A program made the translations under genes and the position numbers. The notes beneath the pieces were generated by a model. The model saw only the letters and a program-made list of their open reading frames with translations, ran no database searches and was not told the DNA's origin. Shown here piece by piece: positions 1 to 64,000 of a DNA stretch of 64,000 bases (position 1 is its first letter; each line of letters opens with the position of its first letter). The stretch comes from Burkholderia pyrrocinia (GTDB taxonomy: Bacteria > Pseudomonadota > Gammaproteobacteria > Burkholderiales > Burkholderiaceae), in assembly GCF_003330765.1 (NCBI RefSeq), contig NZ_CP024902.1:1612001-1676000 (forward strand), in the 5' to 3' direction.

Positions 1-731
1 ATCACGGGCTGCGCGTTGATGCCCGATACGCGCACGCCGGTCGGGTGGAACACGAGCTGGCTGCCGTCGCGGATCGCGAGCGTGCCGGTCAGCGAGAACG
101 GTACCCAGCCGTCGCGCTGCATTTCGCCTTGCAGGTGAATCACGCCGTCGCCTGCCGACACGGCGAGCTTGCGCAGCGGCGCGTTACGGTAGCCGAAGAT
201 GTAGGTGTCGAAGAGGGCGGTCAGCTTCGCGTTGTCGAGCGTGACCGTGCCTCCATGCACGTCGATCTCGAAGCTCGTCGGATCGTCGAACACGATCGGC
301 GCGCCGGCCTGCGTCGGCACGAGCGTGGCCGACAACTGATGGATGAAGAAGCCGAGGTTGTTGACGATGCGGAAATCGACGTCGCGCAGAAACGTCATCG
401 CACCGTTCTGGCCCGAGTCGCGCAGCGTGAACGGGCGCGGCTGCGTGAGGTTGATCGATGCGAGCGAAGGCACGGTGCGCGCGATCTGCTGCTCGCGGGC
501 GAGGCGTTCGGCTTTTGTGCGTTCGATCTTCGTCGACGCGGACGACGGGTTGCCGTCGCGCTGCGCGGCCGGTTCCGCACAGCCGGCGCAGAGCAGCGCG
601 AGCGCAAGCGCGCCGCAGCCGAACACGCGGGATGTCGTATGCGAGACCGGGGCGGCCGCGCGTCGCAGGCTGGAAATCCAGTCGAAAATTGCCAAAGGCG
701 AGCGATGGCCGCGCCGGACCGCATTCCGCAT
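1..731 (-). CDS. Putative lipoprotein, C-terminus outside window
   Basis: The frame is open from an ATG at 731 to the window edge (243 codons), so the C-terminus is missing. The N-terminus has a long basic and hydrophobic leader ending in a lipobox (LLCAGC, lipidated Cys at about residue 51), which predicts export by Sec and anchoring in the outer or inner membrane. The rest is a soluble domain rich in beta-strand-like segments (for example DFRIVNNLGFFIHQL and FEIDVHGGTVTL). I do not recognise the family. Codon use is strongly GC-ending, like the other backbone genes, and this frame is the only one here with normal protein composition. The unusually long leader means the true start could be further in. 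Confidence 0.75.
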   Translation of the reverse strand, partial: MRNAVRRGHRSPLAIFDWISSLRRAAAPVSHTTSRVFGCGALALALLCAGCAEPAAQRDGNPSSASTKIERTKAERLAREQQIARTVPSLASINLTQPRPFTLRDSGQNGAMTFLRDVDFRIVNNLGFFIHQLSATLVPTQAGAPIVFDDPTSFEIDVHGGTVTLDNAKLTALFDTYIFGYRNAPLRKLAVSAGDGVIHLQGEMQRDGWVPFSLTGTLAIRDGSQLVFHPTGVRVSGINAQPV

Positions 732-1080
732 CGTCTGTCTCCATGTCTTGTCGTGATCGACGGCGGTGCGCGCCAACGCACGGCGCAAGCGTCGATGCCG
801 TGCAGTGTGTCATAGCGTGCTAGAGCGGCGTTACCAAACAACGGGCGCTCGGGCGCGGCGAGCCGGCGGGCGGCGGGACAATGGATTCGGGGTAGCCGGG
901 CGACCGGATCAAACGGTCGTTTGGTTTGTGCGGGCCGTCGTGCCGGCGTCCTTTGCGGCGACGGGGCAAACCTGCCGCCAGCCTTGGTTGGCGCGGGTTT
1001 CACCGGATTCACGATGCGGCGGCCGGTGCGATCGAAGCCGGCGTACGATCCGGCCCCGTCGTGGCCGCCGGCGGGGCCGA
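732..1080. other. Intergenic region without a recognisable gene
   Basis: This stretch lies upstream of the lipoprotein gene and downstream of the phosphatase gene, both on the minus strand. The open frames here have the arginine-rich composition of non-coding high-GC DNA. I see no RNA gene or clear terminator. Confidence 0.5.
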
Positions 1081-1959
1081 TCAGGCCAGCATGCGCTGCC
1101 GGATTGCGTTCAGCGTTGCCTGGTCGAGTTGCAGGCCGTTGTCGATGTACGACGTCATCGAGCCGTACGACGCCGTGACCTGATCGAATGCCGCCTGCAG
1201 ATAGTCGACGTGCGCTCCTTGCAGCGCAGTCATCATGTCTGCCGCATTTTGCCCGCCGGCTTTTTGAGCCTGGGCGACAGAGGCGGCGATTTCGGATGCG
1301 CTATAGACGTTGGTCAGCAAGTAGTCGGCGAGCATCGTTTGCTGAGAGATGCCGAGGATCGTGTGCAGAATGGCGGTCGCCCAGCCGGTGCGATCCTTGC
1401 CGGCCGTGCAGTGGAAAACCAGGTTTTCGCCAGTGTCGGCGAAGCCGGTGAATAGCGCGTGATAGCTTGCATGCGCTGTGTCCGACGTTACGAACGCCCG
1501 GTACATGCTCAGCATGAAGGCCGTCGCGGTTGCGCCGGTAGTCGGAATCGGGTCGATACTGGCGGCCCCGAGCACGTTGAGGTTTTGCCAGGTGGCGCCG
1601 GCCAGCGGCACGTCCGGTTGCGTCTTGATCTCGGCGGGCGTGCGCAGGTCGCAGACCTGCTTGATGCCGAGCGTGCCGACGGTGGCGACGTCGACGGCGG
1701 ACAACGCGAGTGCGGATGACCGATAGATCAGGCCTTTCCTCATCGTCGCGCCGCTGGTCGTCACGTAGCCGGTTCCGGCCGGCCCGGCCGTGTCGCGAAA
1801 GTTCGACGCCGAACCCAGCCGCGGTGTCGTGACCGGTGCGACTGAAATCGAGTCGCCTCCGCATGCCGACAGAAGCGACGTGCTCCCCAGTGCCACACCT
1901 ATCGTTCCGGCGCTCAGCCGGAGAAAATGTCGACGGGAAATTTCGTTTTTCTGATGCAT
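1081..1959 (-). CDS. Tat-exported tyrosine-type protein phosphatase
   Basis: A 292-residue protein with a twin-arginine signal (SRRHFLRL at about residues 8-15) followed by a hydrophobic stretch and a lipobox-like LLSACGG. It should therefore be folded in the cytoplasm and exported as a periplasmic lipoprotein. The catalytic P-loop is HCTAGKDRTG at residues 183-192, giving the Cys184-x5-Arg190 signature of tyrosine/dual-specificity phosphatases. SNFRDTAG near residue 52 matches the N-terminal motif of the bacterial Y_phosphatase3 (LipA/Lip-like) family, which acts on phosphotyrosine or phosphoinositides. The substrate cannot be told from sequence. It is transcribed divergently from the methyltransferase gene. 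Confidence 0.9.
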   Translation of the reverse strand: MHQKNEISRRHFLRLSAGTIGVALGSTSLLSACGGDSISVAPVTTPRLGSASNFRDTAGPAGTGYVTTSGATMRKGLIYRSSALALSAVDVATVGTLGIKQVCDLRTPAEIKTQPDVPLAGATWQNLNVLGAASIDPIPTTGATATAFMLSMYRAFVTSDTAHASYHALFTGFADTGENLVFHCTAGKDRTGWATAILHTILGISQQTMLADYLLTNVYSASEIAASVAQAQKAGGQNAADMMTALQGAHVDYLQAAFDQVTASYGSMTSYIDNGLQLDQATLNAIRQRMLA

Positions 1960-2292
1960 TCAATGCCCTTTGTCGGAGACGGTTGCAAGAAGTCGCGACC
2001 GCGGTGGTGACCAAAGCCGCCTGCTGTCTCTCGCGCGACGCGGCAAAGCCGGGGCGGCCCGGATCGATCGGCATGCAGTCGGACGGTTCGCCGTGCGCGT
2101 CAATCTCGCGCCGGGTAACCGCACGGTATCGATTTGCGACGAAGCGGCCATCGTCCTTTTCGATTAGGGATGAATGCGGGTTGCCGGTGCGGGTCGTGCA
2201 TCGTTGAGGGTGCGATCGGCGGCGGCGGCGAGGTAAGATCGGCATCAGTGGCTGTATCGATCGAAACACGGTAGCCATCACGGGGAAGCGTC
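1960..2292. other. Divergent promoter region
   Basis: These 333 bp separate the divergent phosphatase and methyltransferase genes and must hold both promoters. I see no convincing sigma-70 boxes, operators or RNA gene. Confidence 0.4.
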
Positions 2293-3006
2293 ATGGATCT
2301 GAAGGAAGTCGACGTATTGGGTGCGGGTGTGGGCGATCACTGGTACTACGCGTCGAAGGCGAGCGCGATCCGTCGGTTCCTGGGCGCGTCGGGCGCGAAC
2401 CGGATACTCGACGTCGGTGCGGGCTCCGGCTTCTTCTCGAAGCATTTGCTCGAGCGCACGCAGGCGACGGAAGCATGGTGTGTCGATACGAGCTACGACG
2501 ACGATACCGACGGCGAGGCGGCCGGCAAGCCCATCCATTTTCGGCGGTCGGTTGAACGATTCGACGCCGATCTCGTTTTGCTGATGGACGTGCTTGAGCA
2601 TGTCGACGACGATGTCGGGCTGCTGGCGCAGTATGTGGCGGGAGCGCCTCCGGGCAGCCGGTTCCTGATCACGGTCCCCGCGTTCCAGTTCCTGTGGAGC
2701 GGCCATGACGATTTTCTCGAGCACAAGCGCAGATACACGCTCGGCGGTCTCGAGGAGGTGGTTCGTCGTGCGGGGCTCGATGTCGAGCACGGCGCCTATT
2801 ACTTCGGCCTCACGTTTCCGCTCGCGGCGGCGTTGCGACTGGGCGAGCGGGCGCGTCGGCATCCGCCCGAGCCGGCGTCGCAATTGCGCCGGCACCATCC
2901 GCTCGTCAACGGCTTGCTCAAGATGATCTGTCGCGTCGAGTTGCCGATGTTCCGGTTCAACCGTGTCGCCGGCCTTACGGTCATCTGCGTTGCGCGCAAG
3001 CGGTGA
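2293..3006 (+). CDS. Class I SAM-dependent methyltransferase
   Basis: A 237-residue protein with the Rossmann-type SAM-binding motif I ILDVGAGSGFF at residues 38-48 and an LLMDVLEHVDDD segment, which corresponds to the acidic motif before the catalytic strand in UbiE/SmtA-like methyltransferases. A hydrophobic segment near LTFPLAAALRL and a basic C-terminus suggest peripheral membrane association, as seen in family members that modify lipid or polyprenyl-linked substrates. The acceptor is unknown. The ATG at 2293 is preceded by GGGGAAG as a plausible ribosome binding site. Composition matches the backbone. It is the last backbone gene before the tRNA. Confidence 0.85.
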   Translation: MDLKEVDVLGAGVGDHWYYASKASAIRRFLGASGANRILDVGAGSGFFSKHLLERTQATEAWCVDTSYDDDTDGEAAGKPIHFRRSVERFDADLVLLMDVLEHVDDDVGLLAQYVAGAPPGSRFLITVPAFQFLWSGHDDFLEHKRRYTLGGLEEVVRRAGLDVEHGAYYFGLTFPLAAALRLGERARRHPPEPASQLRRHHPLVNGLLKMICRVELPMFRFNRVAGLTVICVARKR

Positions 3007-3149
3007 ACGCGATGCGCAGGCCGTGTGGTTGGAGCGCGGGTCGCGCCGGCATGTGCGCCGCCACCTGTATCGGTGCCGTCACGCCAAAAAATTTCACAAG
3101 AACATTCACAAAATGCATGCGACCCGTTCTAAACCGACAAACTGTCTGT

Positions 3150-3155
3150 TATAAT
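3150..3155 (+). promoter_or_regulatory. Probable -10 box of the tRNA-Pro gene
   Basis: A perfect TATAAT lies 10 bp before the first base of the tRNA. The -35 region at normal spacing is weak. Confidence 0.6.
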
Positions 3156-3165
3156 TTTTTTCTTT

Positions 3166-3243
<78 letters not shown>

Positions 3244-3250
3244 GAAAATC

Positions 3251-3280
3251 AAGGACTTACGGTGAAAGCCGTAAGTCCTT
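3251..3280 (+). terminator. Rho-independent-type hairpin after tRNA-Pro
   Basis: A perfect 12-bp stem (AAGGACTTACGG / CCGTAAGTCCTT) with a 6-nt loop, followed by TTTTCC, starts 9 bp after the tRNA. It lies inside the island, so it was brought in by the element and replaces the original terminator now found at 57149-57182. Confidence 0.75.
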
Positions 3281-3298
3281 TTCCATTTTGGGCGGATT

Positions 3299-3321
3299 TT
3301 GCCCCCACATTTGCCCCCACA
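3299..3321 (+). repeat. Left copy of a 23-bp repeat flanking att (putative integrase arm site)
   Basis: The sequence TTGCCCCCACATTTGCCCCC plus ACA, itself a tandem of TTGCCCCCACA, is identical to 56945-56967 and in the same orientation. In the excised circle the two copies would lie on either side of attP. Confidence 0.6.
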
Positions 3322-3474
3322 CGTTGAGTGGCTCTCGCAGGAACGGCACGGAACTTCCACCGAGCGTGGCGGCGTCCGATCGGTATTCCGGTTGTAGCGA
3401 CTTCGCCCCGACCCCGCACAACTTGCACAGCACGGCTGACGTCGCCGCGCCGCTGGCGTAAAGCTGGTCACAAG

Positions 3475-3969
3475 TCACTCCTGCCTTTCTGTCTCAATTG
3501 AAAGACGACCGATCGGGTTGCCACGTTTATTGTGATCGCCGTCGGCTGTCGCATCTAAATGGACCCAGAAAATGAAATCGAAGCCCCGTTCCTCAAGGCG
3601 CTCGAACTGCTCCTCAGCTGCGGCAAGCTTCAGCAGGCATTGAGCTTGCCAATCCAACCCGACCACGAACCATTTCCACGCATTGTTCCATCCGCGCCAC
3701 AGGATGGCGCCGGCGCTGCAATGGTCGTGTGCAAACTTCTGGATCCGTCGGTCGATCACTTTCGCATCGTCACGCGAAACGGATCCAGATAGGCGGATCG
3801 CGACTGTGTTCGCCGCATCGTCACGCGCGAGATAAACATCCGCAATGCCGCTCAAGTGCCGACGAACGCTTTCGAGATGCTCGAGCTCCATATCTGCATC
3901 CACTGGCATCGCGCCGCACAATACATATTCGCCCTTGTCTAGGGTGTCTTCGATCTCCATGATCGTCAC
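3475..3969 (-). CDS. Conserved unknown protein, paralogue of the next gene
   Basis: A 164-residue soluble protein. I do not recognise the family. Its first ~100 residues align with the neighbouring 4083-4457 product: G-x-Y-x-L-x-G-A-x-P-V at the start, then D-V-Y-x-A-x-D, then F-A-x(4)-S-A-x-A-I, then a Trp and a G-L-[DE]. It carries an extra C-terminal tail of about 50 residues (LKLAAAEEQFERLEERGFDF and onward) absent from the paralogue. An in-frame ATG three codons later is an alternative start. Both genes lie on the minus strand between attL and a divergent XRE regulator, so that regulator may control them. Confidence 0.7.
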   Translation of the reverse strand: MTIMEIEDTLDKGEYVLCGAMPVDADMELEHLESVRRHLSGIADVYLARDDAANTVAIRLSGSVSRDDAKVIDRRIQKFAHDHCSAGAILWRGWNNAWKWFVVGLDWQAQCLLKLAAAEEQFERLEERGFDFIFWVHLDATADGDHNKRGNPIGRLSIETERQE

Positions 3970-4082
3970 TCCGCTGATGTTTCGCCGGACAGGTCAAGCG
4001 ACTGACTGGATGCTCCGGCGTGGGACAGGCGGCCAGCGACCATGCGACGGCGTGCTGCCGTGCTTGGCGTTCAGGGCAAAAG

Positions 4083-4457
4083 TCAGGAGTCGCGATGCAT
4101 CATCGGCGCGTAACGTGCCGGTCTGCGGGTCCAGATGATTGAATCTCGGGACAGATCGATATGGCGTTCAAGGCCGAGCGGCAAGAATGAAACGTCGCCA
4201 GCCCAGTTCCTTGTGAAAATTGCAGCGGCGCTCGCTCGTTTCTGCGCAAAGTCTGCAAGTACCTTCTCGACCGCAAGCCATTCGTTGGGCAACAGGGCGC
4301 CAGTGATGCAGACGACTAGACAGTGCGCCACGGCGTCGGTGGCAAAATAAACGTCAACATCGACGTGTTCAGTCAACCTGTTGGCTAGGTTTTCGGCGTG
4401 TGCATGGCGAAAGTGGGCATGCACCGGTAGCGCACCACGGAGTATGTAGTTGGCCAT
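4083..4457 (-). CDS. Conserved unknown protein, shorter paralogue
   Basis: A 124-residue protein similar to the 3475-3969 product over most of its length (shared Y-x-L-x-G-A-x-P-V, D-V-Y-x-A-x-D and S-A-x-A-I motifs). No membrane segment, signal peptide or known catalytic motif is visible. The start at 4457 is preceded on the minus strand by GAGGAAAC, a good ribosome binding site. The gene faces away from the XRE regulator at 4600, with an inverted repeat between them. Function unknown. Confidence 0.7.
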   Translation of the reverse strand: MANYILRGALPVHAHFRHAHAENLANRLTEHVDVDVYFATDAVAHCLVVCITGALLPNEWLAVEKVLADFAQKRASAAAIFTRNWAGDVSFLPLGLERHIDLSRDSIIWTRRPARYAPMMHRDS

Positions 4458-4541
4458 GGTTTCCTCCGGACCGATTTGCCGCTCGCGTGAGTAGGCACAG
4501 TGGTGCCCCGCTCGACAGCGTGCGGTAACATCGAGAAGTCA

Positions 4542-4577
4542 AATGGTATGACCAGATTAGTACCCGTTTGTACCATT
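4542..4577. promoter_or_regulatory. Candidate operator between divergent genes
   Basis: AATGGTA (4542-4548) and TACCATT (4571-4577) form an inverted repeat with a 22-bp spacer that also contains GTACCC and GTAC. It lies 23 bp before the XRE regulator start and is a natural autoregulation site. Confidence 0.45.
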
Positions 4578-4599
4578 GTCAACGAACAAAACATGACAA

Positions 4600-4935
4600 A
4601 TGGACGATTTTCCGACACGCCTTAAGCAGGAGCGCAAGCGCATGCGTTTGACCCAGCCCGAATTTGCAGAACTGGGTGGGGTTCATAAGCAGGCGCAGTT
4701 TCATTACGAGAGAGGGACGCGCCGACCGAATTCCGACTACCTCGTCGGACTGGCATCTGCCGGCGTGGACGTGTACTACCTGCTTACCGGGCAGGTAGCG
4801 ACGCTTGCATCGACTGTTGAGGAACAGCAGGTATTGATTCGATACAGGGCCCTTGACGCAGATCAGCGCAGTGCGATGCTGGCGCTTATGGACACCATGG
4901 GTAGCCCCAACGCCCCGCGCGAAACAGAACGGTGA
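4600..4935 (+). CDS. XRE-family helix-turn-helix regulator
   Basis: A 111-residue protein. Residues 5-60 form a lambda-Cro/C1-type HTH: RLKQERKRMRLTQPEFAEL, then a second helix in GGVHKQAQFHYERGTRRPN and SDYLVGLASAGVDVYYLLTG. The latter is typical of phage and island regulators of the form 'xLxxLAxxGxDVxYLLTG'. The C-terminal ~45 residues are a short helical tail. It is transcribed divergently from the two paralogous unknown genes and probably represses its own and their promoter through the inverted repeat at 4542-4577. Confidence 0.85.
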   Translation: MDDFPTRLKQERKRMRLTQPEFAELGGVHKQAQFHYERGTRRPNSDYLVGLASAGVDVYYLLTGQVATLASTVEEQQVLIRYRALDADQRSAMLALMDTMGSPNAPRETER

Positions 4936-6000
4936 TTGGTAGGGCGGCGAAGAAGTAGGCACGTTCGCGGACCCTACGATTTGACGATCGCGACCGATAG
5001 AAGAAGTCGAGACGTCGCGTAAGACCAAAGCCGCTTCGGCTAGAGGAAGTCCCCTCAACGGCCCCGACGGGAACGACCACCCGCGTTCCTCGATGCAGTC
5101 AGTCTCCCCGGCCGCGCAGTCCTACGATTGTGTCGGCCTCGCTGAGGTATAGACGCCGTCGGTGGTGGCATTTCCCGCGATGGCCCGGAACCGATGTACT
5201 TCCTCGTGTATGCCGCTCACCATTGACGCATGTTGTCCGGAGAGTGATGCCCGTCTTTGTCGAGTCGAGGCGGCGCCGGGCAGCAAGCCAACTTCAACAG
5301 GTCGCGAAGTGGTTTCCGAATGCTCCAACTCTTAATGTGGGAAGTCGGAGATGTGCAGGGCGCCCAAAACCGGCGCAAGCCTATCCTGCAGTTCCTTGTC
5401 TTCGTGTCTTTATTCTTGCTGTTCGTCAATTGCGGAGCGTAGCGAGCGGTAGTCGTGCAGAAAGATGGAACCATAGCCGCAAAAAGACGAGTTCATACGC
5501 GCAGAAAAAACGAATCTCTCGCACAACAAGGCGAACTGAAGGCAGCGGAAAAACAGTGAGCGACGCGAGTAGCGTCATGACAATCCGTCGACCACATGAC
5601 GTAGGAAAAATCACCGCAGAGAAAGACGTCAGCGATCGAGGTTAGTCTCACGTGGCGCAAGAAAAGCATCTGGTCGAGTACGTCAGCTTGTCGGTGCGAG
5701 CGCAAACAGAACAAGTCGGCATCCAAGCGGAAGTGCAGAAGAGGGTGCCGGTCGCGTACATCGCCGAGGACCGGTGACGCATCGCGATCACGATCGTGAG
5801 CGTCTGTCGTCAAAGGCAATTCGTTAGCAATGCTGAATCCGTGTTGCATGTGCGCGACGACGTAAAAATAATTTCCGATGCCGCGCCATTCCGACCTGTT
5901 CTCGTGCATGCCGATGCCCACGATTAGGCTTGTTTTTGGGCATTGACGGTCCTCATTCCCATCAGCAAGATGGCATGAAGGCAGTGCGTTGAGGCGGATC
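4936..6000. other. 1-kb region without a supported gene
   Basis: Open frames occur on both strands (for example 5130-5645 plus and 5493-6002 minus), but none shows a recognisable domain, and they overlap one another. A perfect 12-bp palindrome TCACGATCGTGA is at 5788-5799. Because the transfer-type operon starts at 6001, this is where an origin of transfer or a partition site would be expected; I cannot show one. Confidence 0.4.
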
Positions 6001-6465
6001 ATGCCGGTCGTGAAGCGCTTTACTCAGGCTCAATGGGACGCCGCAGCGCGCCGTCTCGACGCGCTGCCGGACAAGCCCGCACACAAGCATCACGTCACGG
6101 TGCGCGATGCGGTGCAGTCGATGCAGCCGCAGATCAGTGGCGCGCAACAAAAGGGCTACACGCTCGACGAGATCGTTCATCAACTGGCGGAAGAGGGTGT
6201 CGACATCAGCGCCAGTACCTTGCGTTACGCGATGCAACGCACTGCGAAAGACCGCAGGGGTGAACCTGTAGCAAAGACCAGCCCGACGACTCGGGCGACT
6301 GCATTACCTCGCACCAGGAAGTCCAAGAAAACGAGACCGTCGCGCGCGGATCACACAGAAAATCGAGGTGGGCAGGATGGGGGAAGAGTGGCGACCAAAC
6401 CGGGGACCATGGTGATTCAGGACGCGTTCTCGTTCGAGATCGCGCCGGACACCGAGAACCTGTAG
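6001..6465 (+). CDS. TraK/MobC-like small DNA-binding protein
   Basis: A 154-residue protein beginning VKRFTQAQWDAAARRLDALP and containing a compact helical domain GYTLDEIVHQLAEEGVDISASTLRYAMQR, the pattern of small plasmid proteins encoded before a ParA-like ATPase in mobilisation operons. The C-terminal half is basic and low in complexity (RKSKKTRPSRADH), as expected for a nucleic-acid-binding tail. I start it at the ATG at 6001, which has GAGGCGG upstream, rather than at the TTG four codons earlier. The next gene follows after 9 bp, so they form an operon. By analogy with IncP TraK it may bind an oriT; this is inference from gene order. Confidence 0.65.
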   Translation: MPVVKRFTQAQWDAAARRLDALPDKPAHKHHVTVRDAVQSMQPQISGAQQKGYTLDEIVHQLAEEGVDISASTLRYAMQRTAKDRRGEPVAKTSPTTRATALPRTRKSKKTRPSRADHTENRGGQDGGRVATKPGTMVIQDAFSFEIAPDTENL

Positions 6466-6474
6466 AGGACGCAT

Positions 6475-7182
6475 ATGGCGACGACTTACCCGATCTATCT
6501 GGTCGGTGGCAGCAAGGGCGGCGTGGGCAAGAGCTTGGTCTCGCTCGCGCTGGCCGACCACTTGCAGCGTCGTGATTGCCCCGTCGCGTTGGTGGAAACC
6601 GATACGTCCAATCCCGATGTGATGAAAGCGGTGCAGGACGAGATGCCGTGCATTGCCTACAGCCTGGACGAGGCCGAGGGCTGGATCGGCCTGGTCAATT
6701 TTTGCGACGAGCGTCGGGATGCTGCCGTCGTTGTGAATACGGCGGCGCGCAGCCAAATGGGCGTCGCCCGCTTTGGCGCGACACTGGCCAGTACGCTCGG
6801 CGAACTGCGGCGTGAGCTCGTCGTGCTGTGGGTGATCAACCGGCAGCGCGACAGTCTGGAACTGTTGCGTGCGTTCAGTCCGACATTTCCCGACGCGATG
6901 ATCCATGTGGTGAGAAACGGCTATTTCGGTGCACCGGACAAGTTCACGCTGTATCAGGCGTCGCAGCTTCGCAAAACGATCGAAGCCCGAGGACACACAC
7001 TCGACTTCCCGGATCTGGCGGATCGCGTCGCCGACGAACTGCGTAGCCAGCGGATGTCGATCCGCGTGGCGTCGGAAACCATGCACATCGGCGAACGGGC
7101 GGAGCTGCTGCGCTGGCGATCGCTGTGCGACGCGATGTTCTCGACGATGGTCGGCCTCGCTGGGACCGATGATGAGCCGTAG
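6475..7182 (+). CDS. ParA/MinD-like ATPase (TraL/StbB type)
   Basis: A 235-residue P-loop NTPase. The deviant Walker A motif GGSKGGVGKS is at residues 11-20, with ALVETDTSNPD as the switch/Walker A' region and a central VVNTAARS strand. This places it with the MinD/ParA superfamily, in the branch found in plasmid transfer and stability operons (RP4 TraL, R388 StbB). It lacks an N-terminal HTH, unlike partition ParA proteins that self-regulate. It sits between a TraK-like gene (9 bp upstream) and a TraM-like gene (overlap of 14 bp), giving the classic three-gene order. Confidence 0.8.
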   Translation: MATTYPIYLVGGSKGGVGKSLVSLALADHLQRRDCPVALVETDTSNPDVMKAVQDEMPCIAYSLDEAEGWIGLVNFCDERRDAAVVVNTAARSQMGVARFGATLASTLGELRRELVVLWVINRQRDSLELLRAFSPTFPDAMIHVVRNGYFGAPDKFTLYQASQLRKTIEARGHTLDFPDLADRVADELRSQRMSIRVASETMHIGERAELLRWRSLCDAMFSTMVGLAGTDDEP

Positions 7183-7984
7183 GCGGCCAGTCGATCCGCT
7201 CGTCGGCCTGTTTCAAGAGGTGTCCGGCGAGGTGCCGGATGAGACGAGTTTGGCCCGTATGCGCCGGGTATCAAGTGTGTTGAACCTGCAAGACAACGAC
7301 GCGCTCTGGTCGATCATCGCGGTACTGGAATACTACGCGCGCCTGTATGAGGCGATGCCGGAGCGTATCCGGTGGGCGAGCGAGGGCAGTCTGGAAGCGG
7401 CGCGGCGAGAGGTCGGTGGCGCCACCGACGCGCTGTTGCAGCAACATCGCGACGCGCTCGAGCGGTGCAAGGCGACGATCACGTTGGCGGAAAACCTGAT
7501 ACAGGAACATGAGGCGCGGTACCGGGAAGCGTTGGCCACGCTTAATGGGACAGCACTGACGGCCCTCAGCGCACGATTGGCCAGTGAGGTCACGCGCTCG
7601 GCGGGCAATCGGCTGATCGGCGCGGCGGCGATTTCGGGGCGTGAGCAACGCGCGCGGCTGGATGAGGCGATTGACTCGTTCGAACAATCGATCGACACGG
7701 CAGCGGCGCGGGTGGACGCGATGGCAGCGGCGACGGAGCGACGTCTTGCACGCTCGATGCGGCGTCTATGGCTGGCGGGCGTAGCCATCCTCTGCCTGAT
7801 GCTGCTGGTGGCAGGCGGTTGGGTGGACGGGTGGCTGGGGCGCCACCCGTCGGACACGAACTGTCAGGCGGTGCAGTCGGGTTACGCGACGTCCGGGTCA
7901 GTTCGCGCTGCCGTTACCGACTCAGTGGTCGGAAAGGGCCACGGCGGTCGTTCGGCTGTTTCGGTGGACGGCTCGATATCGTGA
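7169..7984 (+). CDS. TraM-like membrane-anchored transfer protein
   Basis: The reading frame starts at an ATG at 7169 inside the end of the ParA-like gene. The N-terminal part, DPLVGLFQEVSG to LNLQDNDALWSIIAVLEYY and LYEAMPERIR, matches the 'L-x-x-x-D-x-L-W-x-x-x-x-x-L-E-x-Y' pattern of RP4 TraM-type proteins. A long alpha-helical, probably coiled-coil region follows, and then one transmembrane segment at about residues 200-222 (LAGVAILCLMLLVAGGW). The last ~45 residues overlap the end of the convergent ParB-like gene by 103 bp and have poor composition, so the original C-terminus may have been replaced by a rearrangement. Confidence 0.65.
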   Translation: MMSRRRPVDPLVGLFQEVSGEVPDETSLARMRRVSSVLNLQDNDALWSIIAVLEYYARLYEAMPERIRWASEGSLEAARREVGGATDALLQQHRDALERCKATITLAENLIQEHEARYREALATLNGTALTALSARLASEVTRSAGNRLIGAAAISGREQRARLDEAIDSFEQSIDTAAARVDAMAAATERRLARSMRRLWLAGVAILCLMLLVAGGWVDGWLGRHPSDTNCQAVQSGYATSGSVRAAVTDSVVGKGHGGRSAVSVDGSIS

Positions 7985-9543
7985 GCCGCGTGATTGATGC
8001 GCTTGTCGTCATTTTCCGCATCCTCATCGTCATCAACTTCCTCGGTGCCGTCGCTATCCTCGTCTCCGTCCTCGCGGAGCGCCCATGAAGGGGTTGCGGG
8101 AAGCTCGCGATCGGTGAGGATATTCGGGAGCCACGCCACTTTCGCGAGGCGCAGTTCTGCGGCGGCCGCAGCGTCACCTTTTTTCATCTTGGCGATGTCG
8201 GCAGCCACCTTGGGAGACCCCGCGTCGGACACGACTTCCATGATGCGTGCCTTGCTGACATGATCGAAGTACGCGGCGCGGGTCGGTGTCCAATATCGCG
8301 TCATGTCGAGGTTCAGCGCGTCGGCGAGCGCGTTGATTGCATGCGGCGTGTCTGACGTCGCGATACCGTCGAGCAGGGTACCCGTACAGAATGCGAGTAG
8401 GTCGAGCAGGGTCGTATGCGCATCCTGTCTGAGCAACCACGGTAGCAGCTCGGCCGGGTTCGCCGGCAACTCGCCGATCCAGCGCGTGCGCTGTGTCTCA
8501 ATGGCGTTCCACGCCGGGCTGACAGGCAAGTCGTCTGCCGAGTTCAGCAGGCGGTCGTGATTGTTATCGCCCGACAGTGCCAGATAGCGCGGCGCGGAGA
8601 CGTGGCCATAGTGCTCGGGCAGCGCCTGCGGAATCAGGTGGCGCAATAGCGCCGCGAGCGCGACGGCAGGCTGCGCGACCAATTCAGCTTGGACGGCGGC
8701 GGTGCGGTGCGCGGTCAGCCGCTGGCAGAGCGTTGCGCTATGGATAGGCTTGACCTTGGCCTGAGCGTCCGCCGTGTCCGGTGCATCCGCTTCAGGTGTG
8801 CCGATCACAGTCGCACCTGCTGCGTCGAGTGCCGCGCAGTTCTCGCGACGGACGAGGCCCCGCTCGATGACTAGTTGGCCCTGCGGGCCGACAATCACGA
8901 ACGCACCTGCCTCGGCCATCTGTGATGCGTCCCACACGATGGCGCGGCTTTCGAGCGCACGGATCGCGCTTTCCACGTTTCCGATTTCAGCATCGAGGCG
9001 TTCGGCTTCGTCGTAGGCGCTCTCGTCGTTCTCCGGCAGCGCTTCGAGCTGGTCGATCAGTTCGTTGCGCTGCGCAGTGAGGGCGTTGATTTCATGCTGC
9101 TCGTCGTGGGTATACGGACGCTGACCGGGGCGCAGCCTGCCGTAACGGTTCAGCTCCAGCACGTCGCGATCCACGCGCGTTTCAGTCCAGCCCCAACCTT
9201 CGGCGCGCACCGTTTCGGCGGCAGCATCGAATTTCTGCGCGGCCAGACGCTGCAGCAGGTCGGCATCGGCAATATAGCCCGCGTGCTCGTCGTCGGAGAA
9301 GAGATCGCGACGCACGTAGTAGCCACCTGCTGCCTCGTAGGCGGCGAGGCCGGCGAAGCGCACGAGGCGGTTGCGGCTCGCATCGATCTCGGCGTGAGTG
9401 ATCGCCTGCCGCAGATAGTGCGGCTGACGTTGCCACTCGTTGTCGACCGTGATGGATGCGGATAAGCCTCGCATCTCCTTGAGCCGCTCGAGCACTTGCT
9501 GCCCCCGTAGGACCGGCAGCGAAGTATCGACCTCGATGGCCAA
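7882..9543 (-). pseudogene. ParB-like protein with N-terminus replaced by transposase fragment
   Basis: The frame encodes about 550 residues. Most of it resembles the middle and C-terminal parts of large plasmid ParB/Spo0J-type proteins (RLVRFAGLAAYEAAGG, RRDLFSDDEHAGYIADADLL, ALLRHLIPQAL, LLDLLAFCTGTLLDGI). The ParB N-terminal nuclease/CTPase domain and the central HTH are not visible. Instead, the first ~35 residues and codons just upstream read LVDDYTRERLAIEVDTS and ITVDNE, which is the DDE core of an IS3-family OrfB. There is no ATG; the frame opens after a TGA at about 9572 and only a TTG is available at 9543. The C-terminal tail is very acidic. It is a fossil of a partition gene and is probably not functional. 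Confidence 0.7.
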
Positions 9544-9587
9544 GCGCTCGCGCGTGTAGTCGTCGACCAGGTGTCAGCGTCGGATAG

Positions 9588-10001
9588 ATGCTCCCCACTT
9601 GGGGATACCCGACGAAGAATTCTCTCAAGGCGCAGTGTAACGAATTCGAGAAGAGTGGCGATCTGCGGAGGGAGTATGTTCGCGTAAAGCCGAAGTACTC
9701 AGAAGAACAGAAGAACGTAGCACTCGAGCATTACGTCAACCACGAGCGCTGCTTCGCCTTCACCCTCAGGACATTGAGCTATACCTGTCGCCAGATACTG
9801 TCGGAGTGGGTTCGCGATCGCTATCAGGAAACCAGGAAATGCGAGGTTGGCAAGGCCGGCCGACCAGCTGCTTCATTGGTGTCCAAGCAGCCTGCGGTGT
9901 ACGAACTGTGCACACGGGAAGCAAGCCCACAGGCGGTGGCGCGAAAGCTGGACATCGACAGGGTGACGCTGTACAACTGGAAGTGTCAACCTCGGACGTA
10001 A
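9588..10001 (+). pseudogene. IS3-family OrfA fragment
   Basis: The frame contains GYPTKNSLKAQCNEFEKSG and KPKYSEEQKNVALEHYVNH, the two HTH regions of IS3-family OrfA proteins of the type that begins with 'GYPxKxxLxxWxxE'. The second part is AVARKLDIDRVTLYNWK. The conserved N-terminus is missing and the frame stops soon after YNWK. It diverges from the OrfB fragment fused to the ParB-like frame, so a single IS3 copy may have inserted and then been deleted internally with inversion. Confidence 0.65.
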
Positions 10002-10042
10002 TTTCCCCAGAGAAGTGTCGAAATAAAATTTCCCCACCCTGT

Positions 10043-10318
10043 TTAGACGGTGATCAGCCGGCGATGTGATCGGGCTGGCTCCTTCGCGGGCGGCCCGGAC
10101 GCCGGCGAACTGGTTCGGCTGGCACGGGATTCAGGGCGGGCGGACGGACGGTTACGCAGATGATCCGGCAGTAGATCGACGTGCTCACGCAGTCGGTTGG
10201 ACGTGCCCTCGATGTGCACGACGATCGCATGGTGCAGCAGCCGTTCGAGCAGTGCCGCGGCGACTACCCTGTCGCTGAACACTTCAAGCCCCGACGCCGA
10301 GTTCGTGAATACCCATGT
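10043..10318 (-). pseudogene. IS21-family IstB C-terminal fragment
   Basis: On the minus strand, VFTNSASGLEVFSDRVV and then AAALLERLLHHAIVVHIEG match the C-terminal end of IstB helper ATPases ('VFGDxxVAxALLDRLxHHxxxxxIxGxSxRL'). The Walker motifs lie upstream and are absent. The AT-richer stretch at 9990-10042 with two copies of the TTTCCCC/ATTTTATTTCGACA type is probably the IS21 terminal repeat region. Confidence 0.65.
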
Positions 10319-10402
10319 TAGATGCGGCTATCGAGACCGTGACCGAGGACGATGAGAAGCCGATCGTACATTCCGATCGGGGTGGCCACCACCGTTGGCC
10401 TG
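10315..10402 (+). pseudogene. IS3-family OrfB fragment
   Basis: About 29 codons: LDAAIETV, then PIVHSDRGGHHRWPG. HSDRG-x-x-Y/H-R-W is the hallmark around the second catalytic Asp of IS3-group transposases. Similarity ends abruptly near 10402. Confidence 0.6.
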
Positions 10403-10659
10403 GCTACGCCTTCGGCGTGGGCGACGGCTATAGGAGGCGCATCGATCGTCGAGAGCTGATCGACGACGAACCGCAATCGACCGTGTGTCTTGCGTTCGGC
10501 GAGGGGGAATCCCAACTTGACCTCGCCGTTGGGCAGTACCTTGTTGTACAGATGCTTGCCGTTCCGATCGAGCGCAGCGGCGTTATGCCGTCCATGATCG
10601 ACGTCGACGCCAATGAAGACATCGACGGCGTCGTGTTGTTGGAATTCTTGCGTCGCGGT
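10402..10659 (-). pseudogene. IS110-family transposase N-terminal fragment
   Basis: Reading on the minus strand gives VFIGVDVDHGRHNAAALDRN, then LPNGEVKLGFPLAERKTHGR and FVVDQLSTIDAPPIAVAHAEG. The GVDV start of the RuvC-like DEDD domain identifies IS110/IS1111 transposases. Only the first ~85 residues remain, there is no ATG, and it joins directly to the IS3 fragment at about 10402. Confidence 0.7.
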
Positions 10660-10776
10660 TTATGCAGAGTGACCGCATCGCAATATGTAAGTGTGCGGCG
10701 CTCGAATCGGAAACTGTCAGAGCCGCGCTCGCGGTGTTTATTTGCTGGCGAAGCGCGTCCCATTAACACCCTGCCG

Positions 10777-11841
10777 TTAAAACATGTGCATCATCCCGAG
10801 ATACCCGCCTTGCTGATTGTGTCCAACCAGCGGTAGCGAATCCGCTGTTTCAACAGGGAAGTTCGAGTTGGCGCCGTTGAACATTGTGCCGAATGTCGCA
10901 TACAAGAACGTGCGTTTGGAGAGGTTGTATGTTGCGCCCACAACCCCGAGGTTCCCGCTGCCTCCTCCATGGTTGGCGTGACCGTGATACCACCCTGCCA
11001 TGAGTGCTAGTGCGGGGTTGACCTGATACGATGCGCCAAACCATTCTTGCTCGTTCCTGGTTGACGCGGTGGGGTTGTCAGCGCGCGCAACCGTATCGCT
11101 GCCCGAAGATACCAGTGCCTGATATCCCGCGTAGAACTTTAGAGCGTCAAACTGATACGTTCCGCCGATCATGTACTCGCGCGACGAAACATAGGGATCT
11201 GAAAACTTGCCATTAGCGTCACGAATTTCCTCATAGAGACCATAAGCGTTAAATCCGCCCAAGGAGTACGTTGCGCTGCCACTCAGTTGGCGACCGCCAC
11301 GGAAGTTCCCGGCCGTGTTCCCGAACCCATTTTGTAGCCGGAAAGAAAAGCCGGCCCACTTCGGCGAGTTATAGGTAATGGTGTTGGATCGGGAGCCCCA
11401 CGCTCGGCCTTTCGCGAAATTTGCGATACCTGTTACCTGCTGTCCCAAAGGATCGAGGTAAAATGCAGTCTCGTCAGTCAGGCTCATGACCTGACCCGCC
11501 CAAACGCTTCCCCAGTCGTCTTTGCTAAGACCGACATATGCGAAGCGATTGAACAAGCTTTGGCCAACCTGCCCAGTGCCCGCGGTAAATGCGCTTTCCA
11601 GCCTGAATTGTGCATGTAGGCCGCCACCGAGATCTTCGGTGCCCATCAGCCCCCACCAACTAATGCCGAACTGGTTGCTGCCGAAACGATAGGCGTTTGA
11701 TGACTGACCGTTAGACCCAGCGACGTTGTTGACAAAGTCAAACCCCGACGCAATTCGCCCATACATGGTGAGGGAGCTCTGAGCATGTGCGGCGCCGACG
11801 CCGGCCGCCAGAAACGCCGTAATGATAATTGCCTTTTTCAT
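10777..11841 (-). CDS. General outer-membrane porin (Gram-negative porin family)
   Basis: A 354-residue protein with a signal peptide (MKKAIIITAFLAAGVGAAHA, cleavage before QSSLTMYG). SSLTMYGRIASGFDF and WWGLMGTEDLGGGLHAQFRLES are the invariant opening strands of Burkholderia trimeric porins (OpcP/OmpC-like). GSVWAGQV begins the third-strand region, and the protein ends in a C-terminal Phe, the outer-membrane assembly signal. It would let small hydrophilic solutes into the periplasm. It lies at the edge of the catabolic region and is transcribed away from it. Its upstream region holds the first copy of the 42-bp regulatory element, although that copy points the other way. I take it as the probable uptake pore for the pathway substrate. 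Confidence 0.92.
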   Translation of the reverse strand: MKKAIIITAFLAAGVGAAHAQSSLTMYGRIASGFDFVNNVAGSNGQSSNAYRFGSNQFGISWWGLMGTEDLGGGLHAQFRLESAFTAGTGQVGQSLFNRFAYVGLSKDDWGSVWAGQVMSLTDETAFYLDPLGQQVTGIANFAKGRAWGSRSNTITYNSPKWAGFSFRLQNGFGNTAGNFRGGRQLSGSATYSLGGFNAYGLYEEIRDANGKFSDPYVSSREYMIGGTYQFDALKFYAGYQALVSSGSDTVARADNPTASTRNEQEWFGASYQVNPALALMAGWYHGHANHGGGSGNLGVVGATYNLSKRTFLYATFGTMFNGANSNFPVETADSLPLVGHNQQGGYLGMMHMF

Positions 11842-12802
11842 TGTGTCTCCAAAGAATGACTTCTATTATTTATTCTGAGTTAGCAGGGTATATTGCTGGC
11901 ATTGGTAATTCGTGTTAAATGTGATCCTCCAGGTTCGCGTTATAGGAATTGGTGGCTTAACTGCCAATGTTTCGTCAGACTTTAGGATTGTGGAACCTTG
12001 GTAGCACCACGAACCGGACGAGATGTCCGCTACTATTACGTGGATGTTGTCACTAATAAATATGGAAAAAGTCGACGCTGAGTAGACTTAAAATCTACAA
12101 TATTGACTTGCGCGCTGTTTGAGAAAGGAGGCGCCGGTTCTGTCTCGCTATGAATCCTCGTCGGAAGGCGTACAGGCTAAATTGTTCCGGTAGGCGGAAA
12201 TAAGTTTTCGTTCTGTTGCATTTTTCTTTTTCGCGCCCCCTCTTATCTTGCTTTCTCAAGAACACGGAGCCCGTTCGTCAATCGTGGGCTTAGGAGACAG
12301 CAGCGTGAATTCCCACCAAATTAGTGATCGTTGCCTCGCTCTCGTGCGCGCTGCCGTCGGCGCCTGTCGAGGCGTCGGCTGTTCGGATCGTGTATCGAGA
12401 TACTCGATGGCGTCCCCGTGACGAGCGGTTGGCGTAAGGCTCGTAGCGCTCGGAAAGCCGAAGTTGCTAGGGGTTACTGGCGCTTCGATGCGAATCGTCA
12501 ATGCGTCACTCAGACTGGGACAGAGTGCCTACTACAGTGCGCATGACGGCCACCGATTCTTGCGCTCGCCTCGGACAGAGCGTGATTTGGAGCGAGCGTT
12601 ACCGGTGGTGGAGGCAGCGGACCCATTAGGGGCAGATCTGCTTTCTTCTTGCTCGACGCGAAGGCCTCGGCAGGTGCCGGTGTTACTTCGCGGGTCCTCG
12701 TAATTCAAGAATGGCGAGGCAGTCACTACCTTAGTGTTACTAGTGTCTTCGAACGCTCATGGCGTTTTAAGACTCTCATCATCGAAATAAGGAGGTTTGC
12801 AA
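11842..12802. other. 960-bp region between porin and isomerase genes
   Basis: It contains regulatory element A at 12185-12226. No frame has a recognisable domain. If promoter A drives the gene at 12803, its transcript has a leader of roughly 550 nt (about 12250-12802), which is long for a bacterial operon. Confidence 0.4.
12185..12226 (+). promoter_or_regulatory. Regulatory element A (LysR-type box plus promoter)
   Basis: TTCCG-GTAGG-CGGAAA, 17 bp, then GCATTTTTC. A candidate -10 (TTATCT) lies 16 bp further. It is one of five copies with the same spacing in this catabolic region. Confidence 0.75.
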
Positions 12803-13654
12803 ATGTCCACCCAGGTCAACTTCGTCGCCAGCTATTGGACGGTCTCCGGGACGGTCTATCCGCTGGCGACCACTGAAGTCAGCCCCTTCACCTTCGAGGA
12901 GCGTGTTGAAACGGCCGCACGGGCAGGATTCAAAGGAATGGGCTTTGTCCACCAAGATCTTGTTGCGGTGCGTGATCGACTCGGCTACGCAAGCATGAAG
13001 CGGATCCTTGATGCGAACGGTATTGAAGACATTGAAGTTGAAATTCTGACGGACTGGTTTGCCGACGGTGATCGCAAGGCGCAATCGGACCTTGAGCGAG
13101 CTGACCTTCTTGAGGCTGGTGAAGCGTTGGGTGCCCGTGCGTTGAAAGTCTCCGGGGACCACCAAGGAAAACAATGGCCGCACGAGGTTTTGGTGAAAAC
13201 ATTCAGCGATCTCTGCGCAGATGCGGGACACGCTGGGATGAGGGTTGGCATCGAAATCATGCCGTGGTCGAATTTCAACAGCGTGAATGGGACGATGGAA
13301 GTTGTTCGGGACGCCGGTGCCAAGAATGGTGGTTTGTTCGTCGACATTTGGCATATCGAACGAGGTCCGTCGACAATGGCGGATATCGCCCGTCTTACGG
13401 CTAACGACATTGTTTCCGTGGAAATCAATGACGCTGCGACAGAAATGGTAGGCGACGTATGGAATGACACGCTCCATCATCGCCTCTTGCCTGGCGAAGG
13501 TTCGTTCGCGGTCCGCGAATTCATTGATGCGGTTCGGTCGACCGGTTACGTTGGACCGTGGGGGGTGGAGATTCTCTCGACTTCGTGGCGTGAGAAGCCG
13601 TTGGCGGAGGCCGCGGAAGCCGCAATTGCTGCCGGCCGGAAGTTCCTGGCGTAA
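12803..13654 (+). CDS. Sugar isomerase/dehydratase-like TIM barrel (IolE/IolI type)
   Basis: A 283-residue protein of the xylose isomerase-like TIM-barrel (AP-endonuclease 2) superfamily. Members are metal-dependent epimerases, isomerases and dehydratases such as IolI, IolE and hydroxypyruvate isomerase. Metal-ligand regions are visible: GIEIMPWSNF, FVDIWHIERG, VSVEINDA and WGVEILS, each supplying the expected Glu, Asp/His, and Glu on successive strands. SPFTFEERVETAARAGFKG at the start is the usual substrate-pocket entry. It is about 40% similar by eye to the 20249-21103 product. The ATG at 12803 has a perfect AAGGAGG (12789-12795). I infer a cytoplasmic step in conversion of a sugar or cyclitol. 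Confidence 0.8.
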   Translation: MSTQVNFVASYWTVSGTVYPLATTEVSPFTFEERVETAARAGFKGMGFVHQDLVAVRDRLGYASMKRILDANGIEDIEVEILTDWFADGDRKAQSDLERADLLEAGEALGARALKVSGDHQGKQWPHEVLVKTFSDLCADAGHAGMRVGIEIMPWSNFNSVNGTMEVVRDAGAKNGGLFVDIWHIERGPSTMADIARLTANDIVSVEINDAATEMVGDVWNDTLHHRLLPGEGSFAVREFIDAVRSTGYVGPWGVEILSTSWREKPLAEAAEAAIAAGRKFLA

Positions 13655-13777
13655 TTTTCACGCGCAGCGGGCCACCTGCTCATCTGATCGGCCGCGTCAC
13701 TCTCATTGCGGAAAATACACGTGAAAGAGTCGACGCGGCGTGCTCTGCAGCAATTTCTGCGCGTCGGGTCAGGATTC

Positions 13778-13819
13778 TTCCGCCCATCGGAAAGGTGATT
13801 TTGCACACAAGCATTTTTT
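13778..13819 (+). promoter_or_regulatory. Regulatory element E
   Basis: TTCCG-CCCAT-CGGAAA, 17 bp, GCATTTTTT. A candidate -10 (TACTTT) lies 18 bp later. It is placed about 130 bp before the ABC binding-protein gene at 13948. Confidence 0.75.
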
Positions 13820-13947
13820 TCGCGATGGTGGTGCGCTACTTTTGGTATTGACGCGAGACATCCTTAAATCGGACGTTGGTTTGAGGATTTAAAAATTCTT
13901 GGGCCTCGCGAAATAGAATTAATTAACAAATTAATGGAGACACGAGC

Positions 13948-14958
13948 ATGAGCACAAAATTTTTGAAGTTTGTTGGTGTGATCTTCGCTTCCGGCGCTGC
14001 ACTTGCCAACCCTCCCGCTTCCGCAGCCGAAACTCCCAAGGTCGGCTACTCCGCTGGATTTTTGACTGATCCGTTCCAATCGGTTCTCGTCCAAGGAATC
14101 CTCGAGCAGTCAAAAGGCACTGGTCTCGGCGTCCTTCCTGCAGCAAATGCAAACGGGGACGCCGCCAAACAGATCACCGATGTGCGCAATCTCGTGACGG
14201 CCGGAGCGAATCTTCTCATCGTCAACCCGACCGACAGTCGCGCCATTGTTCCTGCTCTCAACTTTGCGCAAGAAAAGAACGTTCCGGTGATCGCGGTGGA
14301 TGCCGCGCCGGCCGGCGGGAAGGTCTACATGATCGTCCGCGCAGACAACATCAAGATGGGACAGCAAGCATGCGAGGCCATGGGGCAGGCGCTCAATGGT
14401 AAAGGCAAGGTGCTCTCGCTGATGGGCGATCAGGCAACGACGAACGGACGCGATAGAACGGTAGGCTTCGATGACTGTATGAAAAAGAACTACCCAAATG
14501 TGAAAGTTATCGAGCAGCCTACCAACTGGAAGCCCGAGAAAGCTGCGTCCATCGCGCAAACGGTTCTGACATCGAACCCGGATCTCAACGGCATCTATCT
14601 GCAAAGCGACTCCGTTATGCTTGAGGGTGTCCTGAGTGTCTTGAAGAGCGCGGGCAAGCTGGTTCCGAAGGGCGTCCCGAAGCATATTGCATTGGTGACT
14701 ATCGACGGTACGCAAACCGCACTGAAAAATATTCGGCAGAAATATGTCGACGTCGCAATTTCCCAGCCGCTAAATCTTTATATCCGTCACGCAGTCTATT
14801 TTGCGCATCAAGCGCTCAATGCGCCCGATGGCGATCATGCTGAAATCAAGGCGAATGTGGTTGCCTTGGGCAGTAACAAAATGGACTTGATTCCAGCGAC
14901 GGTCGTTGACGAAAAGAATGTCAACGATGCTTCCTTGTGGGGAAACTCGAAGAAATAG
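13948..14958 (+). CDS. Sugar ABC transporter, periplasmic binding protein (system 1)
   Basis: A 336-residue exported protein with a signal peptide (hydrophobic GVIFASGAALANPPASA, cleavage near ASA-AET). The mature part has the Peripla_BP_4 fold of ribose/inositol-binding proteins: VGYSAGFLTDPFQ, then DAAKQITDVRNLVTAGANLLIVNPTDS, VPVIAVDAAPAGG, GKVLSLMGDQATTNGRDRTVGF and ALVTIDGT. It is the first gene of a binding-protein/ATPase/permease set (13948-17598) followed by an SDR, so it would capture the pathway substrate. The start has GGAGACACG 5' of it. The ligand cannot be predicted from sequence alone. Confidence 0.92.
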   Translation: MSTKFLKFVGVIFASGAALANPPASAAETPKVGYSAGFLTDPFQSVLVQGILEQSKGTGLGVLPAANANGDAAKQITDVRNLVTAGANLLIVNPTDSRAIVPALNFAQEKNVPVIAVDAAPAGGKVYMIVRADNIKMGQQACEAMGQALNGKGKVLSLMGDQATTNGRDRTVGFDDCMKKNYPNVKVIEQPTNWKPEKAASIAQTVLTSNPDLNGIYLQSDSVMLEGVLSVLKSAGKLVPKGVPKHIALVTIDGTQTALKNIRQKYVDVAISQPLNLYIRHAVYFAHQALNAPDGDHAEIKANVVALGSNKMDLIPATVVDEKNVNDASLWGNSKK

Positions 14959-15022
14959 GTTAACGTAGTGGCACAGGAAGATCTATTTGAGAGAGATCCG
15001 CCAAGCAATAGGAGACACCGAA

Positions 15023-16561
15023 GTGAACGCAACTGCCGTTGCCGACAATCATCGTGAGGGCGCAGCCGATCGTCCTGCTCTCGCCGTATCCACGCACAGC
15101 CTTTGCAAGAGCTTTGGTTCTGTTCGTGTCCTTAAGGACGTCTCGCTGCAAGTCCCGACCGGTGACTCGCGCGCACTTGTAGGTCGAAATGGTGCGGGCA
15201 AATCAACGCTCGTCGCGATGTTGACCGGGTTGTTTGAGCCCACATCTGGAACCGTCGAGTTTGGCGGACGTCCGGCGCCGGCTCTTAACAACCGAAATGC
15301 GTGGCGTGAAACAATTGCATGTGTCTACCAGCGTTGGACGATAATTCCCACGCTCTCAGTAGGCGAGAATCTGCTGCTTAACCGGCAAAATCCCAATGGT
15401 GGCGCATGGATAAATTGGCGGCGATCGTTCGATTACGCTGCGGACGTGCTGCGTAGTTGGGGGCTCGACGTAAATCCCAACACGCCCGCCTGGCGTCTGA
15501 GTGTTGAGCAACGCCAGATCGTCGAGATTGGCCGCGCGCTGCTGCAGGGAAGTCGATTGCTTGTGCTGGACGAGCCGACCGCCGAACTTGAGCGGCGTGA
15601 GGTGTCCCGTTTGTTCGATCGAATCAAAGCCCTGCAGGAATCTGGCATCACATTTATGTATATCTCGCACCATCTCGAAGAGATCTACGAGATATGCCAG
15701 AGCGTGAGTGTCATGCGTGATGGCGAGCTCGTGGCGGACAGCCTGCTTGAGGATATGCCAAAAGCGAGTCTCGTGGAGGCTATGGTTGGAGCATCTGGGA
15801 CCGCCCTGAGAAGATCTTCGTCACCGCCGCCGAGCGACGCCGTTCCGGTCACCGCAACAATCGAAGCGCTGTCGCTGAAAGACAAGCTTGATGGTGTGTC
15901 CTTCACCATTCGGCAGGGAGAGTGTCTGGGAGTTGCTGGTCTCGCCGGTTCGGGGAAAGATGAACTTGGAGAGGTGATTGCCGGACTGCGAACGCCCGAT
16001 GCTGGAGTGATCCGTCTTGACGGGAAACAAGTTCCCATGGGGGACCCAGTGGGTGCCCGCAAGTGCGGAGTTGGCTTTGTCCCCCGAGATCGACACGAGG
16101 CGGGTCTACTACCTCAGCTGTCGATCGCGGAGAACATTACCGTTTCGATAAACGACACCTTTGGCTGGGGTGGGTTCATCAGTCCTCGCAGGCAAGCAGA
16201 GTCCGCTCGTCAGCTGATGGATTCGCTCGGTGTCGTTGCGTCGTCACAAAGTCAACCAATTGGTGAACTGAGTGGTGGGAACCAACAGAAAGGCATGGTT
16301 GGGCGCGCTCTTGCGCCGAAACCTAAATTGCTGGTGCTGGCATCTCCTACCCAGGGCGTCGATATTGCATCGAAGGAGGCACTTTTCTCGATTGTGGAGA
16401 GAGCTAGAGCACAAGGAACATCAGTTCTGGTCATTTCTGACGATCTTGACGAGCTGGCTGTTTGCAGCCGCGTCCACGTCTTATTTCGAGGGCGCCTGAC
16501 CCATACGTTTGATGCCGGGTACGACGAGCACAAGCTCGTGGCGGCGATCGAGGGACTGTAG
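15023..16561 (+). CDS. Sugar ABC transporter ATP-binding protein, two NBDs (system 1)
   Basis: A 512-residue RbsA/MglA/XylG-type fusion of two nucleotide-binding domains. NBD1 has Walker A GRNGAGKS (54-61), an LSVEQRQ signature and Walker B LLVLDEPTAEL. NBD2 has GLAGSGKD (306-313) and signature LSGGNQQK. The expected Walker B Asp-Glu of NBD2 is replaced by Ala440-Ser441 (LLVLASPTQGVD), so the second site should not hydrolyse ATP normally. I start at the GTG at 15023, which follows AATAGGAGAC; the TTG at 14987 has no ribosome binding site. Binding-protein and permease genes are on either side. Confidence 0.9.
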   Translation: MNATAVADNHREGAADRPALAVSTHSLCKSFGSVRVLKDVSLQVPTGDSRALVGRNGAGKSTLVAMLTGLFEPTSGTVEFGGRPAPALNNRNAWRETIACVYQRWTIIPTLSVGENLLLNRQNPNGGAWINWRRSFDYAADVLRSWGLDVNPNTPAWRLSVEQRQIVEIGRALLQGSRLLVLDEPTAELERREVSRLFDRIKALQESGITFMYISHHLEEIYEICQSVSVMRDGELVADSLLEDMPKASLVEAMVGASGTALRRSSSPPPSDAVPVTATIEALSLKDKLDGVSFTIRQGECLGVAGLAGSGKDELGEVIAGLRTPDAGVIRLDGKQVPMGDPVGARKCGVGFVPRDRHEAGLLPQLSIAENITVSINDTFGWGGFISPRRQAESARQLMDSLGVVASSQSQPIGELSGGNQQKGMVGRALAPKPKLLVLASPTQGVDIASKEALFSIVERARAQGTSVLVISDDLDELAVCSRVHVLFRGRLTHTFDAGYDEHKLVAAIEGL

Positions 16562-16584
16562 TTCGAAATTTTGAGGGTACCACC

Positions 16585-17598
16585 ATGGCACACACTTCTT
16601 TACGTACTATTCCGACCGGTATGACGGGCAAAGTCAACATCATCGGCTCTCTTCGTGAATTGGTTCTGGTCCCCGTGATCATCATATCGATGATCGTCGG
16701 AACATTCCTGAATCCGGCGTTTTTGACAACCGACAATCTGCTAAATATCTTGCAGCAGTCGTCGGAGCTGTCCATCCTGGTTCTGGCGCAGACGCTCATT
16801 CTTATTGCCGGAAAATTCGATCTGTCTCTCGAGTCGATCGTCGGGTTCGCGCCTATGGTGGCGGGCTGGTTGATGGCCACCGACGCCTCGAACGGCGGGC
16901 TTGGTCTCGGCCTGAGCGGGGGGCTGGGAATCGCGATTGCCTTCGCAATCGGTGCTGCAATTGGTTTCTTCAACAGCATGTTGATCGTGAAGCTCCGCCT
17001 GAATGCTTTCATCGCTACGCTCGCAATGCTGATCTTGCTTCGTGGCGCAACAGTTGGCATTACTAACGGAAGGACGCTCTTCGATCTTCCCTCCAGCTTC
17101 ACCTATCTCGGGTCTGCAAAATGGCTCTCGGTTCCTGCATCAATCTGGGTGGCTGGACTGCTCTTTGCCGCGTTCGCAGTTCTGCTTCGTTATCACCGGC
17201 TGGGCCGATCGATCTACGCGATCGGAGGAAATGCAGAAGCAGCGCGTGTCGCCGGTATTCGTGTTGAGCAGATTACCATTTTGATCTATGTCGTCGCAGG
17301 GATCCTGGCCGCACTCTCGGGAATCATGCTGACGGGGCGAATCTCGTCGATCGTTGCGAGCCAAGGCCAGAACATGATTTTCTATGTTTTTGCAGCGGCT
17401 GTTATCGGGGGTATCAGCCTCAACGGTGGCCAGGGAAGCCTCGTCGGTGCGCTGACCGGAGTTCTGTTGCTGGGCATCTTGCAGAACATCCTGACGCTCT
17501 CGCAAGTTGCCGCGTTCTGGATCGACGCTGCTTACGGCGCAATCATTCTCGTGGCACTCGTCATCGCCCGCCTTAGCGGCGAGAAGCCGAGATCTTGA
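16585..17598 (+). CDS. Sugar ABC transporter permease (system 1)
   Basis: A 337-residue integral membrane protein of the BPD_transp_2 (RbsC/AraH) family with eight to ten hydrophobic segments. Characteristic features are ILIAGKFDLSLESIVGF, the family's 'GIDLSVG'-like second-helix region, and YAIGGNAEAARVAGIRVE, the cytoplasmic loop that contacts the ATPase. SGIMLTGRISS and GGISLNGGQGSLVGALTGVLLLG complete the pattern. It lies 23 bp after the ATPase gene. A single permease gene implies a homodimer in the membrane. Confidence 0.93.
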   Translation: MAHTSLRTIPTGMTGKVNIIGSLRELVLVPVIIISMIVGTFLNPAFLTTDNLLNILQQSSELSILVLAQTLILIAGKFDLSLESIVGFAPMVAGWLMATDASNGGLGLGLSGGLGIAIAFAIGAAIGFFNSMLIVKLRLNAFIATLAMLILLRGATVGITNGRTLFDLPSSFTYLGSAKWLSVPASIWVAGLLFAAFAVLLRYHRLGRSIYAIGGNAEAARVAGIRVEQITILIYVVAGILAALSGIMLTGRISSIVASQGQNMIFYVFAAAVIGGISLNGGQGSLVGALTGVLLLGILQNILTLSQVAAFWIDAAYGAIILVALVIARLSGEKPRS

Positions 17599-17637
17599 CT
17601 TCTTGAGTGGTTAATCAAAAATTTATCGGAGAGTAAA

Positions 17638-18411
17638 GTGACACTGATTGAGAAGCTTTCACTAAAGGGAAAAGTTGCGCTTGTCACGGGCGGTGCAGGT
17701 GGAATCGGACAGGCTATCGCGAAGGAACTGCTGGCGCTTGGCGCAACGGTCGTTCTTTCCGACCGAGTTGCAGCCGCGGCCGAAGCAACTCGGGATCTTG
17801 AAGCCGAGCCCTCGAAGTTGGATTTCGTTTCATTTGACGTTGCCGACAGCCAGGCAGTTGCGAAGGGGGTTGGCGAAATTGTCGCGAAGCATGGTCGCTT
17901 GGACATCCTGGTTGCGAATGCAGGCGTCTCCTACGATGAAACCACACTGGAGCATACAGACGAGAGTTGGCGTAGGGTGATGGGGGTGAACCTGGACGGC
18001 GTGTTTTTCTGCATACGTGAAGCAGGGCGTGCAATGGCGAAGGCAGGCGGGGGTTCCATTGTTGCAATCTCGTCTATCTGCGGAGTGACAGCGGTTCGGC
18101 CGGAGGTTCACATCGGCTACGATGTGTCAAAGGCCGGTGTTGCCCATATGTGCAGAAATCTGGCGGTCGAGTGGGCGAAGCGAAATATCCGAGTCAACGC
18201 AGTCAGTCCAGCCTATGCCGAGACGGCAATGCTGCAAGCGGTTGGGGAAGAGAATCCTGCGGTTATGAAGCAATGGCTCGAGGATATGCCAATCGGACGC
18301 CTTATGAAGCCGGGCGAGGTTGCATCGGCTGTTGCATTCCTCGCTTCGGACGCGGCTAGCGGGATTTCCGGGCACAATCTCTTGGTCGACGGCGCCTATT
18401 CCGTTTCCTGA
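17638..18411 (+). CDS. Short-chain dehydrogenase/reductase (system 1 operon)
   Basis: A 257-residue classical SDR. The cofactor motif TGGAGGIG is at residues 17-24, with Asp at the end of beta-2 (VVLSDRV), which favours NAD(H). NAG is in LVANAGVS, the catalytic Ser is in SISSICG-like IVAISSICG, and YDVSK supplies the Tyr-x-x-x-Lys pair. The C-terminus ends GHNLLVDGAYSVS. The start is GTG with GGAGAGTAAA before it, 39 bp after the permease gene, so it belongs to the transport operon. It probably oxidises a hydroxyl of the imported compound or a derivative. Confidence 0.88.
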   Translation: MTLIEKLSLKGKVALVTGGAGGIGQAIAKELLALGATVVLSDRVAAAAEATRDLEAEPSKLDFVSFDVADSQAVAKGVGEIVAKHGRLDILVANAGVSYDETTLEHTDESWRRVMGVNLDGVFFCIREAGRAMAKAGGGSIVAISSICGVTAVRPEVHIGYDVSKAGVAHMCRNLAVEWAKRNIRVNAVSPAYAETAMLQAVGEENPAVMKQWLEDMPIGRLMKPGEVASAVAFLASDAASGISGHNLLVDGAYSVS

Positions 18412-18476
18412 CCGCAGACTGAGGCTGCAGACGTTTTCGGTGCACTGCGCGTCAGCGCCGTGCGCCGAACGTTCCC

Positions 18477-19622
18477 TTATCGAGCGGCCTGCTTCTTGTA
18501 GATGTGTGCGATTCGATGGAAGACCTCCTTTGGTTCCCATGGAGGCATTTGCTTGGATTTGAGATGATCGTCAGGATAGGTCTTGACCAATGAGAAACTC
18601 ATCATGTCGAGGTCTCGTGCTCCCTCGCCATGCCGATATGTCGGGAACGAGAAAACATAGATGAACACTCCGTCGACACCGGCATCGTTCAGCAATTCGA
18701 GTTGCTCCTCGACGTAATCGGCCTGTTCTCGCTCGCTTCGCGTCGGCACGATACCATCCGTGAAAATCCCCGTCCCGTCGGGGTTCGTTCCCTGCAGACG
18801 CATGAAGCCGCCGGCTCCTAGCTTGCCCGCTCCGTCATAGGCGCAGGAGCCTACCTCCATGACAACCAGCGGCTTGCTGAAGCGATAGCGATCCAGGGCT
18901 TCGGTGTATTGTTCCGCCGCTTCGCCGTTGCGGTAATGATCAATGCCGACGATATCGAGCGGACTCCAGTCCACCGCCTCCCACATGCCAGCTGAGTAAG
19001 TGACCGGGCCTTTGAAAGTCTTGCGCACTCCGTCGACGATCTGCCCGAGCGCCTCGTTGAACATTGCTGCCTTGGCTCGCAGTAGCAGGTCATCACCCGA
19101 TTTGACTGCCGCTTCGAGCCCTATCATGCCATGCACGCGTTCGATTACGGTCGACCCTTCAAGGATACCGTCATTGAATAAGGACATTTCGCAGCCGGCG
19201 ACAAAAACGATGTTGGTGCCTTCACTCCTCAACTGTTCTGCGGCGCGCGCGGCGTGCGCGAAATAGGCGGGCAACTCAGCGATCGGCACGTTCATCTTCC
19301 ACGGGTTGAAGAACACAGCAAGACCGGCCGCATGCGCGATACGCGATGCTGTTACTAGACGTTCGATTTCCTCCCCTTCGATGCGAATCGCGTTGGCATG
19401 CAGTCTGGTGGCGATGGTATTGATGTCATAGGCGACGAGTTTCGGATCGAAATGCTCGACGGAGTAGGGGTTGTCGGCCGTGAACCTCAAGCCCACGTCG
19501 TAGACGACGCCGCGATATTTCATATTGTCGATTCCTTTCATTGATGAAAATATGGGTAGGACTGGAAGCGAGGCTGACGCACCAGTGGCTACAGTCATTT
19601 TGAGTAGTGTTCTACGCTTCAC
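18477..19622 (-). CDS. Tat-exported glycoside-hydrolase-like TIM-barrel protein
   Basis: A 381-residue protein starting with a twin-arginine-like leader (KRRTLLKMTVATGASASLP), so probably exported folded. The mature part starts YRGVVYDVGLRF and has the alternating pattern of a TIM barrel. VFVAGCEMSLF and LVVMEVGSCAYDGAG place Glu residues at the ends of strands 4 and 7, as in clan GH-A glycosidases. Homologues are often labelled 'abortive infection protein', a name with no support here. The start is a GTG at 19622 with a weak ribosome site. It is convergent with the SDR gene and may release the transportable moiety from a glycoside; that is inference. Confidence 0.6.
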   Translation of the reverse strand: MKRRTLLKMTVATGASASLPVLPIFSSMKGIDNMKYRGVVYDVGLRFTADNPYSVEHFDPKLVAYDINTIATRLHANAIRIEGEEIERLVTASRIAHAAGLAVFFNPWKMNVPIAELPAYFAHAARAAEQLRSEGTNIVFVAGCEMSLFNDGILEGSTVIERVHGMIGLEAAVKSGDDLLLRAKAAMFNEALGQIVDGVRKTFKGPVTYSAGMWEAVDWSPLDIVGIDHYRNGEAAEQYTEALDRYRFSKPLVVMEVGSCAYDGAGKLGAGGFMRLQGTNPDGTGIFTDGIVPTRSEREQADYVEEQLELLNDAGVDGVFIYVFSFPTYRHGEGARDLDMMSFSLVKTYPDDHLKSKQMPPWEPKEVFHRIAHIYKKQAAR

Positions 19623-20248
19623 AGGATCCTACTCATCACCGCTATTGCAATGGATCACCCAACGTTGTCATGGTTCCGCTGACTCCGAGCCGGTTGCCGC
19701 GAAGCAGATGTATTGCCGGTCAACGCACGACGTCAGGCTTGACCGGCTCTCTGTCAGCCGCGATTGATTGTTTGCCGGACGCCACGTAGGCTGTGGCGAG
19801 CCATGACGAATCAGTGTGAGGGCCTTCCGGCGGGTACACCTTGGCCATTCTTCGATTTGCTTCGCAGCATCTCGAAAAAGTGCGCACCGGTGCGCAATCG
19901 GAACGGGGCGCACTGACACTCTTCATCGCCACTGTGCTGATGGGTAGTCGGTGAGCGGATTGTTTTGGACGAGGGGAGGTCTGCGCTGAGAACAAGACGG
20001 AGCGGCCGCAGTCTGAGATGGCAGGTTCGATCCGATTAGGAGGTCTCTGGCGCCTTGAGTGTCGACAAACATCACTTCCGCCGCGTGTTGCGCGGAGTCG
20101 AAAAGGCTGCGCGATCAATGCCGCATAGCTAGTCAGATCCAGGATCACGGAATTTCCACTGCAGCAATTGTTTGTCCGCTTTGCAGTGATCGGGCTAGCT
20201 ATATGTCCGGGACCAACGGACGCGGCCGACGGTCCCGGCGCGCCTGCA
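19623..20248. other. Intergenic region with a 16-bp palindrome
   Basis: No supported gene; the open frames are arginine/serine-rich and overlap. A perfect palindrome TGCGCACCGGTGCGCA is at 19881-19896, followed 12 bp later by GGCGCACT, a half copy. It lies about 260 bp upstream of the hydrolase-like gene (minus strand) and could be an operator. Confidence 0.4.
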
Positions 20249-21103
20249 TTACTTGAACTGTTGAATCGTCGCGTTGTAGGCACGTGCTGCCATCTCTTCC
20301 AGCGGAAGCTTCCGCTCGACTTCGGACAGAATTTCGACGCCCCACGGACCGTCGAAGCCAGTCGCCTGGACAGCCTTAATGAACCCCTTGACATCGAGTA
20401 CACCCTCGCCAGGAAGACGACGCTTGTGGCAGGTGTCCATCCAGAGAGGTTCGATCGCATAGCGATCTGCATCGTCAAGTTCGATGCCTTTGATGAATTG
20501 CGGCTTGATGGTTGCGATTTCCTTGAAATCGATGTTGCCGCGCGAGAGATGCCAAATGTCGAGCAGAAGACCAGCGTTCGCCTTGTTGGCGCCCTCGACG
20601 ATCGCTTTGCCAGTCTCGATTGTGCGGATGTTGCTGAACGGCATGATTTCGAGCATTACCTGGGTGCCACGCTTCTCGGCGTCTTCGGCGAGCTTGGCGA
20701 ACTCCTCCACCATCAGGGGGATGTTTGCGATGTCCTCGCCGATCCCAGGTCCGACTTTGACGATGCGCGCCCGCAATTCTTCAGCGGCCTTCAGGTAGTA
20801 GTAGCGCATGCTGTCGGACGCGCGACGACGTTCGCCGGTCTGATACCAATCGACGAGGAACTCGAACTCTACGTGCTTGATGTCGTTCGCTTCGAGGATA
20901 CGTCGCATTTCTGCGAAGCCAATCTTGTCGACAGTCGCATAGATGTCCGAGTGAATGAGCCCAATGCCCGACCATCCTGCTTGGGCAGCGGCCTCAACGC
21001 GGTCCTTGAAGCTGAACGGGCTGATCTCAGTTGGACCAAACGGATACACGTCGCCCGATAGCGTGAAATAGGCTGCTACGAGCTCAACATTCGACTTTGA
21101 CAT
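20249..21103 (-). CDS. Sugar isomerase/dehydratase-like TIM barrel, second copy
   Basis: A 284-residue paralogue of the 12803 gene, same superfamily. Shared landmarks are AAYFTLSGDVYPFGPTEISP, FKDRVEAAAQAGWSGIGL, MLEIMPFSNI, LLDIWHLSRGN, GIELDDAD and WGVEILSEVERK, which supply the metal and acid/base residues of the barrel. The many differences argue for a distinct substrate or step rather than a recent duplication. It is divergent from the second ABC operon, with regulatory element B between them. Two dehydratase-like barrels plus two dehydrogenases are what a two-step dehydration of a cyclic polyol would need; the reaction is inferred. Confidence 0.8.
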   Translation of the reverse strand: MSKSNVELVAAYFTLSGDVYPFGPTEISPFSFKDRVEAAAQAGWSGIGLIHSDIYATVDKIGFAEMRRILEANDIKHVEFEFLVDWYQTGERRRASDSMRYYYLKAAEELRARIVKVGPGIGEDIANIPLMVEEFAKLAEDAEKRGTQVMLEIMPFSNIRTIETGKAIVEGANKANAGLLLDIWHLSRGNIDFKEIATIKPQFIKGIELDDADRYAIEPLWMDTCHKRRLPGEGVLDVKGFIKAVQATGFDGPWGVEILSEVERKLPLEEMAARAYNATIQQFK

Positions 21104-21313
21104 TTCGATTCTCTCGATAGGGAACAGGTTGGTGACGACATAGTATGGTCGCCGTGTACCTGACTATCGCGTAGAAATCTGGGATGATAAACACATCTGC
21201 GTTCCACTGAATGTAGAAATTTTCTCTACGAAGAATAGGGGACATAGTGAGTCGAAGGCATCGAGCGAAATTGTGCACTTTGCCGTGGTGATCTGCGCTC
21301 TCTCAGCGCATAT

Positions 21314-21355
21314 TTCCGCTACCCGGAAATAACTTTTCGTGGGCCCGCATTTTTC
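21314..21355 (+). promoter_or_regulatory. Regulatory element B
   Basis: TTCCG-CTACC-CGGAAA, 17 bp, GCATTTTTC. A candidate -10 (TACTGT, 21373-21378) follows 17 bp later. With a start point near 21385, the centre of the dyad is at about -64, the classical LysR recognition position. The binding-protein ATG is at 21441. Confidence 0.8.
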
Positions 21356-21440
21356 TTTGAGCTCGCAGCCCGTACTGTTGCCTCGAAAACATCAAAACCA
21401 ACACGCTCAATATCGGGTGTGATCTAGAAGGAGACACAGT

Positions 21441-22403
21441 ATGATCAATATCAATCGATATGTCGCCAGCGTAGCCATCGCAACGCTGGCGGCGAGCACA
21501 GCGGCGAGCGCGACCAGTCAGCCGCCGCGCGTTACGCTTCTGATGCCAACACAGAGCGTCGAATACTGGGCGCTCTACATCAAGGGCTTCAAGAAAGAGG
21601 CACAAGCTCAGGGCATTAACCTCGATGTGAAGGTTACGAACTACGACGCCAACGAACAGGCTACGCAGGTCGAGCAAGCTCTCGCACAAAAGCCGGACGT
21701 CATCGTGCTCGTCCCGGTCGACTCAAGTGCGATGGTCCCGTCGATTCGCAAAATCGACCAGGCGAAGATTCCGCTTGTGATTTCCAATTCGATGCCGGAT
21801 CAGAAGTACTCCCGATACTGGAAGGTGTTCACCGGGCCGAACGACATCAGCAACGGCCAGGCCGCAGCCAAGGCCATGGTCCAGGGCTTCAAGGATAAGG
21901 GCTACGGTGCGACCGGCAAGGTGATCGTCATCAACGGGCCGATGGGTACTCCGCCGCAGCTCCAGCGCTATCAGGGGTTCGTTGATGAACTGAAAAAAGA
22001 GGCACCGGGAATTCAGGTCGTGGGCGCTCTTCCGGGCGACTGGGACGCCGTCAAGGCGGGCGCCGCCGCTTCGGCACTGTTCACGCAGTACAAGGACGTG
22101 AAGGGCGTCTACACCGAAAACGATGCACAGCTGCGAGGCACTGTTACCGCAGCCGAACGTCTTGGCCTCGATCCTTCCAAGCTTGTGCTCGTCGGCCACG
22201 GCTGCGACCAGTCCGGCGTCGACCTGATCAACGCCGGCAAGGCATACGCCGATGTCGAGCAGTCTCCTTTCGACGACGGCGCATATGCGGCCAAGGCAGC
22301 AAAGATGCTGGCTACCGGCGGTACCCCGCAGGCGCTCCAGTATCTGCCGAACCCGATCGCGACGAAGGCCGACGTGAAAGTCTGCTATTCCCAGAAGAAG
22401 TGA
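21441..22403 (+). CDS. Sugar ABC transporter, periplasmic binding protein (system 2)
   Basis: A 320-residue exported protein. The signal peptide runs to about ASA-TSQPP (VAIATLAASTAASA). The mature domain is Peripla_BP_4: RVTLLMPTQSVEYWALYIKG, then ATQVEQALAQKPDVIVLVPVDSSA, IPLVISNSMPD, GKVIVINGPMGTPPQLQRYQGF and GVYTENDAQLRG. It is only distantly related to the system 1 binding protein, which suggests a different ligand. AAGGAGACAC precedes the ATG. It leads an operon with the Gfo/Idh gene; the matching ATPase and permeases start at 24101. Confidence 0.92.
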   Translation: MININRYVASVAIATLAASTAASATSQPPRVTLLMPTQSVEYWALYIKGFKKEAQAQGINLDVKVTNYDANEQATQVEQALAQKPDVIVLVPVDSSAMVPSIRKIDQAKIPLVISNSMPDQKYSRYWKVFTGPNDISNGQAAAKAMVQGFKDKGYGATGKVIVINGPMGTPPQLQRYQGFVDELKKEAPGIQVVGALPGDWDAVKAGAAASALFTQYKDVKGVYTENDAQLRGTVTAAERLGLDPSKLVLVGHGCDQSGVDLINAGKAYADVEQSPFDDGAYAAKAAKMLATGGTPQALQYLPNPIATKADVKVCYSQKK

Positions 22404-22498
22404 TCGGCAGTTGAGGCAGTAGTCAATTCTGCCTCGCGCGCTCCAGTCATTTCGACGATCGCGGCACGACGTGCTGCGATCGATATTTGGAGGCTTGG

Positions 22499-23620
22499 AT
22501 GAGACGAGAGATTGGTGTCGGCGTGATCGGAACAGGATTCATGGGAAGGGCACATGCGCTCGCCTACCGTGCTGTGCCCAACGCCTTCCCGGAGTCGTTA
22601 TGGCCGCGCCTCGTCGCGGTGGCAGACGTCAATGAGGCGGGTGCGCGGCAAGCCCAGGAGCAGTTCGGGTTCGAGCGGGCAACCACGGACTGGAAATCAC
22701 TGCTCATAGACGAGGCAATCAAAGTGATCTCCATCACGACGCCGTGCAGCCTTCATCGCGAGATGGCGCTTGCGGCGATATCAGCTGGCAAGCACGTGCA
22801 CTGTGAAAAACCTATCGCCCCTTCCGCCACCGACGCACTGGCGATGGTCGAAGCTGCCGCGGCGGCAGGAGTGGTGACGCAGGTCGGATACAACTACATC
22901 AAGAATCCGATGCTTGCTCTTGCGCGCCGCATGATCGCCGATGGCGAGCTTGGCGACATTACCAGCTTTCGTGGTGTGCACGCCGAAGATTATATGGCAG
23001 ACCCCGAAATTCCATACGGCTGGCGAGTGGACCCGGAAAATGGCGCAGGCGCGCTTGCTGAGATCGGCAACCATATCATCGGGCTGTCCCGCTTCCTTCT
23101 TGGGTCGATCGTGGAAGTGACAGCGCAACTCGAGACAGTAAACAAGGCACGCCCGGTCGCTGCCGGCGCGCGCGAGCGACGCGAGGTGAAGGTCGACGAT
23201 ATCGCACGCTTGATTGTCACTTTCGCGCGAGGCTGCGCGGGCACTCTCGAAGCGAACTGGGCAGCAACAGGGCGCAAGATGCAGCTCGAGTTCGAAGTCT
23301 ATGGGACCAAAGGAGCGCTCATATTCTCCCAGGAGCGCTTCAACGAGCTTAATTTTTATCGCAGTGGCGACGACCCGCGTACTTCCGGATTTACTCGTAT
23401 CGAGGCGGGGCCCGCACACCCACCGTATGCGAACTTCACAATTGCCGGGGGGCACCAGATTGGGTTCAACGATCTCAAGACCATCGAGATGGCGGGATTT
23501 CTCGATGCAATCGAGGGCGGGCAGAGGGCGTTTCCGGACTTCCAGGAAGCGTGGGAGATTCAGCGCGTCGTCGACTGCGCCATCAGGTCGTCTGTCGAGA
23601 GATGTTCGATCGCACTCTGA
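22499..23620 (+). CDS. Gfo/Idh/MocA-family dehydrogenase
   Basis: A 373-residue NAD(P)-dependent oxidoreductase. The N-terminal Rossmann motif is VGVIGTGFMGRAHA. The CEKP motif (HVHCEKPIAPSATDA) carries the conserved catalytic Lys, and GGALAEIGNH-like GAGALAEIGNHIIGLSRFLLG supplies the catalytic His of the C-terminal alpha/beta domain. Family members oxidise one secondary hydroxyl of inositols, glucosides or sugar acids. The ATG at 22499 with GGAGG (22489-22493) is clearly better than the TTG at 22487. It lies between the binding protein and the rest of transporter 2, so it likely acts on what that system imports. Confidence 0.88.
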   Translation: MRREIGVGVIGTGFMGRAHALAYRAVPNAFPESLWPRLVAVADVNEAGARQAQEQFGFERATTDWKSLLIDEAIKVISITTPCSLHREMALAAISAGKHVHCEKPIAPSATDALAMVEAAAAAGVVTQVGYNYIKNPMLALARRMIADGELGDITSFRGVHAEDYMADPEIPYGWRVDPENGAGALAEIGNHIIGLSRFLLGSIVEVTAQLETVNKARPVAAGARERREVKVDDIARLIVTFARGCAGTLEANWAATGRKMQLEFEVYGTKGALIFSQERFNELNFYRSGDDPRTSGFTRIEAGPAHPPYANFTIAGGHQIGFNDLKTIEMAGFLDAIEGGQRAFPDFQEAWEIQRVVDCAIRSSVERCSIAL

Positions 23621-23721
23621 ACGGGAGAGGGATGTTCCAAGTTGGGCGGCTACCGGTGCGAGATATTGCCGGAGCCGCATTTTTTTGACCTGAATCTTCT
23701 TCTCGAGTTTGTCGCCGATAT

Positions 23722-23763
23722 TTCCGCCGAGAGGAAAGATCATTTTTCCTCCCGGCATTTTTC
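23722..23763 (+). promoter_or_regulatory. Regulatory element C
   Basis: TTCCG-CCGAG-AGGAAA, 17 bp, GCATTTTTC. The right half differs in one base. Inside it, GAGGAAA and TTTCCTC form an additional inverted repeat (23730-23750). A candidate -10 (TAATAT) follows 17 bp later. It lies about 340 bp before the ATPase gene at 24101, in a 480-bp gap with no other feature. Confidence 0.75.
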
Positions 23764-24100
23764 TTTTCGGAGCGATGAAATAATATTTTCGTCAACAATC
23801 GCGAAATCGCCGCAGCGGTCCACGACACGGAGGCAACGCGTTGTCAAAAGCTTGGGCGTAGCGCACACCACCGTCCCTTCTCACGGTGGCTTCACCCTGC
23901 GATGACCGATCAGATGTGGTAGTCGGCACTGGCTTGTAGAAGTGCGATCGGCGACCTCTGTCGACCGTGGTGTGCCGTCCGATTATTGATGCGATGCGGA
24001 TCCGAGATTGATTGACGGTGACAGAGGGGCGGTGCAACAAGGTGGATGCAGGACTATAGGCGAATTGGCGACTCGACCGATTCACCATTGGAGGAAGACA

Positions 24101-25684
24101 ATGCTACTAGATCCGATCAACGGTGTTCCTACCGTTGAAACACCGAGCCTGATGAGCGCCAGAAACCTCACCAAGCAATACGGCGGCGTCAAGGCACTGA
24201 CAGGAGTGAGCCTGGAGCTCGTCCCCGGCGAAATCCACGCGCTTTGTGGTGAAAATGGCGCAGGGAAAAGCACGTTCATCAAAATTCTTGGGGGGCTGGT
24301 TGAGCCAGACAATGGTTCGATCATTGTTGCTGGCCAGCAGTTGAAGCTCGGTCATCGCACGGATCCCAAACTAATCTCGATTGTTCACCAGGAGTTGGCG
24401 ATTGTCCCCACCCTCTCGGTGCTCGACAACATCCTTCTGGGCGGCTCGGACCAGCACACGATCTATTTGCGTAGCCGCTATCGCGATACGGTTCGTGGAC
24501 ATCTCGATTCTGTTGGACTCTCGCACGTAAAGCTGGAAACGCAAGCGTCGCGACTGAGTCTCGCTGAGTGTCAATTGGTCGAGATTGCGCGAGGCATGTC
24601 TCGGCAGGCAAAAATTCTTTTACTCGACGAACCGACCGCCACACTGTCGGACGCCGAAATCGTGCGCGTGTTTGATGTTGCGCGACGTCTGCGGGATCAA
24701 GGGGCGGCGATGATCTTTGTCAGTCATCGACTTGACGAGGTCTTTGCATTAACCGACCGAATTACTGTCTTTCGAAACGGTCAGCACGTTATCACGAGCA
24801 AAACCTCCGATATGACTACCAGCGAGGTGGTGAAGGCGATGATTGGTCGTGAACTCGTGCGTCGTCCCGTCAAGGAAACGAAAGAACATACGTCGCTTCC
24901 GTCGCGTCTGTCGGTGAGGAATCTCAACGTCGGAGACAAACTGCAAGATCTCAGCATCGACGTCGCACCGGGGGAGATCGTAGCGGTCGTCGGACAGCTC
25001 GGATCTGGTGCCGAAATGGTCGTAGAAGCGCTCGCTGGGCTCCGCGGCGACGTCTCGAAGTCTGTGAAGTTGGATGGGGAGCCGGCAAAGATCGACAGCG
25101 TGGGAAGCGCTCTTCGTTGCGGTATCGGTTACGTCGCCGAGGATCGCGCAGACAAGGGCGTGTTTCTTGACGCTCCGATCGGTATCAACATCACCGCATC
25201 GGTAATGTCGAAGTTCAGCCGCGCTGGCGTCATGCAGCGAGCGGCTGAGGCGGCGGAAGCGAGGCGTCTCGCCGGCATGTTTGCGATAGATGCGAAGCGG
25301 CTGCCGCACGAGGTCTCCACCCTAAGCGGCGGTAACCAGCAGAAGGTCTCGCTCGCCAAGGCGGCGGCGCTCGCGCCGAAGCTCCTGCTGCTGAACGAGC
25401 CAACGCGCGGTGTGGATATCGGGGCGCGCAGCGAAATCTATTCGACCCTGCGGAAGATGGCGGACGATGGTTTGGCCGTGGTTTTCTACTCGACCGACCT
25501 TGAGGAAATCCTCGAACTCGCGGATACGGTGGTGACGATCTTCCGAGGTCAGATGGTTCGTCGCAAGCCGCGACACGAGATCGATGGCGATACGGTCCTG
25601 CATGACATCGTCGCAGGTGAGGGCGAGGCGGCGGGTGACCACGCTTCGCTCAGAACTCAACGCGTGGAGGCTGGCCATGCATAA
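24101..25684 (+). CDS. Sugar ABC transporter ATP-binding protein, two NBDs (system 2)
   Basis: A 527-residue tandem NBD protein of the RbsA/XylG type. NBD1 has GENGAGKS at residues 50-57, signature LSLAECQ and Walker B LLLDEPTATLSD. NBD2 has the degenerate P-loop GQLGSGAE usual for this subfamily, signature LSGGNQQK, and LLLLNEPTRGVD in which Asn432 replaces the Walker B Asp but Glu433 is kept. The ATG at 24101 has GGAGGAAG before it. The stop overlaps the permease start by 8 bp, so translation is probably coupled. Confidence 0.92.
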   Translation: MLLDPINGVPTVETPSLMSARNLTKQYGGVKALTGVSLELVPGEIHALCGENGAGKSTFIKILGGLVEPDNGSIIVAGQQLKLGHRTDPKLISIVHQELAIVPTLSVLDNILLGGSDQHTIYLRSRYRDTVRGHLDSVGLSHVKLETQASRLSLAECQLVEIARGMSRQAKILLLDEPTATLSDAEIVRVFDVARRLRDQGAAMIFVSHRLDEVFALTDRITVFRNGQHVITSKTSDMTTSEVVKAMIGRELVRRPVKETKEHTSLPSRLSVRNLNVGDKLQDLSIDVAPGEIVAVVGQLGSGAEMVVEALAGLRGDVSKSVKLDGEPAKIDSVGSALRCGIGYVAEDRADKGVFLDAPIGINITASVMSKFSRAGVMQRAAEAAEARRLAGMFAIDAKRLPHEVSTLSGGNQQKVSLAKAAALAPKLLLLNEPTRGVDIGARSEIYSTLRKMADDGLAVVFYSTDLEEILELADTVVTIFRGQMVRRKPRHEIDGDTVLHDIVAGEGEAAGDHASLRTQRVEAGHA

Positions 25685-26687
25685 AACCGCTCTTGAACCC
25701 TCTATGCGGGCTTCCCCTACATTCTATAGGCGCTGGGCTTCGGCCCTGTTCGGCAGCACGAGTATTCATGCGGGCTCCATCCGAGTTGCAACGCTATTGC
25801 TGATCATCGTTGCAGCGGTCGTCGTTCCTCATTTCACCGATTTCGGCAACGTCCAGTCGCTGATGTACTCGGTTTCCGCGGTCGGAGTCGGTGCAGTCGG
25901 GATGGCGCTCGTCACACTGAGCGGAAATCTGTTCATGCTCTCGATGGGCGCGACGGCTGCGGTGTCGACGGTAATGTTCGCTGCACTGATCCACCTCGGA
26001 CTCGGCGTAACCGTTCTCGCCGTCGTTCTTGCTGGTCTTGCGATGGGCATTGCGCAGGGCGCCATCATCGCGCTGGGCAGGGCGAATCCGATCATCACGA
26101 CGATCGCGACCTCTTCCATCATTCTCGGCGCAGGCGTGCTCTATACCGGCGGCCTTACCATCATCGGAGATGGCGATGCAACCTGGCTCGGTCAAGGCAA
26201 GTTCTTTGGCTGGTTGCCGACCCAGATCATCGTACTCGCCGTTTTCGTGATCATCGGGAGTTTCATACTGCAGAAGACGCGTATCGGACGGGAGATCAGG
26301 TTCATTGGCATGCGTTCGGAGGTTGCTCGCATCGCGGGTCTGCGCCTGATGGCGGCCACCCTGTTCTGCTACGGATTTGCAGGCGCGGCGGCGGCGCTCG
26401 CCGGATCTCTCATCGCATCGTCGTCCGCGCAAGGAAATCTCACCTACGGGGTCGATCTCGACTTCAACGCAATCGCCGCAGTGCTGGTCGGCGGTATCTC
26501 GATCCGTGGCGGACGCGGACAGATATCGGACGCGGTTACCGGCGCCATCTTCCTCGCTGTGATCAGTAATATCCTGCTCGTGAGCGGCGTTAGTTACGAG
26601 TATCAATTGGTCGTCAAAGGCATGGTGGTGCTGGGGGCGGTCGTGTTCGGTGCGTTGCTCGCCCGTCTCGGGCCCAGCAAGAAATAA
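25677..26687 (+). CDS. Sugar ABC transporter permease 1 (system 2)
   Basis: A 336-residue BPD_transp_2 family membrane protein. Hydrophobic segments start at VATLLLIIVAAVVVPHF; LVTLSGNLFMLSMGATAAV corresponds to the family's second-helix motif, and IRFIGMRSEVARIAGLRLM is the ATPase-contact loop. AVLVGGISIRGGRGQISDAVTG completes the signature. The ATG at 25677 follows GGAGG and overlaps the ATPase stop. A second permease gene follows 12 bp later, so the transporter core is likely a heterodimer. Confidence 0.92.
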   Translation: MHKTALEPSMRASPTFYRRWASALFGSTSIHAGSIRVATLLLIIVAAVVVPHFTDFGNVQSLMYSVSAVGVGAVGMALVTLSGNLFMLSMGATAAVSTVMFAALIHLGLGVTVLAVVLAGLAMGIAQGAIIALGRANPIITTIATSSIILGAGVLYTGGLTIIGDGDATWLGQGKFFGWLPTQIIVLAVFVIIGSFILQKTRIGREIRFIGMRSEVARIAGLRLMAATLFCYGFAGAAAALAGSLIASSSAQGNLTYGVDLDFNAIAAVLVGGISIRGGRGQISDAVTGAIFLAVISNILLVSGVSYEYQLVVKGMVVLGAVVFGALLARLGPSKK

Positions 26688-26699
26688 GCGGAGAGCGAA

Positions 26700-27686
26700 A
26701 TGAATCAATCTCAACGTCTTCTGAATTTTGTGATTCGTTCGGTCCTGCTAATCGGCATGCCCGTGTACTTCGGCCTGACCGTCGATCACTTCTTCTCAGC
26801 GGCCAACCTGTACGCGATTTTCCAGGCTTTCGCCTTCCTCGGCATCGTAGCGCTGGGCTTGTCGGTGACGATGGTTGCTGGTGAATTCGACCTCAGTGTG
26901 GCGGCGCTTGCGACTGTCGCGGGCCTGATCACCGTGAAGTTTGGCGGCGACAGTGCGGTACTTGGCCTGGTCTATGCCGTCTGCTTCGGCATCGTGGTGG
27001 GTATCGCGAACGCGGCGCTTTTGCCCTGGCTTGGTGTGTCGTCGCTCGTCACAACGGTCGGCTCGATGATGTTCCTCACGGGCGTCGGTTACTGGTTAGC
27101 TGGCGGGCGTGTCCTGAGCTGGGCGAATCTCGATGCGAGCGACTTCCTGGATCAGAACATCTTTGGCATCTTCTCCCCGCGTAGCCTGATTACCATCTTC
27201 TGCTATGTGGTCGTATCGCTGCTTTTGCGATATACCACGCTCGGTCGGGACATCTATGCAGCGGGTGGACACCGGAAGGCTGCCGTCCAGAGCGGCGCGC
27301 GAGTCGGCGCTGCATTGACAGTAGGTTTTGCAATCTCCGGCAGTCTTTCAGCGCTCGGTGGAGGACTGCTATCGCTAAGCCTTGCGACTGCGTCCGCGAC
27401 GATGGGAAGTAATGTCCTACTTCAAGCTGCGTCGGCGGCCATTGTGGGTGGTGTGGCACTTGAGGGCGGGATCGGTACGCCGCTCGGCGTCGCAGTCGGC
27501 GTTCTGATCCTGACGGTGCTCAATAATGGACTCGGTTTGCTCAATGCGACATCGACCGAGATCCTGCTCGTAAACGGTCTGCTTCTTTTGATGGTGGTGC
27601 TGCTGGATGGTCGTTTGGGCGGCGTACTGGCCAACCCCTTGGCTCGTATGGTCCAGACTCGTTTCGTGAGAGGCACTCGGGCCTGA
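26700..27686 (+). CDS. Sugar ABC transporter permease 2 (system 2)
   Basis: A 328-residue BPD_transp_2 family protein with about nine hydrophobic segments. LGLSVTMVAGEFDLSVAALATVAG is the RbsC-like helix-2 region, and YAAGGHRKAAVQSGARVG is the cytoplasmic coupling loop. AAIVGGVALEGGIGTPLGVAVG follows. GGAGAGCGAA precedes the ATG. It is the last gene of operon 2; element D and the dioxygenase operon come next. Confidence 0.92.
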   Translation: MNQSQRLLNFVIRSVLLIGMPVYFGLTVDHFFSAANLYAIFQAFAFLGIVALGLSVTMVAGEFDLSVAALATVAGLITVKFGGDSAVLGLVYAVCFGIVVGIANAALLPWLGVSSLVTTVGSMMFLTGVGYWLAGGRVLSWANLDASDFLDQNIFGIFSPRSLITIFCYVVVSLLLRYTTLGRDIYAAGGHRKAAVQSGARVGAALTVGFAISGSLSALGGGLLSLSLATASATMGSNVLLQAASAAIVGGVALEGGIGTPLGVAVGVLILTVLNNGLGLLNATSTEILLVNGLLLLMVVLLDGRLGGVLANPLARMVQTRFVRGTRA

Positions 27687-27752
27687 AAAATGGTGGTGGC
27701 TGCGACTTGGCTTGCATAGCGCAGCGGCGTTGGAATAGACGACGGAGTATTC

Positions 27753-27794
27753 TTCCGGCGCCCGGAAATGTCATTTCACCGGAGCGCATTTTAT
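27753..27794 (+). promoter_or_regulatory. Regulatory element D
   Basis: TTCCG-GCGCC-CGGAAA, 17 bp, GCATTTTAT. A candidate -10 (TTAACT) lies 16 bp later. It is 66 bp before the dioxygenase ATG, the closest of the five copies to a gene. Confidence 0.75.
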
Positions 27795-27860
27795 TTCCCG
27801 CGGCGAAGCTTTAACTTTGTCGGACGACGCTTGCGAGATCGCACAACGGAGACATTTGAA

Positions 27861-28742
27861 ATGCGCAATATCAACGAAGACACCATCACGCTTGCTGTGA
27901 TCGAATCGTTTGCAAAGTGCGAGGACCCTCGTCTGCGAACGATCATGACGCATCTCGTGCAACACCTGCACGCCTTTGCTAGAGAGGTGAAGCTAACCGA
28001 GGCCGAGTGGTTCAAGGCCATTTCATTTCTCACTGAGGTCGGTCACATCACAGACGACAAGCGTCAGGAATTCATTCTGCTTTCGGATACGCTCGGCCTG
28101 TCCATGCTGGTGACGGCTCAGAATAACAGCAAGCCTGCAAATTGCACTGAGGCGACGGTATTCGGACCGTTTTTTCTGGAGGGGGCTCCCATCTACACCA
28201 ACGGAGACGACATCTCCAATGGTGCGCATGGTGCACCGTGCTACGTAAAAGGCCAAGTAAGAGGCACCGACGGTGAAGGTTTGCCGAATGCATGGCTTGA
28301 CGTGTGGCAGTCAGACGAAGACGGCTTCTACGACGTTCAGACCCATACTGGCGATGGGCCTACGGAACATCGTGCTCGGGGGCGGATTCGAACTGATGCC
28401 GAGGGGTACTTCCACTTTCGGTCGATTCTCGCTGAAGCTTACCCCATCCCCCACGATGGGCCGGTAGGTCGGATGCTTAATGCGACGGGGCGTCACCCAT
28501 GGCGGCCGGCCCACCTGCATTTCATGCTTCAGGCGCCTGGCTACGAGACACTGATCACGCACGTGTTCCGGAATGGCGATCAGTATCTCGACTCTGACGT
28601 GGTCTTCGGCGTCCGTTCTTCGCTGATAGCAGACTGGGTTCGCCACGAGCCGGGAATCGCACCAGACGGCAAGGTATTCGACGTACCGTGGTACTCGCTC
28701 GACTTCGATTTCGTACTCAATCCTTCGGAGACTACTGCATGA
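27861..28742 (+). CDS. Hydroxyquinol 1,2-dioxygenase (intradiol)
   Basis: A 293-residue non-haem Fe(III) enzyme that cleaves 1,2,4-trihydroxybenzene between C1 and C2 to maleylacetate (via 3-hydroxy-cis,cis-muconate). The N-terminal helical dimerisation domain (DDKRQEFILLSDTLGLSMLV) and the beta-sandwich catalytic domain are complete. The iron ligands fall at Tyr157 (DEDGFYDV), Tyr194 (AYPIPHDGP), His218 and His220 (RPAHLHF), with the same mutual spacing as catechol dioxygenases. The wider sequence and the maleylacetate reductase gene next door favour hydroxyquinol over catechol. The ATG at 27861 follows CGGAGAC. It overlaps the next gene by 4 bp. Confidence 0.92.
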   Translation: MRNINEDTITLAVIESFAKCEDPRLRTIMTHLVQHLHAFAREVKLTEAEWFKAISFLTEVGHITDDKRQEFILLSDTLGLSMLVTAQNNSKPANCTEATVFGPFFLEGAPIYTNGDDISNGAHGAPCYVKGQVRGTDGEGLPNAWLDVWQSDEDGFYDVQTHTGDGPTEHRARGRIRTDAEGYFHFRSILAEAYPIPHDGPVGRMLNATGRHPWRPAHLHFMLQAPGYETLITHVFRNGDQYLDSDVVFGVRSSLIADWVRHEPGIAPDGKVFDVPWYSLDFDFVLNPSETTA

Positions 28743-29089
28743 TCCGGCATATCGTTATGTGGCGCGTGCGCGGGGATACGGACGCCGAGCGTGCGGCGGC
28801 ATCGGAGCTTGTGAAGGCAAGGTTCGAAGCGTTGCGTGGCCGAATTCCCGGGATGCACCATCTTGAGGTAGGGATCGACTTAAGCGGCGTTGACTATGCA
28901 TGCGACGTGGTACTGGTGACCGAATTCGAGTCCCGTGAGGCGTTGGAGGCCTACGCTTCCCATCCTGAGCATTTACGTGTTCGCACGGAGCTCGGTGATT
29001 TGCGGACGGCACGGTTTCAGGTCGACTATGAAATTGACCGTAACGTGATGCGTACGATCAACGCGGAGCACGTACATGAAAAAGCTTGA
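28739..29089 (+). CDS. Dabb-family (stress-responsive alpha/beta barrel) protein
   Basis: A 116-residue protein starting MIRHIVMWRVRG, with FEALRGRIPGMHHLEVGID, VVLVTEFESREALEAYASHPEH and the Dabb ferredoxin-like fold. Such dimeric barrels are found as small accessory enzymes or stabilising proteins in aromatic and polyketide pathways; the exact role here is unknown. Its ATG overlaps the dioxygenase stop (ATGA) and its end overlaps the maleylacetate reductase start by 14 bp, so the three are translated as one operon and the protein is likely part of the same pathway. Confidence 0.85.
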   Translation: MIRHIVMWRVRGDTDAERAAASELVKARFEALRGRIPGMHHLEVGIDLSGVDYACDVVLVTEFESREALEAYASHPEHLRVRTELGDLRTARFQVDYEIDRNVMRTINAEHVHEKA

Positions 29090-30140
29090 ATTTTTATATC
29101 AGGCGCGCCAGGGCCGTGTTGTATTTGGTGCGGGTAGCTTGCAGCACCTTGAGCGCGAAGTTCTCGAACTGGGGGCAGAGCGGGCGCTGATTCTTTGTAC
29201 GCCGGAACAGAGCGGGACTGCGGAGGCGGTAGCTGAGCGTCTGGGCGCCCGTGCCGCAGCCATTTTCGACAAGGCCGTGATGCACGTCCCTATTGAACTC
29301 GCTCGCGAAGCACGTGAGTTGGCACGGGAACTGAACGCAGACTGCGCTATCGCTGTGGGCGGGGGCTCCACGGTTGGTCTCGGGAAGGCAATCGCGATGG
29401 ATTCCGGTCTTCCCATTCTGGCAATCCCAACGACCTACGCCGGCAGCGAGATGACGGCTATCTATGGCATCACCGAGGGTGGCCTGAAGAAGACGGGAAC
29501 CGATGTCAGGGTGCTTCCGAAAACGGTAATTTACGATCCGGATCTGTCGATCACATTGCCGGTTGGATTGTCGGTGACGAGTGGTATAAACGCGATTGCA
29601 CACGCAGCAGAAGCACTGTATTCCCGCGATGCGAATCCGGTGATCAGCCTGATGGCCGAAGAGGGAATCTCGGCGTTGGCCCGGGCGCTGCCGGGCATTG
29701 TTGCTAATTCAACTGATATCAATGCACGCTCGCAGGCGCTTTATGGAGCGTGGTTGTGCGGGACGGTGCTTGGTAGCGTTGGTATGGCGTTGCATCATAA
29801 GCTCTGCCATACCCTTGGAGGGAGCTTTAATCTCCCGCACGCCCAGACCCATACTGTCGTGCTCCCACATGCGCTCGCGTACAACAGGCAAGCAGCACCA
29901 GAAGCGATGACACGCATCGCACGCGCGATCGGCGCCGACGATGCGGCGATTGGCATCTACGAGTTAGCAAAGGCGAATGGCGCTCCGGTCGCGTTGAAGG
30001 AAATTGGTATGAAAGCCGAGGACGTGGCGAAAGCTGCCGAAATTGCCAGTTCGAATCCGTACTGGAATCCGCGGCCTATCGAGCGTGAAGCGATCCACGC
30101 TCTGCTGCAGGATGCGTTTGACGGGGTGCGCCCGAGCTAG
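29076..30140 (+). CDS. Maleylacetate reductase
   Basis: A 354-residue iron-type alcohol dehydrogenase family protein. It reduces maleylacetate to 3-oxoadipate with NAD(P)H, the step after hydroxyquinol ring cleavage. The nucleotide-binding region is AIAVGGGSTVGLGKAIA, and IPTTYAGSEMTAIYGITE is specific to maleylacetate reductases. The metal-site region is HHKLCHTLGGSFNLPHAQTH, with the His residues of Fe-ADHs. Length matches known enzymes. It overlaps the Dabb gene. 3-Oxoadipate would then enter the host beta-ketoadipate pathway; no later enzymes are in the window. Confidence 0.94.
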   Translation: MKKLEFLYQARQGRVVFGAGSLQHLEREVLELGAERALILCTPEQSGTAEAVAERLGARAAAIFDKAVMHVPIELAREARELARELNADCAIAVGGGSTVGLGKAIAMDSGLPILAIPTTYAGSEMTAIYGITEGGLKKTGTDVRVLPKTVIYDPDLSITLPVGLSVTSGINAIAHAAEALYSRDANPVISLMAEEGISALARALPGIVANSTDINARSQALYGAWLCGTVLGSVGMALHHKLCHTLGGSFNLPHAQTHTVVLPHALAYNRQAAPEAMTRIARAIGADDAAIGIYELAKANGAPVALKEIGMKAEDVAKAAEIASSNPYWNPRPIEREAIHALLQDAFDGVRPS

Positions 30141-30225
30141 GGCGACACAAGTCGGCACTCGCGAATGACGGTGACAACCGTCCGCGCGTGAGTGCACCAG
30201 CCATTTGAAGCTCTGGAGGTGCGAT

Positions 30226-30510
30226 ATGCATTTCACTGTCTATTGTCTTGACCATGATGCTGTCGTCGAGCGCCGGCTCGAACACTACGACGCCCACAAA
30301 GCCTATCTTCAAACTTCCCCGGTGAAAACACTGATCTCGGGCCCGCTGACCAAAGCGGATGGAACCACGATGATCGGAAGTTTCTTCCTCTATGAAGCCG
30401 AAAGTATCGGTGACGTCGAGGCGTTCGTCGGGAATGATCCTTTCAATAAGGCGGGGATATGGAAGTCGATCGATATCAGACCATTCATAAAGCGCGTCGA
30501 TAACCGATAA
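30226..30510 (+). CDS. YciI-family protein
   Basis: A 94-residue YCII-domain protein: MHFTVYCLDHDAVVERRLEHY, KTLISGPLTKADGTTMIGSFFLYEAES and DPFNKAGIWKSIDIRPFI. The His-Asp pair typical of YciI is partly visible (D-H-D near the N-terminus, GPL-x-x-x-D-G). Relatives catalyse dehalogenation, lactone isomerisation or serve as small pathway enzymes. The ATG at 30226 has CTGGAGGTG before it. It lies 85 bp after maleylacetate reductase in the same direction, so co-transcription is likely. Confidence 0.85.
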   Translation: MHFTVYCLDHDAVVERRLEHYDAHKAYLQTSPVKTLISGPLTKADGTTMIGSFFLYEAESIGDVEAFVGNDPFNKAGIWKSIDIRPFIKRVDNR

Positions 30511-30612
30511 CATAGAGCCGTCGGGTAGTCGGCGTTAGCCGGCGCAAGATGAACAGGAATATTTCTGTTTTTCAAATTAAGAGGATTGCTGATAAATATT
30601 AAGGAGACAAAC

Positions 30613-31416
30613 ATGGAAACAGGTCTTGATGGAAAGATCGTCCTCGTGACTGGCGCAGCAAAGGGAATTGGTCGCTCAACGGCAGTCGCGTTTGCGAAGG
30701 AAGGAGCACGGCTGTGCCTCGTGGATATCGATGGCGGGGCACTCGAAGAGGTTCAGTCGGAACTTCGAGCGATGGGGACTAACGTAAGTATCGCGCAGGC
30801 CGACCTCTCGAAGGCCACTGGTGTCTCAGAAGGGATCGATTCAGTGCTGCACCGGTATAACGGGCAGGTCGATGTTCTCGTGAACAACGTAGGCGCAGGC
30901 AAGGTGCGGACCTTCGAGGACCTCTCGGACGAGGATTGGGAATTTACCCTGAACCTAAACTTTATGAGCTACGTGCGCGCATGCCGCCACCTGCTTCCTG
31001 CACTTCGTGCACGAGAGAAGGCTGTCATCATCAACAATGCATCCGATTTGGCACGGCAGCCAGAGCCGGTTCCCATCGACTATTCGGCGTCGAAAGCGGC
31101 CGTGCTGGCTCTGACCAAAGGGCTGGCTCGCGCCGAGGCACCGCGGATTCGCGTCAACGCTGTCGCCCCAGGGCCGGTATGGACGCCTTTCTGGACTAAA
31201 GAAGGCGGCTTCGCAGATACGATGGGGAAATTCCATGGAATGGCGCCACGCGAAGCCGTCGAACACGAACTCTCGCTGCGTCAACTACCGTTAAACCGGT
31301 TAGGTCAGCCGGAGGAAGTCGCGAATGTGATCGTGTTCTTGGCGTCAGATCTCGCTTCGTTTGTAACTTCTGCCGTTTGGGGCGTAGATGGCGGCAGCAT
31401 TCGAAGCCTTATCTGA
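30613..31416 (+). CDS. Short-chain dehydrogenase/reductase (second)
   Basis: A 267-residue SDR with TGAAKGIG near residues 14-21, Asp in LCLVDIDGG (NAD preference), NNVGAG in place of NNAG, catalytic Ser in IINNASDLAR, and YSASK. The C-terminal substrate loop WTPFWTKEGGFADTMGKF is unlike that of the first SDR, so the two likely handle different intermediates. The ATG at 30613 follows AAGGAGAC. It is placed between the ring-cleavage genes and the IolG-like dehydrogenase. Confidence 0.88.
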   Translation: METGLDGKIVLVTGAAKGIGRSTAVAFAKEGARLCLVDIDGGALEEVQSELRAMGTNVSIAQADLSKATGVSEGIDSVLHRYNGQVDVLVNNVGAGKVRTFEDLSDEDWEFTLNLNFMSYVRACRHLLPALRAREKAVIINNASDLARQPEPVPIDYSASKAAVLALTKGLARAEAPRIRVNAVAPGPVWTPFWTKEGGFADTMGKFHGMAPREAVEHELSLRQLPLNRLGQPEEVANVIVFLASDLASFVTSAVWGVDGGSIRSLI

Positions 31417-31743
31417 TAACGAGCGTGTGTGTGGCGTCAGTGTTGGCTCACCATTCGCGTGTTCCCTGCGGCGTGTCGATGCCGTCGAGACGTAGAAGGG
31501 GCTAGGCTTTCTTGATCGTCGATGTCGACCCAGCACGGATGCGCTGGCCATCTGCCTTGGCGGGGGCGACGGTAGGACCGAATAGCGGTCGAAATTGCGG
31601 TCGCACGAAGGGAGCGGACGTGGATGTCTCAGAGTATAGATCCGATGGTTCATAACGCGCCAAAGGGCTCTGGCTCCCCGTGATTATTGACCTTTAATAG
31701 ATAGCGTGCCGGATGGGCGCGTAGATGTAATCGGGAGACTTGT
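31417..31743. other. Intergenic region
   Basis: 327 bp between the SDR and the IolG-like gene. I find no copy of the 42-bp element, no RNA gene and no clear terminator. Confidence 0.4.
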
Positions 31744-32736
31744 ATGTTGCGAATTGCTGTCCTTGGTGCGGGACGTATTGGAAAAATCCATGCGGCAAAT
31801 GTGGCCGCGGACCCCCGTCTCGAACTGGTTGTTGTTGCCGATCCGAACGAGGCGGCAGTCGCCGAATTGGCGAGTCAACTCAACTGCGACTTCAGCCTCG
31901 ATTGTGCGACGGTCGTCGATCGCGAAGATGTGGACGCGGTAATCGTCGGTACCCCGACGGACACCCACATAGACCTTATGTTGCGCGCTGTACGAATTGG
32001 AAAGCCGGTTCTCTGCGAGAAGCCGATCGACCTCGACATCGACCGGGCACTCGTTGCCGTCGAGGAAATTGAGCGATTGCAAGGCAAGGTAATGCTTGCT
32101 TTCAACAGACGATTCGATCCGGACGCGATTGCGCTGAAGAAGGCAATTCTCGATGGCGAGGTGGGGGATGTTCGCCAAATCATCATCACGAGCAGGGATC
32201 CGGGCCTTGCGCCGCGAGAATACCTTCGCCATTCAGGGGGCATTTTCCGCGATATGACCATCCATGACTTCGACACCGCTCGCTGGCTGCTGGGCGAGGA
32301 CCCGGTCGAGGTGATGGCGATGGGCAATCGCCTGGTTGATCCGGGCCTGGAAGAGATCCCGGATTTCGATAGCGTGATGGTGCTGATACGAACTGCATCG
32401 GGGAAGCAGTGCCATATCAACGGCTCAAGACAAGCTGTCTACGGCTTTGATCAGCGCGTGGAGGTTTTCGGCTCGAAGGGGATGCTCCTCAACGAGAACC
32501 ATCGTCCGTCTAGCCTACGTCGATGGACGAGCAGTGCAACAGAAGTGCGCGATCCGCTGCTCCACTTTTTCCTCGAGCGGCATGCGGACTCGTATCGTGT
32601 TGAGCTCAACGCATTTGTCGACGCGCTACAGAGGAGCACTGGAATGCCCGCGACCCCTCGTGATGGCATTAAAGCGCTGCGAATCGCGAATTGCGCACTT
32701 GAGGCAGCTTGGACGGGACGCGCCGTCCGGATCTGA
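31744..32736 (+). CDS. myo-Inositol 2-dehydrogenase-like protein (IolG type)
   Basis: A 330-residue Gfo/Idh/MocA dehydrogenase. The Rossmann motif is VLGAGRIGKIHAAN, and CEKPIDLD carries the catalytic Lys. The segments AFNRRFDPDA, EVGDVRQIIITSRDP and GGIFRDMTIHDFDTARWLLG are the hallmark of IolG-type inositol dehydrogenases, including the Asp and His of the Lys-Asp-His catalytic set. It would oxidise a ring hydroxyl of a cyclitol with NAD to the ketone. This is the strongest sequence hint that the pathway substrate is inositol-like. GGGAGACTTGT precedes the ATG. A LysR gene follows 122 bp later. Confidence 0.88.
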   Translation: MLRIAVLGAGRIGKIHAANVAADPRLELVVVADPNEAAVAELASQLNCDFSLDCATVVDREDVDAVIVGTPTDTHIDLMLRAVRIGKPVLCEKPIDLDIDRALVAVEEIERLQGKVMLAFNRRFDPDAIALKKAILDGEVGDVRQIIITSRDPGLAPREYLRHSGGIFRDMTIHDFDTARWLLGEDPVEVMAMGNRLVDPGLEEIPDFDSVMVLIRTASGKQCHINGSRQAVYGFDQRVEVFGSKGMLLNENHRPSSLRRWTSSATEVRDPLLHFFLERHADSYRVELNAFVDALQRSTGMPATPRDGIKALRIANCALEAAWTGRAVRI

Positions 32737-32858
32737 GGGCGGCAGATTTCGAGGGACGCCGATAAGGCGAATACTCCTGCGAGCCGTTGAGTGGAAGTTG
32801 ACAACCACCCGATCCATGTCATATATGGAGAGAGTGATTCTCCGATAGGGCATTTTTC

Positions 32859-33767
32859 ATGGCTCAGCCCGAATCCTTCAGCGGCGTTGCGATCTTCGTC
32901 GCCGCCGCCAAATCTCGCAGCTTTACGGACGCGGCGGACCAACTCGGGCTTACAAAGTCTGCAGTTGGCAAGTCGATTGCCAAGCTCGAGGAGCGCCTTG
33001 GCGCGAAGCTCTTTCACCGGACCACGCGAAGCATCGCCCTCACTGCCGACGGTGAGGCCTACTTTGCTGCGTGCTCGGCTGCACTAGATGAAATTTCGGC
33101 GGCCGAAGCCGCACTGGGTCCAGGTCAGCAACGACCGGTGGGGCGGTTGCGCATTGATATGCCGGCTGCATTCGGGCGCCGCGTGCTGGTTCCGATCCTT
33201 CTCAAAATTGGCCGAGAACACCTCGACCTCCAGTTCACGATGACGTTCTCCGATCACATCATTGATCCGATTGAGGAGGGCGTGGATCTCGTAGTGCGAT
33301 TTGGCGAGCTCCAAAGTTCTAGCGGGCTTGTGGCACGCCGCTTAACGAGCCAGAGGATGGTGATAGCGGCCGCTCCGGAATATCTCAAGCGAAACGGAAC
33401 TCCCAAGACGGTTGATGATCTCCAGCATCACTCGTGTATCGTGGGCTATCGCAGAGGACAACCTCTGTCATGGCGTATCAATACAGATGGTGAGTCAAAG
33501 CGAATCTCACCACCGCCCACTCATCAGATCAGCGATGGTGACACCATTGTCGACGCAGCGTTATCTGGATTAGGTATTTGTCAGATGCCAATGTCGCTTG
33601 TCCGGCGAGGCTTACAGGAGGGCACCTTGGTATCGGTGCTCGACGAAGTGTCGAAGGAGTTGATCGACGTGCATGTAGTTTGGCCGAAAGTCGCACATCT
33701 CCGACCAAAAGTCCGCCATGTTGTTGATACGTTGGTTGGTCTGGCTGGAGAGGGGGCACTCGACTGA
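32859..33767 (+). CDS. LysR-family transcriptional regulator (candidate pathway regulator)
   Basis: A 302-residue LTTR. The winged HTH occupies residues 5-65 (AAKSRSFTDAADQLGLTKSA, then VGKSIAKLEERLGAKLFHRT). The effector domain follows (GRLRIDMPAAFGRR, LQFTMTFSDHIIDPIEEGVDL) as in CrgA/DsdC-like regulators. It is the only LysR gene within the block that holds all five 42-bp elements, which contain a T-N11-A box, so I propose it as their regulator. GGAGA and TCTCC form an inverted repeat (32827-32843) just before the start, possibly for autoregulation. A decayed relative of its middle part lies at 37476-37625. Confidence 0.9.
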   Translation: MAQPESFSGVAIFVAAAKSRSFTDAADQLGLTKSAVGKSIAKLEERLGAKLFHRTTRSIALTADGEAYFAACSAALDEISAAEAALGPGQQRPVGRLRIDMPAAFGRRVLVPILLKIGREHLDLQFTMTFSDHIIDPIEEGVDLVVRFGELQSSSGLVARRLTSQRMVIAAAPEYLKRNGTPKTVDDLQHHSCIVGYRRGQPLSWRINTDGESKRISPPPTHQISDGDTIVDAALSGLGICQMPMSLVRRGLQEGTLVSVLDEVSKELIDVHVVWPKVAHLRPKVRHVVDTLVGLAGEGALD

Positions 33768-33860
33768 CGTTTTCGACCCATCTATGCTTGCTGCCGAAAT
33801 TGAAATAGGCCGATAAGTTATCGAACTTCTTGCTGCATCCGGAAGCGGGGAAGCGGGGGG

Positions 33861-35194
33861 TGTCAGAATTTCCGTGTTCAAGGCGGGTGGAGTAATTACA
33901 CGGAAGGCCGAGCGAATCGATCTGCGTAAAGGATAGCGAATTGGTTCATGGCCGTCTTCCAGTCATGAGCGGCACTTCCCCAATTCGCGGTGATGTTGCG
34001 CAAGGCCAGCCAGATGAGTTTGGTGGCTGCCTCGTCGGTCGGGAAGTGACCCCGGGTCTTGATGATCTTGCGCAGCTGCGAGTTGATATTTTCAATCGCG
34101 TTCGTCGTGTAGATGATCTTGCGCACACCCGGCGGAAACGCAAAGAACGGGATCACGCGATCCCAGGCGTTGCGCCACGCGCTACTGACGGTCGGGAATT
34201 TCTGACCCCACGGCCCATCCGCAAACGCATCGAGTTCGGCCTGAGCTGCTTCCGCGCTGGGAGCGGCGTAGATCGGCTTGATCGCGGCGGCCAGTCCTCG
34301 GCGATCTTTCCAACTGGCGTAATCGAGGCTGTTGCGGATCAGATGGACGATACAGGTTTGCAGCGTAGTCGCCGGAAACACCACCGCCAGAGCTTCGGGC
34401 ATGCCCTTAAGACCGTCGGTGACGGCGATCAGGATGTCGTGAACGCCGCGCGTCTTCAGATCGTTGAACACCTTCATCCAGAACTTGGCACCCTCGGTAT
34501 TCTCGATCCACAGGCCCAGGATCTCCCGGGTGCCGTCGGGCAGCACGCCCAGCGCCAGGTACACCGCCTTGTTGCGCACGACGGCGTCTTCGCGAATCTT
34601 GACCCGCAGTGCGTCGAAAAACACGACCGGATACATCGGTTCAAGCGGTCGGGCCTGCCAGGCAGTCACTTCGGCCATGACTTCGTCGGTGACCGAGCTG
34701 ATGAAGTCGGGCGAGACCTCCGTACCGTACTGTTCCAGCAGGAAGCCCTGGATCTCGCGTACGGTCATGCCTCGGGCATACATGGCGACGATCTTGTCGT
34801 CGAAGCCGGTGAAGCGCCTTTCGTGCTTGGGAATCAGGACGGGTTCGAAGCTGCCGTCGCGGTCACGCGGCACCTCGATGCGGATCGGACCGTCTTCGGT
34901 CAGAACCGTCTTGGCGCCTTTGCCGTTGCGCTGATTCGTGGCGTTGGCCGGCTTGGCAGCACCGAGAGGGTAGCCGAGATGATGGTTCATCTCGCCGCCC
35001 AGCGCACGCTCGATCAGCGCCTTCTTGAGCGCCAGCGTCGCGGCATTGATGGCTTCAGCCGTCATCGGGCCGTTGCCGAACTGCTCAAGCAGCTCGGCCG
35101 GAATCGCCGGCAGCGCCGCCGGCTGGGCTTTCGGTTTGCGAGGCATAAACTCTCCTTGAGAGCATGTTATGCCTTAAACACAAAATTCCTGACA
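33861..35194 (-). mobile_element. IS256-family insertion sequence
   Basis: The ends are imperfect inverted repeats: TGTCAGAATTTCCGTGTTCA at 33861 and, on the other strand, TGTCAGGAATTTTGTGTTTA ending at 35194. A single transposase gene fills the 1.33 kb between. I do not see a clear 8-bp target duplication, so the insertion may be old or one flank was rearranged. Confidence 0.85.
33896..35146 (-). CDS. IS256-family (mutator-type) transposase
   Basis: A 416-residue DDE transposase. FFDALRVKIRED, LIAVTDGLKGMPEAL and TNAIENINSQLRKI hold the three acidic catalytic residues in the order and setting of the mutator family. KYxGxxT-like zinc-binding and N-terminal DNA-binding regions precede them. 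The length is normal and there is no frameshift, so the element may still be active. It separates the LysR regulator from the nitronate monooxygenase gene. Confidence 0.95.
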   Translation of the reverse strand: MPRKPKAQPAALPAIPAELLEQFGNGPMTAEAINAATLALKKALIERALGGEMNHHLGYPLGAAKPANATNQRNGKGAKTVLTEDGPIRIEVPRDRDGSFEPVLIPKHERRFTGFDDKIVAMYARGMTVREIQGFLLEQYGTEVSPDFISSVTDEVMAEVTAWQARPLEPMYPVVFFDALRVKIREDAVVRNKAVYLALGVLPDGTREILGLWIENTEGAKFWMKVFNDLKTRGVHDILIAVTDGLKGMPEALAVVFPATTLQTCIVHLIRNSLDYASWKDRRGLAAAIKPIYAAPSAEAAQAELDAFADGPWGQKFPTVSSAWRNAWDRVIPFFAFPPGVRKIIYTTNAIENINSQLRKIIKTRGHFPTDEAATKLIWLALRNITANWGSAAHDWKTAMNQFAILYADRFARPSV

Positions 35195-35703
35195 GGCCCG
35201 GGAAGCGCGATCAAGTTTGTTTCGCTACGCTAACTCGCTCTCATCGTCGACGCGGAGCACCCGAGATAGTTCGCTAGCGAATGGCTTATCCTGGCGTCCG
35301 ACGGGTGTCGCACGAAATCAGCGAACTCGAAGTCAACACGTTCTCACGTTCTCCAAGACATGATAGCACTGGCATCGACTCGCGGCGATCCGCTCTCTAC
35401 AGGATGGCCAAGGCGTTGCACGTCGGGCTCATATGTGCGAAAGGACTCCGTTCAACTCATACAAGCAAATACCAACGGTCCCCTTACGGCACGTAGGCCC
35501 GCAAACGGGTGTGCCGTCGCCCGACGTCGGAACCCTTCGATCGATTTGCGATGGCACTTTGTCCGGAGTCGATGGAGATTTCAGTTGAACACATGTTCAA
35601 TATCAACGAGAATGTGGGTAGGAGTAGCCGTTTACGTCGACCCTTGTCGGGTTGAACATCCACTCAGGTAAATTGTAATCGACCGGTAGGAGGAAGCTGC
35701 ATC
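35195..35703. other. Intergenic region with an inverted repeat before the nitronate monooxygenase
   Basis: No supported gene. TTGAAC-ACAT-GTTCAA at 35585-35600 is a perfect 6-bp inverted repeat about 100 bp before the nitronate monooxygenase start and may be a regulator site. TAGGAGGAAG (35686-35695) is that gene's ribosome binding site. Confidence 0.45.
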
Positions 35704-36696
35704 ATGCGCCCTCAGATGTTCAAGACGCGAATCACCGATCTGCTCGGCATTCGCCACCCGCTTCTTTGCGGCGGTCTCGGGCCTCGTGTGTCCGACGCAC
35801 GGTATGTCGCGGCGGTCGTCAATGCGGGCGGTATGGGTTTCATTGTCGGTGCCGGCTTTCCGGATCCCGACGAATTTCGCAACGAATTGCGCACCTGCCG
35901 CGAACTGGCCGGTGCGAAGAACTTCGGCGTCAATCTCTACATCTCGCGGCAAGCGGGCGGAGTGGAGCGAGTCGAGCAACAGATCCGCATTCTGATCGAA
36001 GAGAAGATTGCCTGCGTCGAGACGTCCGGTGCGATACCGGAAGGAGTCATACCGCCGCTAAAGGAGGCGGGCATCAAGGTTTTGCACAAGGTGGCCGCTG
36101 TGCGCTATGCGCATACGGCGGTGCGGATGGGTGTCGACGGCGTAATTGTCGTTGGCAATGAATGTGGCGGCCATCCCGGTATTTATCAGATCGGCAGCAT
36201 CGTGCAGGCCGCGCAGGCACCGCGGGAAATCGCGTTACCTGTTGTGATTGGTGGCGGCATCGGTACCGGTCGGCAGCTTGCCGGCGTGCTTGCGATGGGC
36301 GCCGACGCGGTCACCATGGGTACGCGCATGATGGTTGCCGAAGAGTTGTGGATCCATCCTGAGGTCAAGGCGAAGGTGGTGGCGGGCAACGGCAGCGAAA
36401 GCGTCGTTGTCAAGTCTGCGATTCGCGATCACCATCGCGTTCTGCGCAATGAGAGTGCCGAGGCGGTCATGGAACTCGATCGCGCGCAGGTGACCGATTT
36501 CGAGCAGTTCCGTCCCCACGTCATGGGCGCACTCGCGCACAATGCTTACGTGACAGGCGACACGCGCAAGGGCATGATCGACTATGGCCATGCCGCGGTC
36601 TTTGCCGACGAGGTCAGGAAGGTCGAGGCCATATTCGATGAGATCATCGACGACGCGGTAGCTGCGTCGAGCCGACTGGGTAGGCTGACTACGTAG
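35704..36696 (+). CDS. Nitronate monooxygenase-family flavoprotein
   Basis: A 330-residue FMN-dependent TIM-barrel enzyme of the NMO (2-nitropropane dioxygenase) family. LLGIRHPLLCGGLGPRVSDA is the N-terminal pocket, VVGNECGGHPGI corresponds to the 'EAGGHxG' catalytic His/FMN loop, and PVVIGGGIGTGRQLAGVLAMGADAVTMGTRMM holds the phosphate-binding strands. Members oxidise nitronates, but many act as enoyl reductases or on unknown substrates. It lies outside the five-element regulon, beyond the IS256, so a link with the hydroxyquinol pathway is uncertain. Confidence 0.88.
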   Translation: MRPQMFKTRITDLLGIRHPLLCGGLGPRVSDARYVAAVVNAGGMGFIVGAGFPDPDEFRNELRTCRELAGAKNFGVNLYISRQAGGVERVEQQIRILIEEKIACVETSGAIPEGVIPPLKEAGIKVLHKVAAVRYAHTAVRMGVDGVIVVGNECGGHPGIYQIGSIVQAAQAPREIALPVVIGGGIGTGRQLAGVLAMGADAVTMGTRMMVAEELWIHPEVKAKVVAGNGSESVVVKSAIRDHHRVLRNESAEAVMELDRAQVTDFEQFRPHVMGALAHNAYVTGDTRKGMIDYGHAAVFADEVRKVEAIFDEIIDDAVAASSRLGRLTT

Positions 36697-37044
36697 ACGG
36701 CTTGCATGGCGGCGATAGTGCGGGGCGCGGACCGGACGATTCAGCATTCATGAGCCTTGGGCTATAGTCTGCCGCGTACGGGGTGAGGGATACAGTAAGT
36801 TCAATTCCAACACCGTGGACGTTGCGTGATGCCCGGCTTCGACGCGCTTACGAGCCGTCTCTAAGCCTCCGAACAAAGAGGTAAGATCGCTACTCGGAAC
36901 GTTCAAAGGCGTTTCCACAGGCGGCTTGAGACGCGTTTTTCTTGCCGCGTGTTGTGCGTTCTGACGGAGCCCGGCGGACACGGGAATTGGACTCCCTTTG
37001 TCAGTTCATGGGAATCGACTCTACCTGTTCCGAGTGAAAACGGG
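36697..37044. other. Intergenic region
   Basis: 348 bp with no supported gene or clear signal. Confidence 0.35.
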
Positions 37045-37305
37045 CTAGAAAACCGTACCTCCTTCTCGGCATTGAGGTCCTAGTCGTACTGTCGTAGACG
37101 GCTTGATACGGCTCCTGTGGCTGCTGAATAAGCCACTCCACATTTCGAAGAGAACCAGTTCGTCCGCCGCGTCGCGGTCTTCGCTGAGCACTGCACTCAC
37201 GAACGATGGTTCTTCGGCCATCGCTCGCATCAGTTCGTTGAGATGCGGCACGAACAGGGGTTTGGTCGTGGGAGTGAGCTTGAATCGGACGTAGAGAGAT
37301 GGCAC
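37045..37305 (-). pseudogene. Truncated ABM-domain (quinol monooxygenase-like) gene
   Basis: The first ~57 residues (SLYVRFKLTPTTKPLFVPHL, then EEPSFVSAVLSEDRDAADEL and LFEMW) match the antibiotic-biosynthesis monooxygenase fold of YgiN-like quinol monooxygenases. After 'LFEMW' the sequence changes to an arginine/serine-rich tail with no resemblance to the family, whose members continue for about 40 residues. It looks like a 3'-truncated copy and is surrounded by other debris. Confidence 0.55.
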
Positions 37306-37475
37306 GGTGCGTATTCCTCAGCGTTCGCTTTGCTGGCGATGAACTCCACGCGAGGCTGACGATGGGAGCTCTGTCGAGCCGTCGACGGCTCGGTGCTCGG
37401 CCTCGCGGGAGGAAATTTCATCCACCGAAGCTGCGTTGGGACAGGGGTAGCAACGACCAGTAGATAGACCGCGTG

Positions 37476-37625
37476 CGCATGGATATGGCCGCGGCGTTCG
37501 GTCGACGTGTACTGTGTTTCGATCTTTCTTAAGATCGGCCGGGAGCATCCTGATTTCCGGTTCACGATGACCTTCTCCGATTACATCATTGACCCGATTG
37601 AGGAGGGCGTCGGCCCCGGAGTGCG
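37476..37625 (+). pseudogene. Decayed LysR fragment related to the 32859 regulator
   Basis: About 50 codons match the 32859 product in its linker and effector domain: DMAAAFGRRVL, a frameshift, then FLKIGREHPDFRFTMTFSDY and IIDPIEEGVGPGVR (compare PAAFGRRVL, LKIGREHLDLQFTMTFSD, IIDPIEEGVDLVVR). The DNA-binding domain and C-terminus are gone. Confidence 0.7.
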
Positions 37626-37823
37626 TTCGCATCGTCACATTTCCACAATAGATCCGCCTCCTGAGCAACTTCCGACACGGCAATTGTCGCGTTAGTGGAT
37701 GCTTCGTAAGAGGGCGTATTGCGAGTCATACCACTTGTACAGGATCATAGGCGCCACATTGATGCCCCGCAGTGGTGATGCGTCGGACAGTGTTCGCATA
37801 TTCCATAGCTCATCCTGCCCGTA

Positions 37824-38750
37824 TCACGCGGCAAACGTCAGCCAGCGCTGTTCGAGCTTGAGTCTTTTGACGCGTTCGATGAGAAAGTCAGCAAATACCC
37901 GGATTTTTGCAGGGTGATGCAGTCGGCTCTGATAGGCGAGATTGATTGCCAGACGCGGTAGCTGCCAGTCCTCGAGAACAGGAATGAGTCGTCCAGACAC
38001 GATGTCGTCGTGAATGATGTAGAGCGGCTGGACGACAATGCCTAAGCCGGCATGGCCCGCAGCAACGATTACCTGACCTTCATTCGAGTCCAGAGTGCTT
38101 GTTATCGAGACGTTGCACTCTTCCGTGCCTCGACGCAGATGAAGGGAATACGGATCTGCTGCCAGACTGTATACGAGCATGTTGTGCCGCTCCAGATCGT
38201 GGGGCGTTTCCGGCCGTCCATGTGCGGCAAGGTACGACGGCGATGCTGCGAGTACCCGCCTAGTTTCCGCGAGACGACGAATCGTAATTCCCGAGTCACC
38301 TTCGTGTTCTTTTGTCCGGATAGCGATGTCGATCCCTGCTTCTATGAAGTTCCGATATTGGTTCGCCGCGACAATCTGAACGGACATGTTGGGGTAACGT
38401 TGCAGGAATTCCGGCAGGGCAGGCGCGATATGCATCATCGCAAAGGAAACGGAGCTTGTGACGCGCAATACGCCTCGAGGATTAAGCGCTTCCTCTGATG
38501 CGATTGAATCCGCTTCCGTCAATTCGGCAAGGACGACAGTACACCGTCGATGGTACTCGCGCCCCGCATCTGTCAGCCACATACGGCGAGTAGTACGTTC
38601 GATCAAGCGAGTACCAAGGCGCTCCTCGAGCGCGCTCAGTGTGCGACTCGCCGCAGCGTTGGACATATCCAACTGTTCCGCGGCCTTCGACAGACTACCA
38701 AGGTCGGCTGTTAGAACGAACAACTGCAGTTGAGTCCAGCGGTCCATCAT
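37824..38750 (-). CDS. LysR-family transcriptional regulator
   Basis: A 308-residue LTTR. The HTH lies in residues 5-65 (LFVLTADLGSLSKAAEQLDM, SNAAASRTLSALEERLGTRL), followed by the usual linker and an effector domain (GVLRVTSSVSFAMMHIAPALP, AGIDIAIRTKEH, GHAGLGIVVQPLYI). The start could be either of two adjacent ATGs (38750 or 38747). No divergent partner gene remains within 1.3 kb, so its target is not evident. It differs clearly from the 32859 regulator. Confidence 0.9.
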   Translation of the reverse strand: MMDRWTQLQLFVLTADLGSLSKAAEQLDMSNAAASRTLSALEERLGTRLIERTTRRMWLTDAGREYHRRCTVVLAELTEADSIASEEALNPRGVLRVTSSVSFAMMHIAPALPEFLQRYPNMSVQIVAANQYRNFIEAGIDIAIRTKEHEGDSGITIRRLAETRRVLAASPSYLAAHGRPETPHDLERHNMLVYSLAADPYSLHLRRGTEECNVSITSTLDSNEGQVIVAAGHAGLGIVVQPLYIIHDDIVSGRLIPVLEDWQLPRLAINLAYQSRLHHPAKIRVFADFLIERVKRLKLEQRWLTFAA

Positions 38751-40090
38751 TTTCCTCGTCTTGGCATTGCGGAAGAATCAGGAAAGATTGTTTCATCCGC
38801 TTGACGTCAATATGCCGCAGACGTGAGATTCAATAAACACACTTAGGCTCGCCAGTTTGTAGAGTTTTTTTCTCCAGTGGTTTGGAAGGGGCCTGATGTT
38901 GTTGGAACGAAGTGGCCGGTCTAACGCAGTGCAGCCGAGATGACAGGCGCAGTTGCGCGCGGTTGCGTCACGGTGCATCGAATCTTCAAGGCGTGCCCTC
39001 TAGTTGGAGGTTTCTTCGAGGTGGACTTGCCCATCCATTGGCCACAAAGTGTAGAGCGTGACGCTACCGTCGCCCATCAGGTCACCTCCAATGCCATCAC
39101 CGGGTCTACTGGGTATCATTCCCATAGCGTCAGTGGTGTTGTGCCGATGACTAAACGTCCGTATCTAGCAGTAGAGCGCGAAGTGGCCGGTGATTTCTTT
39201 CGACGCACCAATGGGCGCATTGCGATCGATGAGGCAGCCATCTTTCACGGGCCGTCACGTGTTCCGCACGAACCAGGTCCGCTTCGCGGTGCCGAGCAGC
39301 GAGCCGCGACTCGACGAAGGTGGCCGGCGCCGACAGCGTTTCGGCGAACCGGGTCGCCTAGTTCGGCGTGAGTTCCGCGAACGCGCCTGCGAACCACGTG
39401 GTCAGGGCGCCCGGATTGAACACTTGCACATGCGCGTCGCGGCATTACAGGGTCAACTCCATCGACATCGCCGCCGACGAGTTGCCCGTAGCGCGCAAAC
39501 AGGAATGTCCGCGAGCGCGAGCCACGGGACAACGAAGATCCCTAATACTTGACATAATTAACACTGGCGCCAGAAAGCCTATAGTAACTATAGGGATTTA
39601 AGAGCCGAGTACGCCAGTTCCCGTCGGACGGTATACCGTCCGATTGTGCGGGGCGCGGGCTGGAGTACGGAACGCCCAGCCTAATGCGGTCAACAGTCGC
39701 CCAAGCTGCCGCTTCAGCGCGCACGACAATGCCCTACGGGATGACCACGGCAAGTTTCGATGCTGCGTTTCGCGTGATAGCGGCGGCTCGTGGTATTAGC
39801 ATTGTGCTCGTTGTGCCTGCCGGGATCTGCCGGCCGGAGCTCGATAGATAGGCGAACCCTCTCGAACCGACGCGTGGTAGCAGTTCCGATTCGGCGTGAG
39901 CCTCATCGCTTTCTAGTGCGTGCAGAGCCGTTCATCGCGGAGATGGAAATCTGCGAAAAGAGGCCGCCGCATGATTGCGAACGCGATGTCCGAGGACGAA
40001 TATTCCAGCGTAATATATTCGTCTAATTGGACTGCCTGACCGGCCGGCGGCAAGCGGCGGCGGAGTTCGAAGAAGCGAGAGACCAAATCT
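38751..40090. other. 1.3-kb region of decayed or non-coding sequence
   Basis: On the minus strand between about 39450 and 39240 a frame with good composition (VFNPGALTTWFAGAFAELTP, then TRFAETLSAPATFVESRLAA) is broken by a stop, so it looks like remains of a gene I cannot identify. A 17-bp palindrome CCTATAG-TAA-CTATAGG is at 39578-39594, next to TTGACA (39549-39554) and CTGGCGCCAG (39563-39572). No intact gene is supported. Confidence 0.45.
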
Positions 40091-42493
40091 ATGAGCCGCA
40101 AGGCAAAAAAATCGGGTGCCGGGCTGGGTGTGCTCATCGTGGCACTATTGATTGCTATCGTTGTGGCCCCGAAAGGGAGCTGGACGGTTGCATTCGTGTT
40201 CTCCCTTATCTGTGTGAGCATTTCCGCCCTTACGAAGAAAAAGGAATTGCCAACGACAACGAACTCCGTGAGCACAAGCTCGACGGAGTCGCAATCTGTT
40301 AGGCCGGCGGACGTTATGCCAAAAGCTACATTAGAGTCCCGGTCAGAGCAGAGCGAGGATTTTTTGACAGTAACTCTGTCGTCTGATTCAACTAGCTCAT
40401 CCTATCGCATCGCGCCTCCGAGCGTCGAGACTTCTCCAGAAGTTCGCTGGATCAACCGAGGTGAGGCGGTAGACATCGCCGGAACGACGATTACCGGAGG
40501 TATGTTCTTTCTTGGTACGCCGCGACGGGGCGAGGGGTACCAGGGCCTCGATGCTTGCGCCGTTGTTCCGAATTCGAACGTGGCAGCGAAAGGGAGTGAA
40601 AGCTCGGTTGGGCCGGAAGATTACTGGTTGAGTTACAACTCGTTTTCGGCTGCACATCGACGAACATATATCCAGTGGCTGGCATCCGACCGGTCAGATC
40701 CGAAGTTGCATCGAGGTTTCGTACAGTTCTATCTCTCCGGGCTCGAACGTCGCGTTCTCGTGGATGGGATGCAGGGGCGCGTCGAAAAGGGGGAGTTCGA
40801 CGCTATCGCGACTGAGTTGCAGCGTCTGAAAACTTTATATTCAAACACGCTTTCCACGGGCGCTGTCGACAATCTGCTCGAGTTCATCTCCGTACATTCG
40901 GTGCATCCCAGGCGGCAGTATGAGCAGAAGCCAGGCCCAATCAGCAACACATTCGAAGTGCCACTTAGCATACGCGTAGCGTTTGGCCAGGCGTCGGTGG
41001 ACAAAGCTCCCGTTCCTGTCGAGTGGGCACTCGCGTGGGTATTGGGTGACGGTGCTGTCAACAAGCGTACGCCGGTGACCCGTTGTGCCCGCGAATTCCG
41101 TCAGTTGTTCGAGCAGAAGTATGCCGAGAAGTATCGCGAGGGGATGAGACTACCCCTAAACAAGACGAAGCTTCGTTCACCTGCGTACACATCGTTCTAC
41201 GCGCTCCGCGAAATTGAATATCCGGACTACATTACCTCGTTGCCCGATCTCACGGCCGTGACCGGGCCGAGAAACAAGCTTCAGGAGTTGGTGTACGAGT
41301 GCACTGATGCACTGGATGCTTACAGCAGATTTTTGGGGCGGAACCCAGACGCAGAGGGTACGCTGGAAAGCACCCTTCTACTCCCCGTTGAGCTTTGGCA
41401 GGAGAGCGCGCGACTCGAACTCGAAACGCTCGTCACGTCAGTCGCTAGTAGTACCCTCGTGACAACTTTCGGAAATCTGTTTGAGCGGTTCAAGGCAGCA
41501 GGGAACCTCACGCGTGACAAGCTGGCGACCCTCGCTCGCGTGCTTGGAGAAGCCGGCGTAGCAATGGAGCCGGATGTGCGAATTTCGGGGCGAACACCCA
41601 AGAACACGGATTTTGTGGCGTTGTATACGACGCCACCTAGCAATTCCACAAACCTGGCGGACGAGACATATCTCACGCTAGCGCTGATGGTGGACATGGC
41701 TGCTTCGATCGCGATGGCTGATGGGGCGGCGACGGAGCCCGAAATTGCGCTCATCTACCGACAGATTGAATCGTGGTCGCAGATGGCCCCACGTCAGCAG
41801 GATCGGCTCAAAGCACGTGTGCAGGTGCAAATCGCACAACCGCCGACTTTGACAAGCCTCAAAAAGCGGCTTGAGCCACTGTCGGTGGACGCGAAGCATT
41901 CCCTTGCAACGCTGCTGATCCAGACCGCAAACGCGGACGGCGTCGTGTCGCCGGCAGAAGTCAAACTGCTTGAAAAAGTGTACCAGACGCTTGGACTCGA
42001 TCCGCAGCGGCTATATTGTGATCTCCACGGTAATGCTGTCGTTGGTTCTCCAAGTCAATCACAAGCGCACACCAACGCTCCTATGTTGAAGGTTGTGTCG
42101 TCGCAGCCGGCCTTCACACTTGATTCGGCTCGAATCGAAGCGCTCCAAAAGGAGACTGCAAAGGTTTCTGCAATGTTGGCCGACGTGTTTGCCGACGAGG
42201 GTTCAGGCGCTCAGCCAGTTTCGGAGCATGCTGCCGCCCAGGTAACGAAACCAGAATCCTTTAGCTTGCTCGGGATGGACGACGCTCACTCAACGTTCCT
42301 TCGGCTGCTGCTGACGAGGCCGAAATGGGTGCGCGCGGAGTTGGTCGATGCCGCTTCTGACCTCGACATGATGCTAGATGGAGCCATTGAACAGGTCAAT
42401 GAGGCTGCGCTCGATCACTGGGACGAACCTCTCATTGACGGGGACGACCCAATCGAAATTAATCAGGAACTTGCACAACGGTTAGCAGCATGA
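40091..42493 (+). CDS. TerB-N/TerB/TerB-C domain protein
   Basis: An 800-residue protein. Residues 11-48 are strongly hydrophobic (two membrane passes: GVLIVALLIAIVVA and WTVAFVFSLICVSI), then a low-complexity Ser/Thr linker. VRWINRGEAVDIAG to SYNSFSAAHRRTYIQWLASDR begins the TerB-N domain. A TerB-like helical domain with acidic metal-binding pattern is at about 530-650 (SIAMADGAATEPEIALI, TANADGVVSPAEVKLLEKVY), and the C-terminal ~110 residues are TerB-C. TerB modules are linked to tellurite resistance and to membrane-associated stress or phage-defence complexes. It overlaps the BrxD-like gene by 4 bp (ATGA), so the two were made as one unit. Confidence 0.85.
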   Translation: MSRKAKKSGAGLGVLIVALLIAIVVAPKGSWTVAFVFSLICVSISALTKKKELPTTTNSVSTSSTESQSVRPADVMPKATLESRSEQSEDFLTVTLSSDSTSSSYRIAPPSVETSPEVRWINRGEAVDIAGTTITGGMFFLGTPRRGEGYQGLDACAVVPNSNVAAKGSESSVGPEDYWLSYNSFSAAHRRTYIQWLASDRSDPKLHRGFVQFYLSGLERRVLVDGMQGRVEKGEFDAIATELQRLKTLYSNTLSTGAVDNLLEFISVHSVHPRRQYEQKPGPISNTFEVPLSIRVAFGQASVDKAPVPVEWALAWVLGDGAVNKRTPVTRCAREFRQLFEQKYAEKYREGMRLPLNKTKLRSPAYTSFYALREIEYPDYITSLPDLTAVTGPRNKLQELVYECTDALDAYSRFLGRNPDAEGTLESTLLLPVELWQESARLELETLVTSVASSTLVTTFGNLFERFKAAGNLTRDKLATLARVLGEAGVAMEPDVRISGRTPKNTDFVALYTTPPSNSTNLADETYLTLALMVDMAASIAMADGAATEPEIALIYRQIESWSQMAPRQQDRLKARVQVQIAQPPTLTSLKKRLEPLSVDAKHSLATLLIQTANADGVVSPAEVKLLEKVYQTLGLDPQRLYCDLHGNAVVGSPSQSQAHTNAPMLKVVSSQPAFTLDSARIEALQKETAKVSAMLADVFADEGSGAQPVSEHAAAQVTKPESFSLLGMDDAHSTFLRLLLTRPKWVRAELVDAASDLDMMLDGAIEQVNEAALDHWDEPLIDGDDPIEINQELAQRLAA

Positions 42494-42633
42494 CAACAAT
42501 TCGTCCCAAGGACCGCGATGCGGTTCTTCAGTCACTCCGCGCGGGCGTCGTTCCGCGAATCGGACAACACCTGATTCAGGTGGGGCGTCAGAAAGAACTC
42601 GATGGAATTGACCCTGTAATCCCGGACACAGCT

Positions 42634-43521
42634 TCACACTAAGGTTGCTGAATCCATCGAGCGCCGGAACTCGCGAGGCGAGCGGTATTTCAGCGCGCTA
42701 TGGGGATGCTTCTCGTTGTAATGCTCGAACGCGATAGCCAGATTGTGTGCAGCGGTCGCCGCGTCCGGCTTCGGCATGAAGGCGACGTAATCGCGCTTCA
42801 TGGTTTTCACGAAGCTCTCTGCCATGCCGTTACTTTGCGGGCTGCACACCGGCGTGGTCAACGGCTTCAGGCCTATGTCCATCGCAAACCGGCGCGTGTC
42901 GTCGGCCGTGTAGCCCGAACCGTTGTCGCTCAACCACTCGATTTCGGATGGCGTATGCAACGCATTGCCGAAGCGATTTTCCACCGCAGCCAGCATCACG
43001 TCGCGCACGATGTCGCCGCTATGGCCTGCCGTCGTGGCCGCCCAGCTCATCGCCTCGCGGTCACAGCAGTCCAGCGCGAACGTTACGCGCAGCGGCTCGC
43101 CGTTGTCGCAGCGAAACTCGAAGCCGTCGGAGCACCATCGCTGATTGCTGCGACCGACAGCCACCTTGCCGTCATGGCGACGTTGCGGCCGAGGTGGAAT
43201 CGGTCGGCGCTGCATCAGCAGCCCGTGCGTACGCATGACGCGATAGATGCGCTTGGCATTGAACGGCACCAGCCCAACGGCAACACGCTCGTTGCGCAAC
43301 GTGCCCCAAACCCGGCGATAGCCATAGCTGGGCAATTCGCCGACGACACGGCGGATTTCTTCGACTACGCTCGCATCGTCGGTCTGCCTCGATTGACGGC
43401 CATCGCGCCACGTCGCCGGACGCGACAGTCGTGCCGATACGTTCGAGCGCGACACGCCGAGAACTTCACAAACCAGTTTCACTGGTCGTCCTCCGGCAGC
43501 GAGGGCGAGTGCGCTATCCAT
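42634..43521 (-). CDS. IS2-like transposase OrfB
   Basis: A 295-residue integrase-core DDE protein: [49 protein letters not shown] and [19 protein letters not shown] give the D-D-E triad with IS2-group spacing. It overlaps OrfA by 43 nt. The OrfB ATG immediately follows a run of seven A (43521-43527), a slippery site that would give the OrfAB fusion by frameshifting. Confidence 0.95.
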
Positions 43522-43874
43522 TTTTTTGCTCGGCCATACTCGACTGCTTCGCGGAGAATCTCGTTCTCCATGGTCTTCTTGCCGAGCATCCGTTGCAGCT
43601 CGCGAATCTGCTTGAGCGCGTCGGCCAGTTCCGATGCCGGAACCACTTCCTCGCCAGCCTTGACCGCTGACAGGCTCCCGTCCTGGTACAGCTTGCGCCA
43701 GTGGAACAGTTGGTTCGGGTTCACGCCGTGCTGGCGCGCGACCATCGAAACCGACTTCCCCGGCTCGAAACTCTCGCGAACCATCGCCAGCTTTTGCTCC
43801 GCCGTCCAGCGCCGCCGACGCTCCGGGCCCGTCAACACATCCATCACTTCCTGCCTGGTGTTAGTCAAAAACAC
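43479..43874 (-). CDS. IS2-like transposase OrfA
   Basis: A 131-residue HTH_Tnp_1 protein: [40 protein letters not shown] and [10 protein letters not shown] make up the HTH, then a leucine-zipper-like helix ([20 protein letters not shown]). It binds the IS ends and joins OrfB through frameshifting. Confidence 0.95.
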
Positions 43875-45100
43875 AGTCCTATGCCTACCCGTTAGTTTAA
43901 GCGGGAGACTGTGTCCGGAGATTCAGGGGGCCGTTCCACTCGATGCCTTGATTCAGGACATCGCCCGCGTCGCCGACGGTGGATCGAGCTTCCGCGTGGT
44001 GATCGGTGAGTACGGTGCCGGCAAGACGTTTTTCCTGAATCTGGTACGGGCTATTGCCCTAGAGAAAAAACTTGTCACGGTTCACGCAGATCTGAATCCC
44101 GACCGCCGGTTGCATGCATCGGGCGGACAGGCGCGCTCGTTGTACGCCGAACTAGCCAAGAACATTTCGACACGTACGAAAGCTGATGGCGGTGCCATGG
44201 CGGCCATCGTCGAGAAATTCATCGGTCAAGCGAAAACGGAAGCGAAGGCGGCCGGTCGAACGAGCGAAGAAGTTATTCGAGCCCAACTCAACCAGTTGAC
44301 AGAGATGGTCAACGGATATGATTTCGCTGACGTCATCGCCGCATATTGCCGTGGGTTCGAAGAGGGGAATGAGCAGCTCAAGGGTGATGCCGTTCGTTGG
44401 TTGAGAGGTGAGTTCACTACGAAGACGGATGCTCGTGCCGCGCTCGGCGTACGCACTATCATCGACGACGCGTCGGTCTACGACCAACTTAAGCTAATGG
44501 CACGCTTCGTAAGACTTGCAGGGTACAGCGGGCTTCTAGTGTGCCTCGATGAACTGGTGAATCTTTACAAGCTCGCGAACGTTCAGGCTCGTAACGCGAA
44601 CTACGAACAAATCCTGCGGATTCTGAACGACTCGCTTCAGGGATCTGCTGAAGGGCTGGGATTCGTCCTCGGCGGCACGCCTGAATTTCTGTTGGACTCG
44701 AAACGAGGGCTCTATAGCTATACGGCACTCCAGTCGCGACTCGCTGAAAACACGTTCGCAACGAGCGGGTTCGTCGATTACACAGGTCCGGTCATTCGGC
44801 TTGCCAGTCTCACGCCTGAAGACTTCTATGTTCTGCTGGACAAAATTCGCCTCGTACATGCTTTCGGCGACGAGGCAAAGGCGCAACTGCCGGCAGAAGC
44901 GATTCCCGCTTTCATGGCGCATTGCGCGATGCGTCTCGGCGACCAATATTTTCGCACCCCACGAACAACGATTACCGCCTTCATCAATCTCCTGGCCGTA
45001 CTCGAACAGAATCCAGCTGCTGAATGGCAGCAACTGATCGGAGCGCTCGAAGTCGAGAAAGACACGGGCGGCATGAGCGATGTAGCGACCGAGGGTGACG

Positions 45101-47344
45101 ATGAATTCGCAACCTTCCGCCTCGGCTGACTCGAGGAGCTTTGACCTTCTCGACGAAAGGATTCGCCGGTGGATCTGGAGAGAAGGGTGGACCGAGTTGC
45201 GCGACGCGCAGGAGCGTGCGGTGCCTGCGCTAATCAATGCCGACCGAGACATCATCATTGCGGCTCAAACCGCGGCTGGGAAGACTGAAGCGGCATTTTT
45301 GCCGATCTTGTCAAACCTGCTGCGCGAGTCTCCGTGCAGTGGATCAGTTCTTTACGTCAGTCCCCTTAAGGCTCTCATCAACGACCAGTGGTCTCGGCTG
45401 GATAGCCTTTGCGAGGAGCTAGAGATCTCCGTTGTCGGATGGCACGGTGATGTTTCCAGCAGTAAGAAGCAGCGATTTTTCAAGAATCCGACGGGCGTTC
45501 TTCTGATAACACCCGAATCCCTAGAAGCGATGTTCGTCAACCGCGGGTCGTCCATGGAGGCGACATTCGCTTCTCTGCGCTACATCGTTGTCGACGAATT
45601 GCACGCTTTTATCGGCTCCGAGCGAGGAAAGCAGCTTCAGTCCTTGATGTATCGCGTTGAACGTGCATGTGGCCATACAGTGCCACGTGTCGGCCTATCG
45701 GCGACCCTCGGGGACATGCAGCTCGCCGCGCGGTTCTTGCGTCCGAGTGGAGAGTCGGCGATTAGCATCATTGAGTCAAAAAGTACTACTCAGGAGCTGA
45801 AGGTCTTAATCAAGGGCTTCGTGCACCGACCGCCACGCGTAGAGCGCGAACCTGATCTCGAAAGTCCGGAGCTTGAGGATGCGCTCCCAGGAAGTACCGT
45901 TGACGTTGCGAATCAGCTTTATGCGTCGTTGCGCGGTTCTAACAATCTCATATTTCCGAACAGCCGCAGACAGGTGGAAACGTACGCGGATCTTTTGCGC
46001 CGCGCGTGCGAGCGCGACGGGTATCCCAACGAATTCTGGCCTCACCACGGAAGCCTTTCGAAGGAACTACGAGAGGATACCGAGCGAGCTCTGAAGGAAG
46101 GTGCAAGACCGGCTAGCGCCATTTGCACGACTACACTCGAACTCGGAATCGATATTGGCTCAGTGAAGAGCATTGTGCAGATTGGAGCGCCGCCCTCGGT
46201 GGCGAGCCTGCGTCAGCGTCTAGGTCGATCCGGCCGCCGCAAAGGAGAACCGTCCATCCTGCGTGGCTACTGTATCGAGTCCGATCTAACACGACAGTCC
46301 GACTTTTCGGACAGGATACGCGAAGGTCTGATTCAGTCGGTCGCTATGGTGCATCTGCTGATGCGGAAATGGTTTGAGCCACCACGAATCGGCGGCCTCC
46401 ATGCATCGACTCTCGTACAACAGATTCTTTCAATCATCGCTGAACGCGGTGGGTGCACTGCAGGATATCTATGGAGCAGCCTGATTGCGAGCGGCACGTT
46501 CGACGCGATCGATAAGCAGACATTCACGGAGATTCTGCTTCATCTTGGCAAGCTCGACCTCATTGTGCAGTCGTCGAACGGCCTGCTGCTGCACGGAGAG
46601 GCAGGCGAGAAGTTGGTCAACCACTATGAATTCTATACCGCGTTTGCGACTGACGAGGAGTTCCGACTGATTGCCAAAGGGCGCCAGCTCGGGAGCCTGC
46701 CAGTTGCACATCCACTGACAATCGGACAGGGGCTGATTTTTGCTGGGAGGCGCTGGCGCGTCCAGGAAGTAGATCAGGAAAACAAGTCCATCTATGTGCT
46801 GCCTGACCACGGTGGTGCTCCGCCGCAATTTGACGGCAACGGTGCAATGGTTCACGACGAAGTTCGGCGCGAAATGCGGCGCGTTCTTGCAAGTGACCAG
46901 GCGGAACTCACTCTGGACGCACGAGGTCGTGAACTGCTGCAAGAGGCACGTCGGTACTATGCCGATGCCTCGTTGGCTTCTGCTAGGTTCGTACAGGAAG
47001 GAGCAGCAGTGCACATCGCTACTTGGCGCGGTGACTGGATTAACGACACACTCGTCTTGCTGCTCAAGGCCCACAAAATCGATGCCTTCAACGGTGGTGT
47101 GGTGGTCAGCGTTATCAACGCAAACGCGAACCGCCTAGTCGACGTCTTTAGGCGGATCAGTGAATGGGATGAACCGACGGCCCTGGATTCGCTCGGGAAA
47201 ATCGAAAATCTCGAGCAAGAGAAATGGGATTGGGCGCTACCTGAAAAAGTGAGGCGGCGTGCGTTCGCGTCGACACATCTCGATATTGGTGGCGCGTTGG
47301 CTTTCGCCAGTGAGCTCGGAAGTGCTTGTCGCGCTGCCGAGTAA
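45101..47344 (+). CDS. Lhr-like DEAD/DEAH-box helicase (BrxHI type)
   Basis: A 747-residue superfamily 2 helicase. Motif I is AAQTAAGKTEAAFLP, Ia is YVSPLKALINDQW, II is VVDELHAFIG (DELH), III is VGLSATLGD, V is TTLELGIDIGSV and VI is LRQRLGRSGRRKGEP. A winged-helix and Lhr-type C-terminal part follow (about residues 400-740), shorter than in full-length Lhr. ATG 45101 with GAGGG just upstream is preferred to the GTG two codons earlier; either start overlaps the end of the BrxD-like gene. In BREX-like loci this helicase is paired with BrxD, which supports a joint role in acting on foreign or damaged DNA. Confidence 0.9.
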   Translation: MNSQPSASADSRSFDLLDERIRRWIWREGWTELRDAQERAVPALINADRDIIIAAQTAAGKTEAAFLPILSNLLRESPCSGSVLYVSPLKALINDQWSRLDSLCEELEISVVGWHGDVSSSKKQRFFKNPTGVLLITPESLEAMFVNRGSSMEATFASLRYIVVDELHAFIGSERGKQLQSLMYRVERACGHTVPRVGLSATLGDMQLAARFLRPSGESAISIIESKSTTQELKVLIKGFVHRPPRVEREPDLESPELEDALPGSTVDVANQLYASLRGSNNLIFPNSRRQVETYADLLRRACERDGYPNEFWPHHGSLSKELREDTERALKEGARPASAICTTTLELGIDIGSVKSIVQIGAPPSVASLRQRLGRSGRRKGEPSILRGYCIESDLTRQSDFSDRIREGLIQSVAMVHLLMRKWFEPPRIGGLHASTLVQQILSIIAERGGCTAGYLWSSLIASGTFDAIDKQTFTEILLHLGKLDLIVQSSNGLLLHGEAGEKLVNHYEFYTAFATDEEFRLIAKGRQLGSLPVAHPLTIGQGLIFAGRRWRVQEVDQENKSIYVLPDHGGAPPQFDGNGAMVHDEVRREMRRVLASDQAELTLDARGRELLQEARRYYADASLASARFVQEGAAVHIATWRGDWINDTLVLLLKAHKIDAFNGGVVVSVINANANRLVDVFRRISEWDEPTALDSLGKIENLEQEKWDWALPEKVRRRAFASTHLDIGGALAFASELGSACRAAE

Positions 47345-47557
47345 GCGAAGACAGGCACGAATCGGCAGAAATGCCAAGGGGCGGAGATTTCGTGACTGCC
47401 CACTCGATCATTTCTTCCTTCGGAGCCTGCCGGTGCACGGCTCCGATTTTTTTGCCACGAACCACGGGCGCAAGAGGAAAACAACGAGGACACGAAAGCG
47501 GTCGATGCCGCCGTTTCTCGAAGGGGTAAGCGACTGTTCTATCGAGTTCGTGCAACA

Positions 47558-48526
47558 TCAATCATTTTCACCGGGTGCATTCATCATTCCCTGGCTTTCT
47601 ACGACTGTCGTCAGCCACTGCCGCTGATTTGCATACCATTGACCTAGGCAAAGCCGGTCGTGACAGTTGCGCTCACGATAGTTCCATTGCTGCCTCGCGC
47701 GCTCCCTGAATGCGGCTCGGTCCCGAACCACTGCCTTGGCATCGGCAAAGAGGCTTGCGAGTTCGACATCTTCCGCCGCTAGCTGAGCGTCGCTGCAAAT
47801 TAGATGCTCCGCATCCGAACGGGCTTTCGCGCAGTCAAAGCTAGTTTTGACTGCCGGTGCATTTTGCATATTGGAAAAGTATTGATTTGCCGCGGCGGCC
47901 TTGGAAAAGCCCTGCTGTGTCAGGGCCGGGCGGTTTGCCTCGACTTCGGCGCGGACACGCTCGAACTCGCTGACGTAATAGCGAAAATTTGAACATCGGG
48001 AATTGTAGTCCGCTATTGCCACGTTGAACGCGTTCACGGAGATCTCCGAAGTTTGGATTACTTGCCCGTCCCACGCTTCCAACCGTATCTTATGTGAAAG
48101 GCAATAGCGAATCTGTGAGCGGTCGAGTATTAATCCCTTCCCGGCAGGCGGAACGTTTTCTTCGTTAGAAGCGATTTTTTGCTCTGGCGTATCGGAAGGA
48201 GATGAATTCGGAGTTTCGAAACCACTTGATGATGTTTGGTTGGCCTCGATGCCCTGCATTGGAGGCGACTGAGGTGAAGTATGAGAATTCAGAAGCAATG
48301 CGAACAGCACTAGCAAACCAATTCCGATGGCCCACCATTTCGCAGAACCATTGGGTCCGGAAGTACGCTGCCGTGCTCCTGCGTAGATGGGTGCTGACTC
48401 GCCGGCTTGTTGAGTACCGCTTCGTTCCGGTGAGGGCGGACTAGTAGGGGAGATTGGGGGAGTCGTGATATCGGATGCCATCGATTCGAGTCCTGCGAAT
48501 CCCTTCTTACTTTTTTCATTCGCCAT
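47558..48526 (-). CDS. Membrane protein with C-terminal LprI/DUF1311 domain
   Basis: A 322-residue protein. A Pro/Ser-rich cytoplasmic N-terminus is followed by one membrane segment at about residues 64-80 (WWAIGIGLLVLFALLLN) and a Ser/Pro linker. An extracytoplasmic part ends in the LprI-type domain: FDCAKARSDAEHLICSDAQL, AAEDVELASLFADAKAV, QQWNYRERNCHDRLCLGQWY, with the paired Cys of lysozyme-inhibitor LprI proteins. It is the last gene of a five-gene minus-strand cluster and converges with the helicase gene. Confidence 0.75.
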   Translation of the reverse strand: MANEKSKKGFAGLESMASDITTPPISPTSPPSPERSGTQQAGESAPIYAGARQRTSGPNGSAKWWAIGIGLLVLFALLLNSHTSPQSPPMQGIEANQTSSSGFETPNSSPSDTPEQKIASNEENVPPAGKGLILDRSQIRYCLSHKIRLEAWDGQVIQTSEISVNAFNVAIADYNSRCSNFRYYVSEFERVRAEVEANRPALTQQGFSKAAAANQYFSNMQNAPAVKTSFDCAKARSDAEHLICSDAQLAAEDVELASLFADAKAVVRDRAAFRERARQQWNYRERNCHDRLCLGQWYANQRQWLTTVVESQGMMNAPGEND

Positions 48527-48532
48527 GGCCGA

Positions 48533-50185
48533 TCATCCCTTAACGTAGTCACTTAATTTATGAATGCCTTTTTCGAATCCCCCACGAATGATGTGCTCGA
48601 TGATGTGCGTGTTACAGATGTGGATGTAAGACGCCGATCCATAGACCTCTTTCCGGGTGGGGGTGCCAATATAAAATCGACCATCCGCGCTCCAAACACG
48701 GACCTCGTGCCAGTTAAGTCGCACCCGTTCACTCGATCCAAAGAATTTATGGCGAAATAAAGTCACAGCGTCGTCTTCGACTACGAAATCCCCAAAGGCA
48801 AATGATTGGCCCTTTTCGAGAGCGGCGATCATCTCTAGGACAAGGCGGACACAGACGGCACGCCAAAGCGCGGCGACAAACCCCGAGTAGGTTGTTTCCT
48901 TGCGTAGTTTGATGACTTGCTCGGAATCGTTGTTGCCGATGGCAATTGTGTAGTCTGTTCCAGTAGGAATTCCGTTCACTGATCGACGCACTCCCCCCCA
49001 GCGAACTCGCGTAATCGAGTTGAGTGGAATAGAGCGCCCGTTGTAGCGTATGCCTTGCGGCGAGATCGCCAACTCGTCTTTGAAAATTAGACCAACCTCT
49101 GCGCAGAAGGTAATGTCGCGCGCCCACTGCTCGTTATCTCGGTCGCGCTCCTCCGCCTGCAACCGCAGCCTACGAATCACTTCGGAGTCTTCCTGAGCTC
49201 TCTCTGCAACCTCGGGCAGCTCTGCAAATAGCTCGCGTAGTAGTCGAGTTATCCGGTCGGCTTGGTCAAGCATACTGTGTTCGTTATTTAGCATGACCCC
49301 AACGCCTCTCAGCGCATACGCGAGATCCTGGCTCGGTTGATGAACGATGCCGCGGGATTTCGCGCTAGTCTGGATCGGCTTCGTGAATCGATACCAGTTG
49401 CGTGCAATCTTCTCAAGCCGATCGAGAGCCGCGTCGACCGCATGTGCACCGCGCGGCGCAGCTTGACGTGCATTTTCGATGACGATAAGCAGGGTTTCTG
49501 CCTCTTTTTGCAAGAGTCCCTGCGCCTCAACCTCGTAGCTGTCAACTAAGTCGTCGAGTAGAGTGGGGCCGTGCGAGTTTCCCTTGGCTGTCGCGAGGTT
49601 CACTGCAGTCGACAAGGTTTCGATCAGTTTGGTCGGCTCCATCGTGTCCAGTAAGTTCCTGAGAGCCAAACGGTAGGTTTTGCGACGTTCAGATAATTCT
49701 TCCTCGACCAATTCGGCTGTTTGCACCTCAGGAAACCCGGAGATGCTGCGGTCCTCGTTGACATCACGCAGGACCTCTTCAAGATCGATCGTTTCAACCA
49801 CCGCGGCGAAATCGCGAATGAATCTGGCCAAGGGCAAAACCGATTCGTCGTCGGCGAAGAGTTCGCAGGCAGTTGCCATCAGGTTCGCTCTCGCCAGGCT
49901 AGGCAGCCCTTGCTCGGACCGAATGGCTTGCGGATTGTCGGAGAGGCTTTGCATCAAGCTCTCGACGATTCGCGGCGCGACTCCTGGCATCCACGCCATC
50001 TCGGCCGAAAGCCTCATCCTAGGATTGGTGAGTGTGGAGCGCGCTATTTGGCAGACGTCACTGTCGAGATGTAGAGACCGTTCTTCAGCCATTGCGACTA
50101 TTTTTCGGCGGTCGTCACGTGTGGTGACGCCGAGGACGTAAAAGGGATTTCGATGCAGGGCCGTGTCGGTCGTGTTCTTACTCAT
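48533..50185 (-). CDS. J-domain-like protein with C-terminal PH-like region
   Basis: A 550-residue protein. The N-terminus, NPFYVLGVTTRDDRRKIVAM then LTNPRMRLSAEMAW, has the helix pattern of a J domain ('NPFxxLGvxxxxxrxeI..A..ALxdPxxRLxxEl'), but the HPD tripeptide that activates Hsp70 is absent. The centre is long and helical. The C-terminal ~170 residues begin ISPQGIRYNGRSIPLNSITR and look like two PH/GRAM-type beta domains. I start at ATG 50185 with AAGGCGAG upstream rather than at the GTG eight codons earlier. With an Hsp70 and a GrpE-like gene close by, it is probably a specialised co-chaperone; this is inference. Confidence 0.6.
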   Translation of the reverse strand: MSKNTTDTALHRNPFYVLGVTTRDDRRKIVAMAEERSLHLDSDVCQIARSTLTNPRMRLSAEMAWMPGVAPRIVESLMQSLSDNPQAIRSEQGLPSLARANLMATACELFADDESVLPLARFIRDFAAVVETIDLEEVLRDVNEDRSISGFPEVQTAELVEEELSERRKTYRLALRNLLDTMEPTKLIETLSTAVNLATAKGNSHGPTLLDDLVDSYEVEAQGLLQKEAETLLIVIENARQAAPRGAHAVDAALDRLEKIARNWYRFTKPIQTSAKSRGIVHQPSQDLAYALRGVGVMLNNEHSMLDQADRITRLLRELFAELPEVAERAQEDSEVIRRLRLQAEERDRDNEQWARDITFCAEVGLIFKDELAISPQGIRYNGRSIPLNSITRVRWGGVRRSVNGIPTGTDYTIAIGNNDSEQVIKLRKETTYSGFVAALWRAVCVRLVLEMIAALEKGQSFAFGDFVVEDDAVTLFRHKFFGSSERVRLNWHEVRVWSADGRFYIGTPTRKEVYGSASYIHICNTHIIEHIIRGGFEKGIHKLSDYVKG

Positions 50186-50407
50186 TTCGATCTCGCCTTG
50201 TTGCACCACGGTTCGAATTAGGATTCACCACGGCGCGTATTGCAGATGCTGGCCATTGCACTGAACTTATCGATCATTGGCTCGAGTTCTGAACTAGGTC
50301 GCTTACGACTTGCGTCTCCCGAGGTCTAGTTTGGACAGACGTTGGTCGAGGAGGACGTTTTGGCCTTTGCGATATTTCTCCGCAGCGTTCGAGAAGGCAC
50401 CTTCCCG

Positions 50408-51868
50408 TCAGACAAACCCGATGCGTCGACCGGAGCCTTGTTCAGTCCGGGACGGTGCGGACTCAAGTGCTGCGAGAAGGGACTCTTGCCCGAGACGACT
50501 GGCGCCGGCGCGGGCGGAAAGCCGTGCAGCTTCGCGAACCACGAACGCAACGTCTGAGAGTGGCCGCCCGGCGAGCTTTTGGGCCAATGGCACCGGATCA
50601 ACTGTTCGGTCCTTCGGTAGAGTGGCCAGCAACTTGGTGAGTAATGCCGCTACTTCGGTCTCGTCTGGATAGCTAACCGCGATGACATGGTCGAAACGGC
50701 CACGACGCATAATTGCGGGGTCGATCATCTCTACGCGATTGGTCATCGCAATGATGAGGACCTCGTTGTTGGCAGCCTCTGGGATTCGCCGCAGGAATTC
50801 GGCAACTTCCTCGACTCGGTGGTGGCTTCCCGCACCAGTCTCCCGATCGGCCAAGAATGCCTCCATCTCGTCGATCACCAGCACCGACGGTGCGCTCCGC
50901 ATCGCTTTCTCAAACATCTCGGAAACCTTGCGGCTGGTTTCGTGGATGAAAGGGCTCGCGACTGTGGAAGCGTCGATCTGGAAGCACGGCCACCCGAGAA
51001 ACTCGACTAGCTGTTCGACCGCGAAGGTCTTCCCGCATCCGGGCGGCCCGTATAGGACGGTCGCCGAAGGAAATCCGATGCCAAGCGCCTGATAGCGCTC
51101 CTTGTGTCGGACGATGTCGACTATGTGTTCGCTGAAAAATGCCTCCAACTCCACGCGCCCAGGCAGCGCGAACGGCTTGCCCGAGTCGATCGTCGGCCGT
51201 CGCTTCGAGTCGCCCCCGTGGGCGTCCGTCTGGTGCAGAAACGTCGTGCCGCGCTCGTCCGAATCCAGAGCGCGAGAATCATCGGCCGCTTCGGCGCTAG
51301 GGTCGTCGGTGGCATCGAGCCCCGCCGTCAGGATAATTTCGTACAGATGCGTGGTACCCAACCACGTGAGCATCTGCTGTAAGCGTCGAAACGATTTGGT
51401 GGAGACGCGGGCACCGCCCGTCAGCCAGTAGCCGAGCACCATGTCGTCATCCGTGTGCGAAGTGATCCCGTAAGTGGGCAGTAGTCGGCTGAATTTTTCG
51501 ACGTAGATCGCGTCCTGAAGCGGACTGTCCGGATCGATCATGCGCGTTTCTCTCAGGGCCGTCGCGAACGCTAGGGCCTCGCTCGTATTCGCAGGCGAGC
51601 GGCAGTCGGACAGCGGAGCGAGCATTTGGCTCGGGCCGCAAGAAACCTCGCGGTAGATTTCGGATCCGAACCTGAAACGGTGGAAGTCGCCGACATCAGC
51701 CAGCCCCGAGGCTGCCCACTTGGCAAATAGGTTTTCTCTCACGATCAGGGCATATCCGGCACCCTGAGTCTCTACGATTTGCCAGTTGAAATCTGTGTGC
51801 CGCGGCCTCCCGCAGCGAGCCCCGTCCGGCAGTTCATATCCAATTGGCAGCCAGCTTTCGAGCGCCAC
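50408..51868 (-). CDS. AAA+ ATPase (FtsH/Cdc48-type module)
   Basis: A 486-residue protein. The N-terminal ~230 residues are unique to this cluster. The AAA+ module has Walker A GPPGCGKT (274-281), Walker B VLVIDEMEAFLADRE, sensor 1 LIIAMTNRVEMID and the arginine-finger region AIMRRGRFDHVI, followed by a helical lid. No protease or membrane domain is fused, so it is a remodelling or unfolding ATPase. Its start lies 2 bp from the Hsp70 stop, which shows tight co-expression. Confidence 0.88.
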   Translation of the reverse strand: MALESWLPIGYELPDGARCGRPRHTDFNWQIVETQGAGYALIVRENLFAKWAASGLADVGDFHRFRFGSEIYREVSCGPSQMLAPLSDCRSPANTSEALAFATALRETRMIDPDSPLQDAIYVEKFSRLLPTYGITSHTDDDMVLGYWLTGGARVSTKSFRRLQQMLTWLGTTHLYEIILTAGLDATDDPSAEAADDSRALDSDERGTTFLHQTDAHGGDSKRRPTIDSGKPFALPGRVELEAFFSEHIVDIVRHKERYQALGIGFPSATVLYGPPGCGKTFAVEQLVEFLGWPCFQIDASTVASPFIHETSRKVSEMFEKAMRSAPSVLVIDEMEAFLADRETGAGSHHRVEEVAEFLRRIPEAANNEVLIIAMTNRVEMIDPAIMRRGRFDHVIAVSYPDETEVAALLTKLLATLPKDRTVDPVPLAQKLAGRPLSDVAFVVREAARLSARAGASRLGQESLLAALESAPSRTEQGSGRRIGFV

Positions 51869-51870
51869 GA

Positions 51871-54366
51871 TCAGCCCACTAGGATGTTCGATCCAGCGAC
51901 CATGTCGTCCTCTCTAGACGTGCCGACGCGTATCGAGTCGAGGTGGCCTACCACCTGACGCAACTTGTCGATGTCACTAGCTTGCAGGGCTTGTCGTCCG
52001 ACCCGGCAGAGTTCCTCGTGCTCGGTGGCGTCAGGAAACAGAAATGCGTCTTCCGAGAGCCATTTGAAGCGGTCGATGATGAACCAGTCCTGGCGCCAGA
52101 GGATCGAAAAGAACCTTCCGTGCATTTCATCAAGGTGCGACTCGAAATCGGCGCTATTATTGTCAATCGCACGCTGCGCCGTCTTGGCGAGGTTGTCAAA
52201 AGATCCAGATTCTGCAGGCCGTGCAAACTGCCGGATACGCGAGTCGAAGAATTCGACTGCCTTGTCGAGCTCCATCCGCCGGATGACTTTGAGGTGATCC
52301 TTTCGCGCCTTGGCCAGTAGCTTCTTTGCCTCCTGGATGTCGTCCATCGCTTGTTTTGCGGTTTCTGGATCGTGTTCGCCATCCTCTATTGTCGCCGCCC
52401 GTTCCAGCCGCTCGCGTGCCAAGTTGAGGCGTGAATCGTCAACTTGTTGAGCGATCTCGTGGAGCCGGCTTCCGACGCGCTCAGACTCTTCGCCGATGCG
52501 CTTGGCCGCCTTGGTGTAGTCGATTTGCCCTTCTTGTCGCGAATAGAAATTCCGGCCGCTGTGGAATGAGCTGCCGATAGAGGGCACCGTGACCTCGAGA
52601 ACGATGTTGCCCGAGTCGAGCATCTCGTATTCACATTGTAGTTCTGCGCCCTTGGCGATTACGCCAGTGGCGAAGTCCGATCCCTTGATCTCGAACATGC
52701 CGATGAACCGATTGTCCGATACAGGATCCTCAATTGAACCTTCCCATAATTTGAATTTGATTGAGCTTGCGGCACCGGCGCGCAGGGACTCGTCAGCTTT
52801 GAAGGTCTTCTTGCCGCTTATCGGCAGTTGGTCGCCTTCCTGGACCAAATAGTCGAGGACGAGACGCCCGCCGATCTTCTCTCGCGCCTCCATGCCAATT
52901 GAATGAGAGGCCGGGATTGCGTCGATCTGCGCTGCAGTGCGCGAGATGGTGATCTTGTCCTCGCTCATCCGCACAGGTCCGCCGGCGGCGTCAAATACGA
53001 ACACCTTGAACAGATTCTCACCAGGTTTGGCCAATGGAATCTCGACCGTTGCCCCGTCTTTGAGGGCGATGCGGCCGGAAGACCATCCGGTATCGAGGCT
53101 ATCAATTTGGAATGCGGTGCTGTCCGCGGCCTTGCCGCTGAGCTTGGCAATCACCTTGGCCTTTGAGTCCGGTGTGCGTGCCTGATAGTTAAAGGCCAGA
53201 TCTAGCTCACCTCCAGCTGCCAGAGCGCCTCGCCCGCTTTTGCGGCCTCGGTTTTGGCTAACCCAGTCGATGGATTCCGCGAACACAGATGCACCCTCGG
53301 CCACGGCTGTCATCGGGTTGACGTCGGTGGACGCCGCGATGCCAAGTTCGACGGCCACCTTATCTCGAAGCGGCTTGTATTGAGTCGGGCCCCCTACGAA
53401 CACCACGCGCCCAATGTCGTGGGGGCTCAATCCTGCTTTGTCCATTGCTTCACGTGCCGCGTCGACAGATTCGTTAACCTTTCCTGCAATTAATTCTTCG
53501 AACCGATGCCGGGTCACGGCTATGTCAAGGTAGATGTCGTTCCCGGATGCGTCGCGCACTCGCAGCTCGCTGTCGTCGAGTGTTACCACCGCCTCATCGC
53601 TCGAGGACAATTCGATCTTTGCCTTCTCAGCCGCCCAGGTGGCCATGTAGCGCAGGGTCGTGTAGCGCTTGTCGGTCGAGAAGTCTTCTGGTAAATCGAA
53701 GTGCTCCAGAAGCCAAGGCTTCACGACGTTGTCGAGAAGAAGGCGGTCGAAGTCTCTGCCGCCACACATGGCAATACCACTGTGGGAAAGCAGACTGACT
53801 CGCCCACTGATGCTCTCAGCAATGGCAATGTCCAGTGTCCCGCCGCCTAGGTCGTAGACCAAGAACATTCCATCACCTGTGCGGTGACGCATAACGCTCA
53901 TGACCGCGGCGACCGGCTCTTGCATTAGGGCGACCTTTCCCAGTCCGGCCATTTCCGCCGCGGCCATTGTCGCTTCCTTTTGCATCTGGTTGAATGCAGC
54001 GGGAACGGTGATTACGGTTCCGGTGTCAGGTTTGTTGCGAGTTTCTTCAGGCAGGTAACCGAAGAGCACACGCAGAATTTCGGCAGAGCACTCCTCCGGT
54101 GTCATAGTCACGTCGACCGCAGGCAAGCGAATCGGTGTGCTGGTGCCCATCAACCGTTTGAACAAGGTGGCCGCATTCTCTGGATTGCGCGCTGCGTTGT
54201 CGTACGCGCGCTTGCCTACATATTTGTTGTTGCGCTTGTCGATGAAGATGGCCGACGGCGTGACGTCATTCTGGTCAGGGCTCTTGAATAGGCGCAGGCT
54301 CTCGCCATCATAGGCGCAGATCGCGCTGTTGGTCGTTCCGAGGTCGATCCCGATGTAGTTCTTCAT
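51871..54366 (-). CDS. Hsp70-family chaperone with extended C-terminus
   Basis: An 831-residue DnaK-like protein, about 190 residues longer than DnaK. The ATPase domain is complete: IGIDLGTTNS at 5-14, VITVPAAFNQMQKEATM, VYDLGGGTLDIAI and VVFVGGPTQYKPLRDKV. After about residue 380 the sequence diverges; a beta-rich substrate-like domain is followed by an Hsp70-type beta region (VLDYLVQEGDQLPISGKKTF) and a helical tail (RIGEESERVGSRLHEIAQQV). It overlaps the GrpE-like gene by 4 bp. It is not the housekeeping DnaK, and it probably works with the neighbouring J-like, GrpE-like and AAA+ proteins. Confidence 0.9.
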   Translation of the reverse strand: MKNYIGIDLGTTNSAICAYDGESLRLFKSPDQNDVTPSAIFIDKRNNKYVGKRAYDNAARNPENAATLFKRLMGTSTPIRLPAVDVTMTPEECSAEILRVLFGYLPEETRNKPDTGTVITVPAAFNQMQKEATMAAAEMAGLGKVALMQEPVAAVMSVMRHRTGDGMFLVYDLGGGTLDIAIAESISGRVSLLSHSGIAMCGGRDFDRLLLDNVVKPWLLEHFDLPEDFSTDKRYTTLRYMATWAAEKAKIELSSSDEAVVTLDDSELRVRDASGNDIYLDIAVTRHRFEELIAGKVNESVDAAREAMDKAGLSPHDIGRVVFVGGPTQYKPLRDKVAVELGIAASTDVNPMTAVAEGASVFAESIDWVSQNRGRKSGRGALAAGGELDLAFNYQARTPDSKAKVIAKLSGKAADSTAFQIDSLDTGWSSGRIALKDGATVEIPLAKPGENLFKVFVFDAAGGPVRMSEDKITISRTAAQIDAIPASHSIGMEAREKIGGRLVLDYLVQEGDQLPISGKKTFKADESLRAGAASSIKFKLWEGSIEDPVSDNRFIGMFEIKGSDFATGVIAKGAELQCEYEMLDSGNIVLEVTVPSIGSSFHSGRNFYSRQEGQIDYTKAAKRIGEESERVGSRLHEIAQQVDDSRLNLARERLERAATIEDGEHDPETAKQAMDDIQEAKKLLAKARKDHLKVIRRMELDKAVEFFDSRIRQFARPAESGSFDNLAKTAQRAIDNNSADFESHLDEMHGRFFSILWRQDWFIIDRFKWLSEDAFLFPDATEHEELCRVGRQALQASDIDKLRQVVGHLDSIRVGTSREDDMVAGSNILVG

Positions 54367-54743
54367 GGACGTCCCGCCTTCACAAGCATTACAGTTCCGC
54401 TGCGCACTAGGCCATCGGGACCCATGACAACGGGTTCGACCATCTGGTCGACGACCAAGAAATCGTTGGGGCCGAAGTCGGCAATGTTCAAGGCAGAGAC
54501 TGCCATGCCAGGATCGTAGGGTTGCCCCTCAAGGGTGACAATGCGCAGGCCACACGCGTTGAGACCATCATCGATCTTTTTGAGGAAATAGCGGGATTGG
54601 TTGGCGTAGCGTGGGGTCTCGCTTACTTCGAGCTTTCCAAGCAACCGACCGAATACGCGGGCAAAGCGCCACGCCTCTATGGAAACGTCTATCAACGCCT
54701 CTTTCGCGGGATGGTCGCCCGCAACACCGCGCGCTTCTTCCAT
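54363..54743 (-). CDS. GrpE-like protein
   Basis: A 126-residue protein. ALIDVSIEAWRFARVFGRLL is a helix in the position of the GrpE helical region. VTLEGQPYDPGMAVSALN to VVMGPDGLVRSGTVMLVKAG resembles the GrpE beta domain ('GxxFDPxxHEAV ... RxAxVxVxK') that opens the Hsp70 nucleotide cleft. The long N-terminal coiled coil of normal GrpE is missing. Position directly before the Hsp70 gene, with a 4-bp overlap, supports the assignment as its nucleotide exchange factor; sequence similarity alone is weak. Confidence 0.55.
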   Translation of the reverse strand: MEEARGVAGDHPAKEALIDVSIEAWRFARVFGRLLGKLEVSETPRYANQSRYFLKKIDDGLNACGLRIVTLEGQPYDPGMAVSALNIADFGPNDFLVVDQMVEPVVMGPDGLVRSGTVMLVKAGRP

Positions 54744-54854
54744 GCTTCCCCCGACCGCCGTTGACAGCGGAATGAACAGGATTTGGCTTGGCCATTCGCT
54801 TTTTTCCTTGCTCTGTAAGCGAGTTCGACCAGCTTCTGTTCTTCGTCTTTGACT

Positions 54855-55460
54855 TTAGCAGATCATTTTGAAGAATCGTATGCGACAAGGGTAAATACGA
54901 AAGAAGAGATCGAATGCCTCGTCTGCGGCTTCACTATTTCCAACAGCTGAGATGAAAAGAGGAGGAAGTTGTTGTGAGGTCGAGCCGCAGTGGTCAGCCG
55001 GCGCATCGAAGTCTAGTGTCTTGTGCGGCCACTCACTGCCGATGGGCGGCCAGGCGAACTGCCCTTGATTTAGGCGTCGCGCGGCCAGCCAGATACCGAT
55101 CCCGTCGTGAATCAGGACCTTCATGCGGTTGGCGCGCCGATTGGCGAACAGATAGGCTTGATGTGGGTGTGCGGCGCCGAACACCTTGACCACACGCGCC
55201 AAGGCCGTGTCGAAACCAGCACGCATGTCCAGTGGGTCGACCGCCAGCCAGATCTCGTCGACACGGATCCGCGTTGAGCCTATGTTCAAGCGCGACCGCC
55301 ACAACCGATACGCCGATTCCATGGCAGGCCGCAACCGCCTGCGCTTTGAACTCCTCGCTGTAGCGTTGCCGATGACGCTCGGGGAGTACTTCGGATTCGA
55401 TAGTGTTCACGTGTCCGCTTATTCGTTCGGTGGACACGATACTCCCAAGCGCCTCGGCCA
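54855..55460 (-). pseudogene. IS66-family remnant (TnpA/TnpB fused by deletion)
   Basis: A minus-strand frame reads RIRVDEIWLAVDPLDMRAGF and AAHPHQAYLFANRRANRMKV, then LIHDGIGIWLAARRLNQGQF, which is IS66 TnpB. Just upstream, in another frame, RHRQRYSEEFKAQAVAACHG and VVAVALEHRLNA match the HTH of IS66 TnpA. TnpA is cut short and joined out of frame, the TnpB C-terminus is altered and TnpC is missing. Confidence 0.75.
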
Positions 55461-55525
55461 AACTCAAGACGGGTTGGCTGGCCGCTTACGTATGGATTCC
55501 GCACCGGCGCCAAAGAGTGCGAGCC

Positions 55526-56926
55526 CTATTGCCCCGGCTCTGATGTCGAGACGTCGATCGCGGTAGCCTGCATGGCGTGTTCCCTCATTTCAGTGGCCCT
55601 GTCATGCTCAGCTCGCTCTGCAGATCGATCCAGGCCCGTCAGTTGTTCCAGTCGTGCCCCCAGCAGGTGCCATGCGGCGCGCTTCTCGACCGTATATGGG
55701 TACCGCTGATAGATGCGTTTCATGCGGTTCTGCTCGCGGTGGTTCATACACTTGTCGATCACGGTGGGCAATACTCCCGTCGCCTGCATCAAGGTGGCGG
55801 CTGTTCGCCGTAAGTCGTGCGGAGTCCATTTCTCGTCGCCGAGAACGAGGGAGTTCGTTTTAGCGGTTCGGTTCGTATGTGCACCACGCTCGTAAAAGAC
55901 TAACTGACGGTCGGCTACCTGCTTGGTAATACTTTTGAGGTCAATGTGCGTTTCCGGTTTGTCGTTGTGCTGGCGGGCGGGTAGCAGCCATTCCTTGCCG
56001 TTGGACAGTTGAAGGAGGGCGCTCATGTGCGTTGTGGCGTAGTCAGACAGAAATACAACGTGAGCATCCCCGTTCTTCGCGTTTTCAACTGGTACGCGCC
56101 AAGTCCGAAGTTCAAGGTTGATGTCGCGCTTGCGTGCCTTAATGACCTCGCCCACGCGTGCGTTGGTCGCCAAGATCAACATCAATACGTGCTTTGTCGG
56201 CTCCGGCAAGTTCGCAGACTCCAGTGCTTTCGGAAAGGCGCCGATCTCGTGATCGGAAAGGGTTCGTTCTCGTTCGGCGTCTGTCCCGCCGACATCCTTC
56301 TTTGAGACCATCATCAGAGGATTGGCGGAAACGTACTCCCGCGCCTGGCACCATTTGATGAACTGTTTGAGATCGGTGAGAGTCCGGTTGGCGAGCCGGT
56401 TCGCGCCTCGCGCGATAATCGCGTCCAGTGAGGACATGATGTCAGAGCGGCGTACGTCTTCCATCGCGATGTCGCCGATCACTGGAAGGACATCCTTTTT
56501 GAATGCGCGACGGACTTCTTGTCCGTTGTCTGCCCGCTTCTGCAGGGCGGACTCGGCCCACTCATTGAATCGCTCTTTGACCGTCTTACGGGCGAGCTTG
56601 TCCTCGAGGGTACGGACCTCTTCACTCGTGTCGACTAGCTTTTTCAGCCTTTCGATGAGTCTCTGTTCCAGCGGATCTTCCCCGGAACTAATGCACGCAC
56701 GCGCACGGTCGCGGGCATCTCTAATCTGGCGCAGGCTCGCCTTCGGAAACGTACCGAGACGGATCTCACGGACCCCGCCGCTTGCTCGATAGCGCAATGA
56801 AAATTGAACCGATATGCCCTTCACCCCGGCACGGACCACACCAAAAACACCGCGTCCATCGGACAGACGACGGCCGTTGTCAGCCGGAATTAGCCCTTGC
56901 AATTCCCTCGTGGTGAGCGTACTCAT
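55526..56926 (-). CDS. Tyrosine site-specific integrase of the island
   Basis: A 466-residue P4-type tyrosine recombinase. The N-terminal DUF4102-like arm-binding domain (MSTLTTRELQGL to FSLRYRASGGVREIRLGTFP) is followed by a core-binding domain and the catalytic domain. Catalytic residues fall at Arg257 (ATNARVGEV), His370 and Arg373 (PHDLRRTAAT) and Tyr406 (RIYQRYPY). The longer upstream frame up to 57232 runs through the tRNA remnant and is not real; ATG 56926 is the proper start. It catalyses exchange between the 49-bp repeats. The protein is full length, so the island may still excise. No excisionase (AlpA-type) gene is visible. Confidence 0.93.
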   Translation of the reverse strand: MSTLTTRELQGLIPADNGRRLSDGRGVFGVVRAGVKGISVQFSLRYRASGGVREIRLGTFPKASLRQIRDARDRARACISSGEDPLEQRLIERLKKLVDTSEEVRTLEDKLARKTVKERFNEWAESALQKRADNGQEVRRAFKKDVLPVIGDIAMEDVRRSDIMSSLDAIIARGANRLANRTLTDLKQFIKWCQAREYVSANPLMMVSKKDVGGTDAERERTLSDHEIGAFPKALESANLPEPTKHVLMLILATNARVGEVIKARKRDINLELRTWRVPVENAKNGDAHVVFLSDYATTHMSALLQLSNGKEWLLPARQHNDKPETHIDLKSITKQVADRQLVFYERGAHTNRTAKTNSLVLGDEKWTPHDLRRTAATLMQATGVLPTVIDKCMNHREQNRMKRIYQRYPYTVEKRAAWHLLGARLEQLTGLDRSAERAEHDRATEMREHAMQATAIDVSTSEPGQ

Positions 56927-56944
56927 TGCAGCCTCCGGGGCAAA

Positions 56945-56967
56945 TTGCCCCCACATTTGCCCCCACA
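56945..56967 (+). repeat. Right copy of the 23-bp att-flanking repeat
   Basis: Identical to 3299-3321 and in direct orientation; located between the integrase start and attR, 127 bp from the latter. Its place in the integrase promoter region would also allow autoregulation by integrase binding. Confidence 0.6.
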
Positions 56968-57094
56968 GATCCGGAAGCTTGGGTTGTATTGTAATGGAAT
57001 TGCTAGGGCAAGTTGTTCTTAAATAATCATTAAAATCAATGGATTGCGTTGTTTTCTCGGATGCCAGGGGAACTCGGCGGAAGCGACAAAAAAG

Positions 57095-57143
<49 letters not shown>

Positions 57144-57148
57144 ATAAG

Positions 57149-57182
57149 AACCCGCGTCGGCTTAAGCTGACGCGGGTTTTTT
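57149..57182 (+). terminator. Original tRNA-Pro terminator, displaced by the island
   Basis: A 10-bp stem AACCCGCGTC/GACGCGGGTT around a GCTTAAGC core, followed by a six-T run, starts 6 bp after attR. It is the terminator that followed the tRNA before insertion. Confidence 0.8.
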
Positions 57183-57282
57183 CTTGCCCGTCGCTTTTTT
57201 GCACATCGCGGCGCGGCCCCGGTAAAATGCAAGGTTGATCCACGGAAAGCGCCGTGATTTAGCGGAAGAGGATTCCCCGAAC

Positions 57283-58494
57283 ATGACTGATCTTCGTCTT
57301 ACCATGCGGTTCGCTGCAGTGCTCGCCACCGGCGCGCTCGTTGCCGGTTGCGGTACGTCGTCGCCCACGAAAGTGGACTACAAGAGCGATTCGAAATCGA
57401 AGGAAGCGTCGCTCGCAGTGCCGCCCAACATGCTCGACGAGACGGCCGATCAGCGTTCGCTGCCGCCCCAGGGCGGCGCGACCTCCCTGTCCGCGCTTCA
57501 GCAGGTCCAGAAGGCGGCGCCTGCGCTGGACACCGTCGCTCCGGCCGTGACCGGCATGCATATCCAGCGCGACGGCACCGAGAGCTGGCTCGTGATCGAC
57601 GGCAAGCAGCCGGCCGACATCTGGCCGCAGGTTCGCCGTTTCTGGCAGGAGCAGGGCTTCCTGCTCGTCGTCGACCAGCGGGACAAGGGCGTGATGGAAA
57701 CCGACTGGAACGAAACCCATCCACAGATCAACGACGGCCTGATCCGCAGCGTGATCTCGAAGGCGATGGGCAACTCGTACGTGACGGCCGAGCGCAACAA
57801 GTACCGCACGCGTCTCGATTCGGCGCCGAATGGCGGCACCTACGTGTTCATCAGCCAGAAGGGGATGCGCGAGGCGATCACGGGCGCGAGCAACGATTCG
57901 AGCAAGTGGGAATCGAAGCCGAACGATCCGGCGCTCGAGACCGAATACCTGAAGCGGCTGATGGCCGTGCTCGCGCAGAACGAGCAGCGCGCGAAGAACG
58001 GCGAGCCGCCGATCGCGAACATCAAGGACAATGCGGCGCCGAAGGACAAGAAGGCCGACGCCGACGCATCGTCGAAGGCCGCCGCCGCGATTGCCGCGCA
58101 GAACGTCACGCGCACGTCGGCGCAAGGTAACGATGCGGCCGACGCGGCTGCAGTGCCGTCCGAAGTCACGCTCGGCGAGCCGTACGACCGGTCGTGGCTG
58201 CACGTCGGTCTTGCGCTCGATCGCGCGAACTTCACGGTCGACGATCGCGATCGCACGAAGGGCGTGTATTTCGTGCGTTATGTCGATCCGAAGGATCTGA
58301 CTTCGGCCGAGCAGGGCTTCTGGAGCCAGTTGTTCCACGGCAAAAAGGAAAAGCAGGCGAAGCAGTACCGTGTCAACGTGAAGGCGCTCACGGCCGACCA
58401 GACGCGCGTCGCGGTCGTCGACGATGCGGGTGCGATCGACACGTCGTCGGCAGCTCGCCAGATCATGGGGCTGCTCGTGAATCAGCTCCGCTGA
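57283..58494 (+). CDS. bamC: BamC outer-membrane assembly lipoprotein
   Basis: A 403-residue lipoprotein of the NlpB/DapX family, a component of the BamABCDE complex that inserts beta-barrel proteins in the outer membrane. The signal peptide ends in LVAGC (lipidated Cys at residue 23), followed by the unstructured N-terminal segment (KVDYKSDSK) that binds BamD. Two helix-grip domains follow (ESWLVIDGKQPADIWPQVRR ... and DRSWLHVGLALDRANFTVDD ...), joined by an Ala/Lys-rich linker longer than in E. coli. ATG 57283 is chosen, with GGAAGAGGA upstream. It is backbone, immediately right of the island. Confidence 0.93.
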   Translation: MTDLRLTMRFAAVLATGALVAGCGTSSPTKVDYKSDSKSKEASLAVPPNMLDETADQRSLPPQGGATSLSALQQVQKAAPALDTVAPAVTGMHIQRDGTESWLVIDGKQPADIWPQVRRFWQEQGFLLVVDQRDKGVMETDWNETHPQINDGLIRSVISKAMGNSYVTAERNKYRTRLDSAPNGGTYVFISQKGMREAITGASNDSSKWESKPNDPALETEYLKRLMAVLAQNEQRAKNGEPPIANIKDNAAPKDKKADADASSKAAAAIAAQNVTRTSAQGNDAADAAAVPSEVTLGEPYDRSWLHVGLALDRANFTVDDRDRTKGVYFVRYVDPKDLTSAEQGFWSQLFHGKKEKQAKQYRVNVKALTADQTRVAVVDDAGAIDTSSAARQIMGLLVNQLR

Positions 58495-58520
58495 TCTCGA
58501 CGTTTCTCCGCACCAGTGAA

Positions 58521-58545
58521 AAGCCCGCCATTCGGCGGGCTTTTT
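58521..58545 (+). terminator. Terminator of bamC
   Basis: A 9-bp stem AAGCCCGCC/GGCGGGCTT with an ATTC loop and a T-run begins 27 bp after the stop codon. Confidence 0.9.
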
Positions 58546-58701
58546 CATGGCCGCTCGTCGGCGCGCACGTGTGCGAAAGGTTCGATCCCTCCTCGTGACG
58601 TTACGTAACATCCGCGCGTTACGGCGGCAGAACACGTGTCACATCGTCGTCGACGAAAAAATTGTCCTTATAAATCAATGGAATGACTGCTTTGTAACGG
58701 C

Positions 58702-58717
58702 TGGCACGCAACCTGCT
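58702..58717 (+). promoter_or_regulatory. Sigma-54-type promoter
   Basis: TGGCACG-CAAC-CTGCT matches the -24/-12 consensus (TGGCACG-N4-TTGCA/T) except for one base, with the GG-N10-GC spacing exact. It lies 40 bp before a ribosome binding site and a short ORF. Confidence 0.6.
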
Positions 58718-58757
58718 CTATATATTGGAATCGTTAGAACAGGGAGGACGACGTCAG

Positions 58758-58841
58758 ATGCCGGATGTGCGCCGCGAGCGCCGGATCAACGGTATCGATG
58801 TCTTCAAATGCCGGCGCGGCAAGCGCCGGTGCAACGGATGA
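58758..58841 (+). CDS. Possible 27-residue basic peptide (small ORF)
   Basis: ATG 58758 has AGGGAGGA (58741-58748) at good spacing and encodes a 27-residue Arg/Lys-rich peptide with two Cys (ending KCRRGKRRCNG). It is framed by a sigma-54-type promoter and a strong terminator at 58907, so a transcript of about 210-220 nt is expected. The peptide resembles nothing I know. The transcript could instead be a small regulatory RNA. Confidence 0.35.
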   Translation: MPDVRRERRINGIDVFKCRRGKRRCNG

Positions 58842-58906
58842 CGATCCGCGCGCCAGCGTGCGGATCTCGATGGCCCCGTCGCCTATCCTCGTAGGGCGAC
58901 GGTTTC

Positions 58907-58941
58907 GCCCGCGCTTCTCTGAAGCGCGGGCTATTTTTTTT
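58907..58941 (+). terminator. Strong terminator of a short transcript
   Basis: A perfect 11-bp stem GCCCGCGCTTC/GAAGCGCGGGC with a TCT loop and, after CTA-type bases, eight T. It ends the unit that starts at the sigma-54-type promoter. Confidence 0.85.
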
Positions 58942-59024
58942 GGGGGCCGTCGTGCAATGTCGCATCGGCGCGGCCGATGCGCGATTCGCGTATTCTCGGA
59001 CTTTTCTGATTGAAGGGGGCGGGA

Positions 59025-59315
59025 ATGGCGGAAATTGCAGTTGTGGCGCTGATCGTGGCGAAGGCGGGCGCCGAGGACAAACTGCGTACCGTGCTCGAGG
59101 GGATCGTCGAGCCGACCCGCAGCGAAGCGGGTGCATTGCAGTACGACCTGCACCGGGACCTGAAGGAGCCCGCGCGGTTCGTATTCGTCGAGCGCTGGGA
59201 GAGCGAGGCGGCGCTTGCCGCCCATGCGCGTTCCGCGCACATTCTCGCTTATCGCGAAGCAGCGGCGGACTGGATCGAGCGTTCCGAAATCCGCGTGCTG
59301 TCGAAGCTCGTCTGA
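59025..59315 (+). CDS. Antibiotic-biosynthesis monooxygenase (ABM) domain protein
   Basis: A 96-residue ferredoxin-like dimeric barrel: AVVALIVAKAGAEDKLRTVL, EAGALQYDLHRDLKEPARFV and FVERWESEAALAAHARSAHI are the ABM/YgiN pattern. Members act as quinol or anthrone monooxygenases or have unknown roles. ATG 59025 follows AAGGGGGCGGG. It is monocistronic and convergent with the next gene; backbone composition. Confidence 0.88.
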   Translation: MAEIAVVALIVAKAGAEDKLRTVLEGIVEPTRSEAGALQYDLHRDLKEPARFVFVERWESEAALAAHARSAHILAYREAAADWIERSEIRVLSKLV

Positions 59316-59356
59316 GCGGGATGGGGCGACCGGACGTGTCCGGTCGCAGTGGCGCG

Positions 59357-59614
59357 TCAGTGCGACGTGCTGGGGACGTCGAGGATCAGGATGATCGTCC
59401 AGTCGGCGTCGCCGTCGTGATGATACTGGCGCTCGGCAACAATGAACGGTTGCTGCTTGCCTTGCGGGCCGAGGAACAGCACGTCGCCCTCCATCGGCAG
59501 GCACTCGATCGGCGGCAGCGCGAGGAACGCGTCTGCCGAGCCGCGGGGCATCAGTTGCTTGATCTGGCGAGTGGCGGCTTCGGTCCACTCGATGTCGAGT
59601 TGAATGTTGCTCAT
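59357..59614 (-). CDS. Conserved small protein of unknown function
   Basis: An 85-residue soluble, acidic protein (IQLDIEWTEAATRQIKQLMP, CLPMEGDVLFLGPQGKQQPF, DADWTIILILDVP). No motif is recognised. Minus-strand GAGGACAGC before the ATG is a plausible ribosome site. It is convergent with the ABM gene. Confidence 0.7.
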   Translation of the reverse strand: MSNIQLDIEWTEAATRQIKQLMPRGSADAFLALPPIECLPMEGDVLFLGPQGKQQPFIVAERQYHHDGDADWTIILILDVPSTSH

Positions 59615-59695
59615 GCTGTCCTCCGCACCGGGGTGCGCACGGGTGGAAAATTTCGGTGCGCGACTTTAGCACAGCGCACGGGCGCCGCAACCAAA

Positions 59696-59729
59696 AAAGC
59701 CGAACCCGGTTGCCCGGATTCGGCTTTTC
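59696..59729 (-). terminator. Terminator of the small exported protein gene
   Basis: The stem AAAAGCCGAA/TTCGGCTTTT with inner CCCGG/CCGG pairs has a run of A on its left, which gives a U-run for minus-strand transcription. It may work in both directions. Confidence 0.75.
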
Positions 59730-59750
59730 GCTTGTGCGGTGCCGCCGAAC

Positions 59751-60035
59751 TTACTGGCTGGCAGCGTCTGCCGGCGCGGCCTTGGCGGCCTTCTTGCCGG
59801 CCTTCTTCGCCGCTGCCTTGTGGTGAGCAGCCTTCTTTGCGTGGTGATGCTCTTCCTGCATCGCCGGCTGTGCGGCCTCGGCCGCTTGCTGCTGCTGCAG
59901 CGCCTGTGCGCGCTGCTCGATCTCGGAGATCTTGGCCGGATCGGTAATGGTCTTGATTTCCGTGCTCTCTTGCGCATACGCTGCGCCAGTCAGCGCCGAC
60001 ATCGCTACCAGGATAGCCAGGGACGTCTTCTTCAT
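59751..60035 (-). CDS. Small exported His/Lys/Ala-rich protein
   Basis: A 94-residue precursor with a clear signal peptide (MKKTSLAILVAMSALTGAAYA, cleaved before QES). A helical segment rich in Gln/Glu is followed by HHHAKKAAHHKAAAKKAGKK, a low-complexity cationic tail with clustered His that may bind metals or nucleic acid. ATG 60035 has AGCGGAGG before it. Such short proteins are common in Burkholderia; the function is unknown. Confidence 0.8.
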   Translation of the reverse strand: MKKTSLAILVAMSALTGAAYAQESTEIKTITDPAKISEIEQRAQALQQQQAAEAAQPAMQEEHHHAKKAAHHKAAAKKAGKKAAKAAPADAASQ

Positions 60036-60256
60036 TGCTTTACCTCCGCTAAGTGGTGATGAACCCGAGTGTTGCCGTTTTGTCTGGCGACTGCAATCGA
60101 GTGCGTGTCGAGTGTAACAAAAGTGACGGATCAATGTGCATCGGATCGCGGCGCGACGCAAGCCCGCGTTGAAGTCGCGCAACACTTCGCGCATTTCGTC
60201 ACGCGCCTGCCATCCTGGGCGGTACCGCCATTTCCGCTCCCGCTTTCGCGCAGCCG

Positions 60257-60931
60257 TCAGAACCACCCGAGCCATCGGTAGACGTGGAATTGCGCGATGC
60301 CGACCAGTTCGTGCAGCGCCTGCTCGGCGTTGGCCACATTGCGCCAGCGCGGCAACCAGCCCGTTTGCGCGCGCCGGCAATTCGCGTAAACGGGCTGCGG
60401 ATCGATGCCGAAACGGCGAAAATCGAGCAATGCGCGGCGCATCTGGTACGACGAGGTGACGAGAATGCGCGTGTCGTCATACTGTGAGCGTAGTATAGGC
60501 GCAGTGAATTTCGCATTTTCGTAGGTTGTACGGCTGTTCGGTTCGAGAACGAGGTCGGCGGGGGCGACGCCTTCGGCGACGAGTTGGCGCCCGTATACGG
60601 CCGCCTCGGTTTCGCCGTGACGCTGCGGGTCGCCGCCCGACATCACCACGGTGCAGTGCTCGGCCTGCTGCCGGCACATGCGATAGAGCGCCGCAACCTT
60701 GTGGATGCGCGCGATGCCGTCGGGTGGCGACTGCAGCCCGGTGCCGGTGCGATGTGTTCCGGCGCCGATGAGAATCAGTGTGGTCCGCCCGTGCATGTCC
60801 GGGTGCTCGACCGGCAGGACGCCTGCCTCGGTCCAGGCGATCAGCGGCGCGGCGAGCCAGCCTGTCGCGAGCAACCAGAGCAGCGCAACGGCGGCGATCG
60901 AGATGATTCGCCGCCGCTTGCGGCAGAGCAT
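60257..60931 (-). CDS. YdcF-like DUF218 membrane protein
   Basis: A 224-residue protein with an N-terminal membrane anchor (IISIAAVALLWLLATGWLAAP). A periplasmic DUF218 domain follows: LILIGAGTHRTG, YRMCRQQAEHCTVVMSGGDP, EPNSRTTYENAKFTAPIL and ILVTSSYQMRRALLDFRRFG. The SGGDP and SRTTYENA motifs are those of YdcF/SanA/ElyC-type proteins involved in envelope integrity. The ATG at 60931 is used; a start some 18 codons upstream would extend the hydrophobic region. Confidence 0.85.
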   Translation of the reverse strand: MLCRKRRRIISIAAVALLWLLATGWLAAPLIAWTEAGVLPVEHPDMHGRTTLILIGAGTHRTGTGLQSPPDGIARIHKVAALYRMCRQQAEHCTVVMSGGDPQRHGETEAAVYGRQLVAEGVAPADLVLEPNSRTTYENAKFTAPILRSQYDDTRILVTSSYQMRRALLDFRRFGIDPQPVYANCRRAQTGWLPRWRNVANAEQALHELVGIAQFHVYRWLGWF

Positions 60932-61129
60932 GAAACAGATGAAGAGAAGTACAAATGAATCGAACAGAATCAATTTGATTGGGGTAAGGTGTCTTTTTAT
61001 GGACGGCTGATGATCCGGCCCTGAAGCGACGCCGAACGTCGGCCCCAGAATCGGTGGCGGTATCGGCGGGCGGAGACCTCGCCCGGCGCGCCGCTTCGCA
61101 TTGTCGCTGCACTTTAAGAAAGAATCGAG

Positions 61130-61447
61130 ATGGCCACGTATTCCAACGAAGCGGTGCTCGACGCATTGAGACGAGTGCAGTACCGCCAGGTACCGTGGGC
61201 ACGCCGCCCGGGTGTGTTCGAGTATCTCCGTTCGCTCGGGCTGATGGACACGGTCAGGCAGAAGACCGTTGCCCCCGCGCCGGGCTTCCACGCACCGGTC
61301 GACATCGCCGTGCTGACCGACAGCGGTCGAGCCGAATTTTCGCGCCTCGAACGCGACGAAAAATTACTTTCCTGGACCGATCGCCGCATGGACGACTACG
61401 CATTGAGCGAAGCGAGCGCCGTGGCGATTCTCGAAAGTCGGCTGTAG
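61130..61447 (+). CDS. Conserved protein of unknown function
   Basis: A 105-residue soluble protein (MATYSNEAVLDALRRVQYRQ, PGVFEYLRSLGLMDTVRQKT, DIAVLTDSGRAEFSRLERDE). The segment 'LTDSGRAEFSRLE' looks like the end of a winged helix, so a DNA-binding fold is possible, but I cannot assign a family. AAAGAATCGAG precedes the ATG. Backbone composition. Confidence 0.7.
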   Translation: MATYSNEAVLDALRRVQYRQVPWARRPGVFEYLRSLGLMDTVRQKTVAPAPGFHAPVDIAVLTDSGRAEFSRLERDEKLLSWTDRRMDDYALSEASAVAILESRL

Positions 61448-61500
61448 CGGCGGACCATCCGGTCTCCCGTCTCGTGCGTCGGCGCGGGCCCGCGGAGCAA

Positions 61501-61530
61501 AAAAAAAGCCCGTATCGCGAGGATACGGGC
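61501..61530 (-). terminator. Terminator between convergent small genes
   Basis: The stem GCCCGTATC/GATACGGGC with a short loop is preceded by a long A-run (61499-61507), giving a U-run for the minus-strand gene at 61648-61899. Confidence 0.75.
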
Positions 61531-61647
61531 GTACCGGATACTTTTGCTGTTGCCACGCTGTGCTCATGGCAACGATGTGACTCGTCGCATGCAGCGCAGT
61601 TCCCGAAAGCCGGCATTTTCTTTGGTGAAATCCTGAAATTCGCAGGA

Positions 61648-61899
61648 CTACGGATGACGCGGTACGTCGGACGGCTGCGAGCCGATGCGCGCACGCGCGT
61701 TGCTGGCGATGTCGCCGCGCAGGTCGCCGCGCGGCACGGTCTGCCGGCTGGACGAGTTGGCGGACGGCGGCTGGCGGAGGGTGTTCCGGTGATCCTGCTG
61801 GCGATGAGGCGGCTTCGAGCGATCGTCGGCGTGGGCTGGAGCGGTCAGCGCCAGGGAAATGACAATGCCGCATGCAACGAGCAGTGACATTGGTTTCAT
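61648..61899 (-). CDS. Small exported protein, Arg/Gln/Ser-rich
   Basis: An 83-residue precursor: signal peptide MKPMSLLVACGIVISLALTA, cleavage after AHA, then a polar, low-complexity mature part (DDRSKPPHRQQDHRNTLRQP). No domain is recognised. The minus-strand GGGAGCCCCGCC region gives a ribosome site for ATG 61899. The function is unknown. Confidence 0.6.
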   Translation of the reverse strand: MKPMSLLVACGIVISLALTAPAHADDRSKPPHRQQDHRNTLRQPPSANSSSRQTVPRGDLRGDIASNARARIGSQPSDVPRHP

Positions 61900-62099
61900 G
61901 GCGGGGCTCCCTTCAAGCCGTCGACGCGGCCTGTTGATATGACGCTAAGGTAAGCGCGGGAGTGCAGGCTTGCTGTAAATATTGGTAAATAGATGTATCG
62001 CGGCACGACAACGCGGTAATCGACGGCAATGCAGGCGTCGCGAAAAAGCCGCGTCGCAGAAAGAAACCGGGCGGCCGAAGCCGCCCGATCGAGCATTCG

Positions 62100-62501
62100 T
62101 TACGCCATCTTGACGGGGGCGCGCCAGGATTCCGGATTGGTCCAGAAGGCGCCGCGCAGCCGGTCGCGGCTCGGCGGTGCGGGCGGCTTCGCAGCGCTTG
62201 CGCCGATGCGCCCGCGCAGCGAGATCTGCCGGCCGCTCGTGCCGAGTCGCTTCACGATTTCGGCGAGCGTGCCGTCCGCCTGCCATTCGTCGAAGCGACG
62301 GCGGCAAGTCGGCGGCGACGGATAGCGGCCCGGCAGCTTCGACCAGCCTTCACCCGTCGACAGCACCCACAGCACGGCGTTTACCACCGAGCGGGCTTCC
62401 ACGCGGGGACGGCCGCGCCGCTCACTCCGTGCGGGTTCCGAGCAAAACAGACCCTCGACCAGCACCCACTCGTTATCTCTCAAATCGTCGAACAGCATCA
62501 T
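62100..62501 (-). CDS. Domesticated IS5-type transposase N-terminal domain (DUF4096)
   Basis: A 133-residue protein. LRDNEWVLVEGLFCSE, RGRPRVEARSVVNAVLWVLS, TGEGWSKLPGRYPSPPTCRR and RFDEWQADGTLAEIVKRLG are the DUF4096 region found at the N-terminus of IS5/IS1031 transposases. No DDE catalytic part, inverted ends or second ORF is near, and composition matches the backbone, so it appears to be an immobile, possibly regulatory, derivative rather than an active IS. A second ATG at 62498 could be the start. Confidence 0.75.
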   Translation of the reverse strand: MMLFDDLRDNEWVLVEGLFCSEPARSERRGRPRVEARSVVNAVLWVLSTGEGWSKLPGRYPSPPTCRRRFDEWQADGTLAEIVKRLGTSGRQISLRGRIGASAAKPPAPPSRDRLRGAFWTNPESWRAPVKMA

Positions 62502-62929
62502 GTCCTCACCTCAGCGAAGCTAACTCCGGTGCGCTGCCTTGCGCCGCGCACTCTTCAAGCACTCGATCGTCGAGTGCCGGGTGGGGGCGTCCGGTTGGCC
62601 GGCAGCGGCGTTTCTGCCTTTCCGTCCGACGAAACCTGCGCCCTGTGCGTCAGGTTATGCACGAAGCGTGCCACGTCGGAGGCGAATTCCGCGAGAGCCG
62701 CTTGGCAGCGCGCTAACGGCTAAGTCAGCTAGGGGCGTATGAGACGCCAAAATAACCCGCCAGCAAATCGGGACAATCACCAATCTTGTGCAGTTCGCCC
62801 GGGCCACGTGCGTTTGCGGATGTATTGCACCGCAGCGAAACATGTGCGGCAGGTGCCGGATTCGCACATCGAAGCCGGATTCGCGCATTAAAATCGCGCA
62901 TCGATATCGACGATTGATGAGGTCAAGAG
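62502..62929. other. Divergent promoter region
   Basis: 428 bp between the DUF4096 gene and a LysR gene transcribed apart. No supported gene or clear operator. Confidence 0.35.
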
Positions 62930-63832
62930 ATGAACGTCACGCTGCGCCAGCTTCGCGTATTCATCGAGGTAGCGCGGCTCAAGAGCTTCAGTCGCGCGGG
63001 CGACGAGATCGGGCTGACGCAGTCCGCGGTCAGCCGCTGCGTGCGCGAACTCGAGGCCGAGCTCGGGCTGAAGCTCATCGACCGTACGACGCGCGACGTG
63101 CAACTGACCGACGTCGGCGCGAACCTGATCGCGAGCGTGTCGCGCCTGATCGACGATCTCGACGACACGCTGCGCGAGATTCGCGAGATCGGCGAGCAGC
63201 GCCGCGGGCGCGTGATCGTCGCGGCGAGCCCGACGATCGCATGCAGGCTGATGCCGCGCGTGGTTGCATCGTGCGAGCGCCAGTTCCCGTTCGTGACGCT
63301 GGGCCTGCGCGACGACGTGCAGAGCGACGTGTTGCGCAAGGTGAAGTCGAGCGAGGTCGATTTCGGCGTCGTGATCGGGCCGCTCACGGTCGCCGATCTC
63401 GTCTGCGAATCGCTGATGACCGATTCGTTCTGCCTCGTCGCGCGTGCCGACCATCCGCTCGCGGCGCGTGCCGAGGTGCCGTGGACGGCGCTGGACGGCG
63501 AGCGCCTCGTGCTCCTCGATCATGCGTCGGGAAGCCGGCCGCTGATCGATGCCGCGCTGGCCGCTCATCACGTCAATGCGACGGTCATGCAGGAGCTCGG
63601 GCATTCGGCGACCGTGTTCGGGCTCGTCGAGGCCGGCGTTGGCGTGAGCGTGCAACCGTGGCTGTCGTTGCCGCTGCCGGCCGGCTCGACACTCGTCGCA
63701 CGGCCGCTCACGCCGCGTACCGAACGCACCGTCGAACTGGTGCGACGCCGCGACCGGTCGTTGTCGCCCGCTGCGCAGGCGATCTGGGAACTCGTGCGGC
63801 AGATGCCGGCGAGGGCGGAGGATCTCGACTGA
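62930..63832 (+). CDS. LysR-family transcriptional regulator
   Basis: A 300-residue LTTR with the HTH at residues 5-65 (LRQLRVFIEVARLKSFSRAG, DEIGLTQSAVSRCVRELEAE). The effector domain follows (GRVIVAASPTIACRLMPRVV, SSEVDFGVVIGPLTVADL, GVGVSVQPWLSLPL). It is most like CynR/GbpR-type regulators. GAGGTCAAGAG precedes the ATG. Target genes are not evident; the following gene starts 73 bp later in the same direction. Confidence 0.9.
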   Translation: MNVTLRQLRVFIEVARLKSFSRAGDEIGLTQSAVSRCVRELEAELGLKLIDRTTRDVQLTDVGANLIASVSRLIDDLDDTLREIREIGEQRRGRVIVAASPTIACRLMPRVVASCERQFPFVTLGLRDDVQSDVLRKVKSSEVDFGVVIGPLTVADLVCESLMTDSFCLVARADHPLAARAEVPWTALDGERLVLLDHASGSRPLIDAALAAHHVNATVMQELGHSATVFGLVEAGVGVSVQPWLSLPLPAGSTLVARPLTPRTERTVELVRRRDRSLSPAAQAIWELVRQMPARAEDLD

Positions 63833-63905
63833 CGCGCCGACGTGCGCCGGTCCCGCTTGCGGGCCGGTACACTACGCGGATCGTGTCCCTCGGCGGTGGT
63901 TCTCG

Positions 63906-64000
63906 ATGACGCATTCCGCAGATCTTTTTCCGGTGACCGGCGAGCCGGCGGCACGCGCCGCGGTGCACGCACTGCGGCCGTCGCTGATCCGGGAGGTGGC
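63906..64000 (+). CDS. Probable PLP-dependent aminotransferase, 5' part
   Basis: ATG 63906 opens a frame that runs off the window after 31 codons (ADLFPVTGEPAARAAVHALR, then PSLIREVA). The 'ALRPSLIREVA' start is typical of class I/II aminotransferases that continue 'NAGxGxxDVLPFWFGE'. Identification rests on these few residues only. Confidence 0.45.
   Translation, partial: MTHSADLFPVTGEPAARAAVHALRPSLIREV

Follow-up and report, generated by a model that had tools for sequence, protein, structure and literature searches.

A Burkholderia pyrrocinia gene cluster that may convert a cyclitol-type compound to hydroxyquinol for ring cleavage

The closest described systems are the conversion of quinate and shikimate to protocatechuate (3-dehydroshikimate dehydratases QuiC and AsbF), the myo-inositol (iol) pathway, the hydroxylation-fed hydroxyquinol pathway (resorcinol, nitrophenol, chlorophenol), and levoglucosan/3-keto-glycoside cleavage (Lgd, OGE, CGE). 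Unlike the quinate and shikimate routes, the cluster analyzed here would yield hydroxyquinol, and it carries Gfo/Idh dehydrogenases and sugar-type ABC importers. It shares with the iol pathway an IolG-type dehydrogenase, xylose-isomerase-like barrels, and RbsB-type importers, and related barrels occur in iol clusters; however, the proposed ring opening is by a dioxygenase and not by the hydrolase IolD. The hydroxylation-fed pathway has the same dioxygenase (DIOX), maleylacetate reductase (MAR), DABB protein, and regulator (REG), and sometimes the same regulatory element, whereas the cluster has a barrel, a Gfo/Idh dehydrogenase, and importers instead, with no hydroxylase among the family-scanned genes. 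According to PMC7676230, levoglucosan degradation uses levoglucosan dehydrogenase and a pair of proteins that carry sugar phosphate isomerase annotations, and according to PMC10628242 the beta-eliminases that act on glycosides have a TIM-barrel fold; the cluster resembles these systems in pairing Gfo/Idh enzymes with sugar-isomerase-like barrels, but its barrels lack both the catalytic His and the strand-7 His of the eliminases.

Cyclitols are common plant solutes. To our knowledge, there is no established bacterial catabolic pathway for quercitols, and none was found among the titles and abstract openings of the literature searched, which left most subscription journals outside; the same search found no published pathway from a cyclitol to hydroxyquinol.

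Gene content and shared upstream element

The window, that is, the whole 64,000-nt stretch analyzed, comes from Burkholderia pyrrocinia (GCF_003330765.1, NZ_CP024902.1, 1,612,001-1,676,000). A preliminary description had listed importers, barrels, dehydrogenases, and ring-cleavage genes in its interval 12803-32736, joined by a shared regulatory element. Family and profile checks of the window ORFs found all the named genes in place; two small genes, DABB and YCII, had been overlooked, and together with the LysR-type REG outside the interval they enlarge the gene set. The start codons of ATP2 and PRM2a were chosen by us (the longest ORFs run from 24008 and 25584, respectively). The features are as follows.

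12183-12228 (+), shared element copy 1, upstream of BAR1
12803-13654 (+), BAR1, xylose-isomerase-like TIM barrel, accessory second barrel
13776-13821 (+), shared element copy 2, upstream of SBP1
13948-14958 (+), SBP1, periplasmic binding protein, sugar-type
14987-16561 (+), ATP1, importer 1 double ATPase
16585-17598 (+), PRM1, importer 1 permease
17638-18411 (+), SDR1, short-chain dehydrogenase
18477-19622 (-), protein with a sub-threshold glycoside hydrolase family 113 match (24.7 vs 27 bits)
20249-21103 (-), BAR2, xylose-isomerase-like TIM barrel kept with DIOX, candidate keto-cyclitol dehydratase
21312-21357 (+), shared element copy 3, upstream of SBP2
21441-22403 (+), SBP2, periplasmic binding protein, sugar-type
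22499-23620 (+), GFO, Gfo/Idh dehydrogenase
23720-23765 (+), shared element copy 4, upstream of ATP2
24101-25684 (+), ATP2, importer 2 double ATPase
25677-26687 (+), PRM2a, importer 2 permease
26700-27686 (+), PRM2b, importer 2 permease
27751-27796 (+), shared element copy 5, upstream of DIOX
27861-28742 (+), DIOX, intradiol dioxygenase of hydroxyquinol 1,2-dioxygenase type
28739-29089 (+), DABB, small A/B-barrel protein (PF07876)
29076-30140 (+), MAR, iron alcohol dehydrogenase of maleylacetate-reductase type
30226-30510 (+), YCII, small protein with a YCII domain (PF03795), may assist elimination or tautomerization
30613-31416 (+), SDR2, short-chain dehydrogenase
31744-32736 (+), IOLG, inositol 2-dehydrogenase family
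32859-33767 (+), LYSR, LysR-type protein
33896-35146 (-), IS256-family transposase, between the cluster and REG
37824-38750 (-), REG, LysR-type regulator

An ORF at 19720-20478 on the minus strand had no family match and overlaps BAR2, and it was taken as a non-gene. Proteins of the 18477 type adjoin BAR2 in some relatives.

The expected shared element was confirmed as five 46-bp copies, all on the plus strand. Their leave-one-out scores were 33-49, compared with 12-17 for the best non-member and a maximum of 12.0 over five mononucleotide shuffles. With up to two mismatches, a 33-base pattern of the element had exactly five matches in the 8.0-Mb genome, all of them in the cluster, and the reversed pattern had none in the same genome at the same limit. 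The importers, GFO, BAR1, and DIOX thereby appear to have one common, putative operator. No copy was found upstream of SDR2 or IOLG in the window, so these genes would require transcription from the DIOX promoter or from a promoter of their own. Nor does any copy in the window face BAR2; copy 3 is oriented toward SBP2. This counts against a cyclitol regulon.

Family placement of the enzymes

DIOX scored 316.5 bits against the hydroxyquinol 1,2-dioxygenase 1tmx, compared with 126.3 for the best chlorocatechol 1,2-dioxygenase and 119.5 for the best catechol 1,2-dioxygenase; judged by these scores, it is much closer to characterized hydroxyquinol dioxygenases than to catechol ones. The best match of MAR, 3jzd (511.8 bits), is named only as an iron-containing alcohol dehydrogenase, and the chains named maleylacetate reductase, 3w5s and 3hl0, followed with 406.7 and 399 bits (E-values 7e-121 and 2e-118), and among characterized enzymes the predicted protein is closest to these maleylacetate reductases.

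The two Gfo/Idh proteins were placed differently. IOLG scored above the curated cut-off of the inositol 2-dehydrogenase model TIGR04380 (377.5 vs 355 bits), whereas GFO fell below it (108.8 bits) and passed no curated family cut-off. The best NCBIfam model for GFO was levoglucosan dehydrogenase (NF052479, 312.9 bits, below the cut-off of 650), and its best PDB match was 5ya8 (E 2.3e-88), a scyllo-inositol dehydrogenase with L-glucose dehydrogenase activity. No match to IolD, IolB, or IolE was found in the window, and canonical iolD and iolE are present elsewhere in the same genome; ordinary inositol catabolism by the cluster was rejected on these grounds.

Both barrels belong to the xylose-isomerase-like superfamily (PF01261; BAR1 73.7 and BAR2 92 bits vs a gathering score of 31.1). 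They had been described as IolE/IolI-like; the kinship to IolI held, but fold search and alignment placed them nearer to IolI and QuiC than to IolE. Among the matches listed in the fold search, IolI and QuiC were among the nearest structures, and the nearest of all for this barrel family was Lmo2234, recorded merely as a putative sugar isomerase. The IolE model TIGR04379 was absent from their matches at E <= 0.001, and its matches in this genome lie in two other places. Against the QuiC model NF042435, they scored 70.6 and 60.1 bits, far below the cut-off of 1200, and at 283 and 284 residues, compared with 635 model positions, they lack QuiC's second domain. Isomerase or epimerase activity would suit the fold equally well as dehydration.

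At position 154, two residues beyond the ligand on strand 5, OGE and CGE have their catalytic His, whereas 29/29 family members have M, L, A, or F; position 208 on strand 7 is Glu in all 29 and His in the eliminases. Both positions were assigned by aligning the sequences with IolI and 5hmq, without superposition on OGE. The barrels thus appear to lack the catalytic histidine of the known glycoside eliminases and to fall outside OGE and CGE. Because CGEs carry Glu at the strand-5 metal site (PMC10628242), the metal ligands alone are uninformative, and the argument relies on two other features, the absence of the catalytic His and the presence of Glu on strand 7.

Of 299 family genomes, none besides this one gave a match to BAR1 at E <= 1e-75, so the BAR1 module looks accessory. 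This near absence of close relatives counts against the cyclitol reading. In a tree of 59 barrels, BAR1 of the window and L103 formed long branches. The set had been reduced from 107 to 80 by removing sequences with stops, those of <240 residues, and then identical ones, and from 80 to 59 by removing short, long, and near-identical ones; alignment A1 omits L098, which has stops in its translation.

Linkage of barrel, dehydrogenase and dioxygenase in relatives

A barrel, a Gfo/Idh dehydrogenase, and a hydroxyquinol dioxygenase occur together in three arrangements and six genera. In 298 other family genomes, this linkage was found at 24 of the 26 barrel loci, the remaining two lying at contig ends. 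BAR and DIOX are spaced by 50-95 bp in Pararobbsia and in type B, and type C operons additionally carry an amidohydrolase. Matches to an FAD hydroxylase were found in 0/33 stretches with both barrel and dioxygenase and in 6/20 without the barrel, a comparison biased toward matches in the latter because both queries were taken from two of those 20 loci. Three of these (L202-L204) were counted as barrel-free, yet BAR2 lies ~17-18 kb off on the same contig; without them, the counts are 0/33 and 6/17. A shorter hydroxylase fragment in L194 was left uncounted. The window also gave no FAD hydroxylase match, and a hydroxylase-fed branch there was rejected. For most other barrel-free DIOX loci, no source of hydroxyquinol was identified.

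The element was present in 22/22 type A and 5/5 type C relatives and in 0/10 of type B, the last of which counts against a cyclitol regulon. It was also found at 4/17 barrel-free DIOX loci, including one with the FAD hydroxylase (L192), indicating that the element marks the hydroxyquinol branch and not the cyclitol route alone. The element and hydroxylase counts include one Pararobbsia locus twice (L053 = L104). REG orthologues adjoin DIOX and the element in relatives, and the element sits between the two genes in 15 of the 22 type A loci; in the other seven, DIOX is absent from the stretch or, in the Pararobbsia locus, lies elsewhere. These neighborhoods suggest that REG is likely the cognate regulator of the element, for which LYSR was rejected as the poorer fit. 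LYSR was also found after IOLG in L202-L204.

Beyond this linkage, related barrels, mostly actinobacterial, stand beside the inositol gene iolD in 23/47 loci (L056-L102). The other 24 have no IolD in the stretch, which counts against the cyclitol reading. None of the 47 had a DIOX match over 150 residues, a shorter one in L088 being left uncounted. Two further barrels, one from Pedobacter with 65% identity to BAR2 and one from a Lysobacterales MAG with 61%, occur in genomes where no DIOX was found at E <= 1e-40, which likewise counts against the cyclitol reading.

Proposed pathway and alternative readings

Gene content, confinement of the element to the cluster, conserved linkage, and family and fold placement are read directly from the sequence. 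On this basis, we consider it fairly probable that the cluster works as a single regulon for the breakdown of a cyclitol-type compound, which would be oxidized, dehydrated to hydroxyquinol, and cleaved, leading to 3-oxoadipate. The core of this idea, put forward in the preliminary description, is strengthened by the conserved occurrence of barrel, Gfo/Idh dehydrogenase, and DIOX in three arrangements, by the fact that the FAD hydroxylase of some barrel-free DIOX loci was unseen where the barrel is present, by the related barrels in canonical inositol clusters, and by the common operator. One or both ABC importers would take up a cyclohexane polyol or a simply modified form of it, and GFO or IOLG would convert one carbinol to a ketone. 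The metal-dependent BAR2, here with BAR1, would then catalyze loss of water at positions beta to the ketone, ending at hydroxyquinol, while the SDRs could tune the redox state, with possible help from YCII or DABB. DIOX would cleave hydroxyquinol to maleylacetate, which MAR would reduce to 3-oxoadipate, as is established for these families. REG may respond to an intermediate formed in the hydroxyquinol branch and, via the 46-bp element, activate the importers, GFO, BAR1, and DIOX.

The starting compound is less constrained. The earlier arithmetic, in which C6H12O5 with one oxidation and two dehydrations gives C6H6O3, holds, but it is not the only solution; in general, a cyclohexane-n-ol C6H12On takes n-3 dehydrations and 6-n oxidations to that formula. 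A quercitol fits, as do further ring polyols if the redox steps differ. It is quite possible, though we propose it tentatively, that a quercitol-type deoxy-inositol is aromatized, with a Gfo/Idh enzyme forming the ketone beside the deoxy carbon and the barrel clade carrying out two beta-eliminations to hydroxyquinol, the substrate of the dioxygenase.

If true, this would be an aromatizing cyclitol pathway apart from the hydrolytic iol pathway, found in six Burkholderiaceae genera and three gene arrangements. A ring alcohol would be made aromatic and then opened, linking the metabolism of carbohydrates with that of aromatics by a route other than the shikimate acids; the barrel family would gain a function, and enzymes for hydroxyquinol production from polyols would become available. 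The idea lends itself to direct testing through the element, the regulator, and the three gene arrangements found in nature.

Another cyclitol or another product is an unlikely reading, in which an inositol or an amino- or methyl-cyclitol would give a tetrahydroxybenzene, or hydroxyquinol via an extra reduction, for DIOX and MAR to act on. The inositol 2-dehydrogenase family of IOLG fits it, the two SDRs could provide the reduction and the type C amidohydrolase a deamination, and inosose esters aromatize to 1,2,3,5-tetrahydroxybenzene (PMC5327690); however, DIOX and MAR closely match hydroxyquinol and maleylacetate enzymes, and the genome already has canonical iolD and iolE in other places. 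The preliminary description had itself offered a 3-keto aryl-glycoside alternative. As worked out here, GFO would oxidize C3 of a hydroxyquinol glycoside, one barrel would eliminate the aglycone, the released hydroxyquinol would be cleaved, and the other barrel and the SDRs would salvage the sugar. The best NCBIfam model of GFO, the weakly hydrolase-like 18477 protein, and the precedents of the levoglucosan route and the TIM-barrel eliminases speak for it, and it is weakened by the barrel residues at positions 154 and 208, the family of IOLG, and the related barrels in inositol clusters. Hydroxyquinol glycosides are rare, which also argues against this alternative, and we regard it as distinctly unlikely.

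It is very improbable that the genes form separate co-regulated modules, the importers, dehydrogenases, and barrels belonging to a standard polyol pathway and the hydroxyquinol branch serving an unrelated co-occurring aromatic. Barrel-free DIOX loci do have the element and REG, and related barrels occur without DIOX; against this, the window lacks the Iol matches that would complete a polyol route, no hydroxylase was found alongside the barrels, and the linkage holds across all three arrangements, with barrel and dioxygenase directly adjacent in Pararobbsia and type B.

Gene content and shared element of the cluster

The host genome comprises 8.0 Mb in three contigs, and family mates of the host include Caballeronia, Paraburkholderia, Cupriavidus, and Pararobbsia. 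The cluster spans 12183–33767 and lies on the plus strand, except for BAR2 and the 18477–19622 protein.

Features of the cluster and its flank (position, strand, description)
From 12803, +, BAR1, xylose-isomerase-like barrel
13948–18411, +, importer 1 (SBP1-ATP1-PRM1) and short-chain dehydrogenase SDR1
18477–19622, −, protein matching a glycoside hydrolase family below threshold
20249–21103, −, BAR2, xylose-isomerase-like barrel
21441–23620, +, binding protein SBP2 and Gfo/Idh dehydrogenase GFO
24101–27686, +, ATP2-PRM2a-PRM2b of importer 2
27861–33767, +, in order, DIOX (hydroxyquinol 1,2-dioxygenase type), DABB (small protein), MAR (maleylacetate-reductase type), YCII (small protein), SDR2, IOLG (inositol 2-dehydrogenase family), LYSR (LysR-type)
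33896–35146, −, IS256-family transposase, between LYSR and REG
35704–36696, nitronate-monooxygenase-like gene
37824–38750, −, REG, LysR-type protein
12183, 13776, 21312, 23720, 27751, shared element, five copies (intergenic comparison and matrix)

The 18477–19622 protein has a signal-like N-terminus, and its sub-threshold match was to GH113; it was 66–79% conserved and adjoined BAR2 in relatives' loci L036, L038, L040, L054, and L121. It could release the substrate from a conjugate; it may also hint at a glycoside as the outer substrate, a point against the proposed cyclitol route.

Comparison of intergenic regions yielded an element matrix of 46 columns from five sites, with a consensus of roughly TTTCCG-N5-GGAAA-N5-TTTC-N8-GCATTTTTCTT. 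The copies scored 33–49 when left out in turn, the best non-members scored 12–17, and shuffling five times gave at most 12.0. With up to two mismatches allowed, a 33-base pattern matched exactly the five window copies genome-wide, and its reversed control gave no match in the genome. The shared regulatory element claimed in the preliminary description was thus confirmed, with genome-wide matches confined to this cluster. In the matrix scan of the window, no copy faced BAR2 or the SDR2-IOLG pair.

Gene arrangements and regulation in relatives

A BAR2 search of 299 family genomes (E ≤ 1e-30) gave matches in 26, the host's own included; outside the latter there were 26 barrel loci in 25 genomes and six genera. 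DIOX lay on the same stretch at 24 of these 26 loci (9/11 of type A, judged by position, 10/10 of type B, and 5/5 of type C); of the two others, one (G290) lay near the end of its contig and one (G108) was on a contig of 3.4 kb. DIOX itself is widespread (132/299 family genomes at E ≤ 1e-60). Type A comprises BAR2, SBP2, GFO, ATP2, PRM2a/b, REG, DIOX, DABB, and MAR; in Pararobbsia (L053), SBP2-GFO-BAR2-DIOX-DABB-MAR-YCII-SDR2 all run in one direction. Type B comprises LysR, DIOX, barrel, IOLG (400 bits against a cut-off of 355 in L113, the one scanned), a second Gfo/Idh, SBP, ATPase, permease, DABB, MAR, and a LacI-type regulator. Type C comprises DIOX, DABB, YCII (3/5), FMN reductase, amidohydrolase, barrel, and MAR; its SDR, Gfo/Idh, and importer genes run divergently. 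Three further loci (L202–L204) kept the window order DIOX-DABB-MAR-YCII-SDR2-IOLG-LYSR at 71–85% identity, with BAR2 ~17–18 kb off on the same contig. The gene set noted in the preliminary description was borne out and extended.

The amidohydrolase recurred at hydroxyquinol dioxygenase loci (L105–L109, L198, L199, and L205; the one scanned, in L106, is of NCBIfam PRK08204 type), and in type C it adjoins the FMN reductase and barrel. One thought is that it deaminates an amino-cyclitol or aminophenol.

With a matrix built from the window sites only, the element was found in 22/22 type A stretches (60 sites; one locus enters twice, as L053 and L104), 5/5 type C stretches (10 sites), all three of L202–L204 (6 sites), and 4/17 further dioxygenase loci (5 sites). 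The same matrix gave no site in the 10 type B stretches or at 47 other barrel loci, and its reversed control gave none across the relatives' stretches. The element was flanked by DIOX and a divergently oriented LysR gene 80–88% identical to REG in 15 of these 22 type A stretches; in the remaining seven, DIOX did not adjoin the element, as the stretch ended first or, in Pararobbsia, DIOX lay elsewhere. Both importers, GFO, BAR1, and DIOX are united by the shared element and, judging from sequence, very probably by REG as well. Since REG and the element also occurred at barrel-free dioxygenase loci, among them L192 with an FAD hydroxylase, the effector is probably a hydroxyquinol-branch intermediate rather than the compound taken up; importers induced by such an effector would make sense if import feeds that branch. 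REG adjoins DIOX in many relatives, whereas in the window the transposase separates LYSR from REG, so REG seems to have moved away from DIOX in this genome.

Source of hydroxyquinol

We compared 53 DIOX stretches >9 kb (the window and 52 loci), 33 with and 20 without a barrel, using two FAD hydroxylase queries, taken from two of the 20 barrel-free stretches (matches >150 residues). Matches were found in 0/33 stretches with a barrel and 6/20 without (Fisher p = 0.0017, or 0.0008 without L202–L204, relatedness of loci ignored), and no ring hydroxylase was found among the window cluster genes scanned by family. Elsewhere in the host genome, L206 (contig C2, 2748000–2767999) carries a second hydroxyquinol-type dioxygenase (52%), a maleylacetate reductase, an aldehyde dehydrogenase, and a hydroquinone dioxygenase subunit, and is a nitrophenol-type cluster.

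Conversion of a cyclohexane-n-ol, C6H12On, to C6H6O3 entails loss of n−3 waters and 6−n hydrogen pairs. The formula proposed earlier for quercitol (n = 5), two dehydrations and one oxidation, is correct; n = 6 takes three dehydrations with zero net oxidation, n = 4 takes one dehydration and two oxidations, and the gene set could serve all three. 2-Deoxy-scyllo-inosose is convertible to 1,2,4-trihydroxybenzene. PMC5327690 describes keto-inositols aromatising via enolisation and beta-elimination, with inosose esters giving 1,2,3,5-tetrahydroxybenzene. Carrying this pattern over, we derive that a deoxy carbon adjoining the ketone would give the 1,2,4-triol and one opposite it pyrogallol. Chemical conversion of myo-inositol to 1,2,3,4-tetrahydroxybenzene, and via protected routes to 1,2,4-trihydroxybenzene, is described in PMC11467972.

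The proposed route from a cyclitol to hydroxyquinol is the best supported reading, and we consider it rather probable; its quercitol form is less well supported and stays tentative, as n = 4 and n = 6 polyols fit too. Several observations count against the route. A Lysobacterales barrel is 61% identical to BAR2 in a genome without DIOX at E ≤ 1e-40, and a Pedobacter deserti barrel (L056, 10001–10834) is 65% identical, with DIOX likewise not found in that genome at E ≤ 1e-40; SusD-like, AraC, and FecR genes lie near the latter, which looks like gene transfer into another setting. BAR1 is almost confined to the host genome (1/299 family genomes at E ≤ 1e-75 and, counting the host, 2/369 genomes of the class at E ≤ 1e-45). 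Type B lacks the element, and no copy faces BAR2 or SDR2-IOLG. Barrels of this fold may also isomerise instead of performing the putative dehydration. The quinate route is likewise a dehydrative aromatisation of a carbocycle feeding intradiol cleavage, so the kind is known, but the proposed route differs in substrate class, enzymes, and product. Among the matches listed in the literature on cyclitols and hydroxyquinol, no cyclitol-to-hydroxyquinol pathway was found.

Other genes in the window

Three adjacent genes at 40091–47344 (+), encoding a TerB-domain protein, a BrxC/D-like ATPase, and a BrxH-like helicase, match PADLOC SngA, SngB, and SngC and, by these matches, apparently form a defence system of Sng type. 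At 50408–54366 (−), an IetA-like AAA ATPase adjoins an Hsp70-like protein of 831 aa, and a phage-type integrase lies at 55526–57232.
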